From Rouxiella sp. WC2420 (lineage in GTDB: Bacteria > Pseudomonadota > Gammaproteobacteria > Enterobacterales > Enterobacteriaceae), in assembly GCF_041200025.1 (NCBI RefSeq), contig NZ_CP165628.1, forward strand, positions 62,001 through 126,000: a stretch of 64,000 nucleotides of DNA, written 5' to 3'. Below the pieces are notes generated by a model. That model saw nothing but the letters and a program-made list of their open reading frames with translations. It searched no databases and was not told the origin of the DNA. The translations under genes and the position numbers were made by a program. Shown piece after piece: positions 1-64,000 of this stretch (positions are counted from its first letter, which is position 1; the number at the start of each line of letters is the position of its first letter).

Positions 1-455
1 TTAGTCCATTCGAGGCGGCGCTGATGACTCGTGGGTTAAAAACGCTGCCACTGCGCGTCGAAGCCAGCTCCAACAGTGCTCAAAAAATTGCCGAATACCT
101 TGACGAGCATCCGGCGATTGCGGCGGTGTTTTATCCGGGTTTGGTCACTCACGCGGGTCATGAAGTAGCACGCCAGCAAATGAGGCTGTTCGGTGGGATT
201 ATGGCGGTGGAACTGAAAGGTGGCAAAGCAGCGGCGCGTCACTTCCTTGATCATCTGAATCTGGTGACTCAGGCGGTTTCGCTCGGTGACACCGATTCGC
301 TGGCCTGCCATCCGGCGACTACCACTCACAGCGCAGTTTCGGAAAAAATCCGTCTGGAAAGCGGTATTACCGATGGACTAGTGAGGATCAGTATCGGCAT
401 CGAAGATACTGAAGACCTGATTGCCGACTTCAAACAGGCGCTGGAAGGGCTCTAA
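1..455 (+). CDS. PLP-dependent Cys/Met lyase (methionine gamma-lyase-like), C-terminal part
   Basis: The reading frame is open from base 3 and runs in from outside the window, so only the last ~150 residues are present. The visible part begins SPFEAALMTRGLKTLPLRVE, the segment after the PLP lysine in the Cys/Met-metabolism PLP enzyme family. It also has the conserved SLGDTDSLACHPATTTHS stretch and the ending GLVRISIGIED, typical of methionine gamma-lyase and cystathionine gamma-lyase/synthase. Enzymes of this family cleave or exchange the gamma substituent of sulfur amino acids in the cytoplasm. The exact substrate cannot be read without the N-terminal half. The stop codon overlaps the end of the convergent GlxA-type regulator by 4 bases. 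The internal ATG at base 24 is not the true start. Confidence 0.85.
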   Translation, partial: SPFEAALMTRGLKTLPLRVEASSNSAQKIAEYLDEHPAIAAVFYPGLVTHAGHEVARQQMRLFGGIMAVELKGGKAAARHFLDHLNLVTQAVSLGDTDSLACHPATTTHSAVSEKIRLESGITDGLVRISIGIEDTEDLIADFKQALEGL

Positions 456-1402
456 CTTCCTTGCTGCGCCAGCCGTCGTATCCCCTGCGGCGGCTGACCC
501 GTCAGGCGAATAAAGGCGCGGCGCATTCGTTCCGGATCGATAAATCCGACCTGCCGCGCAATAGTTTCCAATGTGCCGTGGCCGCTTTCTATACGTTCTC
601 GCGCCGCTTCAACACGCAGCTGCTCAATAATCTTGGCCGGTGTCTGACCTGTTTCGCTGCGAAAAAGCCGCCCAAACTGGCGTAGGCTTAGGCAGGCGGC
701 GTCGGCAAGATCACTGACCGACAACGGCTGAGCCAGATGCTCGCGGGCATAGCTCAAAGCAAGGCGGATGCGGTCAGACGCGGGGTCCAATTCTTGCAGC
801 ACGGAAAACTGTGACTGACCACCGGCGCGGCGTTGATAAACCACTAATTGCCTCGCAGTTCTGGCGGCAACCTCTGCGCCATGATCTATCTCAATCATCG
901 CCAGCGCCAAATCGATCCCTGCGGTTATGCCTGCCGAAGTCCAAAGCCGGCCCTGCTGTATGAAAATCTTATCCTGATCGACCTTGATGGCCGGAAAAAT
1001 CTGCTGCAAACGCTGTGCCTTAGACCAATGAGTCGTAGCACGCTTGTGGTCGAGCAGGCCGGTAGCGGCAAGAATAAATGCCCCCGAGCAGACGCTGGTG
1101 ACTCGCCGCCCCAGACTGTGCTGATAACGCAGGAAATCCAGCAACGGTTCACTGCTCATCGCCTCGGCAATACCGCGGCCACCGGAAATAACAATCGTGT
1201 CGTAGTCGTGACTATTGTCGAGCGGCCGAGTCATCACCTCAACGCCCGGCGTGCTGGAAATTAATCCTCCGTTCACTGACAAAGTGTGGCACTGATAAAG
1301 CGGCGTGGGCAAATCCCGCGACACGGTATCAAAGGCGGTCAGCGGCCCGGCAAAATCCAGTAAGTTGAAATCCGGGAAGACGATAAATCCAAGCTGCTTC
1401 AT
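452..1402 (-). CDS. GlxA-family transcriptional regulator (DJ-1/PfpI + AraC HTH)
   Basis: About 316 residues. An N-terminal DJ-1/PfpI (class I glutamine amidotransferase-like) domain (~1-185) carries the nucleophile-elbow motif VCSGAF and the TTHWS and AGITAGIDLAL blocks. It is followed by a C-terminal AraC-type double helix-turn-helix (~215-316, SLRQFGRLFRSETGQTPAK and GFIDPERMRRAFIRLTG). In GlxA-type regulators the DJ-1 domain is thought to sense a ligand rather than catalyse. I take ATG at 1402 (AGGG about 9 bases upstream); a GTG at 1411 is an alternative. It is divergent from the isonitrile hydratase-like gene at 1508, sharing ~105 bp, so that gene is its likely target. Ligand unknown. 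Confidence 0.88.
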   Translation of the reverse strand: MKQLGFIVFPDFNLLDFAGPLTAFDTVSRDLPTPLYQCHTLSVNGGLISSTPGVEVMTRPLDNSHDYDTIVISGGRGIAEAMSSEPLLDFLRYQHSLGRRVTSVCSGAFILAATGLLDHKRATTHWSKAQRLQQIFPAIKVDQDKIFIQQGRLWTSAGITAGIDLALAMIEIDHGAEVAARTARQLVVYQRRAGGQSQFSVLQELDPASDRIRLALSYAREHLAQPLSVSDLADAACLSLRQFGRLFRSETGQTPAKIIEQLRVEAARERIESGHGTLETIARQVGFIDPERMRRAFIRLTGQPPQGIRRLAQQGS

Positions 1403-1507
1403 AACGGGCACCCTAATAATGTGGCGTGATATGAGGGAAATATGACCTTTGCGTCAACTTTAATGCAGTTATTCTGAAGATAACACCCTAACTTGCAGGA
1501 GTTTGTG

Positions 1508-2185
1508 ATGAATAAACCATTAACTATCGTTTTTCCGCTTTATCCCGGCGTAACTCAGCTCGATTTTACTGGCCCATGGCAGGTTCTTGCGCGACTCTCG
1601 AATGCGCGACTGATAGCGGCCTCGTTGCATGGCGAAAGTGTTGAATCGGAAGGGCTGCATTTTGCCGAGCTGGCGTCGCTTGATGAAATTGTAGATTGCG
1701 ACGTGCTGTGTGTTCCTGGCGGCGGTGGCTGTACCGATGCAATGCAAAACACGGATTTTATCGCGCAAATTCAAAGGATGGCGAGCAAAGCAACTTATAT
1801 CACTTCCGTTTGTACCGGTTCGTTAATTCTTGCCGCTGCCGGATTGCTGCAAGGAAAACGTTCCGCCTGTCATTGGATGTATCTCGATACTTTGGCGTGG
1901 TTTGGGGCGATCCCGGTATCAGAACGGGTGGTGCGCGACGGCAAGTTTATCAGCGGCGGCGGCGTGACGGCGGGGATTGATTTTGCTTTAACGTTGGTCG
2001 CAGAGCTTGAGGACGAGGACGCCGCGCAGAGAATTCAGCTGGGGTTGGAATATGCGCCCGCGCCGAGCTTCAACGCAGGGCATCCGGACGTAGCACCGGT
2101 TAAAATCGTTGAGCAGTTAACCAGCAGGATGGCGACGCAACGCGAGCAGCGCCGCCAGATAATCCGCGCCATCAGCCTACACTAG
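1508..2185 (+). CDS. DJ-1/PfpI protein, isonitrile hydratase-like
   Basis: 225 residues, a stand-alone DJ-1/PfpI domain resembling Pseudomonas isonitrile hydratase (InhA), which hydrates isonitriles to N-substituted formamides. The nucleophile is the cysteine of TSVCTGSLIL (Cys102), in the expected strand-turn-helix. A GGGVTAGIDFAL block follows near residue 150, and an acidic residue near the N-terminus (QLDFTGP) fits the family. I chose ATG at 1508 because GCAGGAG lies ~7 bases upstream; the frame is also open to a TTG at 1493. The 3' end overlaps the convergent Kdo hydroxylase gene by 9 bases. Divergent from a GlxA-type regulator that probably controls it. Catalytic activity is inferred from the family, not shown. 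Confidence 0.8.
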   Translation: MNKPLTIVFPLYPGVTQLDFTGPWQVLARLSNARLIAASLHGESVESEGLHFAELASLDEIVDCDVLCVPGGGGCTDAMQNTDFIAQIQRMASKATYITSVCTGSLILAAAGLLQGKRSACHWMYLDTLAWFGAIPVSERVVRDGKFISGGGVTAGIDFALTLVAELEDEDAAQRIQLGLEYAPAPSFNAGHPDVAPVKIVEQLTSRMATQREQRRQIIRAISLH

Positions 2186-3076
2186 CTGCTTGCTGGTCAG
2201 CCGTTGCAGGGTGCTTAGCGGCGCAGCCTCCGGATTGTGCATATCTTTTACCGACAACAGGAAGGTTTGCTCGAGCATAAACTGGCCGCCCATTGCCGCG
2301 TGCGGAGTCTGATCAGAGAAACAAATCCAGGTACTGCCCGGCGGGAAACGCTGAGTTATCTGTTGGCCGTTTTTCTGATAATCGGCATCAGACTTCATCT
2401 TGTCGTGCATCTGTAGCATTAAATGATCGTAATGGCTGCGCGGCGTTTTGGTGATATGCAATTTATGCTGCAACCAGCTTTTGAATGGCGAAAAACCGTC
2501 CAGCTGTGGTAAATAACGTGCTGCCAGCTGTGGGAAAGGTTCACCGATGCGCCATACGCGATCTTCACCGTTTGGATTGATGTTAGTAAAAATACGCAGG
2601 ATGCGTTCGCCATAGTTCGGTCGTGAAGGGAAGGCATCAACGTGCAAACGGGTATCGTCTTTGCGCCATGAACTGCTGTTAGTCCATTCGCTGACCGGAT
2701 GCAAACGTAAGCTATTGACCGGCTTGCGTAAAACTGCCTGATATTCTGGCAGTACCGTCTCGATTAATCCGAGAGAAGACTGGTAAAAATCTTCCAGCAG
2801 TTTTCTGATCTCCGGTTCTTTATCCGCACTGGCGACTCCTTTGATCTGGTGGCTACCTGCGTCATAGCTGATATTTTTTCTTTTCGGATCAACCAAGGCA
2901 GGATCTAGCAATTTCTGCTGATCAGGGGTGAGAGAGAATGCCAGATGGGGGAAAAATAAAACTTTCCCCTGTTCCAGCTCATTTACAGCTGCGGATGCGG
3001 CAGCTGAGCTTCCTCTCCAGTCACTGTTTGGATAAGAAACAACAGTCTGTGGTTCTACTAGATTATGTTCGGCCAT
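2177..3076 (-). CDS. kdoO: Kdo 3-hydroxylase (Fe(II)/2-oxoglutarate dioxygenase)
   Basis: 299 residues, full length for the KdoO family, which hydroxylates C3 of the inner Kdo sugar of lipopolysaccharide to give D-glycero-D-talo-oct-2-ulosonic acid. The iron-binding facial triad is visible as H145-V-D147 (TRLHVDAFPSRP) and a distal His259 (SDQTPHAAMGGQ). The protein has no signal peptide, consistent with action on the cytoplasmic face during lipid A-core assembly. Known members are mainly from Burkholderia, Yersinia and relatives, which supports a Yersiniaceae-like host. An AGGGA Shine-Dalgarno sequence sits ~5 bases before the ATG. It is a single gene downstream of, but apparently unrelated to, the carboxylase operon. 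Confidence 0.88.
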   Translation of the reverse strand: MAEHNLVEPQTVVSYPNSDWRGSSAAASAAVNELEQGKVLFFPHLAFSLTPDQQKLLDPALVDPKRKNISYDAGSHQIKGVASADKEPEIRKLLEDFYQSSLGLIETVLPEYQAVLRKPVNSLRLHPVSEWTNSSSWRKDDTRLHVDAFPSRPNYGERILRIFTNINPNGEDRVWRIGEPFPQLAARYLPQLDGFSPFKSWLQHKLHITKTPRSHYDHLMLQMHDKMKSDADYQKNGQQITQRFPPGSTWICFSDQTPHAAMGGQFMLEQTFLLSVKDMHNPEAAPLSTLQRLTSKQLV

Positions 3077-3211
3077 TTTTCCCTAACTCGCAGCGTAAAT
3101 GTTAATGAGAGTTATTTAAACATAGTTAGACAACAATCAATACACCATAAGAGCGGCGACGTAGTGGAAAAAATCCTAAAATACCGCCCACTCAGTGTGA
3201 GCGATGCGGTT

Positions 3212-6200
3212 TTATTCCTCGATAATCAACAGTGTCTGGCCAGCCTGCACCTGCCCGCCCGGTTGGCGAGACAGGCTCTTCACCGTGCCGCTGACAGGGG
3301 CAGAAATCGGGATCTCCATCTTCATGGATTCGAGTATTCCCAGCGTTTGGCCCTGCGTCACTTTATCGCCGGGTTTAATCAGCCATTGCCAGACACTGCC
3401 TGCAACCTGGCTATCTACACCGTAACAACCTGCGGGTATTGCCAGCTCATCCTCCGTTAAAGAAGGCTGCAAGCTGCTGTCGTAGGTAAATTGACCCTCC
3501 GCCCGCCAGCGCGCCAGCTCTTGATCAAATGCCAGTTGGCGCTGTTGCGAAAACGCCTCTATTTCCTGTGCCTGCGCCGCAAGATCCTGCTGATACTGGT
3601 CGAGGCGGAATGTCCCCTCCTCGACGCGCAACGGATAATTGCCGTAGGGGAAGGCTGAACGAATAGTTTTCAGCTGGTCGGCACTAACCGGATAAAAACG
3701 GATTTGGTCGAAGAAACGCAGTAGCCACGGTTTTACAAAGGCCGATGTCTGGCGGTCGCGGTTCCACATTTGCAGCGTTCGGCCCACAAACTGATAACCT
3801 CCCGGGCCTTCCATACCATAGACACACAGGTAAGCGCCGCCGATGCCGACCGAGTTTTCTGCCGTCCAGGTGCGAGCCGGATTGTACTTGGTGGTCACCA
3901 GGCGATGGCGCGGGTCCAACGGCGTGGCAACGGGCGCGCCCAGATAAACATCACCCAGCCCCATGACCAGATAACGGGCGTTGAAGACCGTGTCTTTGAC
4001 CTGCTCAATGCTGCTCAAGCCATTAATTCGACGGATAAATTCGATATTACTCGGGCACCACGGCGCGCCGGGCCGCACGGACTGGGTATATTTTTCGATT
4101 GCCTTGCGGCAGGCGTCGTCGTCCCAGCTTAGCGGCAGCCAAACGGTGCGCGATGGCACTTCGGCCTGTTGTAAATCGCCCAGTGAAGCTTCTGCTTGCT
4201 GCAAATGGGCGATTAATTGCTCGCGCGGACACAGCAGGCTGTCGAAATGAATTTGCAGCGATCGAATCCCCGGCGTGAGTTCCTGCATGCCCGGTAATGG
4301 ATGATTTTCCAGCCATTGCATCAGCGCGTGGGCACGAAAACGCAGCGCGATATCCAGGATCGGATCGCCGTATTCCACCAAAATAAATCGATCGCCTGCG
4401 GCGAGATAAGCCACTGACGGCAGCGCGCCTTGCTGCGCACGCTGCCACAGAACTGGATTTTGCAAAATTGTCGCGATCCCAGCCTGCGGCTGGGAATGCA
4501 GCGTTGAGAGTTCCAACTCAGCTTCACGAGACAGTTGGTCGGCATCTTGCAGTGAAACCGGTACAAAACGGATCTTGTCACCTGACTTGAGCTGCCCGAG
4601 TATCCACAGGTCCGCATTGATAACCGTAGCGGGGCAGACAAAACCGCCGAGCGAAGGCCCGTCGGGGCCGAGAATTACCGGCATATCGCCAGTGAAATCG
4701 ACAGTACCAAAGGCATAGGCATTGTCGTGAATATTCGAAGGATGCATTCCTGCTTCACCGCCGTCGCTGCGCGCCCATTCAGGTTTAGGGCCGATCAAAC
4801 GGATACCAGTGCGGCTGGAATTATAATGTACCTGCCAGACAGCTTCGAAAAATTGCTCGATATCTTGCTCGGTGAAAAATTTCGGCGCGCCCTGCGGGCC
4901 ATAAATGACCCGCAGGGCGCGCACCTCTTGCCACTCTGGCAACAGCGATGCCGGCAGGCTCTGCTCGGCCCTTGCGACGGGAGCCACAAGATGCAACACG
5001 TCACCGCTGCGCAATTGTCGGCCTGCATGTCCGCCAAATTTCCCTAAGGTGAAAGTGCTGCGGCTGCCGAGGTACTCTGGGCAATCGATGCCGCCCGCCA
5101 ACAGTAAATAGCTGCGGCAGCCTTTACCGTCTATCTGCCCAAGGCTCAGGGTTTGACCCGCCGACACATTACAGACTTGCCACATCGGCAGCGGTTGATT
5201 ATCAAGACGGACATCAATTGCCGCGCCACTAATGACGATCGCGCAGTCCTGATTAAAACGCAGTGTCGGGCCGCGCAACGTAATTTCCAATCCGGCAGCC
5301 TGTTCATCGTTGCCAAGCAGGCGATTGCCGAGACGGAAGGAACGGCTGTCAAACGGGCCAGATGGCGGGACGCCGACGTGCCAATAGCCGCGGCGGCCGG
5401 TGGCATCCTGAATGCTGGTCAGCGTGCCCGGCGCGATCACGTCCAAGGTCGCGGGCTGATACGTAACACATCCCAGCGTTGCGGTGATAACTTTTCCCTC
5501 GCGCACAGCCGGTTGATTGAGCAAATGGCGCAGATAATCCAGATTGGTTTCAATGCCGTACAGCGAGGTGTTTCGTAAAGTCTGGCTCAGCGCATCCAGC
5601 GCCTGATGTCGATTGGCGGCGTGAATAATGACTTTTGCCAGCATTGGATCGTAGAAAGGCGAAACCTCACTGCCGCTGTCTATCCAGCTATCGATGCGCA
5701 GCTCGGCATCTGCAGGGGCCGAAGGGAAACTGACATGACTCAGCAGACCGGCGCAAGGCTGGAACTGTTTGGCCGGGTCTTCGGCATAGAGTCGCACTTG
5801 AATCGCATGACCCTGCGGAGCACTCACTGCCAGCGACGAAAGTGGCGGTAAACATCCGGCCCCAAGTTGCACCATCCAACTGACAATATCGACGCCGTAG
5901 ACCATCTCGGTTACGCCGTGCTCGACCTGCAACCGGGTGTTAACTTCAAGAAAATAAAACTGCTCGCTGCTGACATCGTAAACATATTCCACCGTGCCTG
6001 CGCTGCGATAGTTTACCGCTTTGCCGAGACGAACGGCAGTTTGCGCCAGCGCCTCGCGTATCGGCTGGGGCAGGTTTGGTGCCGGAGTTTCTTCAATCAC
6101 TTTCTGATTACGCCGTTGGGCCGAGCAGTCTCTCTCGCCCAGGGCAATCACGTTGCCTTCGCCGTCACCAAAAATTTGTACCTCGATATGGCGTGCATCA

Positions 6201-6808
6201 GCGACGAATTTTTCTAAAAAAACGCCATCGTCGGCGAAATTATTGCCCGCAAGACGTTTTACGCGAGTGAATGCTTCGCTGAGGATCTCTGCGTCATCGC
6301 AACGCTGCATGCCGATACCGCCTCCGCCCGCAGTGCTTTTCAGCATCACCGGATAACCGATTTCCATGGCAGAAACCAACGCCTGCTCGAGATCTCGCAG
6401 CAAACCGCTGCCCGGCAGTAGCGGCACTTGATTATCCTGCGCCAGCTGCCGCGCGCTGTGCTTGAGACCAAAGGCCGCCATCTGCTGCGGCGTCGGGCCG
6501 AGAAAAATGACTTCCTGCTGGCGGCAGCGCTCAACGAAGCCGGCATTCTCCGAAAGAAATCCATAACCGGGGTGAATAGCTTCGGCACCGCACTGCTTGG
6601 CGATAGCGAATAATTTGTCCTGATCGAGATAGGTTTCGCGCACACTGCCATCACCCAGACAGAAGGCCTCATCGGCCTGACGAACGTGCAGCGAATGCCT
6701 GTCGGCTTCGGCGTAAACCGCCACGGCGCGCACGCCCATCTGTTTCAAGGTACGGATGATGCGCACCGCAATGGCGCCGCGATTGGCAATCAAAACGCAT
6801 GTAAACAT
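3212..6808 (-). CDS. Biotin-dependent guanidine/urea carboxylase
   Basis: 1198 residues from the ATG at 6808; the frame is open 26 codons further upstream, but MFTCVLIANRGAIAVRIIRT is the canonical N-terminus. Domain order: biotin carboxylase (~1-450, KSTAGGGGIGM glycine loop, EVNTRLQVEH), carboxyltransferase halves of KipA and KipI type (~455-1080, GTLTSIQDATGRRGYWHVG and VGIGGAYLCVYGMEGPGGYQ), and biotinyl carrier domain at the end with ESMKM, whose lysine carries biotin. Urea carboxylases make allophanate from urea; homologues next to DUF1989 pairs and ykkC riboswitches prefer guanidine and make carboxyguanidine. Here it is the last gene of such an operon, so guanidine is the likely substrate. 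A full paralogue lies at 51134-54823. No allophanate hydrolase is in this operon. Confidence 0.9.
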   Translation of the reverse strand: MFTCVLIANRGAIAVRIIRTLKQMGVRAVAVYAEADRHSLHVRQADEAFCLGDGSVRETYLDQDKLFAIAKQCGAEAIHPGYGFLSENAGFVERCRQQEVIFLGPTPQQMAAFGLKHSARQLAQDNQVPLLPGSGLLRDLEQALVSAMEIGYPVMLKSTAGGGGIGMQRCDDAEILSEAFTRVKRLAGNNFADDGVFLEKFVADARHIEVQIFGDGEGNVIALGERDCSAQRRNQKVIEETPAPNLPQPIREALAQTAVRLGKAVNYRSAGTVEYVYDVSSEQFYFLEVNTRLQVEHGVTEMVYGVDIVSWMVQLGAGCLPPLSSLAVSAPQGHAIQVRLYAEDPAKQFQPCAGLLSHVSFPSAPADAELRIDSWIDSGSEVSPFYDPMLAKVIIHAANRHQALDALSQTLRNTSLYGIETNLDYLRHLLNQPAVREGKVITATLGCVTYQPATLDVIAPGTLTSIQDATGRRGYWHVGVPPSGPFDSRSFRLGNRLLGNDEQAAGLEITLRGPTLRFNQDCAIVISGAAIDVRLDNQPLPMWQVCNVSAGQTLSLGQIDGKGCRSYLLLAGGIDCPEYLGSRSTFTLGKFGGHAGRQLRSGDVLHLVAPVARAEQSLPASLLPEWQEVRALRVIYGPQGAPKFFTEQDIEQFFEAVWQVHYNSSRTGIRLIGPKPEWARSDGGEAGMHPSNIHDNAYAFGTVDFTGDMPVILGPDGPSLGGFVCPATVINADLWILGQLKSGDKIRFVPVSLQDADQLSREAELELSTLHSQPQAGIATILQNPVLWQRAQQGALPSVAYLAAGDRFILVEYGDPILDIALRFRAHALMQWLENHPLPGMQELTPGIRSLQIHFDSLLCPREQLIAHLQQAEASLGDLQQAEVPSRTVWLPLSWDDDACRKAIEKYTQSVRPGAPWCPSNIEFIRRINGLSSIEQVKDTVFNARYLVMGLGDVYLGAPVATPLDPRHRLVTTKYNPARTWTAENSVGIGGAYLCVYGMEGPGGYQFVGRTLQMWNRDRQTSAFVKPWLLRFFDQIRFYPVSADQLKTIRSAFPYGNYPLRVEEGTFRLDQYQQDLAAQAQEIEAFSQQRQLAFDQELARWRAEGQFTYDSSLQPSLTEDELAIPAGCYGVDSQVAGSVWQWLIKPGDKVTQGQTLGILESMKMEIPISAPVSGTVKSLSRQPGGQVQAGQTLLIIEE

Positions 6809-6904
6809 GGTGGACTCTCTATGCTTCGTCGCGCAGGTCGTCCTGCTGAGTTTTTGCGTGACATTCTGCGGGTCGTCCCGAAGCACGCGTTTAGCGGGTT
6901 TGAT

Positions 6905-7540
6905 TTACCAGACGGCAACTTCAATCGGCGTCGGATTATAGCCATTGCAAGGATTGTTAAGCTGCGGACAGTTGGAGATCAGCACCAAGATGTTCATTTT
7001 CGCCACCAACTCGACGTATTTCCCCGGTGCAGAAAGCCCGTCGGCAAAAGTCAATCCGCCCTGCGCGGTTACCGGTACATTCATGAAAAAGTTGATGTTA
7101 TGGGTAATATCTTGCTTGGAGAGGCCATACTGCGGATGTGCGGCAATCGCCAGCATCCAACTGTCACGGCAGGCGTGCATATGGCGCTTTTCCAGCGAGT
7201 AACGCACGGTGTTGCTTTCGGTGGAGCAAGCCCCGCCCAGCGTGTCATGGCGGCCACAGGTGTCGGCGACAATCTCCAGCATTGGACGATCATCATTGGA
7301 GCGCAGCACGGTTCCAGCGGTCAGAAACACATTCTTTTGCCCGCGCAGGGTATCGGTCATGCTGTAGCGTTCGCCAATATCATCGGCGTTGAAAAACAGC
7401 GTATCGGCAGCCTGATTCCCCTCGCTGTCGACGATACGCAATGTTTGCCCGGCTTCGATGCGATGCAGCCAGTAATCACCGGCACCAACCTGCGCGCGGT
7501 AAACTGCATCTTTAATAAGGCGTGAGCTGGTCTGGATCAT
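6905..7540 (-). CDS. DUF1989 protein, carboxyguanidine deiminase subunit (UAAP2 type)
   Basis: 211 residues, DUF1989 family, formerly called urea amidolyase-associated protein 2. Recognisable blocks are [34 protein letters not shown], and the Cys/His cluster [12 protein letters not shown] that likely binds a metal, followed by a conserved [10 protein letters not shown]. Pairs of these proteins are established to deiminate carboxyguanidine to allophanate downstream of guanidine carboxylase. The start ATG overlaps the stop of the upstream DUF1989 gene by 4 bases (ATGA), so the two are translationally coupled and probably form a hetero-oligomer. A 96-bp gap separates it from the carboxylase gene. 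Which subunit corresponds to CgdA or CgdB I cannot assign securely. Confidence 0.87.
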
Positions 7541-8277
7541 CGTTGTGCCTCCTGGCAGCAGGCGGTGTGGTGATAGAGGGCATTATTGGCATTGCCGCGA
7601 CGGTTTTCCTCTTGGCTCAGACAGTGTGCCGGCAGCGGCGCAGTATTGGCGAGCAACTCAACGGTGACCGCTGCGCGGGGATAACTGTCTGATTCAGTTA
7701 ACGGATGCGGGCAAGTATGCATAATCACCAGCGTATCCATGGCGAAACGCAGCGTGATGCTGGCTGTTGGCTTTGGACAAGCATCCAGCGCCAGATTGCC
7801 CTCATCATCGACTGTAACTTTGGAAAACCAGTTGACGCAGGCGGCCATATCTCGCTTGCCTAGCCCGTATTTTGCCAGTTCGACTAAAAAGCTGTCGTAG
7901 CCATTTTGATGACGCTCGTTGCGGGCTTGCTGATAGTTCAAAGCGCCAAAACGCTGTTCGGCCAAGCAGGCATTCATCGTGCCACAGACGGTGTCGTGCC
8001 AGCCAAAAGTGTCCTGTTCAATGCCGCAAAAGATACGTCCCATGTCGGAATACAGGCAATGGCCTGCGGTGAGTCTGAAGGTGTGCTGACATTTAAGAGT
8101 GTCGGGCGCGTTATATCTTTCAAGCAGGTTTTCTGGATTGTAAAAAAGCATGCCAAGATTGGCGTTGCCTTCGACGTCGGTCAGGCGTAGCGCCGATCCT
8201 GCTTTAACCCGCATTGACCAGTGTGACCCGCCGGGGAGCAGGGTCTGATATAAGCTGTCGCTGGATTCGTTCATCAT
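7537..8277 (-). CDS. DUF1989 protein, carboxyguanidine deiminase subunit (UAAP1 type)
   Basis: 246 residues, DUF1989, formerly urea amidolyase-associated protein 1. It shows [20 protein letters not shown], the [14 protein letters not shown] block, and a Cys/His pattern FGWHDTVCG comparable to its partner gene. I use ATG at 8277 (a second ATG is at 8274): AGAGAGGA precedes it closely, whereas the frame is open to 8328 without a ribosome site. It overlaps the downstream DUF1989 gene by 4 bases and follows the ATPase gene after 22 bases. Its job is inferred as half of the enzyme that converts carboxyguanidine to allophanate plus ammonia in the cytoplasm. Confidence 0.87.
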
Positions 8278-8299
8278 GTTTTCCTCTCTTGATAAGGGG

Positions 8300-9094
8300 T
8301 CAAGCCACGCGCGCGGTGGAATAAACACGCTCGCTAATTTGCTGTTGGGTCAAGGCCGAGGGGCCTGCGGCAGCCTTTCGGTCTAAGGGGATGTCATAGG
8401 TTATGCTCGCGCCCCAAGCGTCGGGAGCCTGTGGATCGTGGCGAATTTTGTCGAACACCCACAGGCGCGAGCCGAGTGAAAACCCCTCTTTCAGGTCGTG
8501 AGTAATCATAAAAATTGTCAACTGATGCTCTTGCCACAAGGTGGTAATCAACTGGTGCATGTCTTTTCGGATACCTGGGTCCAGCGCGCCAAAAGGTTCG
8601 TCGAGCAGCAAAATGCGTGGCTTCTTGGTCAGAGCCTGTGCTAGCGCCAAACGCTGCTGCATGCCGCCAGAAAGCTGGTGCGGATACTTATCCAGTGCGT
8701 GTCCCAGCCCAACCTGTGCAAGCATCTCGGTTGCACGTTCGGCAATCGCCCGCCGCTTGCTGCCCCACACCCGGCCTAACCAGCGCGCCTGCACAAACTC
8801 CTCTCCGAGCATCACGTTTTGCAGCGCTGTCAGGTGTGGAAATACCGAATAGCGCTGAAACACCACACCGCGATCCTCGCCCGGCTCTTGTGGGATGGGT
8901 TTGCCGTCGAGCAAAAGTTCGCCTTTGCTAGGACTTTCTGTGCCAAGCATCATCTTCAAAAAAGTGGTTTTCCCACAGCCGGATGCGCCAACGATCGACA
9001 CAAACTCGCCTTCCTGCACCTCGGCATTGACCCGTTCCAGCACCACCTGATTGCCGTAGTGTTTTTCCAGATTGCGCATACTCAGTAAGCTCAT
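8300..9094 (-). CDS. ABC transporter ATPase, guanidine operon (nitrate/taurine type)
   Basis: 264 residues. Walker A GASGCGKTT (~37-45), signature LSGGMQQR, Walker B ILLLDEPFGALD and a switch histidine in MITHD are all intact. It belongs to the NrtD/SsuB/TauB-type ATPases that energise uptake of small nitrogen or sulfur compounds from the periplasm. A ~40-residue C-terminal extension after the D-loop/H-loop region (from about 220) is typical of the transporters associated with urea carboxylase. It lies between the permease gene (19-bp gap) and the DUF1989 pair, inside one minus-strand operon under the guanidine-I riboswitch, which makes guanidine import the most likely role. Confidence 0.9.
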   Translation of the reverse strand: MSLLSMRNLEKHYGNQVVLERVNAEVQEGEFVSIVGASGCGKTTFLKMMLGTESPSKGELLLDGKPIPQEPGEDRGVVFQRYSVFPHLTALQNVMLGEEFVQARWLGRVWGSKRRAIAERATEMLAQVGLGHALDKYPHQLSGGMQQRLALAQALTKKPRILLLDEPFGALDPGIRKDMHQLITTLWQEHQLTIFMITHDLKEGFSLGSRLWVFDKIRHDPQAPDAWGASITYDIPLDRKAAAGPSALTQQQISERVYSTARVA

Positions 9095-9113
9095 AGCGTG
9101 CTCCGTTTTAAGC

Positions 9114-9926
9114 TCATTTAACGTAATACCACGGCCAGCAGCGGCGGCTAATCAGGCGCAGCAGGGCATCCAGGGCAAAGGCCAGCAGGGTAATCCAGGC
9201 GACGTAGGGCAGAATGACGTCCATCGCCAGATAACGGCGCATCAGGAAGATGCGATAGCCCAGGCCTTCGGTGGCGGCGATTGCTTCTGCGGCGATCAGG
9301 AAAAGCCACGCAGAGCCTAAGGAGAGGCGCACTGCGTCGAGCAGGCGCGGCATCAGCTGTGGCAAAATAATACGCCACAGGATTTGCCCGCTGTGGGCGC
9401 TGAGAGTTTGTGCCTTGATTAGCTGTTCCTGCGGGATCGATTGAACGTGCTGCTGTAAATCGCGGGCGATAAACGGCGTCACGCCCACGGCAATCAGCAC
9501 CACTTTCGACAGCTCCCCCAACCCGAACATAATGAACAGGATTGGCAGCACTGCCAGTGGAGGAATAAGGGCGAACAGCGTCACCAGCGGAGAGATAAGC
9601 GAACGTATAGCAGGCAACGCGCCGCAGAAAATGCCCAGCGCCAACCCGAGAAAAGCGCTGATCAAGATGCCACTGAGCAGGCGAATCAGGCTGGCGTAAG
9701 TGTCGGCCCACAGCAGATATTGGCCGGTGCGCGGGTCAGGCTCGAAGGCGACGCGGTAAAGTGCATCGCCCATTGAACTAAAGCCTGGAAGCAGCTTGTC
9801 GAAAGCATTGACCGACAGACGAGCATCCGACGCCATCAGATACACCAATACCAGCAGCAGCAGGGGCAGCAACCCTAGCAGGCTGCGTGACAGGCGTTGG
9901 GGTTGGTAGTTGATCATTTTGCGCAT
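9114..9926 (-). CDS. ABC transporter permease, guanidine operon
   Basis: 270 residues, BPD-type inner-membrane permease with about six hydrophobic helices (first at ~15-32). The cytoplasmic EAA-like loop near residues 180-205 (PQLMPRLLDAVRLSLGSAW) is the surface that contacts the ATPase. The large family is SsuC/TauC/NrtB. ATG at 9926 is preceded by AAGGAGAG at a good distance. It follows the binding-protein gene after 34 bases and precedes the ATPase gene, completing a classical binding protein-permease-ATPase set. Specificity for guanidine is inferred from the operon and riboswitch only. Confidence 0.9.
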   Translation of the reverse strand: MRKMINYQPQRLSRSLLGLLPLLLLVLVYLMASDARLSVNAFDKLLPGFSSMGDALYRVAFEPDPRTGQYLLWADTYASLIRLLSGILISAFLGLALGIFCGALPAIRSLISPLVTLFALIPPLAVLPILFIMFGLGELSKVVLIAVGVTPFIARDLQQHVQSIPQEQLIKAQTLSAHSGQILWRIILPQLMPRLLDAVRLSLGSAWLFLIAAEAIAATEGLGYRIFLMRRYLAMDVILPYVAWITLLAFALDALLRLISRRCWPWYYVK

Positions 9927-9960
9927 CGAATGCTCTCCTTTAACGATCGTGGTCTGGCGA

Positions 9961-11025
9961 TTACAGTTTGTTAGCCGCGGCGAGCTTCACAAATTCATCG
10001 GTGAAATGCAGTTTCTGGTTAGCCGGATTGCCCCAGTTACCCGCAGGCGTTGTGATACCAACGGTCGTGGCATCAGGCGCGCCTTCGCCAAGCAGGCCGT
10101 GCGCGAAAGAGAATTCGGCTACCGACTGCATGGTGGTTTTGATTTGTGGACCGTCAATGAAATCCAGGGTTTGCCTGGGTGTGCCAAAGAGGTAGGTGTC
10201 GGCGATCTGCTCGTCGAAACCTTTAAGATCAGTACCCGATTCGTGCGCCATATAGGTACGCGCCTTAACGGCATCCGGGCCATTACCTTTCATGGCGTTC
10301 AGCGTTTCATACCAGGCACCGGTCAGCGCTTTGCCCAGCTCGGGGTGAGCTTTCAGGGTTTTGCTGTTGACCACCAACAGGTCGAGGATTTCACCGGGAA
10401 TTTGTGCAGAAGAGAATATTTCGTGGCTGTCTGGCTGCTTTTTAGCTTCAGCCAGCAGCGGGTTCCAGGTAACGATGGATTTTACTGCCGGAGTACCGAA
10501 AGCGGCGACCAGATCGGCATCGGCGGTATTCACTACAGTGATATCTTTTTCGCTCATGCCGGATTTCTCCAGCGCGCGGGCCAGCAGATATTCTGAGACT
10601 GAAAGCTGAACCAGATTAATTGACTGACCTTTCAGTGAGTTAACATCACCACCGCCTTTAAGCATGATGCCGTCGTTGCCGTTGGAGTAATCACCAACAA
10701 TCAGCGCGGTGCTGTCTACGCCACCGGTTGCCGGAATAGTCAGGGCATCCATGTTGGTCATGGTGCAGCCGTCAAATCCGCCAGAAGTGTACTGATTCAC
10801 CGATTCGATGTAGTCGTTGACCTGTACTAACTGAATTTTGATGCCGTACTTATCGGCCCATTTCTTGAGGATCCCACTTTGTTGGGCAAAGTCCCACGGC
10901 ATCCATCCGGCGTAAATAGACCAGGCGATTTTAAACGTAGGTTGGGTAGCGGCCAGAACGGGCTGGCTGAGAAGGGCAGCAAAGCATAAAGCGCAGAGCA
11001 GCAGGCGTTGGCAAGCTTTAATCAT
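9961..11025 (-). CDS. ABC transporter periplasmic binding protein, guanidine operon
   Basis: 354 residues. ATG at 11025 is preceded by CAGAGGA; the frame is open to 11049, but starting here gives a clean Sec signal peptide (MIKACQRLLLCALCFAALLS, cut near QPVLA-ATQ). The mature part is a nitrate/sulfonate/taurine-type (NMT1-like) ligand-binding protein with motifs such as KIAWSIYAGWMPWDFA and FDGCTMTNMDAL. It is the first gene of the operon behind the guanidine-I riboswitch, so it probably delivers guanidine (or a guanidine-yielding compound) to the permease. The first-gene position and periplasmic location would give it the highest expression in the operon. Confidence 0.9.
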   Translation of the reverse strand: MIKACQRLLLCALCFAALLSQPVLAATQPTFKIAWSIYAGWMPWDFAQQSGILKKWADKYGIKIQLVQVNDYIESVNQYTSGGFDGCTMTNMDALTIPATGGVDSTALIVGDYSNGNDGIMLKGGGDVNSLKGQSINLVQLSVSEYLLARALEKSGMSEKDITVVNTADADLVAAFGTPAVKSIVTWNPLLAEAKKQPDSHEIFSSAQIPGEILDLLVVNSKTLKAHPELGKALTGAWYETLNAMKGNGPDAVKARTYMAHESGTDLKGFDEQIADTYLFGTPRQTLDFIDGPQIKTTMQSVAEFSFAHGLLGEGAPDATTVGITTPAGNWGNPANQKLHFTDEFVKLAAANKL

Positions 11026-11093
11026 GACATTTCCTCTGACGTTGACCACGGGTAAAGTGCAGGAGGTCGGCGGCGAGAATGGTTCTCGCTTTG

Positions 11094-11190
11094 GCCTCCC
11101 GGGCTTTTATCCCGCCGTGTAACCGCCAGAGGGCGGTCGGTCACTCTCGGACCAGCCATCTGCGTATTGCAGACCGGAACCCTAGTGACC
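11094..11190 (-). promoter_or_regulatory. Guanidine-I (ykkC) riboswitch aptamer
   Basis: Read on the minus strand, the leader contains, in order, the hallmark conserved blocks of the ykkC guanidine-I aptamer: CTAGGGTTCCGG, then CTGGTCCGAGAG, then ACACGGCGGGATAAAAGCCC followed by GGGAGG. The closing helix P1 is visible: GGTCAC (11190-11185) pairs with GTGACC (11144-11139). The aptamer ends ~70 bases before the binding-protein start codon. Downstream, a hairpin GCGAGAA/TTCTCGC lies at 11073-11089 and CCTCCT (11066-11061) could pair with the aptamer's 3' GGGAGG. No U-run follows, so whether control is by termination or translation is not decided here. Confidence 0.93.
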
Positions 11191-11249
11191 TTATTTCAAA
11201 TTGTATGGCGACACCGGTTTCCCGCTATCGCTCCTGCTGGATAAATACA

Positions 11250-11265
11250 GGCAAGATTCTTGCCA
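11250..11265 (-). promoter_or_regulatory. Candidate sigma-54 promoter of the guanidine operon
   Basis: The minus-strand sequence TGGCAAGAATCTTGCC has GG (-24) and GC (-12) with the exact spacing of the sigma-54 consensus TGGCACN5TTGC. It would start transcription near 11239, about 50 bases before the riboswitch. The same bases also form a perfect 15-bp inverted repeat (GGCAAGA-T-TCTTGCC), so an operator or a hairpin is an alternative reading. Confidence 0.6.
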
Positions 11266-11427
11266 GATCTCCTTAAATTATGAATAAATCACAAAAAAAT
11301 CAGGAAATAATCATTACAATACAAAGTAGTAAAGGGTTTTAAGTCTCTGTGAACGTTTGGCAGCGATGAAATGGATGCGATAATTTGTGGATGTTTTTCA
11401 GGCAGGCTTCACCGTATTTGTGCAACC

Positions 11428-11444
11428 TGCACTGGCGCGGAGCA
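11428..11444. promoter_or_regulatory. Candidate NtrC binding site
   Basis: The 17-mer TGCACTGGCGCGGAGCA matches the NtrC dyad consensus TGCACYANNNTGGTGCA except at three positions. It lies ~190 bp upstream of the predicted sigma-54 start, a usable enhancer distance. It also lies ~100 bp upstream of yiaF. A single degenerate site, so weak on its own. Confidence 0.35.
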
Positions 11445-11540
11445 GTCGCTTCTTTGCTGTATCCTAAGGCCACAGGATGTTCTATCCTACTAAGCTGGGA
11501 TGTCAGTAATTAATAAGAATATTGAATCAGGAGTCTGGAA

Positions 11541-12257
11541 ATGGCTGTAGGGATCAGGAGCAGGACCTTCGCGCGCTGGCTGGCGCCTGTAGTTGCATTA
11601 CTCGTGGTTTTTCAACTCACCGCCTGTGGCGATAAAGAGCCAGAGCAAAGGAAAGCCTTCATCGACTATCTGCAAAATACCGTGATGCGCAGCGGGCAGA
11701 ATCTGCCTACGTTGAGTGAAGATCAGCGACAGAAATTTGGTAATTACGCCAACGATTACACCATCATTTTAAACTTCTCACGTCAGTTGAAGCAGTCCAT
11801 CAACGAAGGATTGGCTCCTGCGGTTAACACTATCGCGCAGATCCACGTTCCGCAGGACTACTTGCAGCAGAAAGGCGCATTGCAGCAGGCCGCGGGTTCA
11901 CTAAACAGCGTGACGCAGCAAATCCAGACCGCCAAGGCCACTGCCGACACGGCTCAGGCCGCGCTTAAACAACCTGACGATCTGAAAGCCGTTTACAGCA
12001 AAGTCTATGCGCAAGACGTGACTCAACCGGCTAACGCGCTGCTTCCGGTGGTTCCGGCTCTGGCAGGCTTCACCCAGGATATTGCAGCGGTTGGTGATTT
12101 CCTTTCCCAGCAAGGAACCCAGGTGGCCTTTGCCAACGGTTCGGTCCAGTTGCCGACTCAGCAGCAGGTTGCACAGTACAATGCTCTGATGACGGGCCTG
12201 CTTGGTAAGCAACAGTCGCTGGTGGATGCACAAAAAATCATTGCCGGTAATTTTTAA
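11541..12257 (+). CDS. yiaF: DUF3053 lipoprotein YiaF
   Basis: 238 residues. The N-terminus has a hydrophobic stretch ending in LTACGDKEP, a lipobox with the acylated cysteine around residue 29, so this is a lipoprotein. The body matches E. coli YiaF closely (QRKAFIDYLQNTVMRSG, QGTQVAFANGSVQLPT). The family is mostly helical and has no assigned biochemical role. The C-terminal half is rich in Ala/Gln helices with coiled-coil character. It is transcribed alone and ends in a strong terminator at 12287. The ~515-bp gap to its left belongs mainly to the control region of the divergent guanidine operon. Confidence 0.88.
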   Translation: MAVGIRSRTFARWLAPVVALLVVFQLTACGDKEPEQRKAFIDYLQNTVMRSGQNLPTLSEDQRQKFGNYANDYTIILNFSRQLKQSINEGLAPAVNTIAQIHVPQDYLQQKGALQQAAGSLNSVTQQIQTAKATADTAQAALKQPDDLKAVYSKVYAQDVTQPANALLPVVPALAGFTQDIAAVGDFLSQQGTQVAFANGSVQLPTQQQVAQYNALMTGLLGKQQSLVDAQKIIAGNF

Positions 12258-12286
12258 TAACTTACTGAATAGATAGATTTTATTGG

Positions 12287-12316
12287 AAAGCCACGTTCTG
12301 TTACGTGGCTTTTTTG
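12287..12316 (+). terminator. Rho-independent terminator after yiaF
   Basis: Stem AGCCACGT/ACGTGGCT with loop TCTGTT is followed by a run of six T. It begins 30 bases after the yiaF stop codon. Confidence 0.88.
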
Positions 12317-12454
12317 TCAAGAAAATCAGCAGGATTAATAAAAGTTCACAATTTAGTGATGCCAGCCAGTGACGTAATCCTTTAGTTTTTATGTCATCTA
12401 ACTGTTCTAAATTTTGAAAAAATTTAAGCCGAATATTTTAAGGAAGTCTTTTTT

Positions 12455-13243
12455 ATGAAACGTCACATGATGACATTGCTGGCTGCGCTTATCGCCACGC
12501 CAGGCATTGCGGCCGCCGCAGACAGCAGCGCTAACTTTACCGATGCGCAGCAGCAGGCGATTGGTAAAATCGCTTCTGATTACATCATCGCTCATCCAGA
12601 AGTGCTGGTGCAGGCAAGTCAGAAACTTCAGGCCCAGCAACAGCAGCAGCAGGCTAGCGATTCGCTGGCGGCGGTAGTGGCAAATGCGCCAGCCCTGTTG
12701 CAGGACAAAGATACCCCGACTTATGGTCCGAAAGATGCCAAAGTGGCATTTGTAGAATTCTTCGATTATCAGTGCATGTACTGTAGTCGTATGGCGCCGC
12801 TGGTTGAGCAAACGATTAAAGCCAATCCAAACGTACGCTTTGTTTTCAAAGAATGGCCAATCTTCGGCGATCGCTGGAAAGCGTCAATCACTGCAGCTGA
12901 AACCGGCCTGTCGATTTGGAAACAAAAAGGACCTCAGGCGTACCTGGCTTATCACAATGCGATTTATGCAACCGGGCATGACGAAGGCAAGCTGACTGAC
13001 GCAGACATTTCTGGTGCAGTTGAGAAAGTTAACGGCGCGCTGCCAAGCGAAGCACATCGTCAGGAAACACACGCTGCGCTGGCGAAGAATGACGATCTGG
13101 CAAAATCGCTGGGCTTCCAGGGCACCCCTGGTTTCATCGTAATGCCAGTGAGCGGTGCGAATGCCAATAACACTACCGTGCTGCCAGGCGCTGTGTCTGC
13201 AGAGGATTTGCAGGCTGCGATCAGCAAGGCACAGGGCAAGTAA
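12455..13243 (+). CDS. Periplasmic DsbA-family thiol oxidoreductase (ScsC/BcfH-like)
   Basis: 262 residues. It starts with a Sec signal peptide (MKRHMMTLLAALIATPGIAAA). A helical stalk (~27-75) with a Gln run (QAQQQQQQ) follows, then a thioredoxin fold with the redox centre C107-M-Y-C110 (FFDYQCMYCSRM) and the cis-proline loop GTPGFIV near residue 225. The long N-terminal helix before a DsbA domain is the layout of trimeric ScsC/BcfH-type proteins, which isomerise or reduce disulfides, rather than classical monomeric DsbA. No scsB/scsD partner is nearby, so its electron donor must lie elsewhere. AAGGAAG precedes the ATG. Monocistronic with a terminator at 13292. Confidence 0.82.
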   Translation: MKRHMMTLLAALIATPGIAAAADSSANFTDAQQQAIGKIASDYIIAHPEVLVQASQKLQAQQQQQQASDSLAAVVANAPALLQDKDTPTYGPKDAKVAFVEFFDYQCMYCSRMAPLVEQTIKANPNVRFVFKEWPIFGDRWKASITAAETGLSIWKQKGPQAYLAYHNAIYATGHDEGKLTDADISGAVEKVNGALPSEAHRQETHAALAKNDDLAKSLGFQGTPGFIVMPVSGANANNTTVLPGAVSAEDLQAAISKAQGK

Positions 13244-13291
13244 TTGTGCTTGAGTCGATGATGATAATCCATTAAATATCATTGCCTTAAT

Positions 13292-13325
13292 AAAACGCAG
13301 AGCTCAACTTGGCTCTGCGTTTTCT
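13292..13325. terminator. Bidirectional terminator between convergent genes
   Basis: Stem AAAACGCAGAG/CTCTGCGTTTT, loop CTCAACTTGG. A-rich and T-rich flanks serve both the DsbA-family gene (+) and the small membrane-anchored gene (-). Confidence 0.85.
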
Positions 13326-13359
13326 ATTTTGGCTCAATATCTAGATTCAAAATTACTGA

Positions 13360-13716
13360 TTAATTTTTATTGTCCGGACCCGTCGCCATTACAGATATGC
13401 AAGTATCAAGATTTTGGGCCGCAACGGCCTTCTGCTGAGGGCTCAGTGACTTATATCGTTGTACTGAAACCTGTGCCACGTTTGCATCAAATTTCACTTT
13501 ATTAATCGAATAATCACTGTTTTCGTTATCGATCACAATATGGATGTTATTGGAAAAATCTGCATCATCCGCAGACGCCTGGTGCATGACGTCTACTGCT
13601 ACACAGGCCGCCGCATCGTAATGAGGGTCATGAGCTGGTGTGCGATTGAACCACCAAGCGACCAGGCCAACAATAATGGCAATAATTACTACCCATAGCA
13701 GGGATCTTTTTTTCAT
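13360..13716 (-). CDS. Small membrane-anchored protein of unknown function
   Basis: 118 residues. An N-terminal basic patch (MKKRS) and one hydrophobic helix (LLWVVIIAIIVGLVAWWF, ~6-23) would anchor it in the inner membrane with a ~95-residue periplasmic part. That part has two cysteines (AACVAV and DTCISV) that could form a disulfide. I do not recognise the family. The start is uncertain: ATG 13716 is preferred because it gives the basic-hydrophobic anchor, and GTG 13725 is in frame. Transcribed alone, convergent with the DsbA-family gene. A relation to that thiol enzyme is conceivable but only by proximity. Confidence 0.7.
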   Translation of the reverse strand: MKKRSLLWVVIIAIIVGLVAWWFNRTPAHDPHYDAAACVAVDVMHQASADDADFSNNIHIVIDNENSDYSINKVKFDANVAQVSVQRYKSLSPQQKAVAAQNLDTCISVMATGPDNKN

Positions 13717-13945
13717 CACAAACACTCATTTTGCAGGGGAAAATCCAATGGGGCCAGAATAAAGATCTACAAGCTTAAAAGCTAGCGCTGAGAAATAGCC
13801 TTACTAGGAGTAATAGCAGCTTCTAACTTAACAATTACATAATTATATTAATCTTCGGTTAACATTTTAGACCGAGGTGGTCGAAATGTTAATTTACAAT
13901 AGTTATTAATTTTTATTTTTATCGACTAAAACTATCGCCATAATA

Positions 13946-14836
13946 TTAAGAAACTTGTTCCTGATAATGTAACAGGATATTCAATAACTCAGGCTGATGA
14001 GGGGATGCTGCTAATTTCACAAAAGTTGGGAAGAAAATATTTGGTGCGGGATAAATATCGACAATGTGGCAATATTCTTCTGCCTGTGGGGGAACCTCGG
14101 AGGCTGGCATCATTGATGCAGCGGCTATTCCGGATGCTATCAGTTCGTACACCATTCTAGGTTCGTTGGCAGAGATAATAATATTAGGGCGAACGCCTAA
14201 TCTAAGTAGCTGATTATTAATATATTCGAAGGTCCCTTCTCCATTAATTCTACGGATTAAGATTAACGGCAGCTGGCCAAGTTCAGAGAGCAACACCTGA
14301 TCTTTCGGCGGGCTAGGCAGCAGCTTTTTCGAGATTAGCGCGACGGCCTTAACCGGCTGCATGCTGATACATTCATAACTTCCTGCCATGGTGGGCTGTT
14401 GAAATAGGCCAATATCGATACGTTTTTTGTCGAGCATGCCTTCAAGCGTGCTTGAATCGGCAACAATAGTTTCAATCTTAACGCCTTCAAGTTGTTGATA
14501 AAACTGTGCAACTAGCGGACTGAAATGGCGTTGAAACAGGTAAGAAATCCCAATCCGCAGCACTTCTTTTTTATTGTTGGCAACAAAGATGGCTTCGCTG
14601 CGCGCTTCCTCGACGTTACGTAAAATGTCACAGGCGCGCAGGTAGAGCACCATACCGGCTTCTGTCGTGGTGATGCCGCTGCCGTTGCGTAATACCAGCG
14701 GTGTCCCCACTTCTTCTTCCAGTTCTTGCAGGCGTTTACTTAATGGAGGCTGGGAAATATTAAGTATTCGAGATGCTTTGCTGATAGAGCCTTGTTCTAC
14801 AATGACACAGAAATAGCGTAAACGTTTTAAATCCAT
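13946..14836 (-). CDS. LysR-family regulator of the quinate/shikimate-type operon
   Basis: 296 residues. The N-terminal winged helix-turn-helix (LKRLRYFCVIVEQGSISKAS, then ISQPPLSKRLQELEEEVGTP) is followed by a periplasmic-binding-protein-like effector domain (~90-290). The gene is divergent from the dehydroshikimate dehydratase-MFS-dehydroquinate dehydratase genes with a ~395-bp intergenic region, the standard arrangement for a LysR activator and its target operon. Its effector is therefore inferred to be a quinate, shikimate or protocatechuate-pathway compound. AAAGG lies upstream of the ATG. The coding sequence is slightly AT-richer than the window average. Confidence 0.88.
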   Translation of the reverse strand: MDLKRLRYFCVIVEQGSISKASRILNISQPPLSKRLQELEEEVGTPLVLRNGSGITTTEAGMVLYLRACDILRNVEEARSEAIFVANNKKEVLRIGISYLFQRHFSPLVAQFYQQLEGVKIETIVADSSTLEGMLDKKRIDIGLFQQPTMAGSYECISMQPVKAVALISKKLLPSPPKDQVLLSELGQLPLILIRRINGEGTFEYINNQLLRLGVRPNIIISANEPRMVYELIASGIAAASMMPASEVPPQAEEYCHIVDIYPAPNIFFPTFVKLAASPHQPELLNILLHYQEQVS

Positions 14837-14929
14837 ACAAAACCTTTATTAATATTATTGTCTATAATGAAAAGATTTAACTAAGTAAAAATAGAACTGT
14901 AAAACGCCGAAACAGCCTTGATGTAGATC

Positions 14930-14948
14930 ATGTTAATTAATCTAACAT
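14930..14948. promoter_or_regulatory. Candidate LysR operator
   Basis: ATGTTA-N7-TAACAT is a perfect 6-bp dyad that includes a T-N11-A core, the form LysR proteins bind. It lies 94 bp from the regulator start and ~285 bp from the target operon start. The rest of the 395-bp gap is AT-rich, with no other convincing element. Confidence 0.4.
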
Positions 14949-15231
14949 ACTACTTTTTCGGTATGGCTTACTACCGTAAAACAGTATTCCCACCTTATTT
15001 AATTTTATGGTTAGTCTTAAGTCTCGAAAATAAGGTTGAAGACGTTGGCAAGGTTCATCAATGAATAAATCTACTGTAAAGAAAGATAGCTTGAAGTTGA
15101 TATGGGATATTTCGTAGCAGATTGCAAACCCTAAACCAGCGCTATGACCCGCAGAGTTATTTTGACTCAGCACAGATTCGCTCGCCCATATTTTAAGAAA
15201 AACAGTAGTTATGACTACCTGGAGAATTATT

Positions 15232-16071
15232 GTGGAAAAATATAAAAATCAACTATTTATCAATACAGTGTGTCTTTCAGGATCGACTGAAGACAAGCTG
15301 CGAGCCGCCAGTGTTGCCGGATTTAATCAGGTCGAGCTATGGCGTCAGGATGTGCAAGCCGCCGATGGTGATACCGCAGGGATTAAAGCCCTGTTGAAAA
15401 CATTACCGTTGGGACTGACTGATTATCAGGTTCTGCTGGATTTTGATGGCGCACCGGACAGCATTCGAGCCGAGAAAAGACAAGAAGCTTTGCGCATGCT
15501 CGATACTGCGGTGGCATTGGGCGCAACGACTCTTTTGACGCCAGCCTGCACTCATAAAGATTGCGTCAAAGAACGCGTGGAAGAGGATTTACGCTGGCTA
15601 GTCGCCGAGGCAGCTAAACGTGGACTGCGTATTGCCTATGAAGGAATGGCTTGGAGCACCTGGATAAATAATACTGCCGATGCCTGGAAAATGGTGCAGC
15701 GCATCAACGCGCCGAATCTCGGATTGGTGATCGATGCTTTCCACATCTTTGTCCGTCACCGCACTGCTGCGGATCTTGATGGTATCCCGATGGACAAAAT
15801 TTATCTGGTCCAGCTCTCTGATCTGGCGATTGATCCAGCACCTGAGCATCTGATTGATACCGCGCGACACAGTCGTTTGCTGCCGGGAGAAGGCAAGTTT
15901 CCTATCCACACTATTATTGAACGTCTGGAAGAGGGCGGATATCACGGTCCGATTGGCCTGGAAGTTTTTAGCGATGAACTGAAAGCGCAAGAGCCTACCG
16001 GGGTTGCCCGTAAGGCGATGAAAGCTTTGCAGTCAGTCTGTTTTGGCAAAACGGCGCAATACACACTGTAA
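15232..16071 (+). CDS. 3-dehydroshikimate dehydratase (TIM-barrel, isomerase/epimerase fold)
   Basis: 279 residues from a GTG start at 15232, which has TGGAGA seven bases upstream; an in-frame ATG at 15211 has no ribosome site. It is an AP-endonuclease-like TIM barrel. Its sequence resembles the N-terminal half of QuiC-type dehydroshikimate dehydratases: NTVCLSGSTEDKLRAASVAG, LRIAYEGMAW, NLGLVIDAFHIF, KIYLVQLSD, GEGKFPIHTIIE, GPIGLEVFSDE. The Glu/Asp/His/Glu residues in these blocks form the metal site. Such enzymes turn 3-dehydroshikimate into protocatechuate. The C-terminal dioxygenase-like domain of QuiC1 is absent. Generic sugar phosphate isomerase/epimerase annotation is the alternative; the neighbouring dehydroquinate dehydratase favours this call. 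Confidence 0.75.
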   Translation: MEKYKNQLFINTVCLSGSTEDKLRAASVAGFNQVELWRQDVQAADGDTAGIKALLKTLPLGLTDYQVLLDFDGAPDSIRAEKRQEALRMLDTAVALGATTLLTPACTHKDCVKERVEEDLRWLVAEAAKRGLRIAYEGMAWSTWINNTADAWKMVQRINAPNLGLVIDAFHIFVRHRTAADLDGIPMDKIYLVQLSDLAIDPAPEHLIDTARHSRLLPGEGKFPIHTIIERLEEGGYHGPIGLEVFSDELKAQEPTGVARKAMKALQSVCFGKTAQYTL

Positions 16072-16104
16072 TTCGAGGTGTTTTCATCGTTAAGGAGAAG
16101 CAGG

Positions 16105-17373
16105 ATGTCCGAGTTACATAGTGCACTTAATGTTGATTCTCAGGCCGTGAAAACGGCCCCACAGGGCAATAAACCGGCCGAGTACGGCATTCCCACCCAG
16201 CGTGCGCTAGTTCTTGTCGGTATTATTTTGGTATCGCTAAATCTGCGTGCCGCCGTGACGTCGCTCAGCGCTATATATGGCATTATCAGCCATGATATCA
16301 GCGGTTTTAACGCCAATATTCTTGGCATTCTACCGCTGCTGTCCTTTGCCGTATTCGGATCGCTTACCTCCACGGTTTCACGTCGTTTGGGTTACGAAGG
16401 TGCCTTGCTGTTGTCGATGCTGATGGTGTGTGCGGGTATCGCTTTACGCACATTAACCGGCAGTTTCCCCGTTTTTATGGCCTGCAGCGTGTTGGCACTG
16501 GCGGGGATGGGGTTTGGTAATGTATTGGTGCAGCCGACCATCAAGAAGTATTTCCCTGATCACGTCGGGGCGTTGACCGCGACCTACGCGGTGATGATCG
16601 CAGTTTCGGCCGGGCTACCTTCGGCGATTGCCGTTCCGCTGGCTCAGAATGACGGCTGGCGCGCCAATGTGGCGTTGTGGTCAGTTACCGCGCTGATTGC
16701 GGCGCTACCTTGGCTTTTTCAACTACTGCGTATCCATCATCGTGGCCAGAAAGAAGAGGTAAATCAGACTATTGCAAAACCGGTGATCCCACACGTTGCA
16801 GTATGGAAATGGCCGATTGCCTGGTCGATGGTGGTGCTGTTTGGCGTTAGCATGATGAGCATGTACGCAATGCTTAACTGGCTACCCACCTATCTCATTC
16901 AGAATGGAATCAGTGCAGCTACCGCGGGCAATATGCTGTTTGTTTACAATATCGTCGGGATAGCGCACTCCATCCTGGTGCCTATCTATCTGGGTCGGAT
17001 GAAAAAACCGTATATCGTGGTGGCAATCGGCGGCGTAATGCAAATTGTCGGATATATGGGCTTCCTTTATATGCCGGGCGCATCCTGGGTATGGGCGGTC
17101 GTCGCGGCACCTGGTTTGATGACTATTCCCGCAACCTTTCAGCTTATCAATCTACGCACACGAAGTGTTGAAGGGGCTGCATCGTTGTCTTCCTTCACTC
17201 AGGGGGTAGGCTACGTCTTTGCCGCCGCTGGCCCGTTTTTTTTCGGCCAGCTTCATCACTCTACCGGTGGATGGCATGTCTCGTTCTGGTTCCTGACCGT
17301 GATGTCCACTGTGATGCTTTTGGCCGGAGGCGCGGCAGTCCGCAATAAATATCTGGAAGATGCGCAAAGCTGA
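16105..17373 (+). CDS. MFS transporter (CynX/NimT type), probably for quinate/shikimate pathway acids
   Basis: 422 residues with about 12 hydrophobic helices. ATG at 16105 is preceded by AAGGAG; the frame opens at 16078 without a site. It belongs to the CynX/NimT-like branch of the major facilitator superfamily (LVGIILVSLNLRAAVTSLSA in helix 1, GFGNVLVQPTIKKYFPD after helix 4). It is encoded 33 bases after the dehydroshikimate dehydratase and 78 bases before the exported dehydroquinate dehydratase. It is therefore inferred to import 3-dehydroshikimate, quinate or shikimate made or released in the periplasm. Substrate not provable from sequence. Confidence 0.82.
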   Translation: MSELHSALNVDSQAVKTAPQGNKPAEYGIPTQRALVLVGIILVSLNLRAAVTSLSAIYGIISHDISGFNANILGILPLLSFAVFGSLTSTVSRRLGYEGALLLSMLMVCAGIALRTLTGSFPVFMACSVLALAGMGFGNVLVQPTIKKYFPDHVGALTATYAVMIAVSAGLPSAIAVPLAQNDGWRANVALWSVTALIAALPWLFQLLRIHHRGQKEEVNQTIAKPVIPHVAVWKWPIAWSMVVLFGVSMMSMYAMLNWLPTYLIQNGISAATAGNMLFVYNIVGIAHSILVPIYLGRMKKPYIVVAIGGVMQIVGYMGFLYMPGASWVWAVVAAPGLMTIPATFQLINLRTRSVEGAASLSSFTQGVGYVFAAAGPFFFGQLHHSTGGWHVSFWFLTVMSTVMLLAGGAAVRNKYLEDAQS

Positions 17374-17451
17374 ATCCTTCTTTAACAAACATACCCAACC
17401 TCGATTTTAGTCAAACCAACTACTAGCCTTATATCTTGAGGGATCCATTTT

Positions 17452-18372
17452 ATGAAACGCCGGGAATTTATGAAATCAGGCACCGCACTGATTGCGGGAG
17501 GCTTTATTCTGAAAAACGCCTCTGCTGCCATTATCCACCCCAACAGTCTGACATCGTCAGGGGTAACTGCAGCGCCAACAGGGGAAAACAAGCGCATGAT
17601 TAAATTATTGAAGGTGAAAGGGATATCGATAGGTGAGGGCGCACCAAAACTGATTGTGCCGACAACGGCAACCCAAGAGTCTGAGGTATTGGACTCGGTA
17701 CGACAATTTGCAGCAATTAAAGATATCGATGTTGTTGAATTTCGGCTCGATTTTCTGATTAACGCGTTAGATAAAGGCAGTGTCGCAAGAATGACTCGTC
17801 AGGTAGCCGATCTATTGCCTGACAAGGTGCTTTTAGTGACCTTCAGGACCCAAGCCGAGGGCGGTGCAACGACAATCAGCGATACGGCTTATGGCGATCT
17901 TTATCTGGAAATTCTTAAGAATGGTAAAACCGACCTGCTGGATGTTGAAATGTTTCGTAGTGAAACCGTAGTGCGCAACATTGTCTCACAAGCACATCGG
18001 CAGGGAGTTGCCATTGTAATGTCTAGCCATGATTTCAAGAAAACGCCGCCGAAGGAGGAACTCATTCGCCGTCTTCGTCACCAGCAGGCGTTAGGGGCCG
18101 ATATCTTGAAAATTGCCACCATGCCTCATGACTCGGGAGACGTGTTAAGCTTGATGAATGCGACGTGGGAAATGCATCATCAATATGCCGAAAGGCCGCT
18201 GCTGACGATGTCGATGAAAGGTTTAGGTGTCGTGTCTCGCCTATCCGGAGAATTAACCGGTTCGGCTTTGACCTTTGGCATGGTTGGTAAACCGTCGGCT
18301 CCAGGCCAGATTGATGCAAGCCATTTGCACCAGGTGCTAGACGTTATTCACCAAGCTAGTCAGTCGGTATAA
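17452..18372 (+). CDS. Type I 3-dehydroquinate dehydratase with Tat signal
   Basis: 306 residues. The first ~25 residues are a twin-arginine signal (MKRREFMKSGTALIAGGFIL, cut near NASA-A), then a ~35-residue linker. From about residue 50 there is a complete AroD-type barrel. The Schiff-base lysine (ILKIATMPHD), the catalytic histidine (MSSHDFKKTP) and the substrate arginine (GLGVVSRLSG) are all present. Biosynthetic AroD is cytoplasmic, so an exported copy points to catabolism of quinate: periplasmic dehydroquinate is dehydrated to dehydroshikimate, which the neighbouring MFS carrier imports. The quinate dehydrogenase itself is not in the window. Last gene of the set. Confidence 0.88.
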   Translation: MKRREFMKSGTALIAGGFILKNASAAIIHPNSLTSSGVTAAPTGENKRMIKLLKVKGISIGEGAPKLIVPTTATQESEVLDSVRQFAAIKDIDVVEFRLDFLINALDKGSVARMTRQVADLLPDKVLLVTFRTQAEGGATTISDTAYGDLYLEILKNGKTDLLDVEMFRSETVVRNIVSQAHRQGVAIVMSSHDFKKTPPKEELIRRLRHQQALGADILKIATMPHDSGDVLSLMNATWEMHHQYAERPLLTMSMKGLGVVSRLSGELTGSALTFGMVGKPSAPGQIDASHLHQVLDVIHQASQSV

Positions 18373-18529
18373 ATAAGAATTTTATCTGCGTCTTTAGAAA
18401 GTCTTGGAAATACTTTTCTTATTACCAAACTATACGTTTGCTATTTTTTTATCAATAAGCTGCATTGATGAAAAGACAGTTGGATATTTTAATCTTTTTT
18501 AAATAAAGTATTTTTTATTAAATTCAAAT

Positions 18530-18564
18530 AAAAAAAGCCCCTTATTTCTCGGCGAGATAAGGGG
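18530..18564 (-). terminator. Minus-strand Rho-independent terminator in AT-rich gap
   Basis: Stem CCCCTTAT/ATAAGGGG with loop CTCGCCGAGAA. On the minus strand it runs into a long T-run (GGGGCTTTTTTT). No annotated minus-strand gene ends here, so it probably closes a small transcript (see the candidate small RNA and the 31-residue ORF). Confidence 0.8.
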
Positions 18565-18675
18565 ATGCCAAATGGCCAACACCAGGGAATTGCTTTCACG
18601 GCGACTATAGCCGTTTGATATTTATTCAGCGGTAATCGTTAATTCAACCTCTTAGACTTCACTGTACTTAAGTAT
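18530..18675 (-). ncRNA. Candidate small RNA or 3' structured RNA
   Basis: A GC-richer block (18538-18625) sits inside ~880 bp of AT-rich sequence and ends in a strong minus-strand terminator. A good -10 element TATACT (minus strand, ~18680) lies ~145 bases upstream of the terminator, with a poor -35. No ORF explains the block. It could be a free small RNA or the 3' part of the mRNA for the 31-residue peptide. I do not recognise a known RNA family. Confidence 0.35.
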
Positions 18676-18768
18676 AGGTGTGAATACAAATAAAACCTAA
18701 GCTTTTTATCTAGCATCGGTGGAATTATTTTAGTGATTATAGTTTATTTAAAATAACATTGATTTAGA

Positions 18769-18864
18769 TCAATTTTTTGCTTTTAATTTCTTAAAAGTTA
18801 AAATGATACTCATCAATAAATAGATGATTTTAAATACACTTAGAACAATCGCCAGAGTCGCCAT
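18769..18864 (-). CDS. Candidate 31-residue single-helix membrane peptide
   Basis: The ATG at 18864 opens a 32-codon frame encoding MATLAIVLSVFKIIYLLMSI followed by ILTF and a basic tail KKLKAKN. An AAGGAG sequence lies nine bases upstream of the ATG. The peptide would be one hydrophobic helix with a lysine-rich C-terminus, the layout of small membrane proteins and of type I toxins such as TisB. The gene stands alone between the dehydroquinate dehydratase (+) and the LuxR gene (-), and its transcript would reach the terminator at 18530. I do not recognise a family. The start signal is convincing, but the frame is short, so expression needs proof. Confidence 0.5.
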   Translation of the reverse strand: MATLAIVLSVFKIIYLLMSIILTFKKLKAKN

Positions 18865-19258
18865 GACCTTTTGCTCCTTTGTCAGCGTTTTTTCTCTTGT
18901 TTAATGCCATTAAATATCAACTAATTAGTATGCGAGCCAATCAATTATATTAAAAACTAATTTTTGTGGAAATAATTCAACTAATCGGCTAATTCATAGT
19001 AACTGTACTAAGGTATAGGATGTACAAGAATGCTGAGTTTCTTATGGAGAAGATCTGCTCAGGTACTAAGAATATTCTCTATGTTTTTGATGCGAAAATT
19101 TTAATAAATTTAACAATCATGTATCACAGAGGTGAATAATGTTATTGAATTAATATGTTTTTAAGATAATTGATGAAAAAACCAGGATTCATTGATTTAT
19201 AGAATAGCTAAAAAAAATCAGCTATCTGCGAAAATTTTAAAACAATGGCCACTGATCT

Positions 19259-20008
19259 TTAAATATTCGTTAAAACAGGTTGTTGAAGGTTCAGTTCAGA
19301 ACTAAGACATATAGCCTGCTTGGCATTAGCTACCCCCAGTTTTTTAACAACATTGGCTATATGAAATTTTACAGTGCTTGTCGTAATACCTAATAAAGAC
19401 GCAATTTCTTTATAAGTTCGCCCCATACTAGCCCAGTATAGAACATCATTTTCTCGGCGAGAAAAAATATCTTTACGGTAATTCACAATTAGATTACTTA
19501 TTAGATTTTTATCTTGATACAAGGAAATTAGTTTATGATGTATTAACATTAATAGCATTTGAATCTTTTCTTTATTTTTTTCAATTTTAGAAAAAATTTG
19601 CAATTCATTATTTTTATCGATAAGTACTGATAGTGTCACCAGATTATTCGCGCAATCATGAGTTACAAAGGTATAGCCATTAATAACTTCATGTTTTTTA
19701 GCAACTTCAAAAATGGATAGCTTGAGTTTTGAATTTATTATAATTTTTTCATTCCAGGAAAAAGGCAGGATGGAATTCAATGCAATGTTAACGATAGGAT
19801 CAATATATTGATAATTATTTTCTTTATATATAATTTCCCATTTTTTTGGGTAATTTGAAATGGTAAGTAATTCAGAGGGGTTTTTCTTACTCATTACAGC
19901 ATAGGTATATTTAACATTAAGCAAAGAAAATAATCTTCTTTCTATAAACTCTTCAATGGCCTTGTTTATTAAAATATTATTAAATAGCGAATGCGAGTCA
20001 GAGCTCAT
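19259..20008 (-). CDS. LuxR-type quorum-sensing regulator (orphan, acyl-homoserine lactone receptor)
   Basis: 249 residues. The N-terminal autoinducer-binding domain carries W57, Y61, D70, P71 and W85 (YPKKWEIIYKENNYQYIDPI, FSWNE), exactly the positions conserved in TraR-type acyl-homoserine lactone receptors, and a Gly near 111. The C-terminal GerE/LuxR helix-turn-helix (~183-240) has the invariant Glu of SRRENDVLYW and the recognition helix TTSTVKFHIANVVKKLGV. It resembles the EsaR/ExpR/YpeR group of enterobacteria. No luxI-type synthase lies next to it or anywhere in the window, so it is a solo receptor. The gene is markedly AT-rich compared with its neighbours. GAGAA precedes the ATG. Confidence 0.88.
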   Translation of the reverse strand: MSSDSHSLFNNILINKAIEEFIERRLFSLLNVKYTYAVMSKKNPSELLTISNYPKKWEIIYKENNYQYIDPIVNIALNSILPFSWNEKIIINSKLKLSIFEVAKKHEVINGYTFVTHDCANNLVTLSVLIDKNNELQIFSKIEKNKEKIQMLLMLIHHKLISLYQDKNLISNLIVNYRKDIFSRRENDVLYWASMGRTYKEIASLLGITTSTVKFHIANVVKKLGVANAKQAICLSSELNLQQPVLTNI

Positions 20009-20306
20009 TGGTTTCTCATTTTATGAATTTTAGGTTGGAATATTATAGGTTATGAAATGACAGGAGGACAGTACTCATTATATTTCACCCAGCGTCATCG
20101 TGATGTTTTTTTATTTTTTTAATCAGTAACAAAAGAACTTTATACTTTTATATAAATTCAAGGTTTTTTAATGTTTCACTCTGTTTAGATGGCACTGACT
20201 TCATTGTAACTTTCTTTCAATTCTCCTCCTGACACCTTGTTTAAAAACTCTAAACGGCTATTGATGTCTTTTTAGGCGGAATTTAATCAGCAGGCCAAAA
20301 ATAAAT

Positions 20307-20322
20307 TGTGATCTTCATCACG
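20307..20322. promoter_or_regulatory. CRP site 1 of mtlA
   Basis: TGTGATCTTCATCACG matches TGTGA-N6-TCACA. First of four such sites in the mtlA leader region. Confidence 0.7.
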
Positions 20323-20350
20323 TTTTTGCGACAAATTAAGCTCGATAAAA

Positions 20351-20366
20351 CGTGATGCTGATCACA
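20351..20366. promoter_or_regulatory. CRP site 2 of mtlA
   Basis: CGTGATGCTGATCACA, 44 bp after the first site (about four helical turns), in the mtlA upstream region. Confidence 0.7.
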
Positions 20367-20423
20367 ATAATTCCACATTCGTGAACAAAATTTGCTCTTT
20401 GTGCTTAAGTTACAAGGCTTTTA

Positions 20424-20439
20424 TGTGATGAGTATCACT
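20424..20439. promoter_or_regulatory. CRP site 3 of mtlA
   Basis: TGTGATGAGTATCACT, TGTGA-N6-TCAC form, 73 bp after the second site. Confidence 0.7.
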
Positions 20440-20467
20440 AAAATGAGGGGTGGGGAGGGGGGTAGCC

Positions 20468-20483
20468 CGTGATCGTAATCACG
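20468..20483. promoter_or_regulatory. CRP site 4 of mtlA
   Basis: CGTGATCGTAATCACG is a perfect GTGAT/ATCAC dyad, 44 bp after the third site. Clustered CRP sites are also known for E. coli mtlA. The bases between 20009 and 20300 are AT-rich with nothing else recognisable. Confidence 0.65.
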
Positions 20484-20640
20484 CGCTCGGCCCTGACTAC
20501 GCGCGGTCATAATGACGTGCTAGAGTTCGCCTTGCAGACAGCAATTCGACGGAATCTCCATCAGGGGAAAAATACCGTCCCAATAACTACCACGTATAAC
20601 GCGCTCTTATTGTTAGCGCGTATCAATAGGGGTGTGTTTT

Positions 20641-22554
20641 ATGTTTTCACCAGACGTTAAGGTTAAAGTTCAAAACTTTGGCCGCTTCCTGAGTAATATG
20701 GTAATGCCGAATATTGGCGCATTTATCGCTTGGGGTATTATTACCGCGCTGTTTATCCCAACGGGCTGGATCCCAAATGCGACACTGGCTAAATTAGTCG
20801 GTCCAATGATCACCTATTTACTGCCTTTGCTGATCGGTTTCACTGGCGGCCGTTTAGTTGGTGGCGATCGCGGCGGTGTGGTCGGTGCTATCACTACCAT
20901 GGGTGTGATCGTCGGTGCTGATATGCCGATGTTCCTCGGTGCGATGATTGCCGGTCCATTGGGCGGCTGGTGTATTAAACGTTTTGACCGTTGGGTAGAC
21001 GGCAAAATCAAAAGCGGCTTCGAGATGCTGGTTAACAACTTCTCCGCCGGTATCATCGGCATGCTGCTGGCCGTGCTCTCGTTCCTGGCGATTGGTCCGC
21101 TGGTAGAAGCGCTGTCTAAATTGCTGGCCGCCGGCGTACACATCATGGTTATTCATAACCTGCTGCCGCTGGCCTCTATTTTTGTAGAACCAGCTAAAAT
21201 CCTGTTCCTCAATAACGCTATCAACCACGGTATCTTCTCACCGCTGGGCATCCAGCAGGCCACCGAAGCCGGGAAGTCAATCTTCTTCCTTATCGAAGCC
21301 AATCCAGGTCCGGGCATGGGCGTGCTGATTGCCTACATGATCTTTGGTCGCGGTAACGCCAAACAGTCTGCAGGCGGTGCGGCTATCATTCACTTCCTGG
21401 GTGGTATTCACGAAATCTATTTCCCATACGTGTTGATGAACCCGCGCCTGCTGCTGGCGGTTATCCTCGGTGGTATGACCGGCGTGTTCACACTGACCGT
21501 ACTGAACGGCGGTCTGGTCTCTCCTGCATCACCTGGCTCAATTATCGCTGTGTTGGCCATGACGCCAAAAGGTGCCTATTTCGCCAACATTTCGGCGATC
21601 GTGCTGGCATTCCTGGTGTCATTCATCGTGTCTTCAATCCTGCTGAAAAGCTCGAAAGTGAAAGACGAAGACGACCTTGAAGAAGCGACCCGTCGCGTGC
21701 AGGATATGAAAGCGCAGTCCAAAGGCGGCAAACCGGCGGTAGCTGGCGTTGCCGGTGACCTGTCCACCGTGCGCAAAATCATTGTTGCCTGTGATGCGGG
21801 TATGGGTTCAAGCGCCATGGGGGCTGGTGTACTGCGTAAGAAAGTGCAGGACGCGGGGCTGACCCACGTTGCAGTAACCAATACTGCCATCAACAATTTG
21901 CCCGACGATGTAGATCTGGTAATAACCCACCGCGATCTCACCGAGCGCGCGATGCGTCAGGTGCCACACGCTCAGCATATTTCGTTGACCAACTTCCTCG
22001 ATAGCGGCCTTTATACCGACCTGGTTGCTCGCTTGGTGGAAGTGAACAAGACCAGTGAATATAAAGAGAAAGTGAACACCACGTTAAACGATAGCCTGGT
22101 TTCAGAAGCAGACAATGCCAATCTGTTCCGCATGAGCCCGGAAAATATTTTCCTCGGTCTGACTGCCAGCAGCAAAGAGCAGGCGATTCGTTTTGCCGGT
22201 GAGCAGCTGGTGAAAGGCGGTTATGTACAGCCGGAGTATGTCGATGCAATGCTGGCACGCGAACAGCTTACCTCAACTTATCTGGGGGAATCGATCGCAG
22301 TTCCGCACGGCACAATCGAAGCTAAAGATCGCGTACTGAAAACAGGTATCGTGTTCTGCCAGTATCCGGCAGGTATCCGCTGGGGCGAGGACGAAGACGA
22401 TTCTGCCCGTCTGGTTATCGGTATTGCAGCCCGTAATAATGAGCACATCAACGTGATCACTAAACTGACCACCGCGTTGGATGAAGATGGCGTTATCGAC
22501 CGCCTTGCTAACACCACAAGTGTTGAGGAAGTGCTGCAGATCATTCGCGGTTAA
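20641..22554 (+). CDS. mtlA: Mannitol PTS transporter, fused EIICBA
   Basis: 637 residues, the same size as E. coli MtlA. The membrane EIIC domain (~1-340) imports and binds mannitol (GGIHEIYFPYVLMNP). EIIB (~378-470) has the phosphorylated Cys384 in VACDAGMGSSAMG. EIIA (~490-637) has the phosphorylated His556 in ESIAVPHGT. It takes phosphate from HPr and releases mannitol 1-phosphate in the cytoplasm. I take ATG at 20641 (FSPDVKVKVQNFGRFLSNM matches the E. coli N-terminus); an in-frame start at 20632 is less likely. Four CRP-like sites upstream give catabolite control, and MtlR downstream is the repressor. First gene of mtlADR. Confidence 0.97.
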   Translation: MFSPDVKVKVQNFGRFLSNMVMPNIGAFIAWGIITALFIPTGWIPNATLAKLVGPMITYLLPLLIGFTGGRLVGGDRGGVVGAITTMGVIVGADMPMFLGAMIAGPLGGWCIKRFDRWVDGKIKSGFEMLVNNFSAGIIGMLLAVLSFLAIGPLVEALSKLLAAGVHIMVIHNLLPLASIFVEPAKILFLNNAINHGIFSPLGIQQATEAGKSIFFLIEANPGPGMGVLIAYMIFGRGNAKQSAGGAAIIHFLGGIHEIYFPYVLMNPRLLLAVILGGMTGVFTLTVLNGGLVSPASPGSIIAVLAMTPKGAYFANISAIVLAFLVSFIVSSILLKSSKVKDEDDLEEATRRVQDMKAQSKGGKPAVAGVAGDLSTVRKIIVACDAGMGSSAMGAGVLRKKVQDAGLTHVAVTNTAINNLPDDVDLVITHRDLTERAMRQVPHAQHISLTNFLDSGLYTDLVARLVEVNKTSEYKEKVNTTLNDSLVSEADNANLFRMSPENIFLGLTASSKEQAIRFAGEQLVKGGYVQPEYVDAMLAREQLTSTYLGESIAVPHGTIEAKDRVLKTGIVFCQYPAGIRWGEDEDDSARLVIGIAARNNEHINVITKLTTALDEDGVIDRLANTTSVEEVLQIIRG

Positions 22555-22609
22555 GGTTAATTGGTCGATAATCTTCGGATTGTCGAATTGTAAATTTGAG
22601 AACGTTACT

Positions 22610-22656
22610 AACCGGGTCTGCACTTATCCAACGTTTGTCGGGTAGCAGACCCGGTT
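22610..22656 (+). other. Intercistronic hairpin mtlA-mtlD
   Basis: Perfect 12-bp inverted repeat AACCGGGTCTGC/GCAGACCCGGTT with a 23-base loop. No T-run follows, so it more likely stabilises the mtlA message or tunes mtlD levels than ends transcription. Confidence 0.65.
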
Positions 22657-22709
22657 GTTGATTCGAAGCCCAGAGCTTCCTGGTTCTTGTCACCGTTTAG
22701 GGAGTCATC

Positions 22710-23858
22710 ATGAAAGCTTTACATTTTGGAGCAGGTAACATTGGCCGTGGATTTATTGGCAAACTGCTTGCCGATGCCAAGGTTGAACTGACCTTTGCCG
22801 ATGTTCATCCTGTTCTGCTGGAAGAGCTAAGCCGCCGTAAGGGTTACAACGTCAACGTGGTCGGCGAGCAAGCCACCGTTGAGCCAGTCTCCAATGTCAG
22901 CATTGTTAACAGCACCGGTCAGGAAGCTATCGACTTGATCGCCCAGGTTGATTTGATGACCACTGCTGTTGGTCCAACCGTGCTGGAAAAAATCGCTCAC
23001 AACGTGGCGAAAGGCCTGGTATTGCGCCATCGGCAGGGGAATGAAAGCCCGCTGAATATTATCGCCTGTGAAAACATGGTGCGCGGCACCAGCCAGTTCA
23101 AACAGCATGTATTCAACGCCTTGCCAGAAGATGAAAAAGCGTGGGTAGAAGCGCACGTTGGCTTCGTTGATTCTGCCGTAGACCGCATTGTTCCTCCGGC
23201 GGCTGCAGGTTCAACCGATCCGCTGGAAGTCACCGTTGAAACCTTTAGCGAGTGGATTGTTGATAAAACTCAGTTCAAAGGTCCGCTGCCTGATATCAAA
23301 GGCATGGAGCTCACCGATAACCTGATGGCCTTCGTTGAGCGCAAGCTGTTTACCCTGAATACCGGCCATGCGATCACCGCCTATCTTGGCCAACAGGCGG
23401 GCCACGCAACAATTCGTGATGCTATCCTCGACCCTAAAGTGCGCGAAGTGGTGAAAGGCGCGATGGAAGAAAGCGGTGCGGTGCTGATTAAGCGCTATGG
23501 CTTTGATGCTGATAAACACGCGGCCTACATCAAGAAAATCCTCTCTCGCTTTGAAAACCCGTATTTGCATGACGACGTCGAACGCGTTGGCCGTCAGCCA
23601 TTGCGCAAACTCAGCGCGGGCGACCGTCTGATCAAGCCGCTGTTGGGAACCCAGGAATACAGCTTGCCGCATGCTAATCTGGTGATCGGTATTGCTGCCG
23701 CAATGCGTTATCGCAGCGAGCAAGATCCTCAGGCGCAAGAGCTGGTTGAATCGTTGACCACACAAGGGCCGAAAGCCACGCTCGTCGAGGTTTCCGGTCT
23801 GCAGGCCGACAGTGACGTGGTGGCTCAGGTTGTCAGCGCTTACGAGAAAATGCACTAA
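22710..23858 (+). CDS. mtlD: Mannitol-1-phosphate 5-dehydrogenase
   Basis: 382 residues, full length. The N-terminal Rossmann fold begins [20 protein letters not shown] with the NAD-binding G-x-G-x-x-G pattern, and the catalytic lysine region is in [18 protein letters not shown]. It oxidises mannitol 1-phosphate made by MtlA to fructose 6-phosphate with NAD+. AGGGAG lies just before the ATG. The gene is 155 bases downstream of mtlA, separated by a strong hairpin, and 162 bases upstream of mtlR. Co-transcription with mtlA and CRP/MtlR control are inferred from gene order. Confidence 0.97.
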
Positions 23859-23926
23859 ACAGTCTGTCATTTTTAACAATCAGTGACGTGTTGACTCAAC
23901 ACGCATTCCAACACCCGATGTAAACG

Positions 23927-23960
23927 TCTCATTGGACGGCACAAATGCTGTCCGATGAGA
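23927..23960 (+). other. Intercistronic hairpin mtlD-mtlR
   Basis: 15-base arms, 13 of which pair (TCTCATTGGACGGCA / TGCTGTCCGATGAGA), loop CAAA. It is not followed by a T-run. It could limit read-through into the repressor gene. Confidence 0.6.
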
Positions 23961-24020
23961 ACAAATCAAGGATGACGCCGTGGGCGTTGAAAGACTCACT
24001 AAATATCGTGAATAGCGACC

Positions 24021-24569
24021 ATGGAAAAAGCACAGGCATTTGAGAACCGAGTATTGGAAAAGCTGAATGCGGGAAAAACCGTGCGCAGTTTTCTGATGAC
24101 AGCTGTCGAGCTATTGGCTGAGGCGCTGGATATTCTGGTCGTTCAGGTTTTTCGCAAAGATGATTATGCGGTGAAGTATGCCGTAGAACCATTGCTTACC
24201 GGCAATGGCCCGCTTGGTGATTTGGCAGTGCGCTTGAAACTGATTTATGCCCTTGGGGTGATAAGTCGCAATGAGTATGAAGATGCCGAGTTGCTGATGG
24301 CGCTACGCGAAGAGCTAAATTACGACGGTAACGAATACCGTTTTACCGATGACGAAATTCTCGGGCCTTTTGGCGAACTGCACTGTGTAGCAACTCTTCC
24401 TCCAGCCCCGACCTTTCTCAAATCGGGCGAGGCTGACGAGTCATTAATTGCCATGCAGCGCCAGCGTTACCAGCAGATTGTCCGCTCTACTATGGTCCTT
24501 TCGATTACCGGGCTGATTGCTCACATCAGCAATCAGCAACCGTCTCGACTTTCGCCGGTTAAACGCTAA
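24021..24569 (+). CDS. mtlR: Mannitol operon repressor MtlR
   Basis: 182 residues, MtlR family. It aligns by eye with E. coli MtlR from EKAQAFENRVLEKLNAGKTV through DDYAVKYAVEPLL and DDEILGPFGELHC. It lacks about 20 N-terminal residues of the E. coli annotation, which probably starts too early. MtlR has no classical helix-turn-helix. It lowers mtl expression in the absence of mannitol, and in E. coli interacts with HPr. The sequence before the ATG shows no strong Shine-Dalgarno, in keeping with low repressor levels. Convergent with the membrane protein gene ending at 24575. Confidence 0.94.
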   Translation: MEKAQAFENRVLEKLNAGKTVRSFLMTAVELLAEALDILVVQVFRKDDYAVKYAVEPLLTGNGPLGDLAVRLKLIYALGVISRNEYEDAELLMALREELNYDGNEYRFTDDEILGPFGELHCVATLPPAPTFLKSGEADESLIAMQRQRYQQIVRSTMVLSITGLIAHISNQQPSRLSPVKR

Positions 24570-24574
24570 TTTAC

Positions 24575-25015
24575 TCATCTACTGACTGGTCGCCAGAATT
24601 TTCGTACACCGATTAATATCAGCAGAGAGACGATCATTGAGGAAATATAAATTTTAGTCGCCGGAAAATCATCAACGCGAAGCGCCACGTCAGCGCCAAT
24701 CGAATCTTTGATAGTGTGGCTTAATAAATAAGTGAACAGGAAAAGGAACAGGACATTAATTACCAGCGATGCAAACTGAAAAACACTATCTTGCTTGAGG
24801 GATAAAGGTTTGATTTTATCAAACAGGAAATATGTCACCATAAAGTAAATGACATATTCTACCGCGAGAGTGATCGGCAGAATTATAAAAGCCTGTAAAT
24901 CTAAAATTGCGCCTTTATGATCGCCAAGGTATTGAGACACTAAAATATCCAGCGAGAAATATCCGAGCAGTGCGAATAAAAAACCAAATCCAGTTAAAAA
25001 ATATGCCTTTGCCAT
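24575..25015 (-). CDS. Four-helix membrane protein of unknown function
   Basis: 146 residues with four predicted transmembrane segments (about 4-24, 41-65, 80-100 and 125-141). A polar loop between the last two contains SIGADVALRVDDFPATK. No signal peptide or recognisable domain. It is convergent with mtlR (5-base gap) and preceded on its own strand by the LysE-type exporter at 25123, 107 bases away, with a small AT-rich spacer. I cannot assign a function. The position next to an exporter does not by itself imply a partnership. Confidence 0.72.
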   Translation of the reverse strand: MAKAYFLTGFGFLFALLGYFSLDILVSQYLGDHKGAILDLQAFIILPITLAVEYVIYFMVTYFLFDKIKPLSLKQDSVFQFASLVINVLFLFLFTYLLSHTIKDSIGADVALRVDDFPATKIYISSMIVSLLILIGVRKFWRPVSR

Positions 25016-25122
25016 TTTGATTCTCTAAAAATATTAATTTATCACCGGGTTAAACATTAAGGGCAAAACCGTTAACCCGATGATAATAGGTATTTTTAAA
25101 GTACTAAAAAATCCCGAACCAC

Positions 25123-25734
25123 TCAATGGATAGTAACATTCTTTATCTCATCGACGATAAGCCACAGCGCGGTGAGCGCCATTAGCCCGGCCATCACGGT
25201 GTTAAATATCTTAAGCTTCCATTCCACCTGCAAAGCCTGGCGCAGCCTGTCGCCCATCAACGCCCAAATAAAGACGCAAGGGAAGTTAAAAACGGCAAAA
25301 CCAATGCAGTTGGTCAGCGTGTGGTGGAGCATATTGCCTTCTGGCGGTGTAAACAGAATCGCCACGTTAGTCGCCATCAGCCAGGCTTTAGGATTGACTA
25401 CCTGAAACAGCGCGCCGCTGATTAATCGCATTGGATGCTGCTCGGCCTTATTTTGTGGTGTAGACGAGCGGAAAATTTTCCAGGATAGCCAAAACAGATA
25501 ACTACAGCCAATCACCGCCATCGGCAGGCGGATTACTGTCATCCAGCTCAACAGCACCGCCAGCAAAGTGGTGGTTAAAGCACATTGCAACGCGCAGCCT
25601 AAAGTAATTCCGAAGGTCATCGGCAGCGTTTTGCGCAACCCGAAGTTAACTCCGGAGGAGGCCAGCAGCAGATTATTCGGACCCGGTGTTATAGACATCA
25701 CGGTCACGTAACTTACAAAAGCAGTATCAAGCAT
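25123..25734 (-). CDS. LysE/RhtB-family amino acid exporter
   Basis: 203 residues, about six hydrophobic helices. The family signature TPGPNNLLLASSGVNFG sits near residue 16, with the second conserved segment FQVVNPKAWLMATNVAI near 110. LysE/RhtB proteins export amino acids or related compounds across the inner membrane. It is divergent from a MocR-type PLP-binding regulator 162 bp away, a pairing often seen for exporters controlled by amino-compound sensors. A large inverted repeat in that gap is the likely operator. Substrate unknown. Confidence 0.88.
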   Translation of the reverse strand: MLDTAFVSYVTVMSITPGPNNLLLASSGVNFGLRKTLPMTFGITLGCALQCALTTTLLAVLLSWMTVIRLPMAVIGCSYLFWLSWKIFRSSTPQNKAEQHPMRLISGALFQVVNPKAWLMATNVAILFTPPEGNMLHHTLTNCIGFAVFNFPCVFIWALMGDRLRQALQVEWKLKIFNTVMAGLMALTALWLIVDEIKNVTIH

Positions 25735-25837
25735 CGGGTTGTCCTAATCATAAAAGTGCAATGTTTCCGCAGAGCGAATGAGTGATTAGCATAGGACGAT
25801 AAAGAATTAGGATACAGAGCCAGATATCAGCTATTGT

Positions 25838-25875
25838 TATGGTTACAGTGGGTTAAAATATGAACTGTACCCATA
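25838..25875. promoter_or_regulatory. Candidate MocR operator (inverted repeat)
   Basis: Arms TATGGTTACAGT and ACTGTACCCATA pair at 11 of 12 positions across a 14-bp spacer. The element lies in the gap between the divergent LysE exporter and MocR genes, ending 21 bp before the regulator's ATG. Confidence 0.6.
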
Positions 25876-25896
25876 TCACTGACGGGAACTGACACC

Positions 25897-27399
25897 ATGG
25901 CTGAATTGTTACCTGAAACCTTACGGGATAGCGTGATAGAAACGACCACCGAGACGCGATACAACCAGCTTGCCGATCAGCTGGCCGAGGCGATTGCTCG
26001 CGGGACACTGTTGCCCGGTAGTCGGCTGCCTTCGGTGCGCCGCAGTGCCGAAATTTATCAGGTTAGTATCAATACCGTGGTGGCTGCCTATCGCCGGCTG
26101 GAGGATCGCGGTTTAATTGAGGCGCGCCCGCAGTCGGGATTTTATGTGAGCAATGCGCTGCCAGTGTTGGAGAGTCGCGTCGAGGAGCACTCGTTGGCCG
26201 CCAGTCCAGCTGATGAAGTGCTGGAATTGATTGATACTGTGTTCGCCGCGCAAACCAATCCTGCGTATACCAATATTTCACTGGCTTGCCCGCAGACCAC
26301 CGATTTTTATCCCGGTGGGAAACTGGGGCGTATTATGTCCTCTTTGCTGCGCCGCCAGCCGCAGCTGATTTCGCAGTACGCGTTGCCGCCGGGTAATCTC
26401 CATCTTCGCCAGCAGATAGCACGCCGTTCGATGTCACTGGGCATGATGCTCGAGCCTACGGACATCACGCTAACCCATGGCTGCATGGAAGCTTTGCAGC
26501 TTGCTTTGCGAGTGACAACCCAACCTGGCGACAGTGTGGGTCTTGAAACGCCTACCTATTTTTTCCTGCTGCCATTGTTGGCCAGTCTGGGCCTGAAAGC
26601 GGTTGAAATTCCTACCGATCCCCAGAATGGATTATCTCTTGATGCGCTGGAGTTGATGCTTGATGAAAAGCGTCTCAACGCCGTTATTGCAATGCCGACA
26701 GCGCAAAATCCGATGGGATTCACCATGCCTCTGGCGGCCAAAAAAAGGCTTGCCCGCCTGATGAACGATCATCGCGTGCCACTGATTGAGGATGGGCTTT
26801 ACGCCGAGATTCAGTTTGGTCCAACGCTTTCTCCCGCGGTAAAATCGTTTGATAAAAATGGCTGGGTGATTTTCTGCACCAGCTTTACTAAAACGCTGGC
26901 ACCGGATTTTCGAATCGGCTGGGTTGCCGGAGGACGTTTTTCCGAACAGCTGCGACAGCTAAAAGCGGTTTCTTCAATGTCCGAATCGGCGCTGTTATCA
27001 GAAACGCTGGCCGTATTTTTAGAATCTGGCGGTTTTGATCACCATCTTCGCACTTTAAGAAGACGCTATGCCGCGCTGGTCGATGAAGCCAAATCTCTGA
27101 TTATGCGCTATTTTCCACGGGGCACGCGGGCAACACAGCCGCAGGGCGGATTTGTTTTCTGGGTGGATTTTCCGGCGAGTGTTGATACGGTTAAACTGTT
27201 TGAGCTACTGCTTAAGGAAAAAATCTGCATGACGCCGGGAACCTTGTATTCACCCAGCGGGCGTTATCGCAACGCGCTGCGGCTTTCCTGCTGCTATCCT
27301 TTTAATGCTCGCTATACCGACGCTCTGGCAAGAGTGGGCCGTCAAGCCTGCGAGATGAGTGGATTACCGCCAGGAATCGTTACACAGGCTGCTGAATAG
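25897..27399 (+). CDS. MocR-type regulator (GntR HTH + aminotransferase-like domain)
   Basis: 500 residues. N-terminal GntR winged helix (~18-85, NQLADQLAEAIARGTLLPGS, LPSVRRSAEIYQVSINTVVA), linker, then a fold-type I aminotransferase domain (~130-480). The PLP lysine is in FTKTLAPDFRIGW and the Asn/Asp/Tyr PLP contacts in the AMPTAQNPMGF and EDGLYAE blocks. MocR proteins sense amino compounds via the PLP imine and activate or repress a neighbouring gene. Here the divergent LysE exporter is the obvious target. Autoregulation is likely because the candidate operator lies just upstream of its own start. Confidence 0.92.
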   Translation: MAELLPETLRDSVIETTTETRYNQLADQLAEAIARGTLLPGSRLPSVRRSAEIYQVSINTVVAAYRRLEDRGLIEARPQSGFYVSNALPVLESRVEEHSLAASPADEVLELIDTVFAAQTNPAYTNISLACPQTTDFYPGGKLGRIMSSLLRRQPQLISQYALPPGNLHLRQQIARRSMSLGMMLEPTDITLTHGCMEALQLALRVTTQPGDSVGLETPTYFFLLPLLASLGLKAVEIPTDPQNGLSLDALELMLDEKRLNAVIAMPTAQNPMGFTMPLAAKKRLARLMNDHRVPLIEDGLYAEIQFGPTLSPAVKSFDKNGWVIFCTSFTKTLAPDFRIGWVAGGRFSEQLRQLKAVSSMSESALLSETLAVFLESGGFDHHLRTLRRRYAALVDEAKSLIMRYFPRGTRATQPQGGFVFWVDFPASVDTVKLFELLLKEKICMTPGTLYSPSGRYRNALRLSCCYPFNARYTDALARVGRQACEMSGLPPGIVTQAAE

Positions 27400-27489
27400 G
27401 CGACTTCCTGTTACACTACAGCCTGAATTTAATTTTTCGCTATCCTGCCCCGCAATCTCGCGGCGCCTGATGGCATACGGGTTATCGAA

Positions 27490-27849
27490 ATGATCGAGAA
27501 AGAAAAAGCAGAAATTAAGCGTCTGAGCGACATGCTTGACGCCTTGAACCACAAAGATGCCACCGTTATTCAGCAAGGCGTGACCGAGCAGATTGACGAG
27601 CATATGAAAGAAAAAGAGAAACTGGCTGCGGAAATCGAACGTCTGCGCGGTGTGCGTGAAGTGAAGCTGAGCGCCGAAGCCCAGAAGCTCACCAAGCTGT
27701 TTAGCCGTGAAATTACCAAGAAAGAACAGGCTGATATGGGCTCGTTCAAGAAAGCGGTGCGCGGCGTGATCGTTGTTCATCCAATGACAGCATTGGGTCG
27801 CGAGATGGGCCTGAAAGCAGTCACCGGCTTTGCGAAAAAGGCTTTCTGA
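27490..27849 (+). CDS. yibL: YibL family ribosome-associated protein
   Basis: 119 residues, matching E. coli YibL along its length, especially [18 protein letters not shown] and [20 protein letters not shown] at the C-terminus. The N-terminal half is a charged coiled coil ([18 protein letters not shown] and following). E. coli YibL was found with ribosomes and is otherwise uncharacterised. It also lies close to mtlR in E. coli, so this neighbourhood is conserved apart from the inserted exporter/MocR pair. It ends in a strong bidirectional terminator shared with sodA. Confidence 0.93.
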
Positions 27850-27881
27850 CCCCAGTCAGTCAAGCTCTGAATTGCAGGCAT

Positions 27882-27918
27882 AAAAAAACCGACGAAGCTG
27901 GCTCCGTCGGTTTTTTTG
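27882..27918. terminator. Bidirectional terminator yibL/sodA
   Basis: Stem ACCGACG/CGTCGGT flanked by seven A on one side and seven T on the other, so it works for both convergent genes. Confidence 0.93.
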
Positions 27919-27980
27919 CGGACTTTTTTAGGCTTTCCTACCTCAGTAGGATGCCCTCAAATACTCCGCCAGAAACATCA

Positions 27981-28598
27981 TTAAGCTTTAGCGAAGTTTT
28001 CTGCCGCTACGTCCCAGTTTACAACATCCCAGAAGGCTTTGATGTAATCAGGGCGTTTGTTCTGATATTTCAGGTAGTAAGCGTGTTCCCATACGTCCAG
28101 ACCCACGATTGGGGTACCAGATGCGCCAGAGATTGCTTCGCCTAACAGCGGGCTGTCCTGGTTAGCAGTAGAAACTACAGCCAGTTTGCCGTCTTTCTTG
28201 ACCAGCCACGCCCAGCCTGAACCGAAACGAGTTGTCGCAGCTTTTTCGAAGGTTTCTTTGAAAGCGTCAACGCTGCCGAAGTCACGTTCGATAGCGGCTT
28301 TCAGGTCGCCCTGCAAGGTGGTGCCTTTTTTCAGGCCTTTCCAGAAGAAGCTGTGGTTTGCATGGCCGCCAGCGTTGTTACGCAGGGCAACTTTTTTGTC
28401 AGCTGGAACTTTGTCGAAGTTTTTCAGAAGCTCTTCAACCGGCAATGCAGCCAGTTCAGGCAGGCTTTCCAGTGCTGCGTTAGCATTGTTAACGTAGGTC
28501 TGGTGATGTTTGGTGTGATGGATTTCCATCGTTTCTTTGTCGAAGTGTGGCTCAAGAGCGTCGTAAGCGTAAGGCAGGGATGGTAGTGAATAACTCAT
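27981..28598 (-). CDS. sodA: Manganese superoxide dismutase
   Basis: 205 residues from ATG at 28598, which has TGGAGC eight bases upstream. [20 protein letters not shown] matches E. coli SodA, so the frame opening at 28613 is not used. Metal ligands are the His of [11 protein letters not shown], the His of ANHSFFWKG, and the Asp and His of [15 protein letters not shown]. It converts superoxide to peroxide and oxygen in the cytoplasm. A 16/19 match to the Fur box lies 82 bp upstream, as expected for iron-responsive repression. Neighbouring fdhD is oriented the same way. Confidence 0.97.
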
Positions 28599-28680
28599 GT
28601 TCATCAGCTCCATTTTAGTTGGGCGGTGCAGATTAGGGTGAACACCGCATAATCAGTCGGATCATTATAGTTAATAAATT

Positions 28681-28699
28681 GATATTGAAAATGATTATC
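28681..28699. promoter_or_regulatory. Fur box upstream of sodA
   Basis: GATATTGAAAATGATTATC matches the 19-bp Fur consensus GATAATGATAATCATTATC at 16 positions. It sits where Fur would block the sodA promoter. Confidence 0.75.
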
Positions 28700-28727
28700 T
28701 ATGCTGCACACTCTGTGTGGGTATTTC

Positions 28728-28751
28728 TAAGCCCCTGTAATTCGGGGCTTA
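28728..28751. other. 8-bp hairpin between fdhD and the sodA promoter
   Basis: TAAGCCCC/GGGGCTTA with an 8-base loop. Neither side has a run of T, so I do not call it a terminator. Confidence 0.45.
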
Positions 28752-28863
28752 GAGCAAGATTAACTAACCAAAATGCAAAATCTTCTAAGGCTTTTTAGGT
28801 ACTCTAGCAGCGAAAAAGTCGCAATTTAACCATTCACTTAATGAGGCTTTTGCATTTGGTTAT

Positions 28864-29733
28864 TCATTCGGTCAATCGTTGCGGATGACTATAGACCGTA
28901 GCACGTCCGGGCTTACTAAAGCCAACCAGGGTTAAATTGCAGCGTTCGGCGACATCGATTGCCAGCGACGTTGCAGCTGAAACCGCAAACAAAATCTCTA
29001 TGCCGCACATCGCGGTTTTCTGAACCATTTCATAGCTGGCTCGGCTGGAAACCAGCGCCGCACCAGCGATCCAGTCGGCTTCCCGCGCCTTGATGCCAAG
29101 CATTTTATCCAGAGCGACGTGCCGCCCGACATCTTCACACCCGCCGAGCAGTTGCCCCTGAGAGTTTACCCACGCTGCGGCATGAGTGCAGCCGGTCAGT
29201 TGGCCCACGGGTTGAATCGATTTCAACTGTTCCAGCGCTTTGTCGAGATTGCCCATGGAAAAAGTTTGGGTAAACGGCAGTGCTGCCAGCGGGCGAAACA
29301 GGTCGTCGAGCTGCTCGATGCCGCACACGCCACAGCCGGTTCGCCCGGCCATCGCTCGACGGCGTTCTTTTAGTCCAGCAAAACGACGGTTCGACAACTC
29401 TATATTGACCTCAATACCGTGACAGTTTCGTGTCACGTCGAGACCAAAAATATCACGCGCTGATTCAATGATGCCTTCCGACAGCGAAAATCCCACCGCA
29501 AACGCCTCGAGATCTTTTGGCGAGGCCATCATCACCACGTGAGAAATTCCGTTATAAACCAGCGCTACCGGCACTTCTTCCGCCACCCAGTCTGGCTGGC
29601 TATTGTCCAGACTGCGTCGCTGAACGACATGGCGCTGTTGCAGGCCCGGCTGATTATCGGGAGAGGTTGAAGCACGGCTATCGGGGTTATTCAAGGGATT
29701 ATCCGCTGAGCTGAAATCTGTTTTGACTATCAA
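28864..29733 (-). CDS. fdhD: Formate dehydrogenase accessory sulfurtransferase FdhD
   Basis: 289 residues. The C-x-x-C motif is in [15 protein letters not shown] (near residue 135), and further conserved blocks are [33 protein letters not shown] and [14 protein letters not shown]. FdhD receives sulfur from IscS on these cysteines and passes it to the bis-MGD molybdenum cofactor, which is needed for formate dehydrogenase activity. The N-terminal ~45 residues are poorly conserved and low in complexity. It is encoded upstream of sodA on the same strand and is divergent from yibF. No formate dehydrogenase structural genes are in the window. Confidence 0.94.
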
Positions 29734-29867
29734 TCAGGGTAGACCTAAGCCCGCTAAAATTGAATCTCAATCTGTGCTTATCGCTGGTAAAAAGTGGCCC
29801 GGCTGCTAATTTTATACAAGATGAATGGGTATTTTCAGCTTTCCCGGATTTGGATAAGGAGGGTTTG

Positions 29868-30473
29868 ATGAAGTTGATTGGCAGCTATACCAGTCCTTAT
29901 GTGCGTAAAATTTCGGTGATGCTGATTGAAAAGGGGATTAAGTTTGAGTTTGTGAACGATCCGCCGACCGCAGAGGGCAGTAAAGTAACGGCGTTTAATC
30001 CGCTGGGTAAAGTGCCCGCGCTGGTCACTGATGAAGGCGAAATCTTCTATGATTCACCCATCATTGTGCAATTTATCGAGTTGCTCAACCTTTCCCCGAC
30101 CCTGTTACCGTGGGAGCCTTTGGATGCCTTGCGGGTCAAGCAGGTTGAGGCGCTGGCCGATGGCGTTACAGATGCCGCCGTGGCGCTAGTGCTGGAAAAC
30201 CGCCGTGAAGCGCCGCAGCGAAATGAAGAATGGATTATTCGCCAGCGCGGCAAGGTGCTGCGCGGGCTGGATCAGCTGGAGAAGTTAGCCAGTGAGCGCC
30301 AGTGGCTCAATGGTGAAGGACTTAACGTCGCTGATATCAGCGTAGCCTGTACGTTAGGCTACTTAAATTTTAGACGAATTGCTCCGGGCTGGTGTGTCGA
30401 GCGGCCAACGCTAATCAAATTGGTCGAGCGGTTATTTCAGCGTGAGAGCTTTGCCCGAACCACGCCGCCGTAA
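29868..30473 (+). CDS. yibF: Glutathione S-transferase family protein YibF
   Basis: 201 residues from ATG at 29868, which has AAGGAGG eight bases upstream; the frame opens at 29760, but that extension lacks a site. The N-terminal thioredoxin-like domain begins MKLIGSYTSPYVRKISVMLI, with the GSH-contact serine/proline segment YDSPIIVQFIE. A helical C-terminal domain follows (LNVADISVACTLGYL). It matches E. coli YibF, a GST-fold protein of unknown substrate. Divergent from fdhD. A GC-rich hairpin without a T-run lies just after the stop codon at 30511. Confidence 0.9.
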   Translation: MKLIGSYTSPYVRKISVMLIEKGIKFEFVNDPPTAEGSKVTAFNPLGKVPALVTDEGEIFYDSPIIVQFIELLNLSPTLLPWEPLDALRVKQVEALADGVTDAAVALVLENRREAPQRNEEWIIRQRGKVLRGLDQLEKLASERQWLNGEGLNVADISVACTLGYLNFRRIAPGWCVERPTLIKLVERLFQRESFARTTPP

Positions 30474-30510
30474 GAAATTTCATATAATTTGATAAATAAC
30501 AGTAATTTAG

Positions 30511-30534
30511 ATTCCCCCGCTTTTAACGGGGGAT
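30511..30534. terminator. Hairpin between convergent yibF and mdfA
   Basis: ATTCCCCCG/CGGGGGAT stem with loop CTTTTAA (approximately). No clear T-run, but the convergent position supports a termination or RNA-end role. Confidence 0.5.
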
Positions 30535-30538
30535 CCGC

Positions 30539-31774
30539 CTAGACTACTGCTCCGCCTACCACAGGCCTGCGGTTGCGGATAAACACTGCTACCAGTGAAA
30601 GCCACAACAATCCGCTGATTAAATTGAACAGGCTGAACAGCCAACTTCCGCCGCTGAGGTAGGCCACTTTTGCCAGCTCGATACCTAATGTGAACACCAG
30701 CATGCTGATCATCCCCATCGCGGCGGAAACTGTGCCTTTGCTCATTTCGCTGGAAAACAGCGTCAGGCGATATAAACCGGCGTTAGCAACACCGATACCA
30801 AAAGCGTACAGACTAAGCCCTGCCGTCATCCACAAATAGGCATGGCCGGAAAGCAACGTCGCCAGCGCGGCGATAAACAGCCCTATAACCATTGGCACCG
30901 CTCCCAGCTTGATCAACTGTTCGACGCTGCGTTTGCCGGTCAGTTTTGCCAGCGTCAGGTTACCGATAATTAGCGCGCCAAATACTGGAACCTGTAACAG
31001 ACCATAGTCAAATGCTGAAAGACCTTCGCCGCTAATCAGGATCACCGGAGACTGGGCAATCCATGCCAGCAAGGGCAGGCTGGCAAAGCCAATGGCCAAT
31101 GAACCACAGAGGAACAGACGGTTTTTCAGCACAATTTTATAATCGGCAAGCAGGCTTTTGACCGAGAATTTCTCGCCAATTCGCGACGCGGTTTCTGGCA
31201 TCGCTTTGTTAAGACCCCAGAAGGCAATGCTCGCCAGCACGGCAAAAATCGCAAACATCACCTGCCACGGCGCAAACTGCACCATAGCGGCACCGGCCAA
31301 TGGGCCGAGAAGCGGAGCGGCCAGCGCGACGTTTGCCATCAGCGCAGTAATGCGGATACAAACCGACTCTTCAAAGGATTCTTGAATCGTGGCGTAGCCG
31401 ACTGCGCCGATAAAGCACAGGCTTATCCCCTGAAAGAAGCGGATTACCATAAACTGTTCTATGGTTTGGGCGAGTAAAATAGCCAGACAGCTAACGACGA
31501 AGAATCCGACACCGGCGAGCATGACCGGGCGACGCCCACGACGGTCTGACAGTGGCCCAAGCAGCCATTGCAGGAACATGCCGCCTGCAAGATAGGCCGT
31601 CATTGAGGTAGGCACCCAATCTTCGCTGGCATTAAAATTAGCGACCACCGCCAGCATGCCGGGTTGAATCATATCGTTAGCGATATAAGTCGCGAACTCA
31701 AACAGTACCAGACACAGAGGAAACAGTAGCGCCTGCCGACCCAACAGGGACGCAGTATTCGGAGAGTTATGCAT
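30539..31774 (-). CDS. mdfA: Multidrug/H+ antiporter MdfA
   Basis: 411 residues from the ATG at 31774; the frame extends to 31816, but numbering from here puts the two key acidic residues of transmembrane helix 1 at E26 and D34, exactly as in E. coli MdfA ([17 protein letters not shown]). Twelve hydrophobic helices are present, with motif A after helix 2 ([14 protein letters not shown]) and the antiporter motif C region near helix 5 ([13 protein letters not shown]). It expels lipophilic cations, zwitterions and chloramphenicol-like drugs in exchange for protons. Convergent with yibF and divergent from wecH. Confidence 0.93.
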
Positions 31775-32018
31775 AATAATTTCACAAAAAAGTGCTAATA
31801 GATTGATAATTAGCAAAAAAATAGGGACTGTCCGAGTAGGATTAACAAGCGGATGCAGTAATGGCCGCTATTCTGCCGATATTTTGAGCAAATGGCAATG
31901 ATCTTTCTAGGGCTCAGCACATTATAAGAGTGATTATTTAACAGGCTAGCCATTAAATAGTCGATTAAGCGGTCAGAAGCTTGTGTTAAGTTTCATAAAT
32001 TTTAAGGATTGGCCGGGA

Positions 32019-33014
32019 ATGAAGCAAAAAATAGGCTGGATAGACAACCTGCGCGCTATCGCCTGTATGATGGTGGTAATTATTCACGCTACCAGTTTTC
32101 ATGTCGTCGATTTTAGCGCCTTGGGAACCGGGTCTTGGTGGCTGGCCAATTTGCTCGATTCGGCCGCGCGGCCGTCTGTACCGCTATTTTTCATGATTTC
32201 CGGTTTTCTATTTTGGGGTGAAAAAAGTGCCCAAAGTCGGCATTTCCTGCGTATCGGCCTGTGCCTGGCCTTTTACAGCACGGTATCACTAGTTTACATC
32301 CTGATTATGACAAAAATAGGTTTTTGGCCTTCATTGCGCCATATCTTGCAAAAGCCGGTGTTTTATCATCTTTGGTTTTTCTACGCGATCGGGCTTATAT
32401 ACTTGCTTTCTCCGTTTATTCAGATCAAAAAAACGCCGCCGCAAACCCTGTTAATTGTTGCTGTACTTTTGGGGATAGTCGCAAATCCGCAGCTTCCCGC
32501 ACTGAATTGGCAGGGTTTTCACCTGCTGCCTCTCAATCTGTATATCAGCGGTGATGCTTTTTATTATCTGCTGTACGCCCTGTTAGGGAGGGCGTTAGGC
32601 ACGCTGGAAGTGAGTAAACGTTGGGTCGGCTGGCTGGCGGCAGGGGTTTTTTTCGCCAGCAGTATCTTGGTTGCTATCGGCACACACCATCAGTCACTGA
32701 TTAATCAGAACTTTGCCGGGACTTTCTACACTTATTGCGGTCCTTTGGTGTTTGTCTCGGCGGTGTCGCTGTTTGTCTGCGGTAAGCAGCTACTCGCCAG
32801 CAGCGAATCGCGTTTTTTAGCACTGGTTTCCCGGCATTCTCTGGCTATTTATGGCTTTCATGCATTAATCATCATCGCCCTGCGCGGTAAACATATAGAT
32901 TTTCCACAGTTTCCGCTGCTGAATATCGGCTATTTGTTTCTCTGTGGATTTGGCGGAGGACTACTATTGGCGCTGCTGCTTGGCCGCGTAGACAGTAAGC
33001 GTTGGGTGAGTTGA
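32019..33014 (+). CDS. wecH: Acyltransferase 3 family protein WecH
   Basis: 331 residues, the same length as E. coli WecH (YiaH), a membrane O-acetyltransferase that modifies enterobacterial common antigen. About ten transmembrane helices. The N-terminal IGWIDNLRAIACMMVVIIHA carries the conserved histidine of helix 1, followed by AARPSVPLFFMISGFLFWGE and the end motif RHSLAIYGFHALII. ATG at 32019 is chosen by length and by alignment with WecH; the frame opens at 31983. Divergent from mdfA and ending 1 base before the stop of the convergent GlxA-type regulator. Confidence 0.9.
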   Translation: MKQKIGWIDNLRAIACMMVVIIHATSFHVVDFSALGTGSWWLANLLDSAARPSVPLFFMISGFLFWGEKSAQSRHFLRIGLCLAFYSTVSLVYILIMTKIGFWPSLRHILQKPVFYHLWFFYAIGLIYLLSPFIQIKKTPPQTLLIVAVLLGIVANPQLPALNWQGFHLLPLNLYISGDAFYYLLYALLGRALGTLEVSKRWVGWLAAGVFFASSILVAIGTHHQSLINQNFAGTFYTYCGPLVFVSAVSLFVCGKQLLASSESRFLALVSRHSLAIYGFHALIIIALRGKHIDFPQFPLLNIGYLFLCGFGGGLLLALLLGRVDSKRWVS

Positions 33015-33015
33015 A

Positions 33016-33936
33016 TTACTCAGGCTGCCACCGAAGCAAAGCTCTGCGCAGCTGGCGGCCCGACGAAAATCCGGCGGCGAGAGCGGCTTTTTCCTGACCG
33101 AGGCCTTGCTGGATGCGCTGTCTGGCGACCGCGATACGTAGCTGTTCGTGGTAGTCGCGCACACTTATTCCGAGATATTGGCGGAACAGGCGCGTGAGAT
33201 GGCGGCTGCTGATATGGGCCTTTGCGGCGACATCTTCGACCTGCCAGTCTGATTCGGGGTCCGAGGAAATAATATTCTGGGCGCGATGCACTGCCGGATG
33301 CAAATGATTACGGTGCTGCAACCACGGCGAAAGCTGCGGGTCTTCACCGGCACGGCGGAAATACACCACCATTTCTCGTGCGACGTCGAGCGCGGCCTGT
33401 GGGCCAAGATGCTGAGCGACGAGGTACAGCGCCAGATCGATACCAGCAGTGATACCCGCGCTGGTCAGCACGCTGCGGTCTTCGACAAATATTCGATTAT
33501 CTTTAACCAAGGCCGCAGGAACTCGCTCGCGCAGCCGCGAAATCACATCGTGATGCGAGGTGCATTGATAACCATCCAATAGTCCTGCCATTCCCGCCAG
33601 CAGACTGCCCGAGCAGATACACACCAACTGCAGGCGACCCTGTTCAATTGCCGGTTTTTGCGCGGCAAGCCAGTCACGGCAAAGCCTGGCGGGGTGGGTG
33701 TCAAACTGAGTGGCCGAGTCACTGACGCCCGGCACCATGATAATACTGCCGTCCGGCAGCTCGGAGGGTAGCGGCAGCAGGCGGCTAACCACCAGACCGG
33801 TAGTCAGCTCAACCTCATTCAGCGGGCTGATGTAATGCAGTTTAAAGTGGCCGCTCAGGCGCAGGGTTTCGGCCGGACCAGTGAGGTCTAGCGCCAGCGC
33901 GCCGGGCAAAGTTATAAAAAAAACATCCCGCTGCAT
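33016..33936 (-). CDS. GlxA-family regulator coupled to isochorismatase-like gene
   Basis: 306 residues. DJ-1/PfpI-like N-terminal domain (~1-190; CICSGSLLAGMAGLLDG with the elbow cysteine, TSHHD, AGITAGIDLALYL) and a C-terminal AraC helix-turn-helix pair (~205-300; ISSRHLTRLFRQYLGISVRD, AAGFSSGRQLRRALLRW). The start codon is one base after the stop of the isochorismatase gene (TGATATG), with CTGGAG as Shine-Dalgarno, so the two are translationally coupled. It probably controls this two-gene unit in response to the hydrolase's substrate or product. It is the second GlxA-type regulator in the window. Confidence 0.88.
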   Translation of the reverse strand: MQRDVFFITLPGALALDLTGPAETLRLSGHFKLHYISPLNEVELTTGLVVSRLLPLPSELPDGSIIMVPGVSDSATQFDTHPARLCRDWLAAQKPAIEQGRLQLVCICSGSLLAGMAGLLDGYQCTSHHDVISRLRERVPAALVKDNRIFVEDRSVLTSAGITAGIDLALYLVAQHLGPQAALDVAREMVVYFRRAGEDPQLSPWLQHRNHLHPAVHRAQNIISSDPESDWQVEDVAAKAHISSRHLTRLFRQYLGISVRDYHEQLRIAVARQRIQQGLGQEKAALAAGFSSGRQLRRALLRWQPE

Positions 33937-33937
33937 A

Positions 33938-34966
33938 TCACTCCAGACTAATGGTTAGATGCTGATTCATATAGGCAGCAATATCAGGCTCTTTTTGCAG
34001 CAAAGTTTCGACAAATGCATTTCGCTCAAAGGCCATCACTTGCATATCCCAGACGCAGAATGATTCAGTCAACGCTTCGCGCCATTGACCATTTTTCGTG
34101 ACCCATATTTTCATCCGCAACTCATTTTCATTGTCCCACCATCCGACCACCAGATAATCCATCGTCTTGCCGCGATGTTCCAGCATCCAGCCTACGCCCG
34201 GACGATCGGCAGTGGTGGCGCGCGGCGGTAACCAGCTTGCTACGCGTGAGTAAGCACGTTCGAAAATATCTGTTGGCGAAGAAGTGCCTGCAAATTCAAT
34301 GCCGTAGCGTTTAAGCTGCCAGCCTTGATGATTCCAGGTAGCCAATGGATCAATTCTGCGCGGAAGATAAGGTTTGGGCTGCCACTTGGCCTTGGTGATG
34401 GTCGATTCTGTCTGCGACAGGCGCGAATCTAACTCAGCCAGAGCACCATCAACGTCGGTGACAGTGGCGAAACGGTCGGCCAATACTAACTCGGTACGGC
34501 GTTTGATTTCATCCGTGCTAAAAGTTTGCCCAGATGAATGAGTCATTGGAAAAGTCAGTGTTGCTTCAGTCACGAAGGTCACTTCAAATCCTAAATCATA
34601 GGCGACACGAGTGGTAGTTTCGCAGCACTGTTCTGTACGCATACCGCTGATAATCAAGTGTTTAATATTTCGCTCATGCAGCCAAAGGTCTAGCCCAGAC
34701 TCGGTGAGCGCATTATGTACATGCTTGTAAATGCTGACCTGTGGCTTATGGCTGAGAAAAGACATCGGCGTAACAAAACCCGACTCCAGCGCAAAAGGAC
34801 CTTCTTCTGCGTGAAAGATATCAACCAGCGGCACGCCACGGGTTTGGCAGCCATCAATTAGCCGTGAGATAGCGTGCTTAAATGCAGGGAAGTCATCTTC
34901 TTGCCAAAAATCTTTCTGCTCAAAAGAACGCTGAACGTCGATAATCAATAATGCGCTGTCAGACAT
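33938..34966 (-). CDS. Isochorismatase-family hydrolase fused to an unrecognised C-terminal domain
   Basis: 342 residues from ATG at 34966 (AGGAGG seven bases upstream). Residues ~1-185 are an isochorismatase/cysteine hydrolase domain with the triad D10 (LLIIDVQRSF), K81 (SIYKHVHNAL) and C114 (GMRTEQCCETTTR). Residues ~195-342 form a separate region (YLPRRIDPLATWNHQGWQLK, RGKTMDYLVVGWWDNENEL) that I do not recognise. It is rich in Trp and could be a small-molecule-binding domain. Typical isochorismatase-fold enzymes are 180-220 residues, so the extra half is notable. It is the first gene of a two-gene unit with a GlxA-type regulator. Substrate unknown. Confidence 0.82.
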   Translation of the reverse strand: MSDSALLIIDVQRSFEQKDFWQEDDFPAFKHAISRLIDGCQTRGVPLVDIFHAEEGPFALESGFVTPMSFLSHKPQVSIYKHVHNALTESGLDLWLHERNIKHLIISGMRTEQCCETTTRVAYDLGFEVTFVTEATLTFPMTHSSGQTFSTDEIKRRTELVLADRFATVTDVDGALAELDSRLSQTESTITKAKWQPKPYLPRRIDPLATWNHQGWQLKRYGIEFAGTSSPTDIFERAYSRVASWLPPRATTADRPGVGWMLEHRGKTMDYLVVGWWDNENELRMKIWVTKNGQWREALTESFCVWDMQVMAFERNAFVETLLQKEPDIAAYMNQHLTISLE

Positions 34967-35064
34967 ATTCGGACCTCCTGTTTTTAATATAAAGCTATAT
35001 TGCGCGGGATTCTTACAAAGATGAAGGCCAAAAACGGACATGATGCTGACAGGGCGGGACGACA

Positions 35065-35092
35065 TAAAAAAGGCAGCCGTTGCGAGGCTGCC
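35065..35092 (-). terminator. Terminator of idnD
   Basis: On the minus strand, stem GGCAGCC/GGCTGCC with loop TCGCAAC runs into TTTTTTAT, 25 bases after the idnD stop codon. Confidence 0.88.
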
Positions 35093-35117
35093 TGCTAATG
35101 GGTGTGCTACTGAGAAC

Positions 35118-36149
35118 CTAAAATACCAGCTGTACTTTTGACGCCTTAGTTTTATCGGCTGCAAATTCCAGCGCCTGAGTCAGCTCGTCTTGCGGATATT
35201 CGGCCGACAGCAGCGGCATCGGGTCGATGACTTTATTGCCGAGCCACTCGACGGCGGTGACAAACTCTTCTGTGAAGCGGAAGCTGCCGACCCATTTAAT
35301 TTCTTTGGCAATCAGCATCATCATTGGGAAATCAGGAATTGCGCCACCCATGCCGACCTGCACCAGCGTACCTTTGGCGCGAGTCACTTCCAGACAGCGG
35401 CGAATGGAAGAGTGGTGGCCTGAAGCATCGAATGAGACGTCGAAGTAACCTTTCTGTTCAAGATAAGGCGCGAAATCGCCGTTGGCGGCATGTAGAGTTT
35501 TCGTTGCGCCCATCGCTTTGACGATTTCCAGACAGCGCTCGCTCAGATCGGTACACACCACTTCTTTTGCGCCTTTGGCTTTGGCCGCCGCTGCAATCAG
35601 GCTGCCGATCGGGCCAACGCCAGAAACGAAAACAGTTTTACCTTTTACATCACCGGCCTGATTAACGGCGTGGATAGCGACCGCCAGCGGCTCTGCAAAC
35701 ACCATCAGGCGATCGCTGACACTGTTATCAAAAGGAATGCACTGTGCGCTGTCGACAATTTTATATTGGGTAAAAGCGCCGTTGATGTGTGGAAAATACA
35801 TTGCGCTGCCGAAGAACTTCATGGTTGTGCACTGATTTTCTTCACCAGCCAGGCAATATTTGCAGCTATGGCAAGGTTTGCTTGGGTTAAGAGCTACTTT
35901 CTGGCCCGGTTTCAGCGCTGCGTTATCGGATTGCTCGACCACGCCAACTACCTCGTGCCCAAGGACCATGGCTTCACGAACTTTGAAATCACCCACTGCA
36001 CCGTGCTCGTAATAGTGCAAGTCGGAGCCACAAATACCGCCGCGGGTCACTTTAACCAATGTTCCTGTGCCTTGGTAATCCAGATGCTGGTCCACCACGG
36101 CGACGTCTTTTTTCCCGGTTACTACGCAAGATTTGGTATCGATTTTCAT
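35118..36149 (-). CDS. idnD: L-idonate 5-dehydrogenase (Zn-dependent)
   Basis: 343 residues from ATG at 36149; the frame opens at 36227, but MKIDTKSCVVTGKKDVAVVD matches the E. coli IdnD start. Medium-chain zinc dehydrogenase: catalytic zinc Cys in GGICGSDLHYYE, GHEVVG glutamate region, structural zinc cysteines in KPCHSCKYCLAGEENQC, and NAD-binding VSGVGPIGSLIA. It oxidises L-idonate to 5-ketogluconate. Unlike the E. coli idnDOTR cluster, no idnO, idnT or idnK is next to it. A GntR/IdnR-like operator and a CRP site lie upstream, so it is probably under control of a distant gluconate-type LacI regulator. Confidence 0.92.
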   Translation of the reverse strand: MKIDTKSCVVTGKKDVAVVDQHLDYQGTGTLVKVTRGGICGSDLHYYEHGAVGDFKVREAMVLGHEVVGVVEQSDNAALKPGQKVALNPSKPCHSCKYCLAGEENQCTTMKFFGSAMYFPHINGAFTQYKIVDSAQCIPFDNSVSDRLMVFAEPLAVAIHAVNQAGDVKGKTVFVSGVGPIGSLIAAAAKAKGAKEVVCTDLSERCLEIVKAMGATKTLHAANGDFAPYLEQKGYFDVSFDASGHHSSIRRCLEVTRAKGTLVQVGMGGAIPDFPMMMLIAKEIKWVGSFRFTEEFVTAVEWLGNKVIDPMPLLSAEYPQDELTQALEFAADKTKASKVQLVF

Positions 36150-36212
36150 CTGATTTTGCTCTTTTGTCTGGCGAATTATCCCTCCAGTAAAGAGGCTTTG
36201 CGGCAAGTAAAA

Positions 36213-36228
36213 TGTGATCGCCGTCACT
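36213..36228. promoter_or_regulatory. CRP site upstream of idnD
   Basis: TGTGATCGCCGTCACT, TGTGA-N6-TCAC form, ~65 bp before the idnD start. Confidence 0.6.
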
Positions 36229-36248
36229 AATTGACGTGTTACCGAATT

Positions 36249-36264
36249 CTGTTACGCATAACAT
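36249..36264. promoter_or_regulatory. GntR/IdnR-type operator upstream of idnD
   Basis: CTGTTACGCATAACAT is a near-perfect dyad (TGTTA/TAACA) matching the ATGTTA-N4-TAACAT form of the gluconate/idonate LacI-family operators. A half-site GTGTTACCG follows at ~36236. Confidence 0.6.
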
Positions 36265-36308
36265 GAAGGGCCTCAACATTTTGAGACCCAGATTGCATTT
36301 TAAGGATG

Positions 36309-37508
36309 CTAATTACTGATTTTTTTCTGAGATTTTGCGGGCAAGCTCAAAATACAGTGCGTAATTACGCCACCTACCAAACCCCAGAATGCCGAACCCA
36401 CGCCAAACAGCTGAATGCCTGAGGCTGTAATCAGAAAAGTGACGATGGCTGCATCACGCTGTTTCTCTTCGCCCAGTGCGCGATGCAAGCTGCCGGAAAT
36501 GGTGCCCAATAAAGCCAGACCCGCAATGGTCTGGATAAGCGGCGCAGGCAGGGCGGTAAAAAGCGTACCTATCGAGCCGCCCAGCAGACCTGCCAGCAAA
36601 TAAAACACCCCTGCTGCAACGGCAGCGGTATAACGCTTTTGCGGGTCTGGGTGTACGTCTTTACCCATGCAAATCGCTGCAGTTATTGCCGCAATACCTA
36701 CCGAATAGACGCCAAAAGGTGCAAGTAGCAGCGTCACCAGCGCAGTCACGGTAATCAGTGGAGAAACGGGAACCTTATAGCCAGAGGCATAGAGAGTGGC
36801 AATTCCCGGTGCATTTTGCGAGGCCATAGTCACGACAAAAAAAGGCACGCCAATGCCAATTAACGTCGACCAGGTGAAATGCGGAGCGATCAGTATTGGT
36901 GCTGCAAAATGCAATGCCTGCCCGTGGAAAGCAATATCCCCTTGTAATGCCGCGATGACTAATCCAACGCATAGCGAAAGGATCACTGCATAGCGCGCAA
37001 GATAGCGTCGTGCCAACAGGTAAGTCAGGCACATGCTGCCCGCCAACAGTAAATTAGTCTGTAGCGACACAAATGCATCGAGCCCAAAGCGCAGCAAAAT
37101 ACCGCCGAGCATTGCCGCCGAAAGCGCCTGTGGAATGTAACGCATTAGCTTGGCAAACAGCCCGGTAATACCCGATAGCAAGATCAGGCCATTGGCGAAA
37201 ACAAATACGCCAATGGCTTCATTAATCGAGATGCCCGGCAAACTGGTCACCAGCAGAGCGGCGCCCGGCGTGGACCAGGCGGTAAGTATTGGTGTGCGGA
37301 AGTAGAACGATAAACCGATGGTGGTAATGGCCATGCCGAAGCCGAGCATGGTAAACCAGCTGCCAATTTGTGCCAGGTTAGCCCCGGCTGACTGGTAGGC
37401 TTGAAAAACTATCGCCGCGGCGCTGGTATAACCCACGAGGACGGCAACAAAACCGGCGATAATCGTTGAAAACGACCAATCTTGCAGACTAAATCTTGAG
37501 GAGCTCAT
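36309..37508 (-). CDS. BenE-family benzoate/H+ symporter
   Basis: 399 residues, about eleven to twelve hydrophobic helices, BenE family (YdcO in E. coli, BenE in Acinetobacter). Typical blocks are TPGAALLVTSLPG in the first third and MASQNAPGIATLYASGYK in the middle, a conserved substrate/proton path segment. The family takes up benzoate or other aromatic acids with protons. ATG at 37508 is used; the TTG at 37511 in the same frame has no advantage. It ends 160 bp before the start of idnD, and the idnD operator lies in that gap, so separate regulation is likely. No benzoate catabolic genes are nearby. Confidence 0.87.
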   Translation of the reverse strand: MSSSRFSLQDWSFSTIIAGFVAVLVGYTSAAAIVFQAYQSAGANLAQIGSWFTMLGFGMAITTIGLSFYFRTPILTAWSTPGAALLVTSLPGISINEAIGVFVFANGLILLSGITGLFAKLMRYIPQALSAAMLGGILLRFGLDAFVSLQTNLLLAGSMCLTYLLARRYLARYAVILSLCVGLVIAALQGDIAFHGQALHFAAPILIAPHFTWSTLIGIGVPFFVVTMASQNAPGIATLYASGYKVPVSPLITVTALVTLLLAPFGVYSVGIAAITAAICMGKDVHPDPQKRYTAAVAAGVFYLLAGLLGGSIGTLFTALPAPLIQTIAGLALLGTISGSLHRALGEEKQRDAAIVTFLITASGIQLFGVGSAFWGLVGGVITHCILSLPAKSQKKISN

Positions 37509-37788
37509 CAACTGACCTTGTATTTGATAACACCGCTTGGAAGCCTTAAAGCGAGAGAGTATGCTTTTACTTTATAGATCAAAGGCGCTGAGATTATCAC
37601 CGCGTGCCAGAGCGCACAATCGTTGCACTCTGGGTCAGACGGGTTGTCACAACCGTCACAAAAAACGCGTTGACGCTAGGTTTCATGATTCCCGTCATCA
37701 TTTGCTTGATAATCTTCAAAACATATTGACTTAATATTCAAATTAAATGAATTTAAATTCAATTTATTTAACCGTTAGGAGCCTTGCG

Positions 37789-38241
37789 ATGAGTCAATTA
37801 GCTAAACCAGTTATTCGTCCGCTGACACCTGCTGACCAACAGCAGTGGGAAAGGTTGTGGCGTGAATACCTTGATTTTTATCAGAGCGAGTTAAATGAGG
37901 ATATATACGAGCAGACTTTCCAAAAACTTTCTCAGTCAGACTATGAGGCGATGTTCAGCTTTGTGGCCGAGTCAGAGGGGAAACTGCTCGGGATCGTCAA
38001 CTGTATCAACCATGATCACGGTTGGAAAACTCAGCAAGTCGTCTATCTGCAGGATTTATATGTGTCAGCCGATGCCAGAAAACTTGGCTTGGGTCAGGCG
38101 TTAATTGAGGCGGTGTATGAATACGCCGACCAAAATAATAAGGCTAACGTCTATTGGATGACGCAGACCTCAAATACTACCGCCAGAAAACTTTATGACC
38201 GCATCGGCATTCAGACAGACTTTATAAAGTACCAGCGTTAA
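37789..38241 (+). CDS. GNAT acetyltransferase
   Basis: 150 residues from ATG at 37789 (TAGGAG eight bases upstream; the frame opens at 37747). GNAT fold: acetyl-CoA loop in YVSADARKLGLGQALIEAVY (R-x-x-G-x-G/A variant KLGLGQ), then the C-terminal NTTARKLYDRIG motif common to amino-group acetyltransferases. The substrate could be a small amine or a protein amino group and cannot be read from sequence. Convergent with the secreted protein gene that ends right after it (stop codons abut at 38241/38242). Confidence 0.87.
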   Translation: MSQLAKPVIRPLTPADQQQWERLWREYLDFYQSELNEDIYEQTFQKLSQSDYEAMFSFVAESEGKLLGIVNCINHDHGWKTQQVVYLQDLYVSADARKLGLGQALIEAVYEYADQNNKANVYWMTQTSNTTARKLYDRIGIQTDFIKYQR

Positions 38242-38778
38242 TTACTGGTTCTTAATCGGGGTGATGTAACAGGTGCTCAGTTCGCTGACTTCATCTTCCT
38301 GCTGGCTTATTTCGTAGCCTTTATCATTTAAGAGCAATGCGCTGTAAGGCACGCTATTAACCTGCTGCACTACCGATTCCTGGTAACTTTTCAGAATATT
38401 GGCTTTGGCCACCGCCTGATCGGGCTGGTCAAGGCCGGTAACCTGCACCAAGGTATCTTTGAATTCGTTGGAGAAAGAGGTTCTGTTGAGCTTGCTGGTA
38501 ATGAGTGAATGAATGTTGACGGTGACATCATTGCCAAGCAGATAAATCAAAACTGTTTGATAAACCAATAAATTTTTAGATTTTTTCACCAGAAAACCAT
38601 TTTCAATGACTTTCATGGTGGGCTCATTAGGATAAATAATATCGCTTAGGCAAAGTGTTCGATCGCCAATCTGCATGCGATTAAATTTTGCTTTGATCTC
38701 TTTAGCCGAAGCGGCAAAAGTCTGTACGGTGAAAAATGCGGACAGCAGCATGACCACAATCAGGATAAATCTCTTCAT
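38242..38778 (-). CDS. Secreted protein of unknown function
   Basis: 178 residues from ATG at 38778, with AGGAGG five bases upstream. A Sec signal peptide (MKRFILIVVMLLSAFFTVQT, cut near FAASA) precedes a mature part with two cysteines, in RTLCLSDII near the N-terminus and STCYITP at the C-terminus, which could pair in the periplasm. No membrane helix follows besides a moderately hydrophobic LLVYQTVLIYLLG segment. I do not recognise the family. It is divergent from yfcF (114 bp between starts) and abuts the GNAT gene at its 3' end. Confidence 0.75.
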   Translation of the reverse strand: MKRFILIVVMLLSAFFTVQTFAASAKEIKAKFNRMQIGDRTLCLSDIIYPNEPTMKVIENGFLVKKSKNLLVYQTVLIYLLGNDVTVNIHSLITSKLNRTSFSNEFKDTLVQVTGLDQPDQAVAKANILKSYQESVVQQVNSVPYSALLLNDKGYEISQQEDEVSELSTCYITPIKNQ

Positions 38779-38816
38779 CGAGCCTCCTGGAGGTAAATTA
38801 TTCAATCGACTCATAG

Positions 38817-39527
<711 letters not shown>

Positions 39528-39535
39528 AAATTGTC

Positions 39536-39573
39536 ACCATCGCGTTGATGTAAAATCGCGCGGTGGTTTTATA
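39536..39573 (+). terminator. Weak terminator after yfcF
   Basis: Imperfect stem of CACC-TCGCG against CGCG-GGTGG, followed by TTTTAT, starting ~10 bases after the yfcF stop codon. Confidence 0.45.
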
Positions 39574-39669
39574 ACATCTATTAGTCACGCATTGTTCAAC
39601 CCATAAAGGTAAGACAATGCGTAATGATTATTGTATTTGATGCCAAATCGGCAGGACCAAACTCTTTTA

Positions 39670-40122
39670 TCAGCCCAGCTTTTTGGTCAGGAAATAGCGA
39701 AGATGTGTTGATTCAACCCCCTCTGGGGCACGAATATCTTCGATATAATCCTCTAGCGTCATTTTGCATTCATAGCCCAGACGTTCATAAAATGGGCGCG
39801 CCTGAAAACTAAAAGTATCAACCAGCGCGTAACGACATCCGCGTGCAAACGCCTCTTCTTCCGCCTGACGCATCAATAGCGTGCCGCAGTCCTTGCCACG
39901 AAGCGACTCATCAACCCACAGAAATTTTATATTTAGAAAGTTACCCACGGTTTCGGCGATTAAACCGCCGGTTTTATTTCCAGCTTCGTCTTCAATAAAA
40001 ACGGCCAACTCCTTAAAAGAGGCTGGAGGAATAAAGTTTTTATTGTAGCCCCGCAGGCCATCTTTAATTGCTTCGATATCATCATGAGTGGGCGTTGCGG
40101 TGATACGGGTTTTCACATTCAT
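39670..40122 (-). CDS. GNAT acetyltransferase
   Basis: 150 residues from ATG at 40122; AAGGG lies ~7 bases upstream, and another ATG at 40128 is too close to it. GNAT fold: the beta-4/alpha-3 region FLWVDESLRGKDCGTLLMRQ carries the acetyl-CoA loop (RGKDCG), followed by DTFSFQARPFYERLGYE. The pattern resembles small GNATs of the AttT type rather than the antibiotic-resistance enzymes. Substrate unknown. Same strand as the LysE-type gene upstream (37-bp gap), so co-transcription is likely. Confidence 0.85.
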   Translation of the reverse strand: MNVKTRITATPTHDDIEAIKDGLRGYNKNFIPPASFKELAVFIEDEAGNKTGGLIAETVGNFLNIKFLWVDESLRGKDCGTLLMRQAEEEAFARGCRYALVDTFSFQARPFYERLGYECKMTLEDYIEDIRAPEGVESTHLRYFLTKKLG

Positions 40123-40158
40123 TTTCATTCCCTTGTTTAAAACTAAAAAGTTATAACA

Positions 40159-40791
40159 TTAACGTTTACTGGTCGCTAAACGAACCGCAAAGGCGATAAA
40201 CACCATTCCAGTGAGGCGATCCATCGTTCGAACCACTGCCGGGCGTTGTAACCAGCGCGAAAGCGGGCGTGTGGCGGCGATCATGGTTGATGACCAAAGG
40301 GTGCCAATCAAAACATGGATCATCGCCAAACCGAAAGTGAAAGCGGCTACCGGATAACCTGTAGGCACAAACTGCGGTAAAAAGGTGACGTAAAATACGC
40401 CGACCTTAGGGTTAAGTATGTTTCCGAAAAGCCCTTTAATGAACCAGTTGCTATTTTTTCGTGCCGATATTTCTGTTTCTGATGCTTCGGCAGCCATTTT
40501 ATTACGCGGTTTGATCAACATTTGCAGGCCAAGCCAGCAGAGATAGGCCGCGCCGACCCACTTGAGCGCGTCAAATGCCAGCTCAGATGCCGTCAACAAT
40601 GCTCCCAGACCCAGCGCGACTACCGCGCCCCACACTATACAACCCGCATTGACGCCCATTGCAGCCTGGAAGGCTTTTTTGCTGCCTTCACTGGCGGCGG
40701 TTCGCAATACTAAAGCTGTGTCGAGACCGGGGGTCAGTGTCAGCAAGGTAATTGCAAAGCTAAATGACACGAGCGAGTCGGTAAGAGTCAT
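40159..40791 (-). CDS. LysE/RhtB-family exporter
   Basis: 210 residues, about six hydrophobic helices. The signature LTPGLDTALVLRTAASEG near residue 20 and NILNPKVGVFYVTFLPQF near 125 are diagnostic. Exports amino acids or related metabolites from the cytoplasm. It is 36 bases upstream of a GNAT gene in the same direction; a modify-and-export pair is possible but unproven. A second LysE-type exporter in the window (25123-25734) is only distantly similar. AAGGAAC precedes the ATG. Confidence 0.88.
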   Translation of the reverse strand: MTLTDSLVSFSFAITLLTLTPGLDTALVLRTAASEGSKKAFQAAMGVNAGCIVWGAVVALGLGALLTASELAFDALKWVGAAYLCWLGLQMLIKPRNKMAAEASETEISARKNSNWFIKGLFGNILNPKVGVFYVTFLPQFVPTGYPVAAFTFGLAMIHVLIGTLWSSTMIAATRPLSRWLQRPAVVRTMDRLTGMVFIAFAVRLATSKR

Positions 40792-40874
40792 GATCTGTTC
40801 CTTGAAGAGGAAAGAGACAGGATATTAATCGGCGGGAAGGGATGCAATGGCTGTGTTAAGAATGTTTTTCAGAA

Positions 40875-40923
40875 AAGCCAAGGCCAATAAAATCGCTCTT
40901 AAGGAGAATTTTATCGGCCTTGG
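40875..40923 (-). terminator. Terminator after the BhsA-like gene
   Basis: A long stem, arms CCAAGGCCGATAAAAT and ATTTTATTGGCCTTGG (15 of 16 pair), loop of 14 bases, then CTTTTCTG on the minus strand, 44 bases past the BhsA-like stop codon. Confidence 0.75.
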
Positions 40924-40966
40924 CGGCGCTCAAATGAGATTGAACAACGCGATTTTTTCTAAGCTT

Positions 40967-41224
40967 TTACTTATACAGCACGGCGCTGGCGTTCATCAGG
41001 TTATTGCCGGTCACTGAAGTGATGCGGTAAGACGAAGCCCCAGCTTGTTTTGCCTGATTAGCCAAGTCAGTTTCGAGAGAGTCCAGGGTGGTTGCACCGC
41101 TGGCAGTGACGACGCCTATTTTCTGCGCGCCATCAGCAGGTTGAGAAACCTCTTGGGCAGCGAAAGTTGCGAATGAAGCCAAAGAAAGAGTAGCTGCTAC
41201 TGCAAAATATTTGATGCTTTTCAT
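40967..41224 (-). CDS. DUF1471 (BhsA/McbA/YdgH-like) periplasmic protein
   Basis: 85 residues. A Sec signal peptide (MKSIKYFAVAATLSLASFAT, cut at FAA) precedes a ~63-residue DUF1471 domain (QKIGVVTASGATTLDSLETD, AGASSYRITSVTGNNLMNAS). This family includes BhsA, McbA and YhcN, small periplasmic or outer-membrane-associated proteins induced by acid, metal or oxidative stress and affecting biofilm. Exact orthology is not clear. Monocistronic with a strong terminator. The 390 bp between it and glsB hold promoters for both genes and a short hairpin (GGTCTG/CAGACC near 41505-41529), but nothing I can name. Confidence 0.88.
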   Translation of the reverse strand: MKSIKYFAVAATLSLASFATFAAQEVSQPADGAQKIGVVTASGATTLDSLETDLANQAKQAGASSYRITSVTGNNLMNASAVLYK

Positions 41225-41614
41225 GATGTCATTCCTAATCAGTTAAGTCGTGGTGAAAGGTGGGTGCCTTTCGATGTGGTGATATTAGGCCGATTGCGAG
41301 ACAATGAAAAACGGATTGATTTGAGAAAGTCTTTCAAAATAACTGTTCAACTTTTACGCATTTTTACTTATTCATAGGTAGAGCTTTACATCAGTTGCCA
41401 GCGGTTTACTTTCGAACGCTAAAGGTAGTCGGTTTTCTGTTTGTCACTGATTTTGAGCGGGTTTGTTTAAGTCTGCTAAAATAGAAACCGAGTACGACAA
41501 AAAGGGTCTGTAACACTACGTAGCAGACCGACGCATTGGAAAGGAATTTCCATTCGTTTAGCCTGATTGGTTGAACAAATTTCACGGTTTTTAAATGTAT
41601 TAGGAGACGTCAAA

Positions 41615-41863
41615 ATGGGTATTTTATCCTGGATTATTTTTGGTCTGATTGCAGGTATTCTGGCTAAGTGGATCATGCCGGGTAAAGACGGTGGCGGCTT
41701 TATTATGACCGTGATCCTGGGGATTGTTGGTGCGGTTGTAGGGGGTTACATTAGTACTTTCTTTGGCCATGGTCGTGTAGACGGCTTCAACTTTGGCAGC
41801 TTCGTTGTCGCAGTGATCGGTGCGATTGTCGTACTGTTTATCTATCGTAAAATTCGTTCTTAG
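41615..41863 (+). CDS. GlsB/YeaQ/YmgE family membrane protein
   Basis: 82 residues from ATG at 41615 (AGGAGA upstream; the frame opens at 41567). Three hydrophobic, glycine-rich helices (GILSWIIFGLIAGILAKWIM, IMTVILGIVGAVVGGYIS, FVVAVIGAIVVLFIYRKIRS) identify the GlsB/YeaQ/YmgE (transglycosylase-associated) family of stress-induced inner membrane proteins. Molecular function is unknown. Expression in E. coli relatives depends on stationary phase and acid stress. It is followed by a strong terminator. Confidence 0.9.
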   Translation: MGILSWIIFGLIAGILAKWIMPGKDGGGFIMTVILGIVGAVVGGYISTFFGHGRVDGFNFGSFVVAVIGAIVVLFIYRKIRS

Positions 41864-41881
41864 TCGAACGATTGAGCATCA

Positions 41882-41913
41882 GAAAAAGTCGCGCCATGTC
41901 GCGGCTTTTTTTA
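41882..41913 (+). terminator. Terminator after the GlsB-like gene
   Basis: Stem AAAAGTCGCG/CGCGGCTTTT with loop CCATGT and a T-run. It is followed by ~260 bp of AT-rich leader before the clostripain-family gene, with no other feature recognised. Confidence 0.85.
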
Positions 41914-42175
41914 TTTTAATATTTTAGGCGAAATTTATCCTTATAGAGAATTCTAGGCTCAATGTGCTTAATGGTATGTAATAAATCTCATTTAAGAGGC
42001 TGGATTTATTTTAAATTAAATTAATCTCTATCATTAAATATAGATTTAAATAAATTATTCAGATTTGATTTGTCCTTTGATAAGAATTAAAGCAATCATT
42101 CATCCAGTTTGAATGGGACCCAGTGCATCTCGCTGGTATTTAATTAAATTAAACTTATCAATTAATGAGAATTTT

Positions 42176-44575
42176 ATGTCTGAAGTGATCGCCGTGAATA
42201 AAGCTGTTAATGCTAAGTGGACTATTCTTGTTTACATGAATGGTAAAAATAATCTCGAAGATGAGATGTTGCAAAACTGGGAAGAGATGGCAGAGGTGGG
42301 CAGCACTGCCGATGTTAATGTGGTTGTCCAAATGGGGCGCGTGTCAGTCGCAGAAGCGCCCAATAACTGGAAGGGCGTAAAACGCTTTTTAGTGAAAAAA
42401 GGCATGCAGCCTTTGGCTGCGAATCAACTTTCTGACCTGCAAGAGTCAGGTCTTATTACTGATATGGGTAGCATCGATTGCCTTAAAGATTTTCTTAACT
42501 GGGGTAAAAAGAATTATCCGGCTCAAAAAACCATGCTGGTTATCTGGGATCACGGCCAGGGTTGGCGTTTCCTTTCATCATCATTCGATGATGTCACTGG
42601 CCACTGCTTATATAACGTCGATCTCAAACAGGCAATCAAAGATACTGTAGGCAAAGTCGATATACTTTGTTTTGATGCCTGCCTCATGGGGATGCTCGAA
42701 ACATGCTATGAGTTGCGTGAACAGGCTAACTATATTATCGCCAGTGAAACAGAAACGCCTGGAACCGGTTTGAGTTATAAATTTATTAATCAGCTAACGG
42801 ATAAGCCTGACAGCAGTGAGGCGCAGCTGGGTCGAATGATTGCTGATGCCTATGCGACGAAACAGGCTTACGCACCAGGAGTTGCAGAGGAATATAAAGA
42901 CAATATCAACATTGCCGTTCTTGATCTGCACTTTGCCGAGGCTGGCGTAAAAGCGTTAGATGAGTTGACGCAGATGATTGGTAAAGATTCACAAAATATT
43001 GCAATTGCAAAAAAAGCGCGCAGTCATTTCTCAACCTTTCATATGAACGGCACGACCAGTTTAGATTTACTTTCGTGGCTTGATTATTTATTAGAACTTA
43101 GCGTGAAAAATACCCCACTGAATCTGGCACTGGTGAATGCACGCAAGGCTATCGGTAATATTGTTAACTACTGTTATACGAATAATATAAATATGGAAGA
43201 ATTACTTCCGTCTGGCAAGATGTTAAACTGCATCGCTAAAGGGCTGGCGATCTACTTCCCAGAAGATATTACTCAGCAAAATATTTCTGGTGCTAGTCGA
43301 AACGGATATTACCCTTCCAACAACGATCATCCTGTCGCTTTTGTTAAAGATAGCCATTGGCCAGCTTTTCTCCATGATGTCTGGGGTATTGATCTCGACG
43401 ACACATGGACCGTATTGGTTTATATGAATGGTCAAAATGATCGTGCGGAATTTATGCTTCAAAATTGGGAAGAAATGGCTAAAACGGGAAGTTCTGAACG
43501 CCTGAATATCATAGTGCAAATTGGCAACCAGAAAAATTTGACTGCGCCTCTGAATTGGTCAGGAGTAAAAAGATTCCGTGTCGAAAAAGGCATGAAACCC
43601 GATGCCGCTAATGCATTAATGGACCTACCTCTGGTAGATATGAATCAGGTCGCAACGCTGGCTGATTTTACCACTTGGGGCAAGGAAAAGTACCCTGCCG
43701 CGCATACCATGCTTATTATCTGGGATAACCGCAAGGGATGGCATACTGCTAATCCTACATCAGATAAAAGCGTTCATCATTGTCTGGATTCCGTTGATAT
43801 TGCCAAGGCGCTTCATAATACTGCCACTGACATTATCGCCTTCGATAATCCGCAAATGGCATCGCTGGAAACCAGCTACGATCTAGAAGTTATTGGCAAA
43901 TATTTGGTTGTCAGCGAATCTGAAATGCCGCAAACCGGTTTGAACTATGGTTTTCTAAAACAATTATCTGAAAAACTGGCCACTGTACCTATTGATGTCA
44001 GTAAGATTATTGTCGCTAGCTATAAAGACAAGTATTACTCTATTAACGAAGGGAAAAGTGCGGCTGAAAAGCAACACATCTGCCTGTCGGTTTTGGTACA
44101 ACATTCGTTGCACAATCTGACTCGGCCATTTAATAAACTGATTGATACCTTGCTGGCGGATCCGAAAAATATCGCATTAGCCAAACAGGCGCGCAGTCAT
44201 TTTTCAACCTATGGCAATGGCATGACCGCGATGATTGATCTTAAATCGTGGGTTGATTTTATGGCGGAAAATTGTGTTCAGGCCAGTGAATTACATACCG
44301 AACTCGCTGCTGTACAGGCTGCTCTCAGAAATTATATTGTCCATTCTTACAGCAACGGAGCTGTTGCCGAAAAGCTGGTTGATGGAAAGCTGTTAAATAT
44401 AAATTCTCAGGGCGTTTCGATATTCTTCCCTGAAAATGTCGAGCAGATGCAAAGAGATATTAACGGTCGCGAGATTTACAATCTCAACAATACAACGCAT
44501 GTTGCTGCAATTTTTCGGGAGCTTCATTGGAAAAAATTATTGCTGGCAGTTTGCGGGATTAATACCACGGCATAA
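42176..44575 (+). CDS. Tandem clostripain-family (C11) cysteine protease, second copy catalytically dead
   Basis: 799 residues from ATG at 42176 (GAGAA upstream; the frame opens at 42113). Two homologous C11 domains lie in tandem, ~11-400 and ~412-799: compare WTILVYMNGKNNLEDEMLQN with WTVLVYMNGQNDRAEFMLQN. In the first, the dyad is intact: H126 in VIWDHGQGW and C169 in CFDACLMGM. In the second, the aligned positions are N518 (IIWDNRKGW) and P559 (AFDNPQMAS), so it cannot use the C11 mechanism. No signal peptide is visible, so it is cytoplasmic or exported by a non-Sec route. Clostripain-type proteases cut after Arg. A regulatory or substrate-binding role for the dead half is inferred. AT-rich and monocistronic. 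Confidence 0.85.
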   Translation: MSEVIAVNKAVNAKWTILVYMNGKNNLEDEMLQNWEEMAEVGSTADVNVVVQMGRVSVAEAPNNWKGVKRFLVKKGMQPLAANQLSDLQESGLITDMGSIDCLKDFLNWGKKNYPAQKTMLVIWDHGQGWRFLSSSFDDVTGHCLYNVDLKQAIKDTVGKVDILCFDACLMGMLETCYELREQANYIIASETETPGTGLSYKFINQLTDKPDSSEAQLGRMIADAYATKQAYAPGVAEEYKDNINIAVLDLHFAEAGVKALDELTQMIGKDSQNIAIAKKARSHFSTFHMNGTTSLDLLSWLDYLLELSVKNTPLNLALVNARKAIGNIVNYCYTNNINMEELLPSGKMLNCIAKGLAIYFPEDITQQNISGASRNGYYPSNNDHPVAFVKDSHWPAFLHDVWGIDLDDTWTVLVYMNGQNDRAEFMLQNWEEMAKTGSSERLNIIVQIGNQKNLTAPLNWSGVKRFRVEKGMKPDAANALMDLPLVDMNQVATLADFTTWGKEKYPAAHTMLIIWDNRKGWHTANPTSDKSVHHCLDSVDIAKALHNTATDIIAFDNPQMASLETSYDLEVIGKYLVVSESEMPQTGLNYGFLKQLSEKLATVPIDVSKIIVASYKDKYYSINEGKSAAEKQHICLSVLVQHSLHNLTRPFNKLIDTLLADPKNIALAKQARSHFSTYGNGMTAMIDLKSWVDFMAENCVQASELHTELAAVQAALRNYIVHSYSNGAVAEKLVDGKLLNINSQGVSIFFPENVEQMQRDINGREIYNLNNTTHVAAIFRELHWKKLLLAVCGINTTA

Positions 44576-44607
44576 CGCTTTATCCAAATAATTACTCACT
44601 AAACTAT

Positions 44608-44641
44608 AAGGCGATAATGAATTCGATGGCATTATCGCCTT
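44608..44641. terminator. Bidirectional terminator between clostripain gene and urtE
   Basis: Perfect 12-bp stem AAGGCGATAATG/CATTATCGCCTT with a 10-base loop, located in the 89-bp gap between two convergent stop codons. The plus side ends TATTAATTTTTA. Confidence 0.75.
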
Positions 44642-44664
44642 ATTAATTTTTATCTATTTTCACT

Positions 44665-45363
44665 CTAAATGGCTACTAATCCTCTTACGCCCTCTGCTTC
44701 CATCTCGCTTCCCGGTCCGCGCTTGATAATATTCCCCCGCGACATCACCAGATAACTGTCAGCCAATTCCGCCGCAAAATCATAGAATTGTTCGACCAGT
44801 AGAATTGCCATATCTCCGCGTGCCGCAAGTTGGCGGATAACCGTGCCAATCTCTTTGATTACTGACGGCTGAATACCCTCGGTGGGTTCGTCGAGGATTA
44901 ACAGGCTCGGCTTACAGGCCAGCGCGCGACCAATCGCCAGCTGCTGCTGCTGCCCGCCAGAAAGGTCACCACCGCGCCGATGCTTCATCTCCAGCAACAC
45001 GGGGAAAAGATGGTAAATTTCATCCGGCACCGTTTTCGACTGACTTCCTGAAAAGCGCGATAGCCCCATCAACAGATTTTCCTCGACCGTCAAGCGCGGA
45101 AAAATTTCGCGACCCTGCGGGACGTAGGCAATGCCCGACTGCACCCGCTGGTGCGGCTTGCGGCCATTGATAACCGTGCCGTTCCAGCTAATGGTGCCGG
45201 ACTTGGCCGGGATCAGGCCCATCAGGCATTTTAGCAGGGTAGTTTTACCCACGCCGTTGCGACCCAGCAGGCAGGTCACTTCGCCGATTTTTGCCTCGAA
45301 GGATAACCCGCGCAGGATGTGGCTGCCGCCGTAATACTGATTTAGCTCATTGACTTGCAACAT
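44665..45363 (-). CDS. urtE: Urea ABC transporter ATPase UrtE
   Basis: 232 residues from ATG at 45363 (GGGAGAG upstream; the frame opens at 45408). ABC ATPase of the LivF/UrtE group: Walker A LGRNGVGKTT, signature LSGGQQQQLAIGRAL, Walker B LLILDEPTEGIQPS. Together with UrtD it powers the UrtBC permease for high-affinity urea uptake. Last gene of the operon, 22 bases after urtD. The LivF-like branch is assigned as urea-specific because the whole five-gene urt set with its long UrtB is present and adjoins urea carboxylase. Confidence 0.92.
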   Translation of the reverse strand: MLQVNELNQYYGGSHILRGLSFEAKIGEVTCLLGRNGVGKTTLLKCLMGLIPAKSGTISWNGTVINGRKPHQRVQSGIAYVPQGREIFPRLTVEENLLMGLSRFSGSQSKTVPDEIYHLFPVLLEMKHRRGGDLSGGQQQQLAIGRALACKPSLLILDEPTEGIQPSVIKEIGTVIRQLAARGDMAILLVEQFYDFAAELADSYLVMSRGNIIKRGPGSEMEAEGVRGLVAI

Positions 45364-45385
45364 GATTCTCTCCCTGCGACGCAGT

Positions 45386-46186
45386 TTAGCGGCCCAGATA
45401 AACTTCAATAACCTGCTCGTTGGCCTGCACTTCGCGTAGCGATCCCTCTGCTAATACTTGGCCCTGATGCAGCACGGTGACGTGATCGGCGATAGTTTCC
45501 ACAAAGCCCATATCGTGTTCCACCACCATCAGCGAATGCTTACCTGCCAGAGATTTAAACAGCTCGGCGGTGTATTCGGTTTCTGCATCGGTCATGCCCG
45601 CAGCGGGTTCATCAAGCAATAGCAGATGTGGTTCCTGCACCAGCAGCATGCCAATTTCCAGAAACTGTTTTTGGCCGTGGGACAACATACCCGCCATGCG
45701 ATGGCGCTCGCCCTGCAAACGCAGCGTTTTCAGCATCTCGTCGATGCGATCGCGCTGCTCGCTGTTCATTTTGGCCCATAGACAGGCCCAGACAGATTTA
45801 TTGGTTTTCTGGGCAATTTCGAGGTTTTCAAACACCGTTAGCGCTTCGAAAACCGTGGGTTTTTGGAACTTTCGGCCAATGCCCGACTGCGCGATACGCA
45901 CCGGGTCCAACCGCGTCAGGTCGATGTTTTGGTCATACAGCACCTGCCCTGATTTCGGACGTGTTTTGCCGGTGATCACGTCCATCAGCGTGGTTTTTCC
46001 CGCGCCATTGGGGCCGATTACGCAGCGAAGTTCGCCAACGCCGATCCGCATCGACAGGTCAGTCAGGGCTTTAAAACCGTCAAAGCTGACGTTGATTTTA
46101 TCCAGCATCAAAATTGGATCGGTCTGCTCGCGATGTTGATCCGCAGGCTGTTGTTGAGTAAAGAGATCCATCGTCATTGAATTCAT
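45386..46186 (-). CDS. urtD: Urea ABC transporter ATPase UrtD
   Basis: 266 residues. LivG/UrtD-type ATPase: Walker A GPNGAGKTTLMDVITG, signature LSHGQKQFLEIGML (the LSHGQ variant is usual for UrtD), Walker B LLLLDEPAAGMTD, and switch His in VVEHDMGFV. A ~27-residue N-terminal extension (MNSMTMDLFTQQQPADQHRE) precedes the domain. The start ATG overlaps the urtC stop by four bases (ATGA), giving translational coupling. Confidence 0.93.
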   Translation of the reverse strand: MNSMTMDLFTQQQPADQHREQTDPILMLDKINVSFDGFKALTDLSMRIGVGELRCVIGPNGAGKTTLMDVITGKTRPKSGQVLYDQNIDLTRLDPVRIAQSGIGRKFQKPTVFEALTVFENLEIAQKTNKSVWACLWAKMNSEQRDRIDEMLKTLRLQGERHRMAGMLSHGQKQFLEIGMLLVQEPHLLLLDEPAAGMTDAETEYTAELFKSLAGKHSLMVVEHDMGFVETIADHVTVLHQGQVLAEGSLREVQANEQVIEVYLGR

Positions 46187-47259
46187 TGCGCCTTCCTCTT
46201 ACGCAGCAGGCCAATTACCCCCTCTGGCAGGAACAAAGTCACGACGATAAACATTGCGCCCAGAATAAACTGCCAATATTCAGGGATAGCTACAGTGAAC
46301 CAGCTTTTGGCACCGTTAACGATGCCAGCGCCCAGAATGGGGCCAATCAGTGTGCCGCGACCGCCCAGAGCGACCCAAATCGCTGCTTCGATCGAGTTGG
46401 TCGGGGACATTTCGCTGGGATTGATAATGCCAACCTGCGGGACATATAAAGCCCCGGCGAGGCCGCAAATCATCGCCGAGACGGTCCACACGAAAAGTTT
46501 GAAGCCTTTTGGATCGTAACCGCAGAAGATGAGACGGTTCTCGGCATCGCGTACTGCCGTCAAAACGCGGCCATACTTGCTGCGCGCCAGTGCAAAACCC
46601 AAGGCCAGACTGGCAACCAGCAGCAGAACGGTGGTGATAAACAGTCCAACGCGGGTCGAGGTGGCGGTGACTTGAAAACCGAGCAGGGTGGTGAAGCCGG
46701 TAAAGCCATTGTTGCCGCCAAAGCCAGTTTCATTGCGGAAAAACAGCAACATACCGGCGTAAGTCAGCGCCTGGGTCATGATTGAGAAATAGACCCCTTT
46801 TATTTTCGAACGGAAAGCGAAATAGCCGAATACAAAAGCCAACGCGCCGGGCACTAAAACAATCAGACACAAAGCCCAGGCGAAATGCTGGGTTCCGGCC
46901 CAAAACCACGGCAGTTCAGTCCATGACAGGAACGACATAAAGTCTGGCAGGCCGCTGCCTGAGGCCTGGCGCATCAGGTACATCCCCATCGCATAACCGC
47001 CGAGGGCAAAAAACAGTCCGTGGCCGAGAGACAGCAAGCCTGCATAGCCCCAAACCAGATCCAGCGCGATCGCGACGATCGCATAGCACAGGATCTTGCC
47101 CACCAGTGTCAGGGTGTAAGTTGAAATCGATAGAGGATTGGTCTGCGGCAGCAGCGCCAAAAATGGCATGATCAGCAGCGCAATCAGCACCAGTATGCCC
47201 ACGCTTATCGCCACGCGCGGCGCTTTCTGCACGCCGGTAATCGTCAATGGTTGCGTCAT
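46183..47259 (-). CDS. urtC: Urea ABC transporter permease UrtC
   Basis: 358 residues, LivM/UrtC family with about nine to ten hydrophobic helices. Conserved blocks include ALDLVWGYAGLLSLGHGLFF near residue 65, SIMTQALTYAGMLLFFRNE, NNGFTGFT, and the cytoplasmic AVRDAENRLIFCGYDP. It forms the channel with UrtB. The ATG overlaps the urtB stop by one base (TGATG), and its own stop overlaps urtD. All of this speaks for one transcript. Confidence 0.94.
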   Translation of the reverse strand: MTQPLTITGVQKAPRVAISVGILVLIALLIMPFLALLPQTNPLSISTYTLTLVGKILCYAIVAIALDLVWGYAGLLSLGHGLFFALGGYAMGMYLMRQASGSGLPDFMSFLSWTELPWFWAGTQHFAWALCLIVLVPGALAFVFGYFAFRSKIKGVYFSIMTQALTYAGMLLFFRNETGFGGNNGFTGFTTLLGFQVTATSTRVGLFITTVLLLVASLALGFALARSKYGRVLTAVRDAENRLIFCGYDPKGFKLFVWTVSAMICGLAGALYVPQVGIINPSEMSPTNSIEAAIWVALGGRGTLIGPILGAGIVNGAKSWFTVAIPEYWQFILGAMFIVVTLFLPEGVIGLLRKRKAQ

Positions 47260-48872
47260 CAGTCAATCACCCTGCCTTTGAAGGCGAAGAGTCCCTGCGG
47301 ACGTTTTTGGATAAACAGGATGATCAGCGCGAGGATCAGGATTTTGCCCAATACCGCACCGATTTCCGGTTCGAGGATTTTATTGACGATACCCAGTCCA
47401 AACGCCGCGACCACGGTTCCGGCCAGTTGACCGACGCCGCCGAGCACCACCACCAGGAAGGAGTCGATGATGTAACCCTGGCCCAACTCGGGGCCGACGT
47501 TACCCAGCTGCGACAGCGCTACGCCGCCCAGACCGGCAATGCCCGAGCCGAGTCCAAACGCCAGCATGTCGACCTTACCCGTCGGTACGCCGCAGCAGGC
47601 CGCCATTGCGCGATTCTGTGTTACAGCGCGAACATTCATACCGAGACGGGTTTTATTCAACAGTAGCCAGGTCAATGCCAGCACCAGCAATACAAAAACG
47701 ATCACCGCGATTCGGTTGTACGGTAGCACCAGATTCGGCAGCAGTTGAATACCGCCAGACAGCCAGTTCGGGTTGGCAACCTCGACGTTTTGCGCGCCAA
47801 AAAGCACCCGCACGCCTTGAATCAGAATCAGGCTAATACCCCACGTTGCCAGCAAAGTTTCCAGCGGACGACCATATAGATGGCGGATCACCGTGCGCTC
47901 GAGCAGCATGCCGATGCCAGCCGTAATAAAGAACGCCACCGGCAGCGCCACCAGCGGGTATATCGCCAGCAGCCCGGGCGCGTAATGTTGAAACAGCGAC
48001 TGCACCATGTAGGTGGAATAGGAGCCAAGCATCAGCATCTCGCCGTGCGCCATATTGATAACGCCGAGCAGGCCGTAGGTAATTGCCAGACCCAATGCTG
48101 CCAGCAGCAGAATCGATCCCAGTGAAAGTCCGGTAAAAGCCTGCCCCAGCCAGTCGCCAATCATCAGGCGATGCTGCACGGCCTTCAGGCTTGCCAACGC
48201 GGCGGTGCGCACCGTGGCATCAGCTTCAATTTTAGGGTCGGTCAGCGGCTGTAAATGCCCCTGAGTATCCGGGTCCGACGACGCGCCGAGCAGCTCGACA
48301 GCGTGCAGGCGAACCTGAGGATTCGGGTCAGCGAGCTGTAAATTGGCCAGCGCAATGCTTAACGCTTCGTGTACTACGCTGTCTTGTTCCAGCGCCAAAC
48401 GCTTGGTAAGCAGCGGTAATTGGTCGGCCTGTGCTTCGCGCTGCAAGGTTTTGGCAGCCTGCAAACGCACTGCGCTGTCTTTGCTGACCAGACGATGGGC
48501 AGAGAGGGCATTGTTGATCAGATTTCGTATCCGATTGTTAAGCCACACAGGTTTGACATCACCCTGCGGTTTTGCGGTCCCTTCCAGCGGTGTCAGTACA
48601 TTGCCCTGCTGAACAAACGCGTGGTGCGCTTCATCAATCACGACATCTTCCTGCTTTAATGCCTCTAACAGTGGCAACCGTTCTGGCTGCGGATCGCTTG
48701 CCCACTGCTGAAGCAGCGTAGCCTGCTCCGAGCGGCTGGCTGCTGCAAAATCGTCAGCAGGACCGGCCTTGGCCCACAGCGGCAGGCAGCAAAGCAGGAA
48801 AGTGAGGGTTCGCATGCTCGGCCTGGGGCTGAGTGGCAAACGTAGGAGGCGCAAGAGTTTCATCATGGTCAT
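47259..48872 (-). CDS. urtB: Urea ABC transporter permease UrtB (with long periplasmic N-terminal domain)
   Basis: About 537 residues. The N-terminus has a signal-like hydrophobic segment (RTLTFLLCCLPLWAKAGPAD) and a ~200-residue Ala/Leu/Gln-rich region with HEAT-like helical repeats. From ~230 on there is a LivH-type permease with about eight helices (GLLGVINMAHGEMLMLGSYS, AACCGVPTGKVDMLAFGLGS). The long N-terminal domain distinguishes UrtB from branched-chain amino acid permeases. Several in-frame starts exist (48875 GTG, 48872, 48866 and 48863 ATG, or 48815 directly before the signal segment), and the choice is not firm. A strong hairpin separates it from urtA. Confidence 0.92.
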   Translation of the reverse strand: MTMMKLLRLLRLPLSPRPSMRTLTFLLCCLPLWAKAGPADDFAAASRSEQATLLQQWASDPQPERLPLLEALKQEDVVIDEAHHAFVQQGNVLTPLEGTAKPQGDVKPVWLNNRIRNLINNALSAHRLVSKDSAVRLQAAKTLQREAQADQLPLLTKRLALEQDSVVHEALSIALANLQLADPNPQVRLHAVELLGASSDPDTQGHLQPLTDPKIEADATVRTAALASLKAVQHRLMIGDWLGQAFTGLSLGSILLLAALGLAITYGLLGVINMAHGEMLMLGSYSTYMVQSLFQHYAPGLLAIYPLVALPVAFFITAGIGMLLERTVIRHLYGRPLETLLATWGISLILIQGVRVLFGAQNVEVANPNWLSGGIQLLPNLVLPYNRIAVIVFVLLVLALTWLLLNKTRLGMNVRAVTQNRAMAACCGVPTGKVDMLAFGLGSGIAGLGGVALSQLGNVGPELGQGYIIDSFLVVVLGGVGQLAGTVVAAFGLGIVNKILEPEIGAVLGKILILALIILFIQKRPQGLFAFKGRVID

Positions 48873-48902
48873 CACCGCTTATAAAAATCACTAATAAACT
48901 TA

Positions 48903-48934
48903 CTCTCCACCAAGGTGCAGGCCTTGGTGGAGAG
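48903..48934 (-). other. Intercistronic stem-loop urtA-urtB
   Basis: Perfect 13-bp stem CTCTCCACCAAGG/CCTTGGTGGAGAG with a 6-base loop. No T-run follows on the minus strand. Such structures after a binding-protein gene usually raise its mRNA level relative to the permease genes. Confidence 0.75.
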
Positions 48935-48943
48935 CCAGATTAA

Positions 48944-50212
48944 CTACTGAGTGGTTTTCACCGGATAATCAGGCTTTTTGTCGTCGCCTGGGATATACGG
49001 GCTCCACGGCTGGGCGCGGATAGGTTTGTCGGTCTGCCAAACGACGTTGAACTGGCCGTTGGACTGGATTTCGCCGATCATTACCGGTTTGTGCAGGTGA
49101 TGGTTGGTGGCATCCATGGTCAGGGTGTAGCCATCTGGTGCTTTGAAGGTTTGACCTGCCATCGCGGCGCGAACTTTGTCGACGTCGGTTGTGCCAGCTT
49201 TCTGCACCGCCTGCGCCCACATGTGGATGCCGACATAAGTCGCTTCCATCGGGTCATTGGTTACAGCAGAATCGGCATTCGGCAGGTGATGCGCCTTGGC
49301 ATAGGCTTTCCATTCAGCGACGAAAGCTTTGTTGGTTGGATTATCCAGCGACTGGAAGTAGTTCCATGACGCCAAATCACCGACCAGTGGTTTGGTATCA
49401 ATCCCGCGCAGCTCTTGTTCACCAACCGAGAAGGCAACAACCGGTACGTCGGTGGCTTTCACGCCCTGGTTGGCCAGCTCTTTATAGAATGGAACGTTAG
49501 AGTCACCGTTAATGGTTGAAATAACTGCTGTTTTACCGCCAGCTGCGAATTTCTTGATATTAGAAACGATGGTTTGATAATCGCTGTAGCCAAACGGCGT
49601 ATACACTTCTTCGATGTCTTTATCCTGAACGCCTTTGGAATGCAGATAAGCGCGCAGAATTTTGTTGGTTGTGCGTGGATAAACATAATCTGTACCCAGC
49701 AGGAAGAAGCGTTTGGCACCGCCGCCGTCTTCGCTCATCAAGTATTGTACCGCCGGAATTGCCTGCTGGTTTGGAGCTGCGCCGGTATAAAACACGTTTG
49801 GCGACATCTCTTCGCCTTCGTACTGCACCGGATAGAACAACAGGCCGTTCAGCTCTTCAAATACCGGCAGCACGGATTTACGCGAAACCGAGGTCCAGCA
49901 GCCGAACACAACGGCAACTTTGTCCTGAGTTAACAACTGACGCGCTTTTTCAGCGAACAGCGGCCAGTTTGAAGCTGGGTCAACCACCACCGGTTCAAGT
50001 TTTTTACCCAACACACCGCCGTGAGCATTGATATCGTCAATGGTCATTAGCGCGACATCTTTCAGAGGCGTTTCGGAAATGGCCATGGTGCCTGAAAGCG
50101 AATGCATGATACCCACCTTGATGGTATCGGCGGCCTGTGCAGTGAATGCCAGACCCATGCTGACCACGGTTGCCGAGAGAGCAAAAGCTTTGATAAAGCG
50201 ACGACGTTGCAT
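48944..50212 (-). CDS. urtA: Urea ABC transporter substrate-binding protein UrtA
   Basis: 422 residues. The signal peptide has a twin-arginine-like start (MQRRRFIKAFALSATVVSMG, cut near AQA-AD), so Tat export is possible. The mature part is a FmdD/UrtA-type binding protein: IKVGIMHSLSGTMAISETPL, VVFGCWTSVSRKSVLPVFEE, LFYPVQYEGEEMSPNVFYTG. These blocks are characteristic of urea/amide binders and not of leucine-binding proteins. AGGGGA lies six bases before the ATG. It starts 190 bp downstream of the gntR gene, so it may have its own promoter besides read-through from atzF. I saw no clear sigma-54 site in that gap. Confidence 0.94.
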   Translation of the reverse strand: MQRRRFIKAFALSATVVSMGLAFTAQAADTIKVGIMHSLSGTMAISETPLKDVALMTIDDINAHGGVLGKKLEPVVVDPASNWPLFAEKARQLLTQDKVAVVFGCWTSVSRKSVLPVFEELNGLLFYPVQYEGEEMSPNVFYTGAAPNQQAIPAVQYLMSEDGGGAKRFFLLGTDYVYPRTTNKILRAYLHSKGVQDKDIEEVYTPFGYSDYQTIVSNIKKFAAGGKTAVISTINGDSNVPFYKELANQGVKATDVPVVAFSVGEQELRGIDTKPLVGDLASWNYFQSLDNPTNKAFVAEWKAYAKAHHLPNADSAVTNDPMEATYVGIHMWAQAVQKAGTTDVDKVRAAMAGQTFKAPDGYTLTMDATNHHLHKPVMIGEIQSNGQFNVVWQTDKPIRAQPWSPYIPGDDKKPDYPVKTTQ

Positions 50213-50401
50213 ATAAGTCCCCTGTTAAGTACTGGGCCCGTCATCTTTCACGTTGCAGATGCGTTACCTGCGCAGTTTCACACCGGCCACTGACTTAAGT
50301 AAGTGACAGGTGATTTGCCCGCTTGCCGCTCTCTGCACCATAAAATCTATAGGGCGTGCTGTTTTTAAAAAGCTACTTTGAGAAAAACCACTTTAAAAAA
50401 G

Positions 50402-51121
50402 TCACGATGACGGGGTATCGACATCGTTTTCTGGTCGCGCCTGGTGCAGCATGTGTAAAGTAATTTTGCGCACCTCGGCTTTACTGACGGCAATGTGATC
50501 TTGTAGTTGGCGCTGTGCCTCCTGGGTTTGGCGTTGCATGATGGCGAGCAAGATGCTCGCGTGTTCGCTGTAGGTCGCGTTGACGCGCGCGTCCTTGGTA
50601 AAGTCCAGCCGCCGGATAATGCGGATCTTCTCGGTCAGGTCGCGATGGATTTTTGCCATCTCGCCGTTGCCCGCCGCCGCTACCAGCGCCATGTGAAATT
50701 CTTCGTCGAAACGTGAAACGATTTGACCGTCTTCCAGCCTTGGCTCGTCTATCCAGAAACTCTTGAGAGGCAGCAGAGCTTCGGGCGTTTCTGCCTGAGC
50801 GCAAAGGCGTTTTACCGCCTCGAGTTCCAGCACGATGCGCAGGTCATAAAGCTGTTCGAAATACTCGAAATCGAACGGGCGCACCTGCCAGCCGCTGCGG
50901 AAAAACACTTCCACGTAACCCTCGCGCTCAAGCCAGAACAGCGCCTGACGCACCGGCGTGCGGCTGACTTCCATGCGTTCTGCGACTTCGTTTTCGCTAA
51001 AGCGGTCGCCCGGCAGCATGCGAAAACTAAAAATATCGTCTTTCAGCTGTAGATAAATCCGCTCTGCCAATCCTTCCGGGCGGGCCTTGCTGCGTCCGCT
51101 TCGTGCGCCGGTAAGCTGCAT
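50402..51121 (-). CDS. GntR-family (FCD/FadR-type) regulator of the urea operon
   Basis: 239 residues. N-terminal winged helix (~18-85; LAERIYLQLKDDIFSFRMLP, FSENEVAERMEVSRTPVRQA) and C-terminal FCD ligand-binding domain (~95-225; metal-site pattern RFDEEFHMALVAAAGNGEMA with later conserved His residues). It is encoded 12 bases after the urea carboxylase gene and 190 bp before urtA, inside the operon, as for similar regulators of urea amidolyase. A 30-bp palindrome in front of atzF contains TTGTGTACTA, a fit to the FadR-type TNGTNNACNA pattern, so it probably represses the operon and itself. Ligand perhaps urea, allophanate or a related compound. Confidence 0.9.
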   Translation of the reverse strand: MQLTGARSGRSKARPEGLAERIYLQLKDDIFSFRMLPGDRFSENEVAERMEVSRTPVRQALFWLEREGYVEVFFRSGWQVRPFDFEYFEQLYDLRIVLELEAVKRLCAQAETPEALLPLKSFWIDEPRLEDGQIVSRFDEEFHMALVAAAGNGEMAKIHRDLTEKIRIIRRLDFTKDARVNATYSEHASILLAIMQRQTQEAQRQLQDHIAVSKAEVRKITLHMLHQARPENDVDTPSS

Positions 51122-51133
51122 AAATAATCCTTG

Positions 51134-54100
51134 TTAAACGTTGTCGGACTCGTTTTTACCGATGGCAACTTTACCGATCCCATCTTTATCGATGCTGTCT
51201 TTATCGATCCATAGAAGCGCATCGCCGGGACCCACCGGACGGCCCTGCTGGCAAGCGATCTTGAGCACTGTGCCTGCACAAGGAGCATTAACAGACAGCT
51301 CCATTTTCATTGCCTCAACCACAATCAGCGGCTGACCCGCCTCAACGACTTGGCCGGGTTCAACCAGAATTTTCCAGATGTTGCCGTTCAAATCAGCGCT
51401 CACCAGCTGGCCCGGCTGATCGGCGAGGTCTTCAACTGGTTGCGCACCGTTGACGGCAGCATCAACCGCCGCGCTTTCGTGCGCCTGCCAATGAGCCACT
51501 TCACTGATAAATGCGCTTTGCTGACGCTGGCGAAAATCGGCGATATCTTCAGCATTATCGGCAAGAAAACGGGTATATTCGGCGAAATCAAACTCAGTCT
51601 GCTCGATGCGAACCTGAGCGCGCCCTTCGCGGAAAGCGTCGCGCTGCTCTTCAAGCTCGGCTTCGGTGACCTGATAGAAACGTACCTGGTCGAAGAAGTG
51701 CAACAGCCACGGTTCGCCCTGTTCAAACTGTTCGTTTTTAAGGAATTTATTCCATATTGGCAGTGTACGGCCCACCAGCTGATAGCCTCCCGGTGAGTCC
51801 ATGCCGTAAATGCACATATACATGCCGCCAATACCTACCGTGCCCTCGGCGGTATGGGTTCGGGCCGGGTTATATTTCGAGCTCAGCAGGCGATGACGTG
51901 GATCAATCGGCACCGCGCAAGGTGCGCCGAGGTATACATCCCCCAACCCAAGGATGAGATAGCTGGCATTGAACAGGATGTCTTTGACTTCTTCACGGCT
52001 GGCTAAACCATTGGTGCGCTGAATGAAATCAACGTTGTTTGGCAGCCACGGCGCCTCGGCGCGCACGGTTTGCTGATAACGCTCGACGGCGGCCAGTGTG
52101 GCGGCGTCTTCAAAAGCCATCGGCATGTGTATGATACGGGTCGGGATTTTCAGTTGGCTGACGTCGGCCAGCTGCAGCTCCAACGCCAGCAGGTGTTTCA
52201 GCAACGCTGACTGATGCAGCACGCGGCTGTCGTAGCGAACCTGCAACGAGCGCACGCCCGGTGAAAGTTCTTCAATTCCCGGCTCGGCGGCTTCGCGAAT
52301 CGCCTTCATTAACAGATAAATACGCAGACGCAGCGCCAAATCCAGCACGTTATCGCCGTACTCGATCAGTACATAGCCATCACCGGCCTGACGATAAACC
52401 ACGCAAGGGCGGTCTTCGCTGGCTGGCAGCTCGGCTAAAATAGTCGCAGAAGCCGTCTTGGCGGGCAGTAAAGACGGTACCTGCATCTCCATCGCTTCAA
52501 TCGGCATTAACGAGTCGATAGTGCCTTGTTGCGCCATTTCCAGCGCCTGCGCCTGTTCGAAGCTGATCGGATGGAAGCGAATACGATCGCCTGGTTTCAC
52601 CTGACCGACCTTCCACAGCTCGGCCTTGGCAATAGTCACGGGACAAACGAAACCGCCGAGACTCGGTCCGTCACGGGTCAGGATCACCGGGAAATCGCCG
52701 GTAAAGTTGATTGCGCCAATCGCGTATTCGCAGTCGTGAACGTTGGAAGGATGCAAGCCCGCTTCGCCGCCGTCCAGCCGCGCCCACTGCGGTTTTGGAC
52801 CGGTAAGACGCACGCCGAGGCGGTTTGAGTTGTAATGCACCTGCCATTCAGAATCAAAGAACGTGTCGATTGACTCTTTGGTGAAGAAATCTGGTGCGCC
52901 GTGCGGGCCGTAAAGCACGCCGATACTCCAGTCATCGCCGTAAGCCGGGACGATATGAGCGGCAGCGGCCTGCGGTAAATCTACCGGTGCCGGGGTGGTG
53001 CAGGCGGCAAGCTCTGGCTGCGAAACGGTCAACATATCGGCGACACGTAAAGTGCGACCGGCATGACCGCCAAACTGGCCGAGAGCAAAGGTCGAGCGGC
53101 TGCCCAAATACACCGGCACGTCGAACCCGTTGCGCACGGCGAGATAGGTACGGCAACCGCTGGTGGCGCGGCCCAGGGTTAATACTTGTCCGGCTTTAAT
53201 ATCAATCGGCTGCCAGTAGGCAACCTCGTTGCCGTCCAGATCGGCGGGACACGCCGCGCCGGTCAGTGCAATAGTGGCATCGCAGTGGAAACGCAAAGTC
53301 GGGCCTTGCAGAGTAAATTCCAGACCTGCGGCATCAAGGTGATTACCTACGATGCGGTTGGCGAGGCGGAAGGCAAAATCGTCCATCGGACCCGAAGGCG
53401 GCACGCCAATATCCCAGTAGCCGAGGCGGCCCGGGTAATCCTGAATGCTGCTGTAGGTACCGGGGGAGATCACTTCTACAGCCTGTGGTTTGTACACGAA
53501 GCTGTCGAGCATGCGAGTCCACATTTCGCCCTGATGGAACAGCGGAGTCGCCACTACCTGACGCAGATAATCGATATTGCTGGCAATGCCGTGCAAACGC
53601 GTGGCCGCCAGTGCCTGAGACATTTTTTCCAACGCCTGCTCACGGTTGTCGCCGTAAACAATCAGCTTGGCGATCATCGGGTCATAAAACGCCGAGACTT
53701 CACTGCCGGTAGAAACCCAACCATCGACGCGAACATCTTCCGGGAAGAATACTTCGGTCAATACACCCGGACTTGGCAGGAAGTTTTTCAGCGGATCCTC
53801 AGCGTAGATACGCACTTCAATCGATGCGCCTTTCGGCGGCTGCTGCATACGCGGCCAGTCCAGCGGCTCATCGGCGGCGACGCGCAGCATGCATTCGATC
53901 AGGTCCAGACCGGTCACCATCTCGGTCACCGGATGCTCAACCTGCAAGCGGGTATTGACCTCGAGGAAATAAAACTCGTCGCGCGCGGCATCGTAGATGT
54001 ATTCCACTGTACCGGCGCTGCGATAGTTTACTGATTCTCCCAGCTTGACCGCTGAACGATGCAGGGCTTCGCGAGTCGCCTGAGGCAGATTCGGCGCGGG

Positions 54101-54823
54101 AGTTTCTTCGACCACCTTCTGGTTGCGGCGCTGCAAAGAGCAGTCACGCTCGCCGAGAGCAACCACGTTGCCCTTGCCGTCGCCAAAAATCTGTACTTCC
54201 ACGTGACGGGCGCGATCGACGAAACGCTCGAGGAACACACCGGCGTCACGGAAAAACTGCTCGCCGAGGCGTTTTACGCTGTCCCATGCGGCACGCAACG
54301 CGGCTTCATCGTCACAGCGGGTTAAACCAATCCCGCCACCGCCTGCGGTGCTTTTCAACATAATCGGATAGCCGATATTCGCCGCAGCGGTGACGGCTTC
54401 TTCAATACTGTCTAACAGGGCTGTGCCGGGCGTCATCGGCACATCGGCAATGGCTGCAAGTTCACGGGCGCGGTGCTTGAGGCCGAATTCACGGATTTGA
54501 TGCGCAGTCGGGCCGATAAACGCGATCCCCGCGGCTTCACAGGCATCGGCGAATTCGGCGCTTTCGGATAAAAAACCGTAGCCCGGATAAATCGCCTGCG
54601 CGCCGGTTTCTTTGGCGGCGGCCAAAATTTTGTCAATCAGCAGGTAGCTTTCACTGGCTTTTTCACCGCCGAGTGCGACGGCAATATCGGCATCGGTAAC
54701 GTGTGGCGCATTGCTGTCGGCATTGGAATAAACCGCTACGCTGGTCACACCCAGACGTTTCAAGGTACGAATGGCGCGGCAGGCAATTTCACCCCGGTTG
54801 GCAATCAGGACAGTATTGAACAT
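51134..54823 (-). CDS. uca: Urea carboxylase (biotin-dependent), second paralogue
   Basis: 1229 residues. Biotin carboxylase (~1-450; [23 protein letters not shown]), KipA/KipI-like carboxyltransferase (~455-1090; [53 protein letters not shown]) and biotinyl domain (~1130-1205) with EAMKM. The carboxyltransferase blocks look closer to those of fungal urea amidolyase (NNVDF) than the left paralogue does (SNIEF). Encoded directly after allophanate hydrolase (12-bp gap) and with a urea importer, so true urea carboxylation to allophanate is most likely. The last ~25 residues are an odd pentapeptide-repeat tail ([20 protein letters not shown]). Confidence 0.93.
   Translation of the reverse strand: [1229 protein letters not shown]
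51146..51205. repeat. Four imperfect 15-bp tandem repeats at the 3' end of uca
   Basis: Units GATGGCAACTTTACC, GATCCCATCTTTATC and GATGCTGTCTTTATC, plus a degenerate GGACTCGTTTTTACC. They are in frame and encode the IDKDx/IGKxx tail on the minus strand, beyond the biotinyl domain. Confidence 0.7.
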
Positions 54824-54835
54824 GTTCGTGGCTCC

Positions 54836-56680
54836 TCAGGCGTTTTTGGCAGCGGTTGATTTCAGATGCTCGACATAGCTTCTCCAGCCGCCGAACGAGG
54901 TCACATCAGTGGCGCTGGCAATCGCCCACGGCTCGCAGATAAAGCCTTTCACGCTGCGACCATCGGCCAGTTGCAGGGTGCCAATGCCCAGCGGAGCAGG
55001 GATTTCAGCCACAAATTCGCCAAAGCGCGCCAGTGGAATGTCCCACAGTTCAACAATAATGCTGCTACCGCCTTCGGCCTTCACCAGGCCCGGTTTCGGC
55101 GGCTGGGTGTTGGCGAGGGCATAGAGTTTGTAATCGTTGGCAGTGCGGGTTTGCTCGACGCGAACGGCGTTGCGAGTCGTCAACTGGAAATTCAGCGGCA
55201 TGCCGGTAAGATGTGCGCCAACTACGGCAACGCGGACGTGATCGCCGCTTGCTGCGACAGGGCCGGTCATCGCGTTGTCGGCATTGAGGGTTTTGCCGGT
55301 CGCGCCTAAAGGCAGAGAGAGGCTGCGCTGCCACTGGCGGCCAAAAGCGGCGAGGGCTCCATCGTGCCAGGCTGGGGCAATAAGGGTGATGCCAGATGGC
55401 AAACCGTCATCGCGAAGGGTAGCGGGCAGTGCCAGCGCACTCAGGTCAGCCAGATTAGTGAAATTGGTATAGGTGCCAAACTGCGAGTTAAACAGCACCG
55501 GTTCCTGTGCCATCTCTTTGAGGGTGCGGATGGTCGGCGAGGTCGGCACCACCAGCGCATCGAAACCTTCCAGCGCAAGATTGATTTGGCGGGACAGCTC
55601 GGCGCGCAGATATTCTGCTTTCCACGCATCGACAGCGGAATATTTCAGCCCATTAGCGACGATGCCGCGCACTACCGGGTCCATCACCTCTGGCGTTTCT
55701 TCAAAAATTTTGCCTACCGCCACGGTGCGCTCTGCGACCCATGCACCGTAATACAGCTGCTCGGCCAACTCTTTAAATGCCGTAAAGTCGATTTTCACCA
55801 GACTGACACCGTTGCTGACCAGCTTATCCAGCGCCTGTTGGAAGGCTTTTTCAGATTCACGATCGCCAAAAAATTCCAGCGTATCCGGTATGGCGAAGCG
55901 CGGCTGGGAAGACATTGCCGCCGGAGCCGTGTGCGGATTGGCCCGAGAATAGGCGTCTTGTGGATCGTAACCACCGGCCGCTGTGGCGACCTGATAGGCA
56001 TCGGCAACGGTGAGGGCGAAAATGGAGACGGCGTCATTCAGGCGGCAGGCAGGAACTACGCCGCGATTCGACAGCCAGCCTTTGGTTGGTTTGAGGCCGA
56101 CGATATTATTGAAACCGGCTGGCACGCGACCAGAACCGGCGGTGTCGGTGCCAAGTGAGAAGGCGACCAGACCGCGTGCCAGTACCGAGGCAGAGCCTGA
56201 GCTGGATCCACCGCTAACGTATTCAGGATTAAAGGTATTTTTTACCGCGCCGTGAGGGGAGCGGGTGCCGACGAGACCAGTAGCGAACTGATCGAGATTG
56301 GTTTTGCCAATCACTACCGCGCCTTTGGCCTTGAGGTTGGCAACTACAGCAGCATCTCGCTCGGCAATATATTCGAAAGCCGGGCAGGCGGCGGTGGTCG
56401 GCCAGCCCGCGACGTCGATATTATCTTTTACTGCAAACGGTACGCCAAACAGCGGCAGCGCGGCGAGAGATCCGCCCGACTGATCGCGCAAGGTTTCAAG
56501 TTGGGCAATTTGCTCTTCAAGCTGGGCGGGATTGGCGCGATAAAGCCAGGCATTATCATCGGCGCTTAAGCTGCCAAGGACGATACCCAATGAACTGCGC
56601 AGGCTGTCCGGCGCGCTTTGATAATGGTGTTGCCAATCACGTAACTGAAAACCGGTGTAAGGAGTCGATACTGAGGCCAT
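54836..56680 (-). CDS. atzF: Allophanate hydrolase
   Basis: 614 residues, full length for AtzF. The N-terminal amidase-signature domain (~1-440) has the Ser-cisSer-Lys triad: K85 (FAVKDNIDV), S159 (SGGSSSGSAS) and S183 (GTDTAGSGRVPAG). The C-terminal domain (~470-614) is the family's extra domain, with the conserved GAHLTGMPLNFQL and GTLQLADGRSVKGFICEP. It hydrolyses allophanate to CO2 and two ammonia. First gene of the atzF-uca-gntR-urtABCDE operon and the only allophanate hydrolase in the window, so it probably also serves the guanidine operon. Its Shine-Dalgarno is weak and lies beside the GntR palindrome. Confidence 0.94.
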   Translation of the reverse strand: MASVSTPYTGFQLRDWQHHYQSAPDSLRSSLGIVLGSLSADDNAWLYRANPAQLEEQIAQLETLRDQSGGSLAALPLFGVPFAVKDNIDVAGWPTTAACPAFEYIAERDAAVVANLKAKGAVVIGKTNLDQFATGLVGTRSPHGAVKNTFNPEYVSGGSSSGSASVLARGLVAFSLGTDTAGSGRVPAGFNNIVGLKPTKGWLSNRGVVPACRLNDAVSIFALTVADAYQVATAAGGYDPQDAYSRANPHTAPAAMSSQPRFAIPDTLEFFGDRESEKAFQQALDKLVSNGVSLVKIDFTAFKELAEQLYYGAWVAERTVAVGKIFEETPEVMDPVVRGIVANGLKYSAVDAWKAEYLRAELSRQINLALEGFDALVVPTSPTIRTLKEMAQEPVLFNSQFGTYTNFTNLADLSALALPATLRDDGLPSGITLIAPAWHDGALAAFGRQWQRSLSLPLGATGKTLNADNAMTGPVAASGDHVRVAVVGAHLTGMPLNFQLTTRNAVRVEQTRTANDYKLYALANTQPPKPGLVKAEGGSSIIVELWDIPLARFGEFVAEIPAPLGIGTLQLADGRSVKGFICEPWAIASATDVTSFGGWRSYVEHLKSTAAKNA

Positions 56681-56685
56681 GAGTT

Positions 56686-56715
56686 GAATTCCATCTAGTA
56701 CACAAGATTGAATTC
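56686..56715. promoter_or_regulatory. 30-bp palindrome, likely GntR operator of the urea operon
   Basis: Two 15-base arms, GAATTCCATCTAGTA and CACAAGATTGAATTC, pair at 12 of 15 positions. The core TTGTGTACTA fits the FadR-subfamily TNGTNNACNA pattern. It covers the predicted sigma-54 transcription start and ends 6 bp from the atzF ATG. Confidence 0.6.
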
Positions 56716-56720
56716 ATCTA

Positions 56721-56736
56721 AGCAAGCGGCGTGCCA
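56721..56736 (-). promoter_or_regulatory. Sigma-54 promoter of the atzF-uca-urt operon
   Basis: Minus-strand TGGCACGCCGCTTGCT agrees with the sigma-54 consensus TGGCACR-N4-TTGCW at every defined base (GG at -24, GC at -12). The start point would be near 56711, ~30 bases before the atzF ATG. Confidence 0.82.
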
Positions 56737-56785
56737 TTTTTTAACTTTATGATTTTAATGAATATTAAAAAAATAGGCGATAAAT

Positions 56786-56801
56786 TGCACGATAACATGC
56801 A
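56786..56801. promoter_or_regulatory. Weak NtrC-like dyad upstream of atzF
   Basis: TGCACGATAACATGCA has TGCAC and TGCA half-sites but is one base short of the NtrC dyad. It is 75-90 bp upstream of the predicted start, a good enhancer position. The remaining gap to 56979 shows only a CCCC/GGGG hairpin. Confidence 0.3.
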
Positions 56802-56979
56802 TCCCCACTGCGGGGCATTTGTACAATTTCAGGGCAACTAATCGGCGATTTATAAGGGTTTTTGTCATTCAAATGATTTGTAATCAGTGAAGGAGGATTA
56901 CCCGCTGGTCTTATTATGAATAGCATGGCTCACGACAAGTGGTTCCGTGAACAGGTTCAAAGGCCATTGATGACCTACA

Positions 56980-57570
56980 TTATTTCGCTGCTAAATATGC
57001 CTGCTCGGTGCCCTGAAACCAGCTGCTTGGGACGTTGTGTGGCGGCTGGTGGAGGCGTTGCAGGCTGTCATTAATGATGTGTTCTGCCTGTCGCCACAGC
57101 GTGGGATCGCCTTCTTTCAATACCGCCAGCAACAAACGCTTTTCAATCAGGTAAGTTTTAGCGAAATCCGGATCGTGAGTGACCAGCGAACGGAGATTAT
57201 CGATCAGGTCGGCGAGTTTGATGGTTTTTGCATCGGCAGAAGCTTTGGCGCTGTGGTAGCGGTCGAGATTTTTCTTTTCAATGCGATTGCCCGCGCAGTT
57301 GACGCTGACATTGGTCAACATGCCCACCAATTCAGCGACTTGCGGACCAAAATGGTTGCTGATGTCATCCAGAGTCGTTGAGGTATCCTCCACGGTATCG
57401 TGCAACCAGGCTGCGGCGAGCATTTCTTCAGAATGCGGCACGCTGCTGACAATATCGGCCACCGCCTGCGGATGCACAATATACGGGTCATTAGTGTATT
57501 TTCGCCGCTGATCGATGCTAGCGTGCGCTTTACTGGCATAACGTCTTGCTTTATCGACTAAGCTGCTCAT
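56980..57570 (-). CDS. HD-domain hydrolase resembling small alarmone hydrolases (Mesh1/SpoT-type)
   Basis: 196 residues from ATG at 57570 (GAGGA six bases upstream; the frame opens far upstream without a site). The HD domain pattern is that of RelA/SpoT hydrolase domains: H33 (YIVHPQAVADIV), H57-D58 with E61-D62 (AAWLHDTVEDTSTTLDDI), FGPQVAELVGMLTNVS, and D121 (IKLADLIDNLRSLV). Stand-alone proteins of this form remove the 3' pyrophosphate of (p)ppGpp or act on related nucleotides. There is no synthetase domain. It overlaps no neighbour and is divergent from ohrR (108 bp). The substrate is inferred from motif similarity only. Confidence 0.82.
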   Translation of the reverse strand: MSSLVDKARRYASKAHASIDQRRKYTNDPYIVHPQAVADIVSSVPHSEEMLAAAWLHDTVEDTSTTLDDISNHFGPQVAELVGMLTNVSVNCAGNRIEKKNLDRYHSAKASADAKTIKLADLIDNLRSLVTHDPDFAKTYLIEKRLLLAVLKEGDPTLWRQAEHIINDSLQRLHQPPHNVPSSWFQGTEQAYLAAK

Positions 57571-57653
57571 CGCTTTTCCTCTATCAATACGCCTTGAATT
57601 GTTATAGCACGTCGTGTACCAAAAGCACCAATTGTAAATATGCTTGCTATAAT

Positions 57654-57665
57654 ATCGCGCGCTAT
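57654..57665. promoter_or_regulatory. OhrR operator, ohrR promoter
   Basis: ATCGCGCGCTAT just upstream of ohrR. The same 12-mer occurs inverted before ohr. Confidence 0.6.
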
Positions 57666-57678
57666 CTATATTGTATTC

Positions 57679-58143
57679 ATGAACACAAAAACTTATTCCG
57701 ACAACACATCGCCATCCATGCTCCATCTCGATCAGCAGATGTGCTTTGCGCTGTACTCCGCCAATCTGGCGTTGAATAAAGTCTATCGCAAGCTGCTAGG
57801 CGAGCTTGATCTGACTTATCCCCAGTATCTGGTGATGCTGGTGTTGTGGCAGCAGGACGAACTGATGGTCTCGGATATCGGTGAAAAGTTATTTCTGGAC
57901 TCGGCAACGCTGACGCCTTTATTAAAGCGTCTTGAAACTGCCGGTCTTTTGACTCGCCGCCGTGCGCAGGTCGATGAGCGTCAGGTGATTATCACCCTGA
58001 CCGATGCGGGACGCGCATTGCAGCAGAAAGCGTTGAGTATTCCTGAGGCGGTTGCCTGTGCCTCTGAATGCAGCGTTGAAGAAATGACGGCGATCAAGCA
58101 ACAATTGCAGACCCTGAGGGGCCATCTGCACAAGAAAGCCTAA
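57679..58143 (+). CDS. ohrR: Organic hydroperoxide-responsive MarR-family repressor OhrR
   Basis: 154 residues from ATG at 57679; the frame opens at 57640. MarR fold with winged helix ([39 protein letters not shown]). The redox-sensing cysteine is at the N-terminus in [19 protein letters not shown], near residue 22, with the conserved [11 protein letters not shown] tyrosines that hydrogen-bond it. Further cysteines in [11 protein letters not shown] could make it a two-cysteine OhrR. It represses ohr until organic hydroperoxides oxidise the cysteine. Identical 12-bp elements lie in front of ohrR and ohr, which implies autoregulation. Confidence 0.92.
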
Positions 58144-58198
58144 AAGATTTTGAGTGAGTGAACGTGCAAGAATTTGCGCCTCTGCTACACTCATAAAT

Positions 58199-58210
58199 AT
58201 AGCGCGCGAT
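58199..58210. promoter_or_regulatory. OhrR operator, ohr promoter
   Basis: ATAGCGCGCGAT, the exact inverse of the element before ohrR, embedded in AT-rich flanks ~105 bp before the ohr ATG. Confidence 0.6.
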
Positions 58211-58312
58211 TTAATAGCGCATTTTATACAAAAATGTTTTTATATTCCAAATCAAGCATCGATTGGTTAGCCAATCACAAATAATCGAACTCATCGTTTA
58301 AAGGAAATTATT

Positions 58313-58738
58313 ATGTCTATCGAAAAAGTTGTTTATACCGCACATGCTACAGCTACCGGTGGTCGTGATGGCCGTGCAACCTCATCAGACGGCGTTCTGG
58401 ATGTAAAACTGGGTCTGCCGAAAGAAATGGGCGGCGCAGGTGGCGAAGTTTCCAACCCTGAGCAATTGTTTGCTGCGGGCTACTCGGCCTGCTTCCTCGG
58501 CGCGTTGAAACACGTTGCCTCACTGGAAAAAGTACGTATTCCTGCTGATGCAAAAATTGAAGGCGCAGTCGGTATTGGTGAGATCCCAGGTGGTTTCGGT
58601 ATCGAAGTCGCACTGGATATTACCCTGCCAGGTATCGAACGCAGCGTAGCGGAAGCTTTAGTTGAGAAAGCGCATAAGGTTTGCCCTTATTCAAACGCTA
58701 CTCGCGGCAATATTGACGTGACTTTGACCGTTAAATAA
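58313..58738 (+). CDS. ohr: Organic hydroperoxide resistance protein Ohr
   Basis: 141 residues, OsmC/Ohr family, full length. The two catalytic cysteines are in [16 protein letters not shown] (near residue 60) and [14 protein letters not shown] (near residue 124), with the activating arginine in [13 protein letters not shown]. It reduces organic hydroperoxides using lipoylated partners. AAGGAAA precedes the ATG. It lies 169 bp downstream of ohrR, with an OhrR operator between them and a strong terminator after it. Confidence 0.95.
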
Positions 58739-58765
58739 ATCCGTTAAAAAGTCACAGTTATTATC

Positions 58766-58788
58766 GGGAGGCAAATGCCTCCCTTTTT
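58766..58788 (+). terminator. Terminator after ohr
   Basis: Perfect stem GGGAGGCA/TGCCTCCC with a 2-base loop and a T-run. Confidence 0.92.
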
Positions 58789-58941
58789 ATTATTTTGAGT
58801 ACTTCAACAAGTAAAATTGTTCTCTTTAGCGGTAAAAATCACCGTTTTAGCATCAGTTAGCGTGTTTTATAAGCAGTTGACGAGATGGGGCTAAAAAGGG
58901 ATTGACGGCCACAACCAGCGGCAGTAAGATGCGGCCCAATT

Positions 58942-59018
58942 CGGCGAGTAGCGCAGCTTGGTAGCGCAACTGGTTTGGGACCAGTGGGTCGGAGGTTCGA
59001 ATCCTCTCTCGCCGACCA
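58942..59018 (+). tRNA. proM: tRNA-Pro (TGG)
   Basis: A 77-base cloverleaf: acceptor CGGCGAG/CTCGCCG, D arm with GCGCAGCTTGGTAGCGC, anticodon stem-loop CTGGTTTGGGACCAG with anticodon TGG, T arm GGAGGTTCGAATCCTCT, encoded ACCA end. It is virtually identical to E. coli proM. A terminator follows directly. No integrase or attachment-site repeat is seen nearby. Confidence 0.97.
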
Positions 59019-59025
59019 CATTTAG

Positions 59026-59059
59026 AAAAACCCGCAAGCTTATGGCTCGCGGGTTTTTT
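59026..59059 (+). terminator. Terminator after tRNA-Pro
   Basis: Stem AAACCCGC-AGC/GCT-GCGGGTTT with loop TTAT and a run of T. Confidence 0.92.
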
Positions 59060-59240
59060 GCTTTTTGGCGTTTTAATTTATTCTGTCTTTCAGAACCGTT
59101 TTTTAAATGCACAGAATTTCTGCTTGAAAATCCATTAAAACTATCCTGCAGAGGATATCTCCCGAAAAATCCCTTATAACATTCTCTGATATGCAGAAAT
59201 GCTGGCGAATTTTCTGTGTCTATTAACAAGGGAGATCAAG

Positions 59241-59531
59241 ATGTTATTCAAAGTTGAAATGATCGTGAAATTGCCTCATGACATGCCGATTGAAGTGGCG
59301 GATGAGATTAAGTCGCGAGAAAGAAAGTATGCTCAGGATTTACAGTCTTCAGGGAAGTGGCGTCATATCTGGCGTATCGCAGGCAGTTACGCCAATGTCA
59401 GCATCTTTGATGTTGAAAATAACGCCGAATTGCACGACATTTTGTCTGGATTGCCGCTATTTCCCTTTATGGAAATTAAGGTCGATGCGTTGTGCAAACA
59501 TCCCGCCTCAATCCGTGAGGGTGACTTTTAA
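59241..59531 (+). CDS. Muconolactone delta-isomerase family protein
   Basis: 96 residues from ATG at 59241 (GGGAGAT upstream; the frame opens at 59199). Ferredoxin-like fold of muconolactone isomerases (CatC): MLFKVEMIVKLPHDMPIEVA, REKKYA-like helix RERKYAQDLQ, WRHIWRIAGSYANVSIFDVE, ELHDILSGLPLFPFMEIKVD, with the length usual for CatC. CatC converts muconolactone to 3-oxoadipate enol-lactone in the catechol branch of the 3-oxoadipate pathway. No catA or catB is in the window, so the gene is isolated from its pathway and may have another substrate. Confidence 0.83.
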   Translation: MLFKVEMIVKLPHDMPIEVADEIKSRERKYAQDLQSSGKWRHIWRIAGSYANVSIFDVENNAELHDILSGLPLFPFMEIKVDALCKHPASIREGDF

Positions 59532-59613
59532 ACCCGGTATTTTTAATAACAGTAACTCTGCTTAGCCTTCCCGTAGCTAAAAATTTATTAGCTTTAGTCT
59601 GAGAGGGAGCTAA

Positions 59614-59644
59614 AAGGCGGAAGATAAATGTTTATCCCCGCCTT
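59614..59644 (-). terminator. Terminator after the VOC gene
   Basis: Outer stem AAGGCG/CGCCTT with inner GATAAA/TTTATC. The minus strand continues CCGCCTTTTAGC, 15 bases past the VOC stop codon. Confidence 0.65.
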
Positions 59645-59659
59645 ATCGACAGCTATCGA

Positions 59660-60085
59660 TTATTTGGCAAACAGCTGGCTCATATCCTTAAATGCCTTGA
59701 ATTCTAGCGCGTTACCGCAGGGATCAAGCAGGAACATGGTGGCCTGCTCGCCGACCTGGCCTTTGAAACGCACGTAAGGTTCGATCACGAATTTAATGTT
59801 GAACGACTTCAGCCTTTCCGCCAGTGCTTCCCATTCTTGCCAGCCCAACACGATACCAAAATGCGGAACCGGCACGTCATGACCGTCCACCGGGTTGGTA
59901 TGCGCAGATTCTTGCGTCACAGTCTTTGGATGCTCGTGAATCACCAACTGATGACCATAAAAATCAAAATCTACCCAATGCTCACTTGAACGGCCTTCAG
60001 CGAGTCCAAAGGTTTCGCCGTAAAAAGCGCGGCAGGTTGCTAAATCGTAAACTGGAATTGCAAGATGGAACGGACTTAATGCCAT
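59660..60085 (-). CDS. VOC family (glyoxalase/dioxygenase fold) protein
   Basis: 141 residues with two beta-alpha-beta-beta-beta modules. Typical blocks are [20 protein letters not shown] at the N-terminus with a metal-ligand histidine, [20 protein letters not shown] in the second module, and [19 protein letters not shown] with the ending Glu ligand. This fits a metal-dependent lyase, dioxygenase or glyoxalase-type enzyme of unknown substrate. AGGAG precedes the ATG. Divergent from a LysR gene (225 bp between starts), which is the likely regulator. Confidence 0.87.
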
Positions 60086-60310
60086 GTTATTACTCCTGAT
60101 CCTCGTGGTAACTCAAGTCTGTGCAGCTTTTTCCCGGCAAATCTGAGACGGTTAGATTCATCGGAGATTTACTGGCTTGCCGAACTTAAAGCAGCGCGAT
60201 GAGACTTCAATGACGGAGGAAATGTAAGGTTAGGTTGTGTTCATCCATTCTTATCGATAAAATTTTTAATTAAAAACAAATATTATTGTTGTGATTCATT
60301 AATAAAACAG

Positions 60311-61222
60311 ATGAGTGGGGCGGCGATGTTACGTGAGCTAAAAACGTTTATTGCAGTAGCGCAGGATGGCACCTTCGCCGCCGCCGGCCAGCGCATCGGC
60401 CTGACGCAATCGGCGGTCAGTGCCCAAATCCGAGGGCTGGAAGATTATCTCGGTATGGCGTTGTTTGATCGCACCGGGCGAACCGCCGTGCTAAATGCTG
60501 CCGGAAGCCGCGTGCTGCCTATGGCGGAGCAAATTATCGAGATCTTTGCCAGCATGTCAAAGCCGGAAAGCCTCAGTGATTTTCGTGGGGTGATAAAGAT
60601 TGGCGCAATTTCAACTTTTCAGACCGGGCTGCTGCCGAAAGTGTTGGTTAAACTGCATCAGAATGCTCCGGCACTTGAAACCAAGCTCGTTCCGGGCGTG
60701 TCTTTCAATCTGTTGACGCAGGTCGATGCTGGAAATATCGATTTGGCGATTGTTATCAAACCTGGATTTCCTCTGGCCAAGGATTTGCATAGCGAAACCT
60801 TGTCACGCGAGCCGTTTGTGTTGATTGCACCTTCGAAAACTGCGGGGGATGATTGTTTTACGCTAATTCGGGAACAGCCGTTTATCCGTTACGATCGCAC
60901 GTCGTTTGGTGGCCGTATGGTGAGTCAGTTTTTGCGTACCCATCGGCTGGAACCTAAGGTCGCGCTGGAAATCGATGAGATTGATGCAATTGTAAAAATG
61001 GTGGAAAGCGGATTGGGCGTCGCGCTGGTGCCACTCGCCGGGCTATGGCTCGAAAGAAAAGCAGATTTGCGGGTGATATCGCTGGGCGAATTTACTTTCA
61101 ACCGGGAGTTGATTGTAGTGATGCGCCACGCGAACAGGCAATCGCCGCTGCATATGCTGATTGGGCGATGCCTGCACGAAGTGGCTGAGCAGCCCCACAT
61201 CCACGGATTACGTGAAGGTTAA
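60311..61222 (+). CDS. LysR-family transcriptional regulator
   Basis: 303 residues (an alternative ATG at 60326 removes five). Winged helix-turn-helix at ~6-65 (LRELKTFIAVAQDGTFAAAG, LTQSAVSAQIRGLEDYLGMA) and an effector-binding domain (~95-295; GAISTFQTGLLPKVLVKL, IDEIDAIVKMVESGLGVALV). No strong Shine-Dalgarno lies before either start. Divergent from the VOC gene, the probable target. Its stop is 34 bp from the convergent oxidoreductase gene's stop. Confidence 0.88.
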   Translation: MSGAAMLRELKTFIAVAQDGTFAAAGQRIGLTQSAVSAQIRGLEDYLGMALFDRTGRTAVLNAAGSRVLPMAEQIIEIFASMSKPESLSDFRGVIKIGAISTFQTGLLPKVLVKLHQNAPALETKLVPGVSFNLLTQVDAGNIDLAIVIKPGFPLAKDLHSETLSREPFVLIAPSKTAGDDCFTLIREQPFIRYDRTSFGGRMVSQFLRTHRLEPKVALEIDEIDAIVKMVESGLGVALVPLAGLWLERKADLRVISLGEFTFNRELIVVMRHANRQSPLHMLIGRCLHEVAEQPHIHGLREG

Positions 61223-61255
61223 TCCCTTTTCAGGATATGGATGAGGGGCGGTGGA

Positions 61256-62791
61256 TCAGCCTTCTTCTGTTTCATCCACCAGTTTGTGCGCCTGTTTCAA
61301 CGTCAAATCATGCTGCATTTGCAGTAAAAGCTTGCCGGTAGTGCGTTCACGACCGGTTGCGACTACGCCAACCAGATGATTTTTCAGGCCATACAGCACG
61401 ACAAAATCCTGATCTTCAAGTGAACCGATAATCTCGACTTTGTCCCATCGCTGCGGGTTGCCCAAATGCTCGAAACGAGTGCCGAAGTGCTGAGTCCAGA
61501 AAAAGGGAACGCGATCAAAGGCTTCGTGTTCGCCAATCATGTTTTTAGCCGCTGTACGCCCTTGCTGTTGAGCCACGCGCCAGTGCTCAATGCGCGTAGA
61601 CTTGCCGTCCAGCGGGAAACTGGCAATGTCGCCAACCGCATAGATATCTTCGGCAGCTCGTAGATATTCATCGACCTGCAAACTGCCGTCATCGTTAAGC
61701 GGTAAATCGTGAACAAATGAGGTCACGGGTTCGACACCCGTTGCCAACAGTACGACGTCGGTTTTTACGCTGGAACCGTCTTTCAATTCTACCGCTTCTA
61801 CCCGACGATCGCCGCTAAAGCCTACTACCTCGCCATCGATAAATTCAACGCCGTTATGTTCATGCAACGCACGGAAATATTGCGCAATTTTCTCGCCAAA
61901 CTGTGCTTCAAACGGCAGTGGATGAGGAGCAATCACCTTGATGGCGATATCACGTTTGCGCAGCGCCGCGGCCATTTCCATGCCGATAAAGCTGTTACCG
62001 ATAATCACCAGCTGCTTTAACTCATCGACGGCACAAAGCAGCGTTTTCTCCTGCTGCAAATTACGTAAAACGTGGATCCCGCTCAGTGCACCCCCGGGCA
62101 GTTCAGGGCGTTTAGGCGATCCACCGGTCGCAATCAGCAATTTTTTGAAAGACACGTGCTGCTGGTTGGCCAGAAGCAGTTTTTTCTTTTTGCGATCAAT
62201 GCTGGTGACCGTGCTGACGATACGTTGCACGTTTTTTTTGCCAAAGGCGTCATCGTCGAGCAAGGAGGGAACGTCAGAGACATCCATGCTGCCGTCGGGC
62301 ACAAATTTAGTCAGTGCGGTACGATCGTATGCGGCATTTTTTTCCTGATCGATAACCACGATTCTGCCGTGATAACCACTTTCTTCAAGGGTGCTCAGCG
62401 CGGCACTACCCGCTGCACCCGAACCCAGAATGACTATCTGATCGCTGTCATCACCGGCTTGCAGGTGAGTATGCTGACTCACTCCATCAGGGTCGACCAT
62501 CACCACTCCGCCGCTGATTTTCACCGCGTACTGTTTTAAACCTTCGAGCGCAGGTGGCTGCTCCAGGCTGCCATCGTTAAGATCAAACACGGCTTTGTGC
62601 CAAGGGCAAACCAGTTTACCTTCACACACAGCGCCCTCGGCCAGTGGCGCACCTGCATGCGGGCAATTTGCCTGATACGCATGCACGCTGTCGTCCTGAC
62701 GGACCAGCACGATTTTGGTGTCGTCGATTTCTACCTGTTTAAGCTGATTGTTCTCCAGCTCCGAGAGCTTGATTGCTTTTTTAAATGCCAC
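61256..62791 (-). CDS. FAD-dependent ferredoxin-reductase-like oxidoreductase with N-terminal Rieske domain
   Basis: 511 residues from a GTG start at 62791, which has AAGGAG six bases upstream; the frame is open to 62890, but that part has no site. The Rieske [2Fe-2S] domain (~1-100) has the ligands in ANCPHAGAPL and LVCPWHKAVFD. The FAD/NAD(P) reductase domain (~115-430) has VILGSGAAGSAALSTLEESG, VIIGNSFIGMEMAAALRKRD and the FAD-contact VDEYLRAAEDIYAVGDIA. A C-terminal dimer/reductase domain follows. It resembles AIFM3/BphA4-like proteins that pass electrons from NAD(P)H to an iron-sulfur centre. Partner unknown. Divergent LysR genes flank it but face other ways. Confidence 0.88.
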   Translation of the reverse strand: MAFKKAIKLSELENNQLKQVEIDDTKIVLVRQDDSVHAYQANCPHAGAPLAEGAVCEGKLVCPWHKAVFDLNDGSLEQPPALEGLKQYAVKISGGVVMVDPDGVSQHTHLQAGDDSDQIVILGSGAAGSAALSTLEESGYHGRIVVIDQEKNAAYDRTALTKFVPDGSMDVSDVPSLLDDDAFGKKNVQRIVSTVTSIDRKKKKLLLANQQHVSFKKLLIATGGSPKRPELPGGALSGIHVLRNLQQEKTLLCAVDELKQLVIIGNSFIGMEMAAALRKRDIAIKVIAPHPLPFEAQFGEKIAQYFRALHEHNGVEFIDGEVVGFSGDRRVEAVELKDGSSVKTDVVLLATGVEPVTSFVHDLPLNDDGSLQVDEYLRAAEDIYAVGDIASFPLDGKSTRIEHWRVAQQQGRTAAKNMIGEHEAFDRVPFFWTQHFGTRFEHLGNPQRWDKVEIIGSLEDQDFVVLYGLKNHLVGVVATGRERTTGKLLLQMQHDLTLKQAHKLVDETEEG

Positions 62792-62950
62792 GACATGCTC
62801 CTTATCTTTTCTGTGTGGTTGTTTATTCAACAAAGACCCTACAAAAAGCAGGACAGTATTAAGCCTAGCAGTCATGCCGAGGTATGCCACGCTAGTGGCA
62901 GGGATTAGGAGGAATCGGAAGCGGTGGAGAAAATTCGTTTCTTAAACAGC

Positions 62951-63856
62951 TTATTGCTGCAGCCGTTGTTGCAATAGATCGACAAAACTGGAGACTGCCT
63001 TAGGCAGGGTTCGGCCTGCAAGGGTGTGCAGTTCCATGTTTAAAGAATTCATATCACGATCAGAAATGGGGATTGCCACCAGTTTGTAGGTTTCAAGATA
63101 GTGTCGAACCAATAATTCAGTGGAAAAAATGATCCCGCCATTCAAACTGGCAAAAGATAGCAGCGAGATCATCGACGTTGTGGTGAAAGTTGGCTCAATG
63201 AGTAAACCCTGGCGACTGCAGCAGGCATCAATCACGCTGCGCATCATGATTTCACGCGTCGGCATGCCCAGTGAGTAACCTGCAAGCTGTGAGAGGCGCA
63301 AACTCTGCTTTCCAGCCAACGGATGTGCCTGATTCATGACTGCATAAATCGGCGCGCTTCGGCGACACTGCACGTTGATATTTGGCTCGGGCGTTTGACT
63401 AAAAGTCAGGCCGATATCGGTTTCCCCTTCGAGAAGCCGCCGGGTAACTTCTTTAGCATTGACCACATCAAGATGAAAATGAATGCCGGTGTAACGCTCA
63501 CGGAATTCGCTAATCGCCTGCGGCAGAAAATCGATCGAAAATCCGGTGGTGCTGGCCATTCGCACCTCGCCGCGCCTCATACCCTGTAATTCTATGATTT
63601 CATTGCTGACGCGCTCGGTTTCGAGCTGATTTTTGAATGCATAGGCGGCCAACAGCTCGCCTGCGGCGCTGGGGATCATGCCGCGCTTGCGTCGTTCAAA
63701 CAGCTGAGTATTCAGGCTGGCTTCGAGTCCGCTGATTTGGCGGCTGATGGCAGAACCGGCAACGTTTAGTTTAATGGCTGCCTCACTAATCGACCCGCAG
63801 CGCACAACTTCCAGAAAATAGCGGATGGCCGTGTCCTGAAGAATACGTGAGCTCAT
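62951..63856 (-). CDS. LysR-family transcriptional regulator
   Basis: 301 residues. Helix-turn-helix at ~8-66 (AIRYFLEVVRCGSISEAAIK, VAGSAISRQISGLEASLNTQ), then the effector domain (~95-290; VRMASTTGFSIDFLPQAISE, LLEGETDIGLTFSQTPEPNI). It is encoded 159 bp upstream of the Rieske/FAD oxidoreductase gene on the same strand and ends before that gene's promoter. The target may be that gene or one beyond the right edge of the window, since its start faces the edge. The last 144 bases (63857-64000) show no feature I can name. Confidence 0.88.
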   Translation of the reverse strand: MSSRILQDTAIRYFLEVVRCGSISEAAIKLNVAGSAISRQISGLEASLNTQLFERRKRGMIPSAAGELLAAYAFKNQLETERVSNEIIELQGMRRGEVRMASTTGFSIDFLPQAISEFRERYTGIHFHLDVVNAKEVTRRLLEGETDIGLTFSQTPEPNINVQCRRSAPIYAVMNQAHPLAGKQSLRLSQLAGYSLGMPTREIMMRSVIDACCSRQGLLIEPTFTTTSMISLLSFASLNGGIIFSTELLVRHYLETYKLVAIPISDRDMNSLNMELHTLAGRTLPKAVSSFVDLLQQRLQQ

Positions 63857-64000
63857 GAATGTGGGGCCTCAAAGTTTGCCGTTTCGGCAATGAAGTGTTC
63901 AAAAAGTTGAACTGGAAGTATGGCTGAGGGCTGGATAGGATGCAATCAGGCCTAAAAAGGTCAATTAATAATAAAATCATGCAGCATTGCTTGGGTCGAC

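What the first reader, a model, noticed from the sequence alone, without database searches (positions are those of the whole stretch)
3212..56680. Two complete urea/guanidine carboxylase systems with a single shared allophanate hydrolase
The sequence shows two full-length biotin-dependent carboxylases (3212-6808 and 51134-54823), each in an operon with a different importer (NMT1-type ABC versus UrtABCDE). Only the right operon has an allophanate hydrolase and only the left has the DUF1989 pair and guanidine riboswitch. Established: guanidine carboxylase plus DUF1989 proteins yield allophanate. Inference: the left operon handles guanidine and the right urea, and both converge on AtzF, so the right operon must be expressed for guanidine to be used as a nitrogen source.
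Basis: partly seen in the sequence, partly recalled or inferred. Interest (0 to 1): 0.8.

Follow-up and report, generated by a model that had tools for sequence, protein, structure and literature searches.

The report
Guanidine and urea pathways sharing AtzF
This bacterium carries one gene set for eating guanidine and another for eating urea; the guanidine set lacks its last enzyme and very probably borrows the one encoded beside the urea genes, as many related bacteria seem to do.

Summary
The left carboxylase carries the published guanidine-carboxylase residue (Asp704), the right one the urea-carboxylase residue (Asn706). The genome holds one allophanate hydrolase (AtzF, right operon) and no urease above the family cut-off. 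New is the comparative evidence that AtzF is shared. Of 62 same-family genomes with a guanidine carboxylase, 13 have AtzF beside it and no urea carboxylase; 42 have it beside a urea carboxylase; 6 have it alone; one incomplete genome has none. A tree needs at least seven linkage switches. In two branches the urea carboxylase is gone but AtzF kept; in one a urea-type AtzF sits beside the guanidine carboxylase. Both operons have conserved sigma54-type sites, so AtzF is probably made under nitrogen limitation, not only with urea. A palindrome at the atzF start is probably the operator of the operon's GntR regulator. The enzymes are known; the shared layout is a new variant. No enzyme or growth assay was done.

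The parts
11250..11265 (-). sigma54-type promoter site TGGCAAGAATCTTGCC of the guanidine operon
   Evidence: 9 of 10 consensus letters; not rare by itself (6 such sites on both strands of the window), but 38 of 44 distinct leaders of related operons reach 9 of 10 against a shuffle mean of 0.4 (max 2), and 36 of 44 best sites lie at -81 to -86 from the riboswitch core
11094..11196 (-). guanidine-I riboswitch
   Evidence: RF00442, 98.9 bits, gathering 63; the only one found in the genome
9961..11025 (-). ABC transporter substrate-binding protein of the guanidine operon (ORF opens at 11049; likely ATG at 11025)
   Evidence: TIGR03427, 504.6 bits, cut-off 333.9
9114..9926 (-). ABC permease
   Evidence: TauC/SsuC-like, below those models' cut-offs
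8300..9094 (-). ABC ATPase
   Evidence: ABC ATPase models, below their cut-offs in the rows shown
7537..8277 (-). DUF1989 protein UAAP1, presumed carboxyguanidine deiminase subunit (ORF opens at 8328)
   Evidence: TIGR03425, 284.9 bits, cut-off 206; PF09347
6905..7540 (-). DUF1989 protein UAAP2, presumed other carboxyguanidine deiminase subunit
   Evidence: TIGR03424, 329.8 bits, cut-off 284.7; PF09347
   Evidence: RF01068, 31.8 bits against gathering 32, E 4.6e-5 on the local stretch. Above gathering at the same place in 7 of 14 related GC loci scanned (L026, L140, L141, L142, L185, L188, L189; not in L016, L017, L019, L020, L035, L180, L181)
3212..6808 (-). guanidine carboxylase (P0001), Asp704
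   Evidence: TIGR02712 1816 bits; Asp at K. lactis 1330
56721..56736 (-). sigma54 promoter site TGGCACGCCGCTTGCT of the urea operon
   Evidence: exact consensus, the only exact site in the window, 0.10 expected, 8 of 100 shuffles had one; 39 of 42 distinct UC-linked atzF leaders have 9 of 10 letters or more, shuffle mean 0.5 (max 2), GC-linked atzF 0 of 15
56693..56708 (-). palindrome ATCTTGTGTACTAGAT, candidate operator of the GntR regulator, about at the predicted transcription start
   Evidence: the only exact match to ATCTNGTNNACNAGAT in the 5.28-Mb genome; with one mismatch 12 places against 5 for the reversed pattern; 10-12 of 12 letters upstream of 35 of 35 UC-linked or lone atzF loci, at most 8 of 12 upstream of 13 of 13 GC-linked ones
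54836..56680 (-). allophanate hydrolase AtzF (P0003)
   Evidence: TIGR02713 812.9 bits, AH_C domain; single copy
51134..54823 (-). urea carboxylase (P0002), Asn706
   Evidence: TIGR02712 1965.7 bits; Asn at K. lactis 1330
50402..51121 (-). GntR-family regulator of the operon
   Evidence: stays beside atzF where UC is missing in L136, L137, L138, L182
48944..50212 (-). UrtA
   Evidence: TIGR03407, 594.6 bits, cut-off 492.75
47259..48875 (-). UrtB
   Evidence: TIGR03409, 430 bits, cut-off 250
46183..47259 (-). UrtC
   Evidence: TIGR03408, 441 bits, cut-off 296
45386..46186 (-). UrtD
   Evidence: TIGR03411, 378 bits, cut-off 304
44665..45408 (-). UrtE
   Evidence: TIGR03410, 347 bits, cut-off 286

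Best explanation
The left operon takes up guanidine, carboxylates it (Asp-type carboxylase) and deiminates carboxyguanidine to allophanate with the DUF1989 pair. The right operon takes up urea and carboxylates it to allophanate (Asn-type carboxylase). Both feed the single AtzF, the first gene of the right operon, which turns allophanate into ammonia and CO2. Both operons are transcribed from sigma54-type promoters, presumably activated by NtrC under nitrogen limitation. Guanidine then specifically opens the left operon through two riboswitches (I at its start, II before the carboxylase gene). The GntR regulator probably holds back the right operon at the palindrome over its start site until an inducer appears. 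AtzF is thus a shared, nitrogen-controlled last step. Shown: gene content, key residues, riboswitch matches, single AtzF, conserved promoter and palindrome sequences, and the comparative pattern. Inferred: enzyme activities in this strain, promoter use, NtrC, and the GntR action and its inducer.
For: Key residue: Asp in 43 of 43 left-type and Asn in 34 of 34 right-type rows (one contig and the window's UC occur twice), and Asp in 71 of 71 left-type rows, some genomes being in both sets; criterion from PMC11410670 (passage). One AtzF in the genome; urease best hit 20.9 bits against a cut-off of 680. Linkage: of 62 same-family genomes with GC, 13 have AtzF beside GC and a single carboxylase match, 42 have AtzF beside UC, 6 a lone AtzF, 1 incomplete genome none. 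Outside the family 24 of 24 GC genomes have AtzF beside GC, one of them also a UC operon with its own AtzF. The GC tree needs at least 7 switches of linkage. AtzF kept without UC in Dickeya/Prodigiosinella and in G360; urea-type AtzF beside GC in G413, G629 and MAG bin_314. sigma54-type sites at both operons.
Against: No assay shows substrate preference or growth. The guanidine-II hit is 0.2 bits below the gathering score, and 7 of 14 related GC loci scanned have none above it. With the -24 GG and -12 GC both required, 11 of 41 left leaders scanned lack a site in place, ten of them Pantoea/Erwinia-type or similar; the three lone-atzF leaders of Dickeya and Prodigiosinella also lack the -12 GC. 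No clear NtrC site at the window's right promoter, only weak ones at the left, no shuffle control. In G652 both atzF and UC are split into two frames while GC is open, and G629's GC holds an internal stop. The lone AtzF of Dickeya lies beside genes that may be a ureide-type cluster and might serve those.
Confidence: 0.85

Rival explanations
1. The left operon does not depend on AtzF: allophanate decays to urea or is split by another amidase.
For: Allophanate is chemically unstable (recalled). Other amidase-like stretches are encoded, one of them above the AtzE-family cut-off.
Against: Urea formed that way would be re-carboxylated to allophanate, since no urease above cut-off is found. None of the other amidase stretches reaches an allophanate hydrolase cut-off. 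61 of the 62 GC genomes of the family have an AtzF match; the exception is 84% complete.
Confidence: 0.1
2. Both carboxylases act on both substrates, so the operons are partly redundant rather than split between guanidine and urea.
For: Carboxylases of this kind were first annotated as urea carboxylases and later found to prefer guanidine (review PMC12186494, passages).
Against: Asp/Asn split at the deciding residue without exception in the rows examined, separate importers, the DUF1989 pair only on the left, guanidine riboswitch matches only on the left.
Confidence: 0.1
3. AtzF is kept unlinked, and kept after UC loss, for another source of allophanate (ureide, biuret or triazine breakdown), not for guanidine.
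For: In Dickeya and Prodigiosinella the lone atzF-gntR lies beside permease-, racemase-, deacetylase- and amidase-like genes (names by eye except the amidase, which matches AtzF at 30%).
Against: In G413, G629 and MAG bin_314 a urea-type AtzF sits directly beside the guanidine carboxylase; linkage tracks UC across the 62 genomes.
Confidence: 0.1

Closest known systems
Guanidine carboxylase operon of Vreelandella boliviensis (PMC12508155; abstract and passages)
   Same: Guanidine-I riboswitch at the operon start, internal guanidine-II riboswitch before gca, ABC transporter, cgdA/B, gca
   Different: There atzF is in the operon, with mgdH and mgdL between gca and atzF; here atzF is in the urea operon and gca is followed by a Kdo hydroxylase gene
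Guanidine operons of Raoultella terrigena, Erwinia rhapontici, Klebsiella michiganensis (review PMC12186494; passages)
   Same: Importer and deiminase genes behind guanidine-I, carboxylase behind guanidine-II
   Different: There allophanate hydrolase is also found under guanidine-II; here it is missing from the operon
Urea carboxylase plus allophanate hydrolase (urea amidolyase pathway) with UrtABCDE
   Same: Asn-type carboxylase, AtzF and Urt in one operon
   Different: AtzF also serves a second, guanidine-derived supply of allophanate (inferred)
NtrC regulon of Burkholderia cenocepacia H111 (PMC5491218; passages)
   Same: A gene named urea carboxylase (BCAS0272) falls in an ntrC mutant (log2 -6.0); a 'urea carboxylase-related' ABC protein is also listed, its value printed as na(m)
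   Different: No riboswitch or shared AtzF in the passages seen; species and gene layout differ

Membership tests
Guanidine carboxylase pathway (left operon) | Asp at K. lactis 1584 and Asp at K. lactis 1330 in the carboxylase | tested here: met
   Asp953 and Asp704; criterion PMC11410670 (passage)
Guanidine carboxylase pathway (left operon) | Two DUF1989 proteins (carboxyguanidine deiminase subunits) | tested here: met
   TIGR03425 and TIGR03424 above cut-offs, PF09347 in both; not placed in the CgdA/CgdB tree that the paper used
Guanidine carboxylase pathway (left operon) | Guanidine riboswitch control | tested here: met
   Guanidine-I 98.9 bits; guanidine-II 31.8 bits, 0.2 below gathering. 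Sequence match only; ligand response not tested
Guanidine carboxylase pathway (left operon) | Allophanate hydrolase in the operon (present in the published operons seen) | tested here: not met
   KdoO follows at 2177-3076; the only AtzF is 48 kb from the carboxylase start
Urea carboxylase / allophanate hydrolase pathway (right operon) | Asn at K. lactis 1330 in the carboxylase | tested here: met
   Asn706
Urea carboxylase / allophanate hydrolase pathway (right operon) | Adjacent allophanate hydrolase with AH_C domain and a urea importer | tested here: met
sigma54-dependent promoters at both operons | -24 GG / -12 GC consensus, conserved in place | tested here: met
   Window sites have both; conservation, with losses of the -12 GC in 11 of 41 left leaders and 3 lone atzF leaders
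sigma54-dependent promoters at both operons | Upstream NtrC (enhancer) sites | tested here: inconclusive
   None at the window's right promoter, two at 7 of 8 letters at the left; 8 of 8 in some relatives; no shuffle control
Functional dependence of guanidine use on this AtzF | Loss of growth on guanidine without atzF | not testable with these tools
   needs a mutant

The most novel reading that the evidence does not exclude
The GntR regulator senses allophanate, the intermediate shared by both pathways, and represses atzF at the palindrome until allophanate appears, so guanidine breakdown in the left operon itself induces the missing enzyme in the right one. This would explain why gntR and the palindrome stay with atzF in species that lack the urea carboxylase.
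Probability: 0.3. Interest if true: 0.6.

Novelty: new variant of a known kind. Interest (0 to 1): 0.5.

Why it matters
Operon-by-operon annotation would call the guanidine operons of these genomes incomplete. The linkage pattern suggests that the last enzyme is shared with the urea pathway, that this arose repeatedly, and that there are natural cases (no urea carboxylase, AtzF kept) which predict growth on guanidine but not on urea by this route. It also joins a general nitrogen signal (sigma54) with a specific one (two riboswitches) and offers a testable candidate regulator for allophanate.

Tried and rejected
A second allophanate hydrolase in the genome was sought and not found. The matched stretches of the six weaker hits (not their whole genes) were scanned: two exceed another amidase model's cut-off (AtzE; PRK07056), three score best for other amidase models below cut-off, and the 157-residue one has no family at the threshold used; two of them match an allophanate hydrolase subfamily model at 209 and 220 bits, cut-off 487. 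A guanidine riboswitch on the right operon was sought and not found (whole genome). An NtrC site scan was inconclusive. The left sigma54 site also scores as a terminator-like hairpin; I reject that because relatives keep the promoter letters but mostly not the palindrome and the upstream gene is divergent. Fold of the guanidine-I expression platform: strong alternative hairpin (z -2.6) without a U-run, so the mode of control is open. No structure prediction was run. Urease was searched in the own genome only.

Literature: searches for guanidine+riboswitch+NtrC (2 papers, unrelated by their listings), allophanate hydrolase+guanidine+sigma54 (0), guanidine riboswitch+sigma54 (0), urea carboxylase+guanidine+Kluyveromyces (0) and searches showed no report of a shared AtzF in the listings. 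Passages only were seen of PMC12186494, PMC11410670, PMC5491218, PMC10991766 (nothing that bears on this) and PMC12508155. Two pathway papers, looked up by DOIs recalled from memory, are not held, so prior mention cannot be excluded.

Corrections to my own working: one search used a column one off for the key residue of P0001 and its count is void; redid it (Asp704). In one search L139 repeats L046 and L106 repeats the window's UC. One search does not require the -24 GG and -12 GC, the stricter scans do, hence their different counts. L045 has two equal best sites (-109 and -85). My notebook entry after one search gives the palindrome tally as 36 of 36 and 12 of 12; one search shows 35 of 35 and 13 of 13. 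The palindrome tally is not deduplicated (L073 and L089 are the same stretch).

Rows left out: identical leaders were counted once, L044 (nearly the window's strain) was left out, L047 failed the riboswitch motif filter (8 of 10 at -79), and L046 and L053-L055 were not used (L046 and L054 hold only the carboxylase's C-terminal part; L053 and L055 are not GC-type). In one search, 11 of 80 AtzF rows were dropped as identical, and of the 11 family AtzF of the usual GC-linked type only two (G516, G387) are in the tree; G547's AtzF is not. In one search, 11 of the 24 GC genomes outside the family were used, G515 was not. The match list was capped: partial GC genes could hide in it; G515 was counted as a GC genome only because its UC and AtzF coordinates equal those of G251 (L020's genome). 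L038 could not be searched.
Full report
What is there. On the minus strand the left operon reads sigma54-type site (11265-11250), guanidine-I riboswitch (11196-11094), substrate-binding protein, permease, ATPase, two DUF1989 proteins, guanidine-II riboswitch (6884-6833), carboxylase (6808-3212). The next gene is a Kdo hydroxylase (2177-3076). The right operon reads sigma54 site (56736-56721), palindrome (56708-56693), atzF, carboxylase, gntR, urtABCDE.

Substrates. A published rule separates guanidine from urea carboxylases by Asp against Asn at K. lactis position 1330, with Asp at 1584 also required of guanidine carboxylases (PMC11410670, passage; the review PMC12186494 states the Asp/Asn rule). 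Aligned to the solved K. lactis urea amidolyase 5i8i, the left enzyme has Asp704 and the right one Asn706; both have the second Asp. Across fetched rows the residue is Asp in 43 of 43 left-type and Asn in 34 of 34 right-type rows, grouped by locus and not by residue, with the window's pair included and two repeats, and Asp in 71 of 71 left-type rows (some genomes in both sets). These are related sequences and not independent.

One allophanate hydrolase. A whole-genome six-frame search with AtzF finds the window copy and six amidase-like stretches of 30-35% identity. None reaches an allophanate hydrolase cut-off; one is AtzE-family, one PRK07056, both above cut-off. The urease alpha model finds only a 20.9-bit hit, cut-off 680. 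The genome has one guanidine-I riboswitch and one guanidine-II match, both in the left operon. Of 14 related GC loci scanned at the gathering score, all have guanidine-I and 7 also have guanidine-II before the carboxylase.

Linkage survey. In 247 genomes of the order, 32 have a carboxylase of this kind. I count 28 as guanidine type by identity (57% or more to P0001). 24 of these 28, all outside the family of the window's genome, have AtzF beside GC; the 4 inside it (own genome included) have it beside UC instead. In 392 genomes of the family, 62 have a guanidine-type carboxylase (59% or more, counting G515, see Tried and rejected). AtzF search of these 62: 13 linked, each with a single carboxylase match at E 1e-200, hence no UC; 42 with a second, urea-type carboxylase and AtzF beside it (37 by listed coordinates; G556 through its equal coordinates with G247; G616 and G633; G628 and G652); 6 with AtzF and no UC match (G360, G370, G609, G476, G330, G452); 1 without AtzF (G578, 84% complete). 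Outside the family G113 is the one genome with both: AtzF beside GC and a UC operon with its own AtzF. Among named relatives, 33 enterobacterial GC loci show no AtzF within the flank held, and MAG bin_314 (L046) does.

Direction and repetition. A guanidine-carboxylase tree (72 sequences plus the window UC; quick method, SH-aLRT only, several long branches) needs at least 7 changes of the linked/unlinked label, and starred branches force 7. In the AtzF tree a 100/99 branch parts the 17 AtzF of the usual GC-linked type from 52 others: 43 UC-linked, 6 lone and 3 further GC-linked. Those three, from G413, G629 and MAG bin_314 (a 4.6-kb contig, could be an assembly artefact; G629's GC holds an internal stop), join 9 UC-linked and 1 lone AtzF in a fork of 95/89 inside the UC-linked rows; I read this as a urea-type AtzF that moved beside GC. 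The lone AtzF need two changes on the tree. In G360 the operon is atzF-gntR-urtABCDE with UC missing; in Dickeya undicola, D. oryzae and Prodigiosinella atzF-gntR is left without UC or urt beside it. G547, of the same genus handle as G370, G476 and G609, has a whole urea operon, but its AtzF is nearest to that of G568 (80%) and only 66-68% identical to the lone ones, so it may be a separate acquisition.

Control. The exact sigma54 consensus occurs once in the window, with 40 bases between it and atzF (expected 0.10; 8 of 100 shuffles had one or more). With one mismatch allowed the window has fewer sites than shuffles (2 against 3.8), and the left site is one of six sites of 9 or more letters in the window, so the case rests on conservation. 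39 of 42 distinct UC-linked atzF leaders have at least 9 of 10 letters (shuffle mean 0.5, max 2), lone atzF 3 of 6, GC-linked atzF 0 of 15. For the left operon 38 of 44 distinct leaders reach 9 of 10 (shuffle mean 0.4, max 2) and 36 of 44 best sites lie at -81 to -86 from the riboswitch core. If -24 GG and -12 GC are both required, 30 of 41 left leaders keep a site in place and 11 do not; on the right 32 of 35 atzF loci keep one and the three lone ones of Dickeya and Prodigiosinella do not. The palindrome ATCTNGTNNACNAGAT has one exact match in the genome, at the atzF start, and 12 places with one mismatch against 5 for the reversed pattern. It stands upstream of UC-linked and lone atzF (35 of 35 loci at 10-12 of 12 letters) but not of GC-linked atzF (13 of 13 at 8 or fewer). 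That GntR binds it is inferred from their co-occurrence. In Burkholderia cenocepacia a gene named urea carboxylase falls in an ntrC mutant (PMC5491218, passages), which fits nitrogen control of such genes.

Comparison with the known. The closest published operon, of Vreelandella boliviensis, has the same two riboswitches, transporter, cgdA/B and gca but contains atzF (PMC12508155, passages); the enterobacterial operons in the review also have allophanate hydrolase under guanidine-II (PMC12186494, passages). So enzymes, chemistry and riboswitches are known; the variant is a guanidine operon that relies on the AtzF of a sigma54/GntR-controlled urea operon. None of my paper searches listed a report of this, but the main pathway papers are not held.

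Limits. All function is inferred from sequence. Genomes in the survey are related, so raw counts overstate independence; the tree gives at least seven switches, by a quick method. 

Noticed in passing
window 42113-44575 (+): An 820-aa clostripain-family (C11) protein with two C11-like halves; the second half reads DNRKGW and FDNPQMAS where the first has DHGQGW and FDACLMG, so the His and Cys of the catalytic dyad (recalled) seem lost in it.
   Followed up: no
L182 2483-11434: Genome G360 has atzF, gntR and urtABCDE but no urea carboxylase between atzF and gntR; what its urea importer now serves is unknown.
   Followed up: partly
L184 9138-14592: In genome G652 both atzF and the urea carboxylase are split into two frames while its guanidine carboxylase is open; decay or sequencing error.
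   Followed up: partly
L181 6439-10053: The guanidine carboxylase of G629 is interrupted by a stop (1041 + 161 aa) although an AtzF stands behind it.
   Followed up: no
L136, L137, L138: The lone atzF-gntR pair of Dickeya and Prodigiosinella lies beside permease-, racemase-, deacetylase- and amidase-like genes that look like a ureide-type nitrogen cluster (by eye).
   Followed up: no
L139 (MAG bin_314, 4574 bp): A urea-type AtzF directly behind a guanidine carboxylase, followed by a fragment that reads like a sigma54 activator protein (by eye).
   Followed up: partly
window 30539-37511: MFS transporter, isochorismatase-domain protein and BenE-type transporter genes between the two operons, with no visible link to either.
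   Followed up: no
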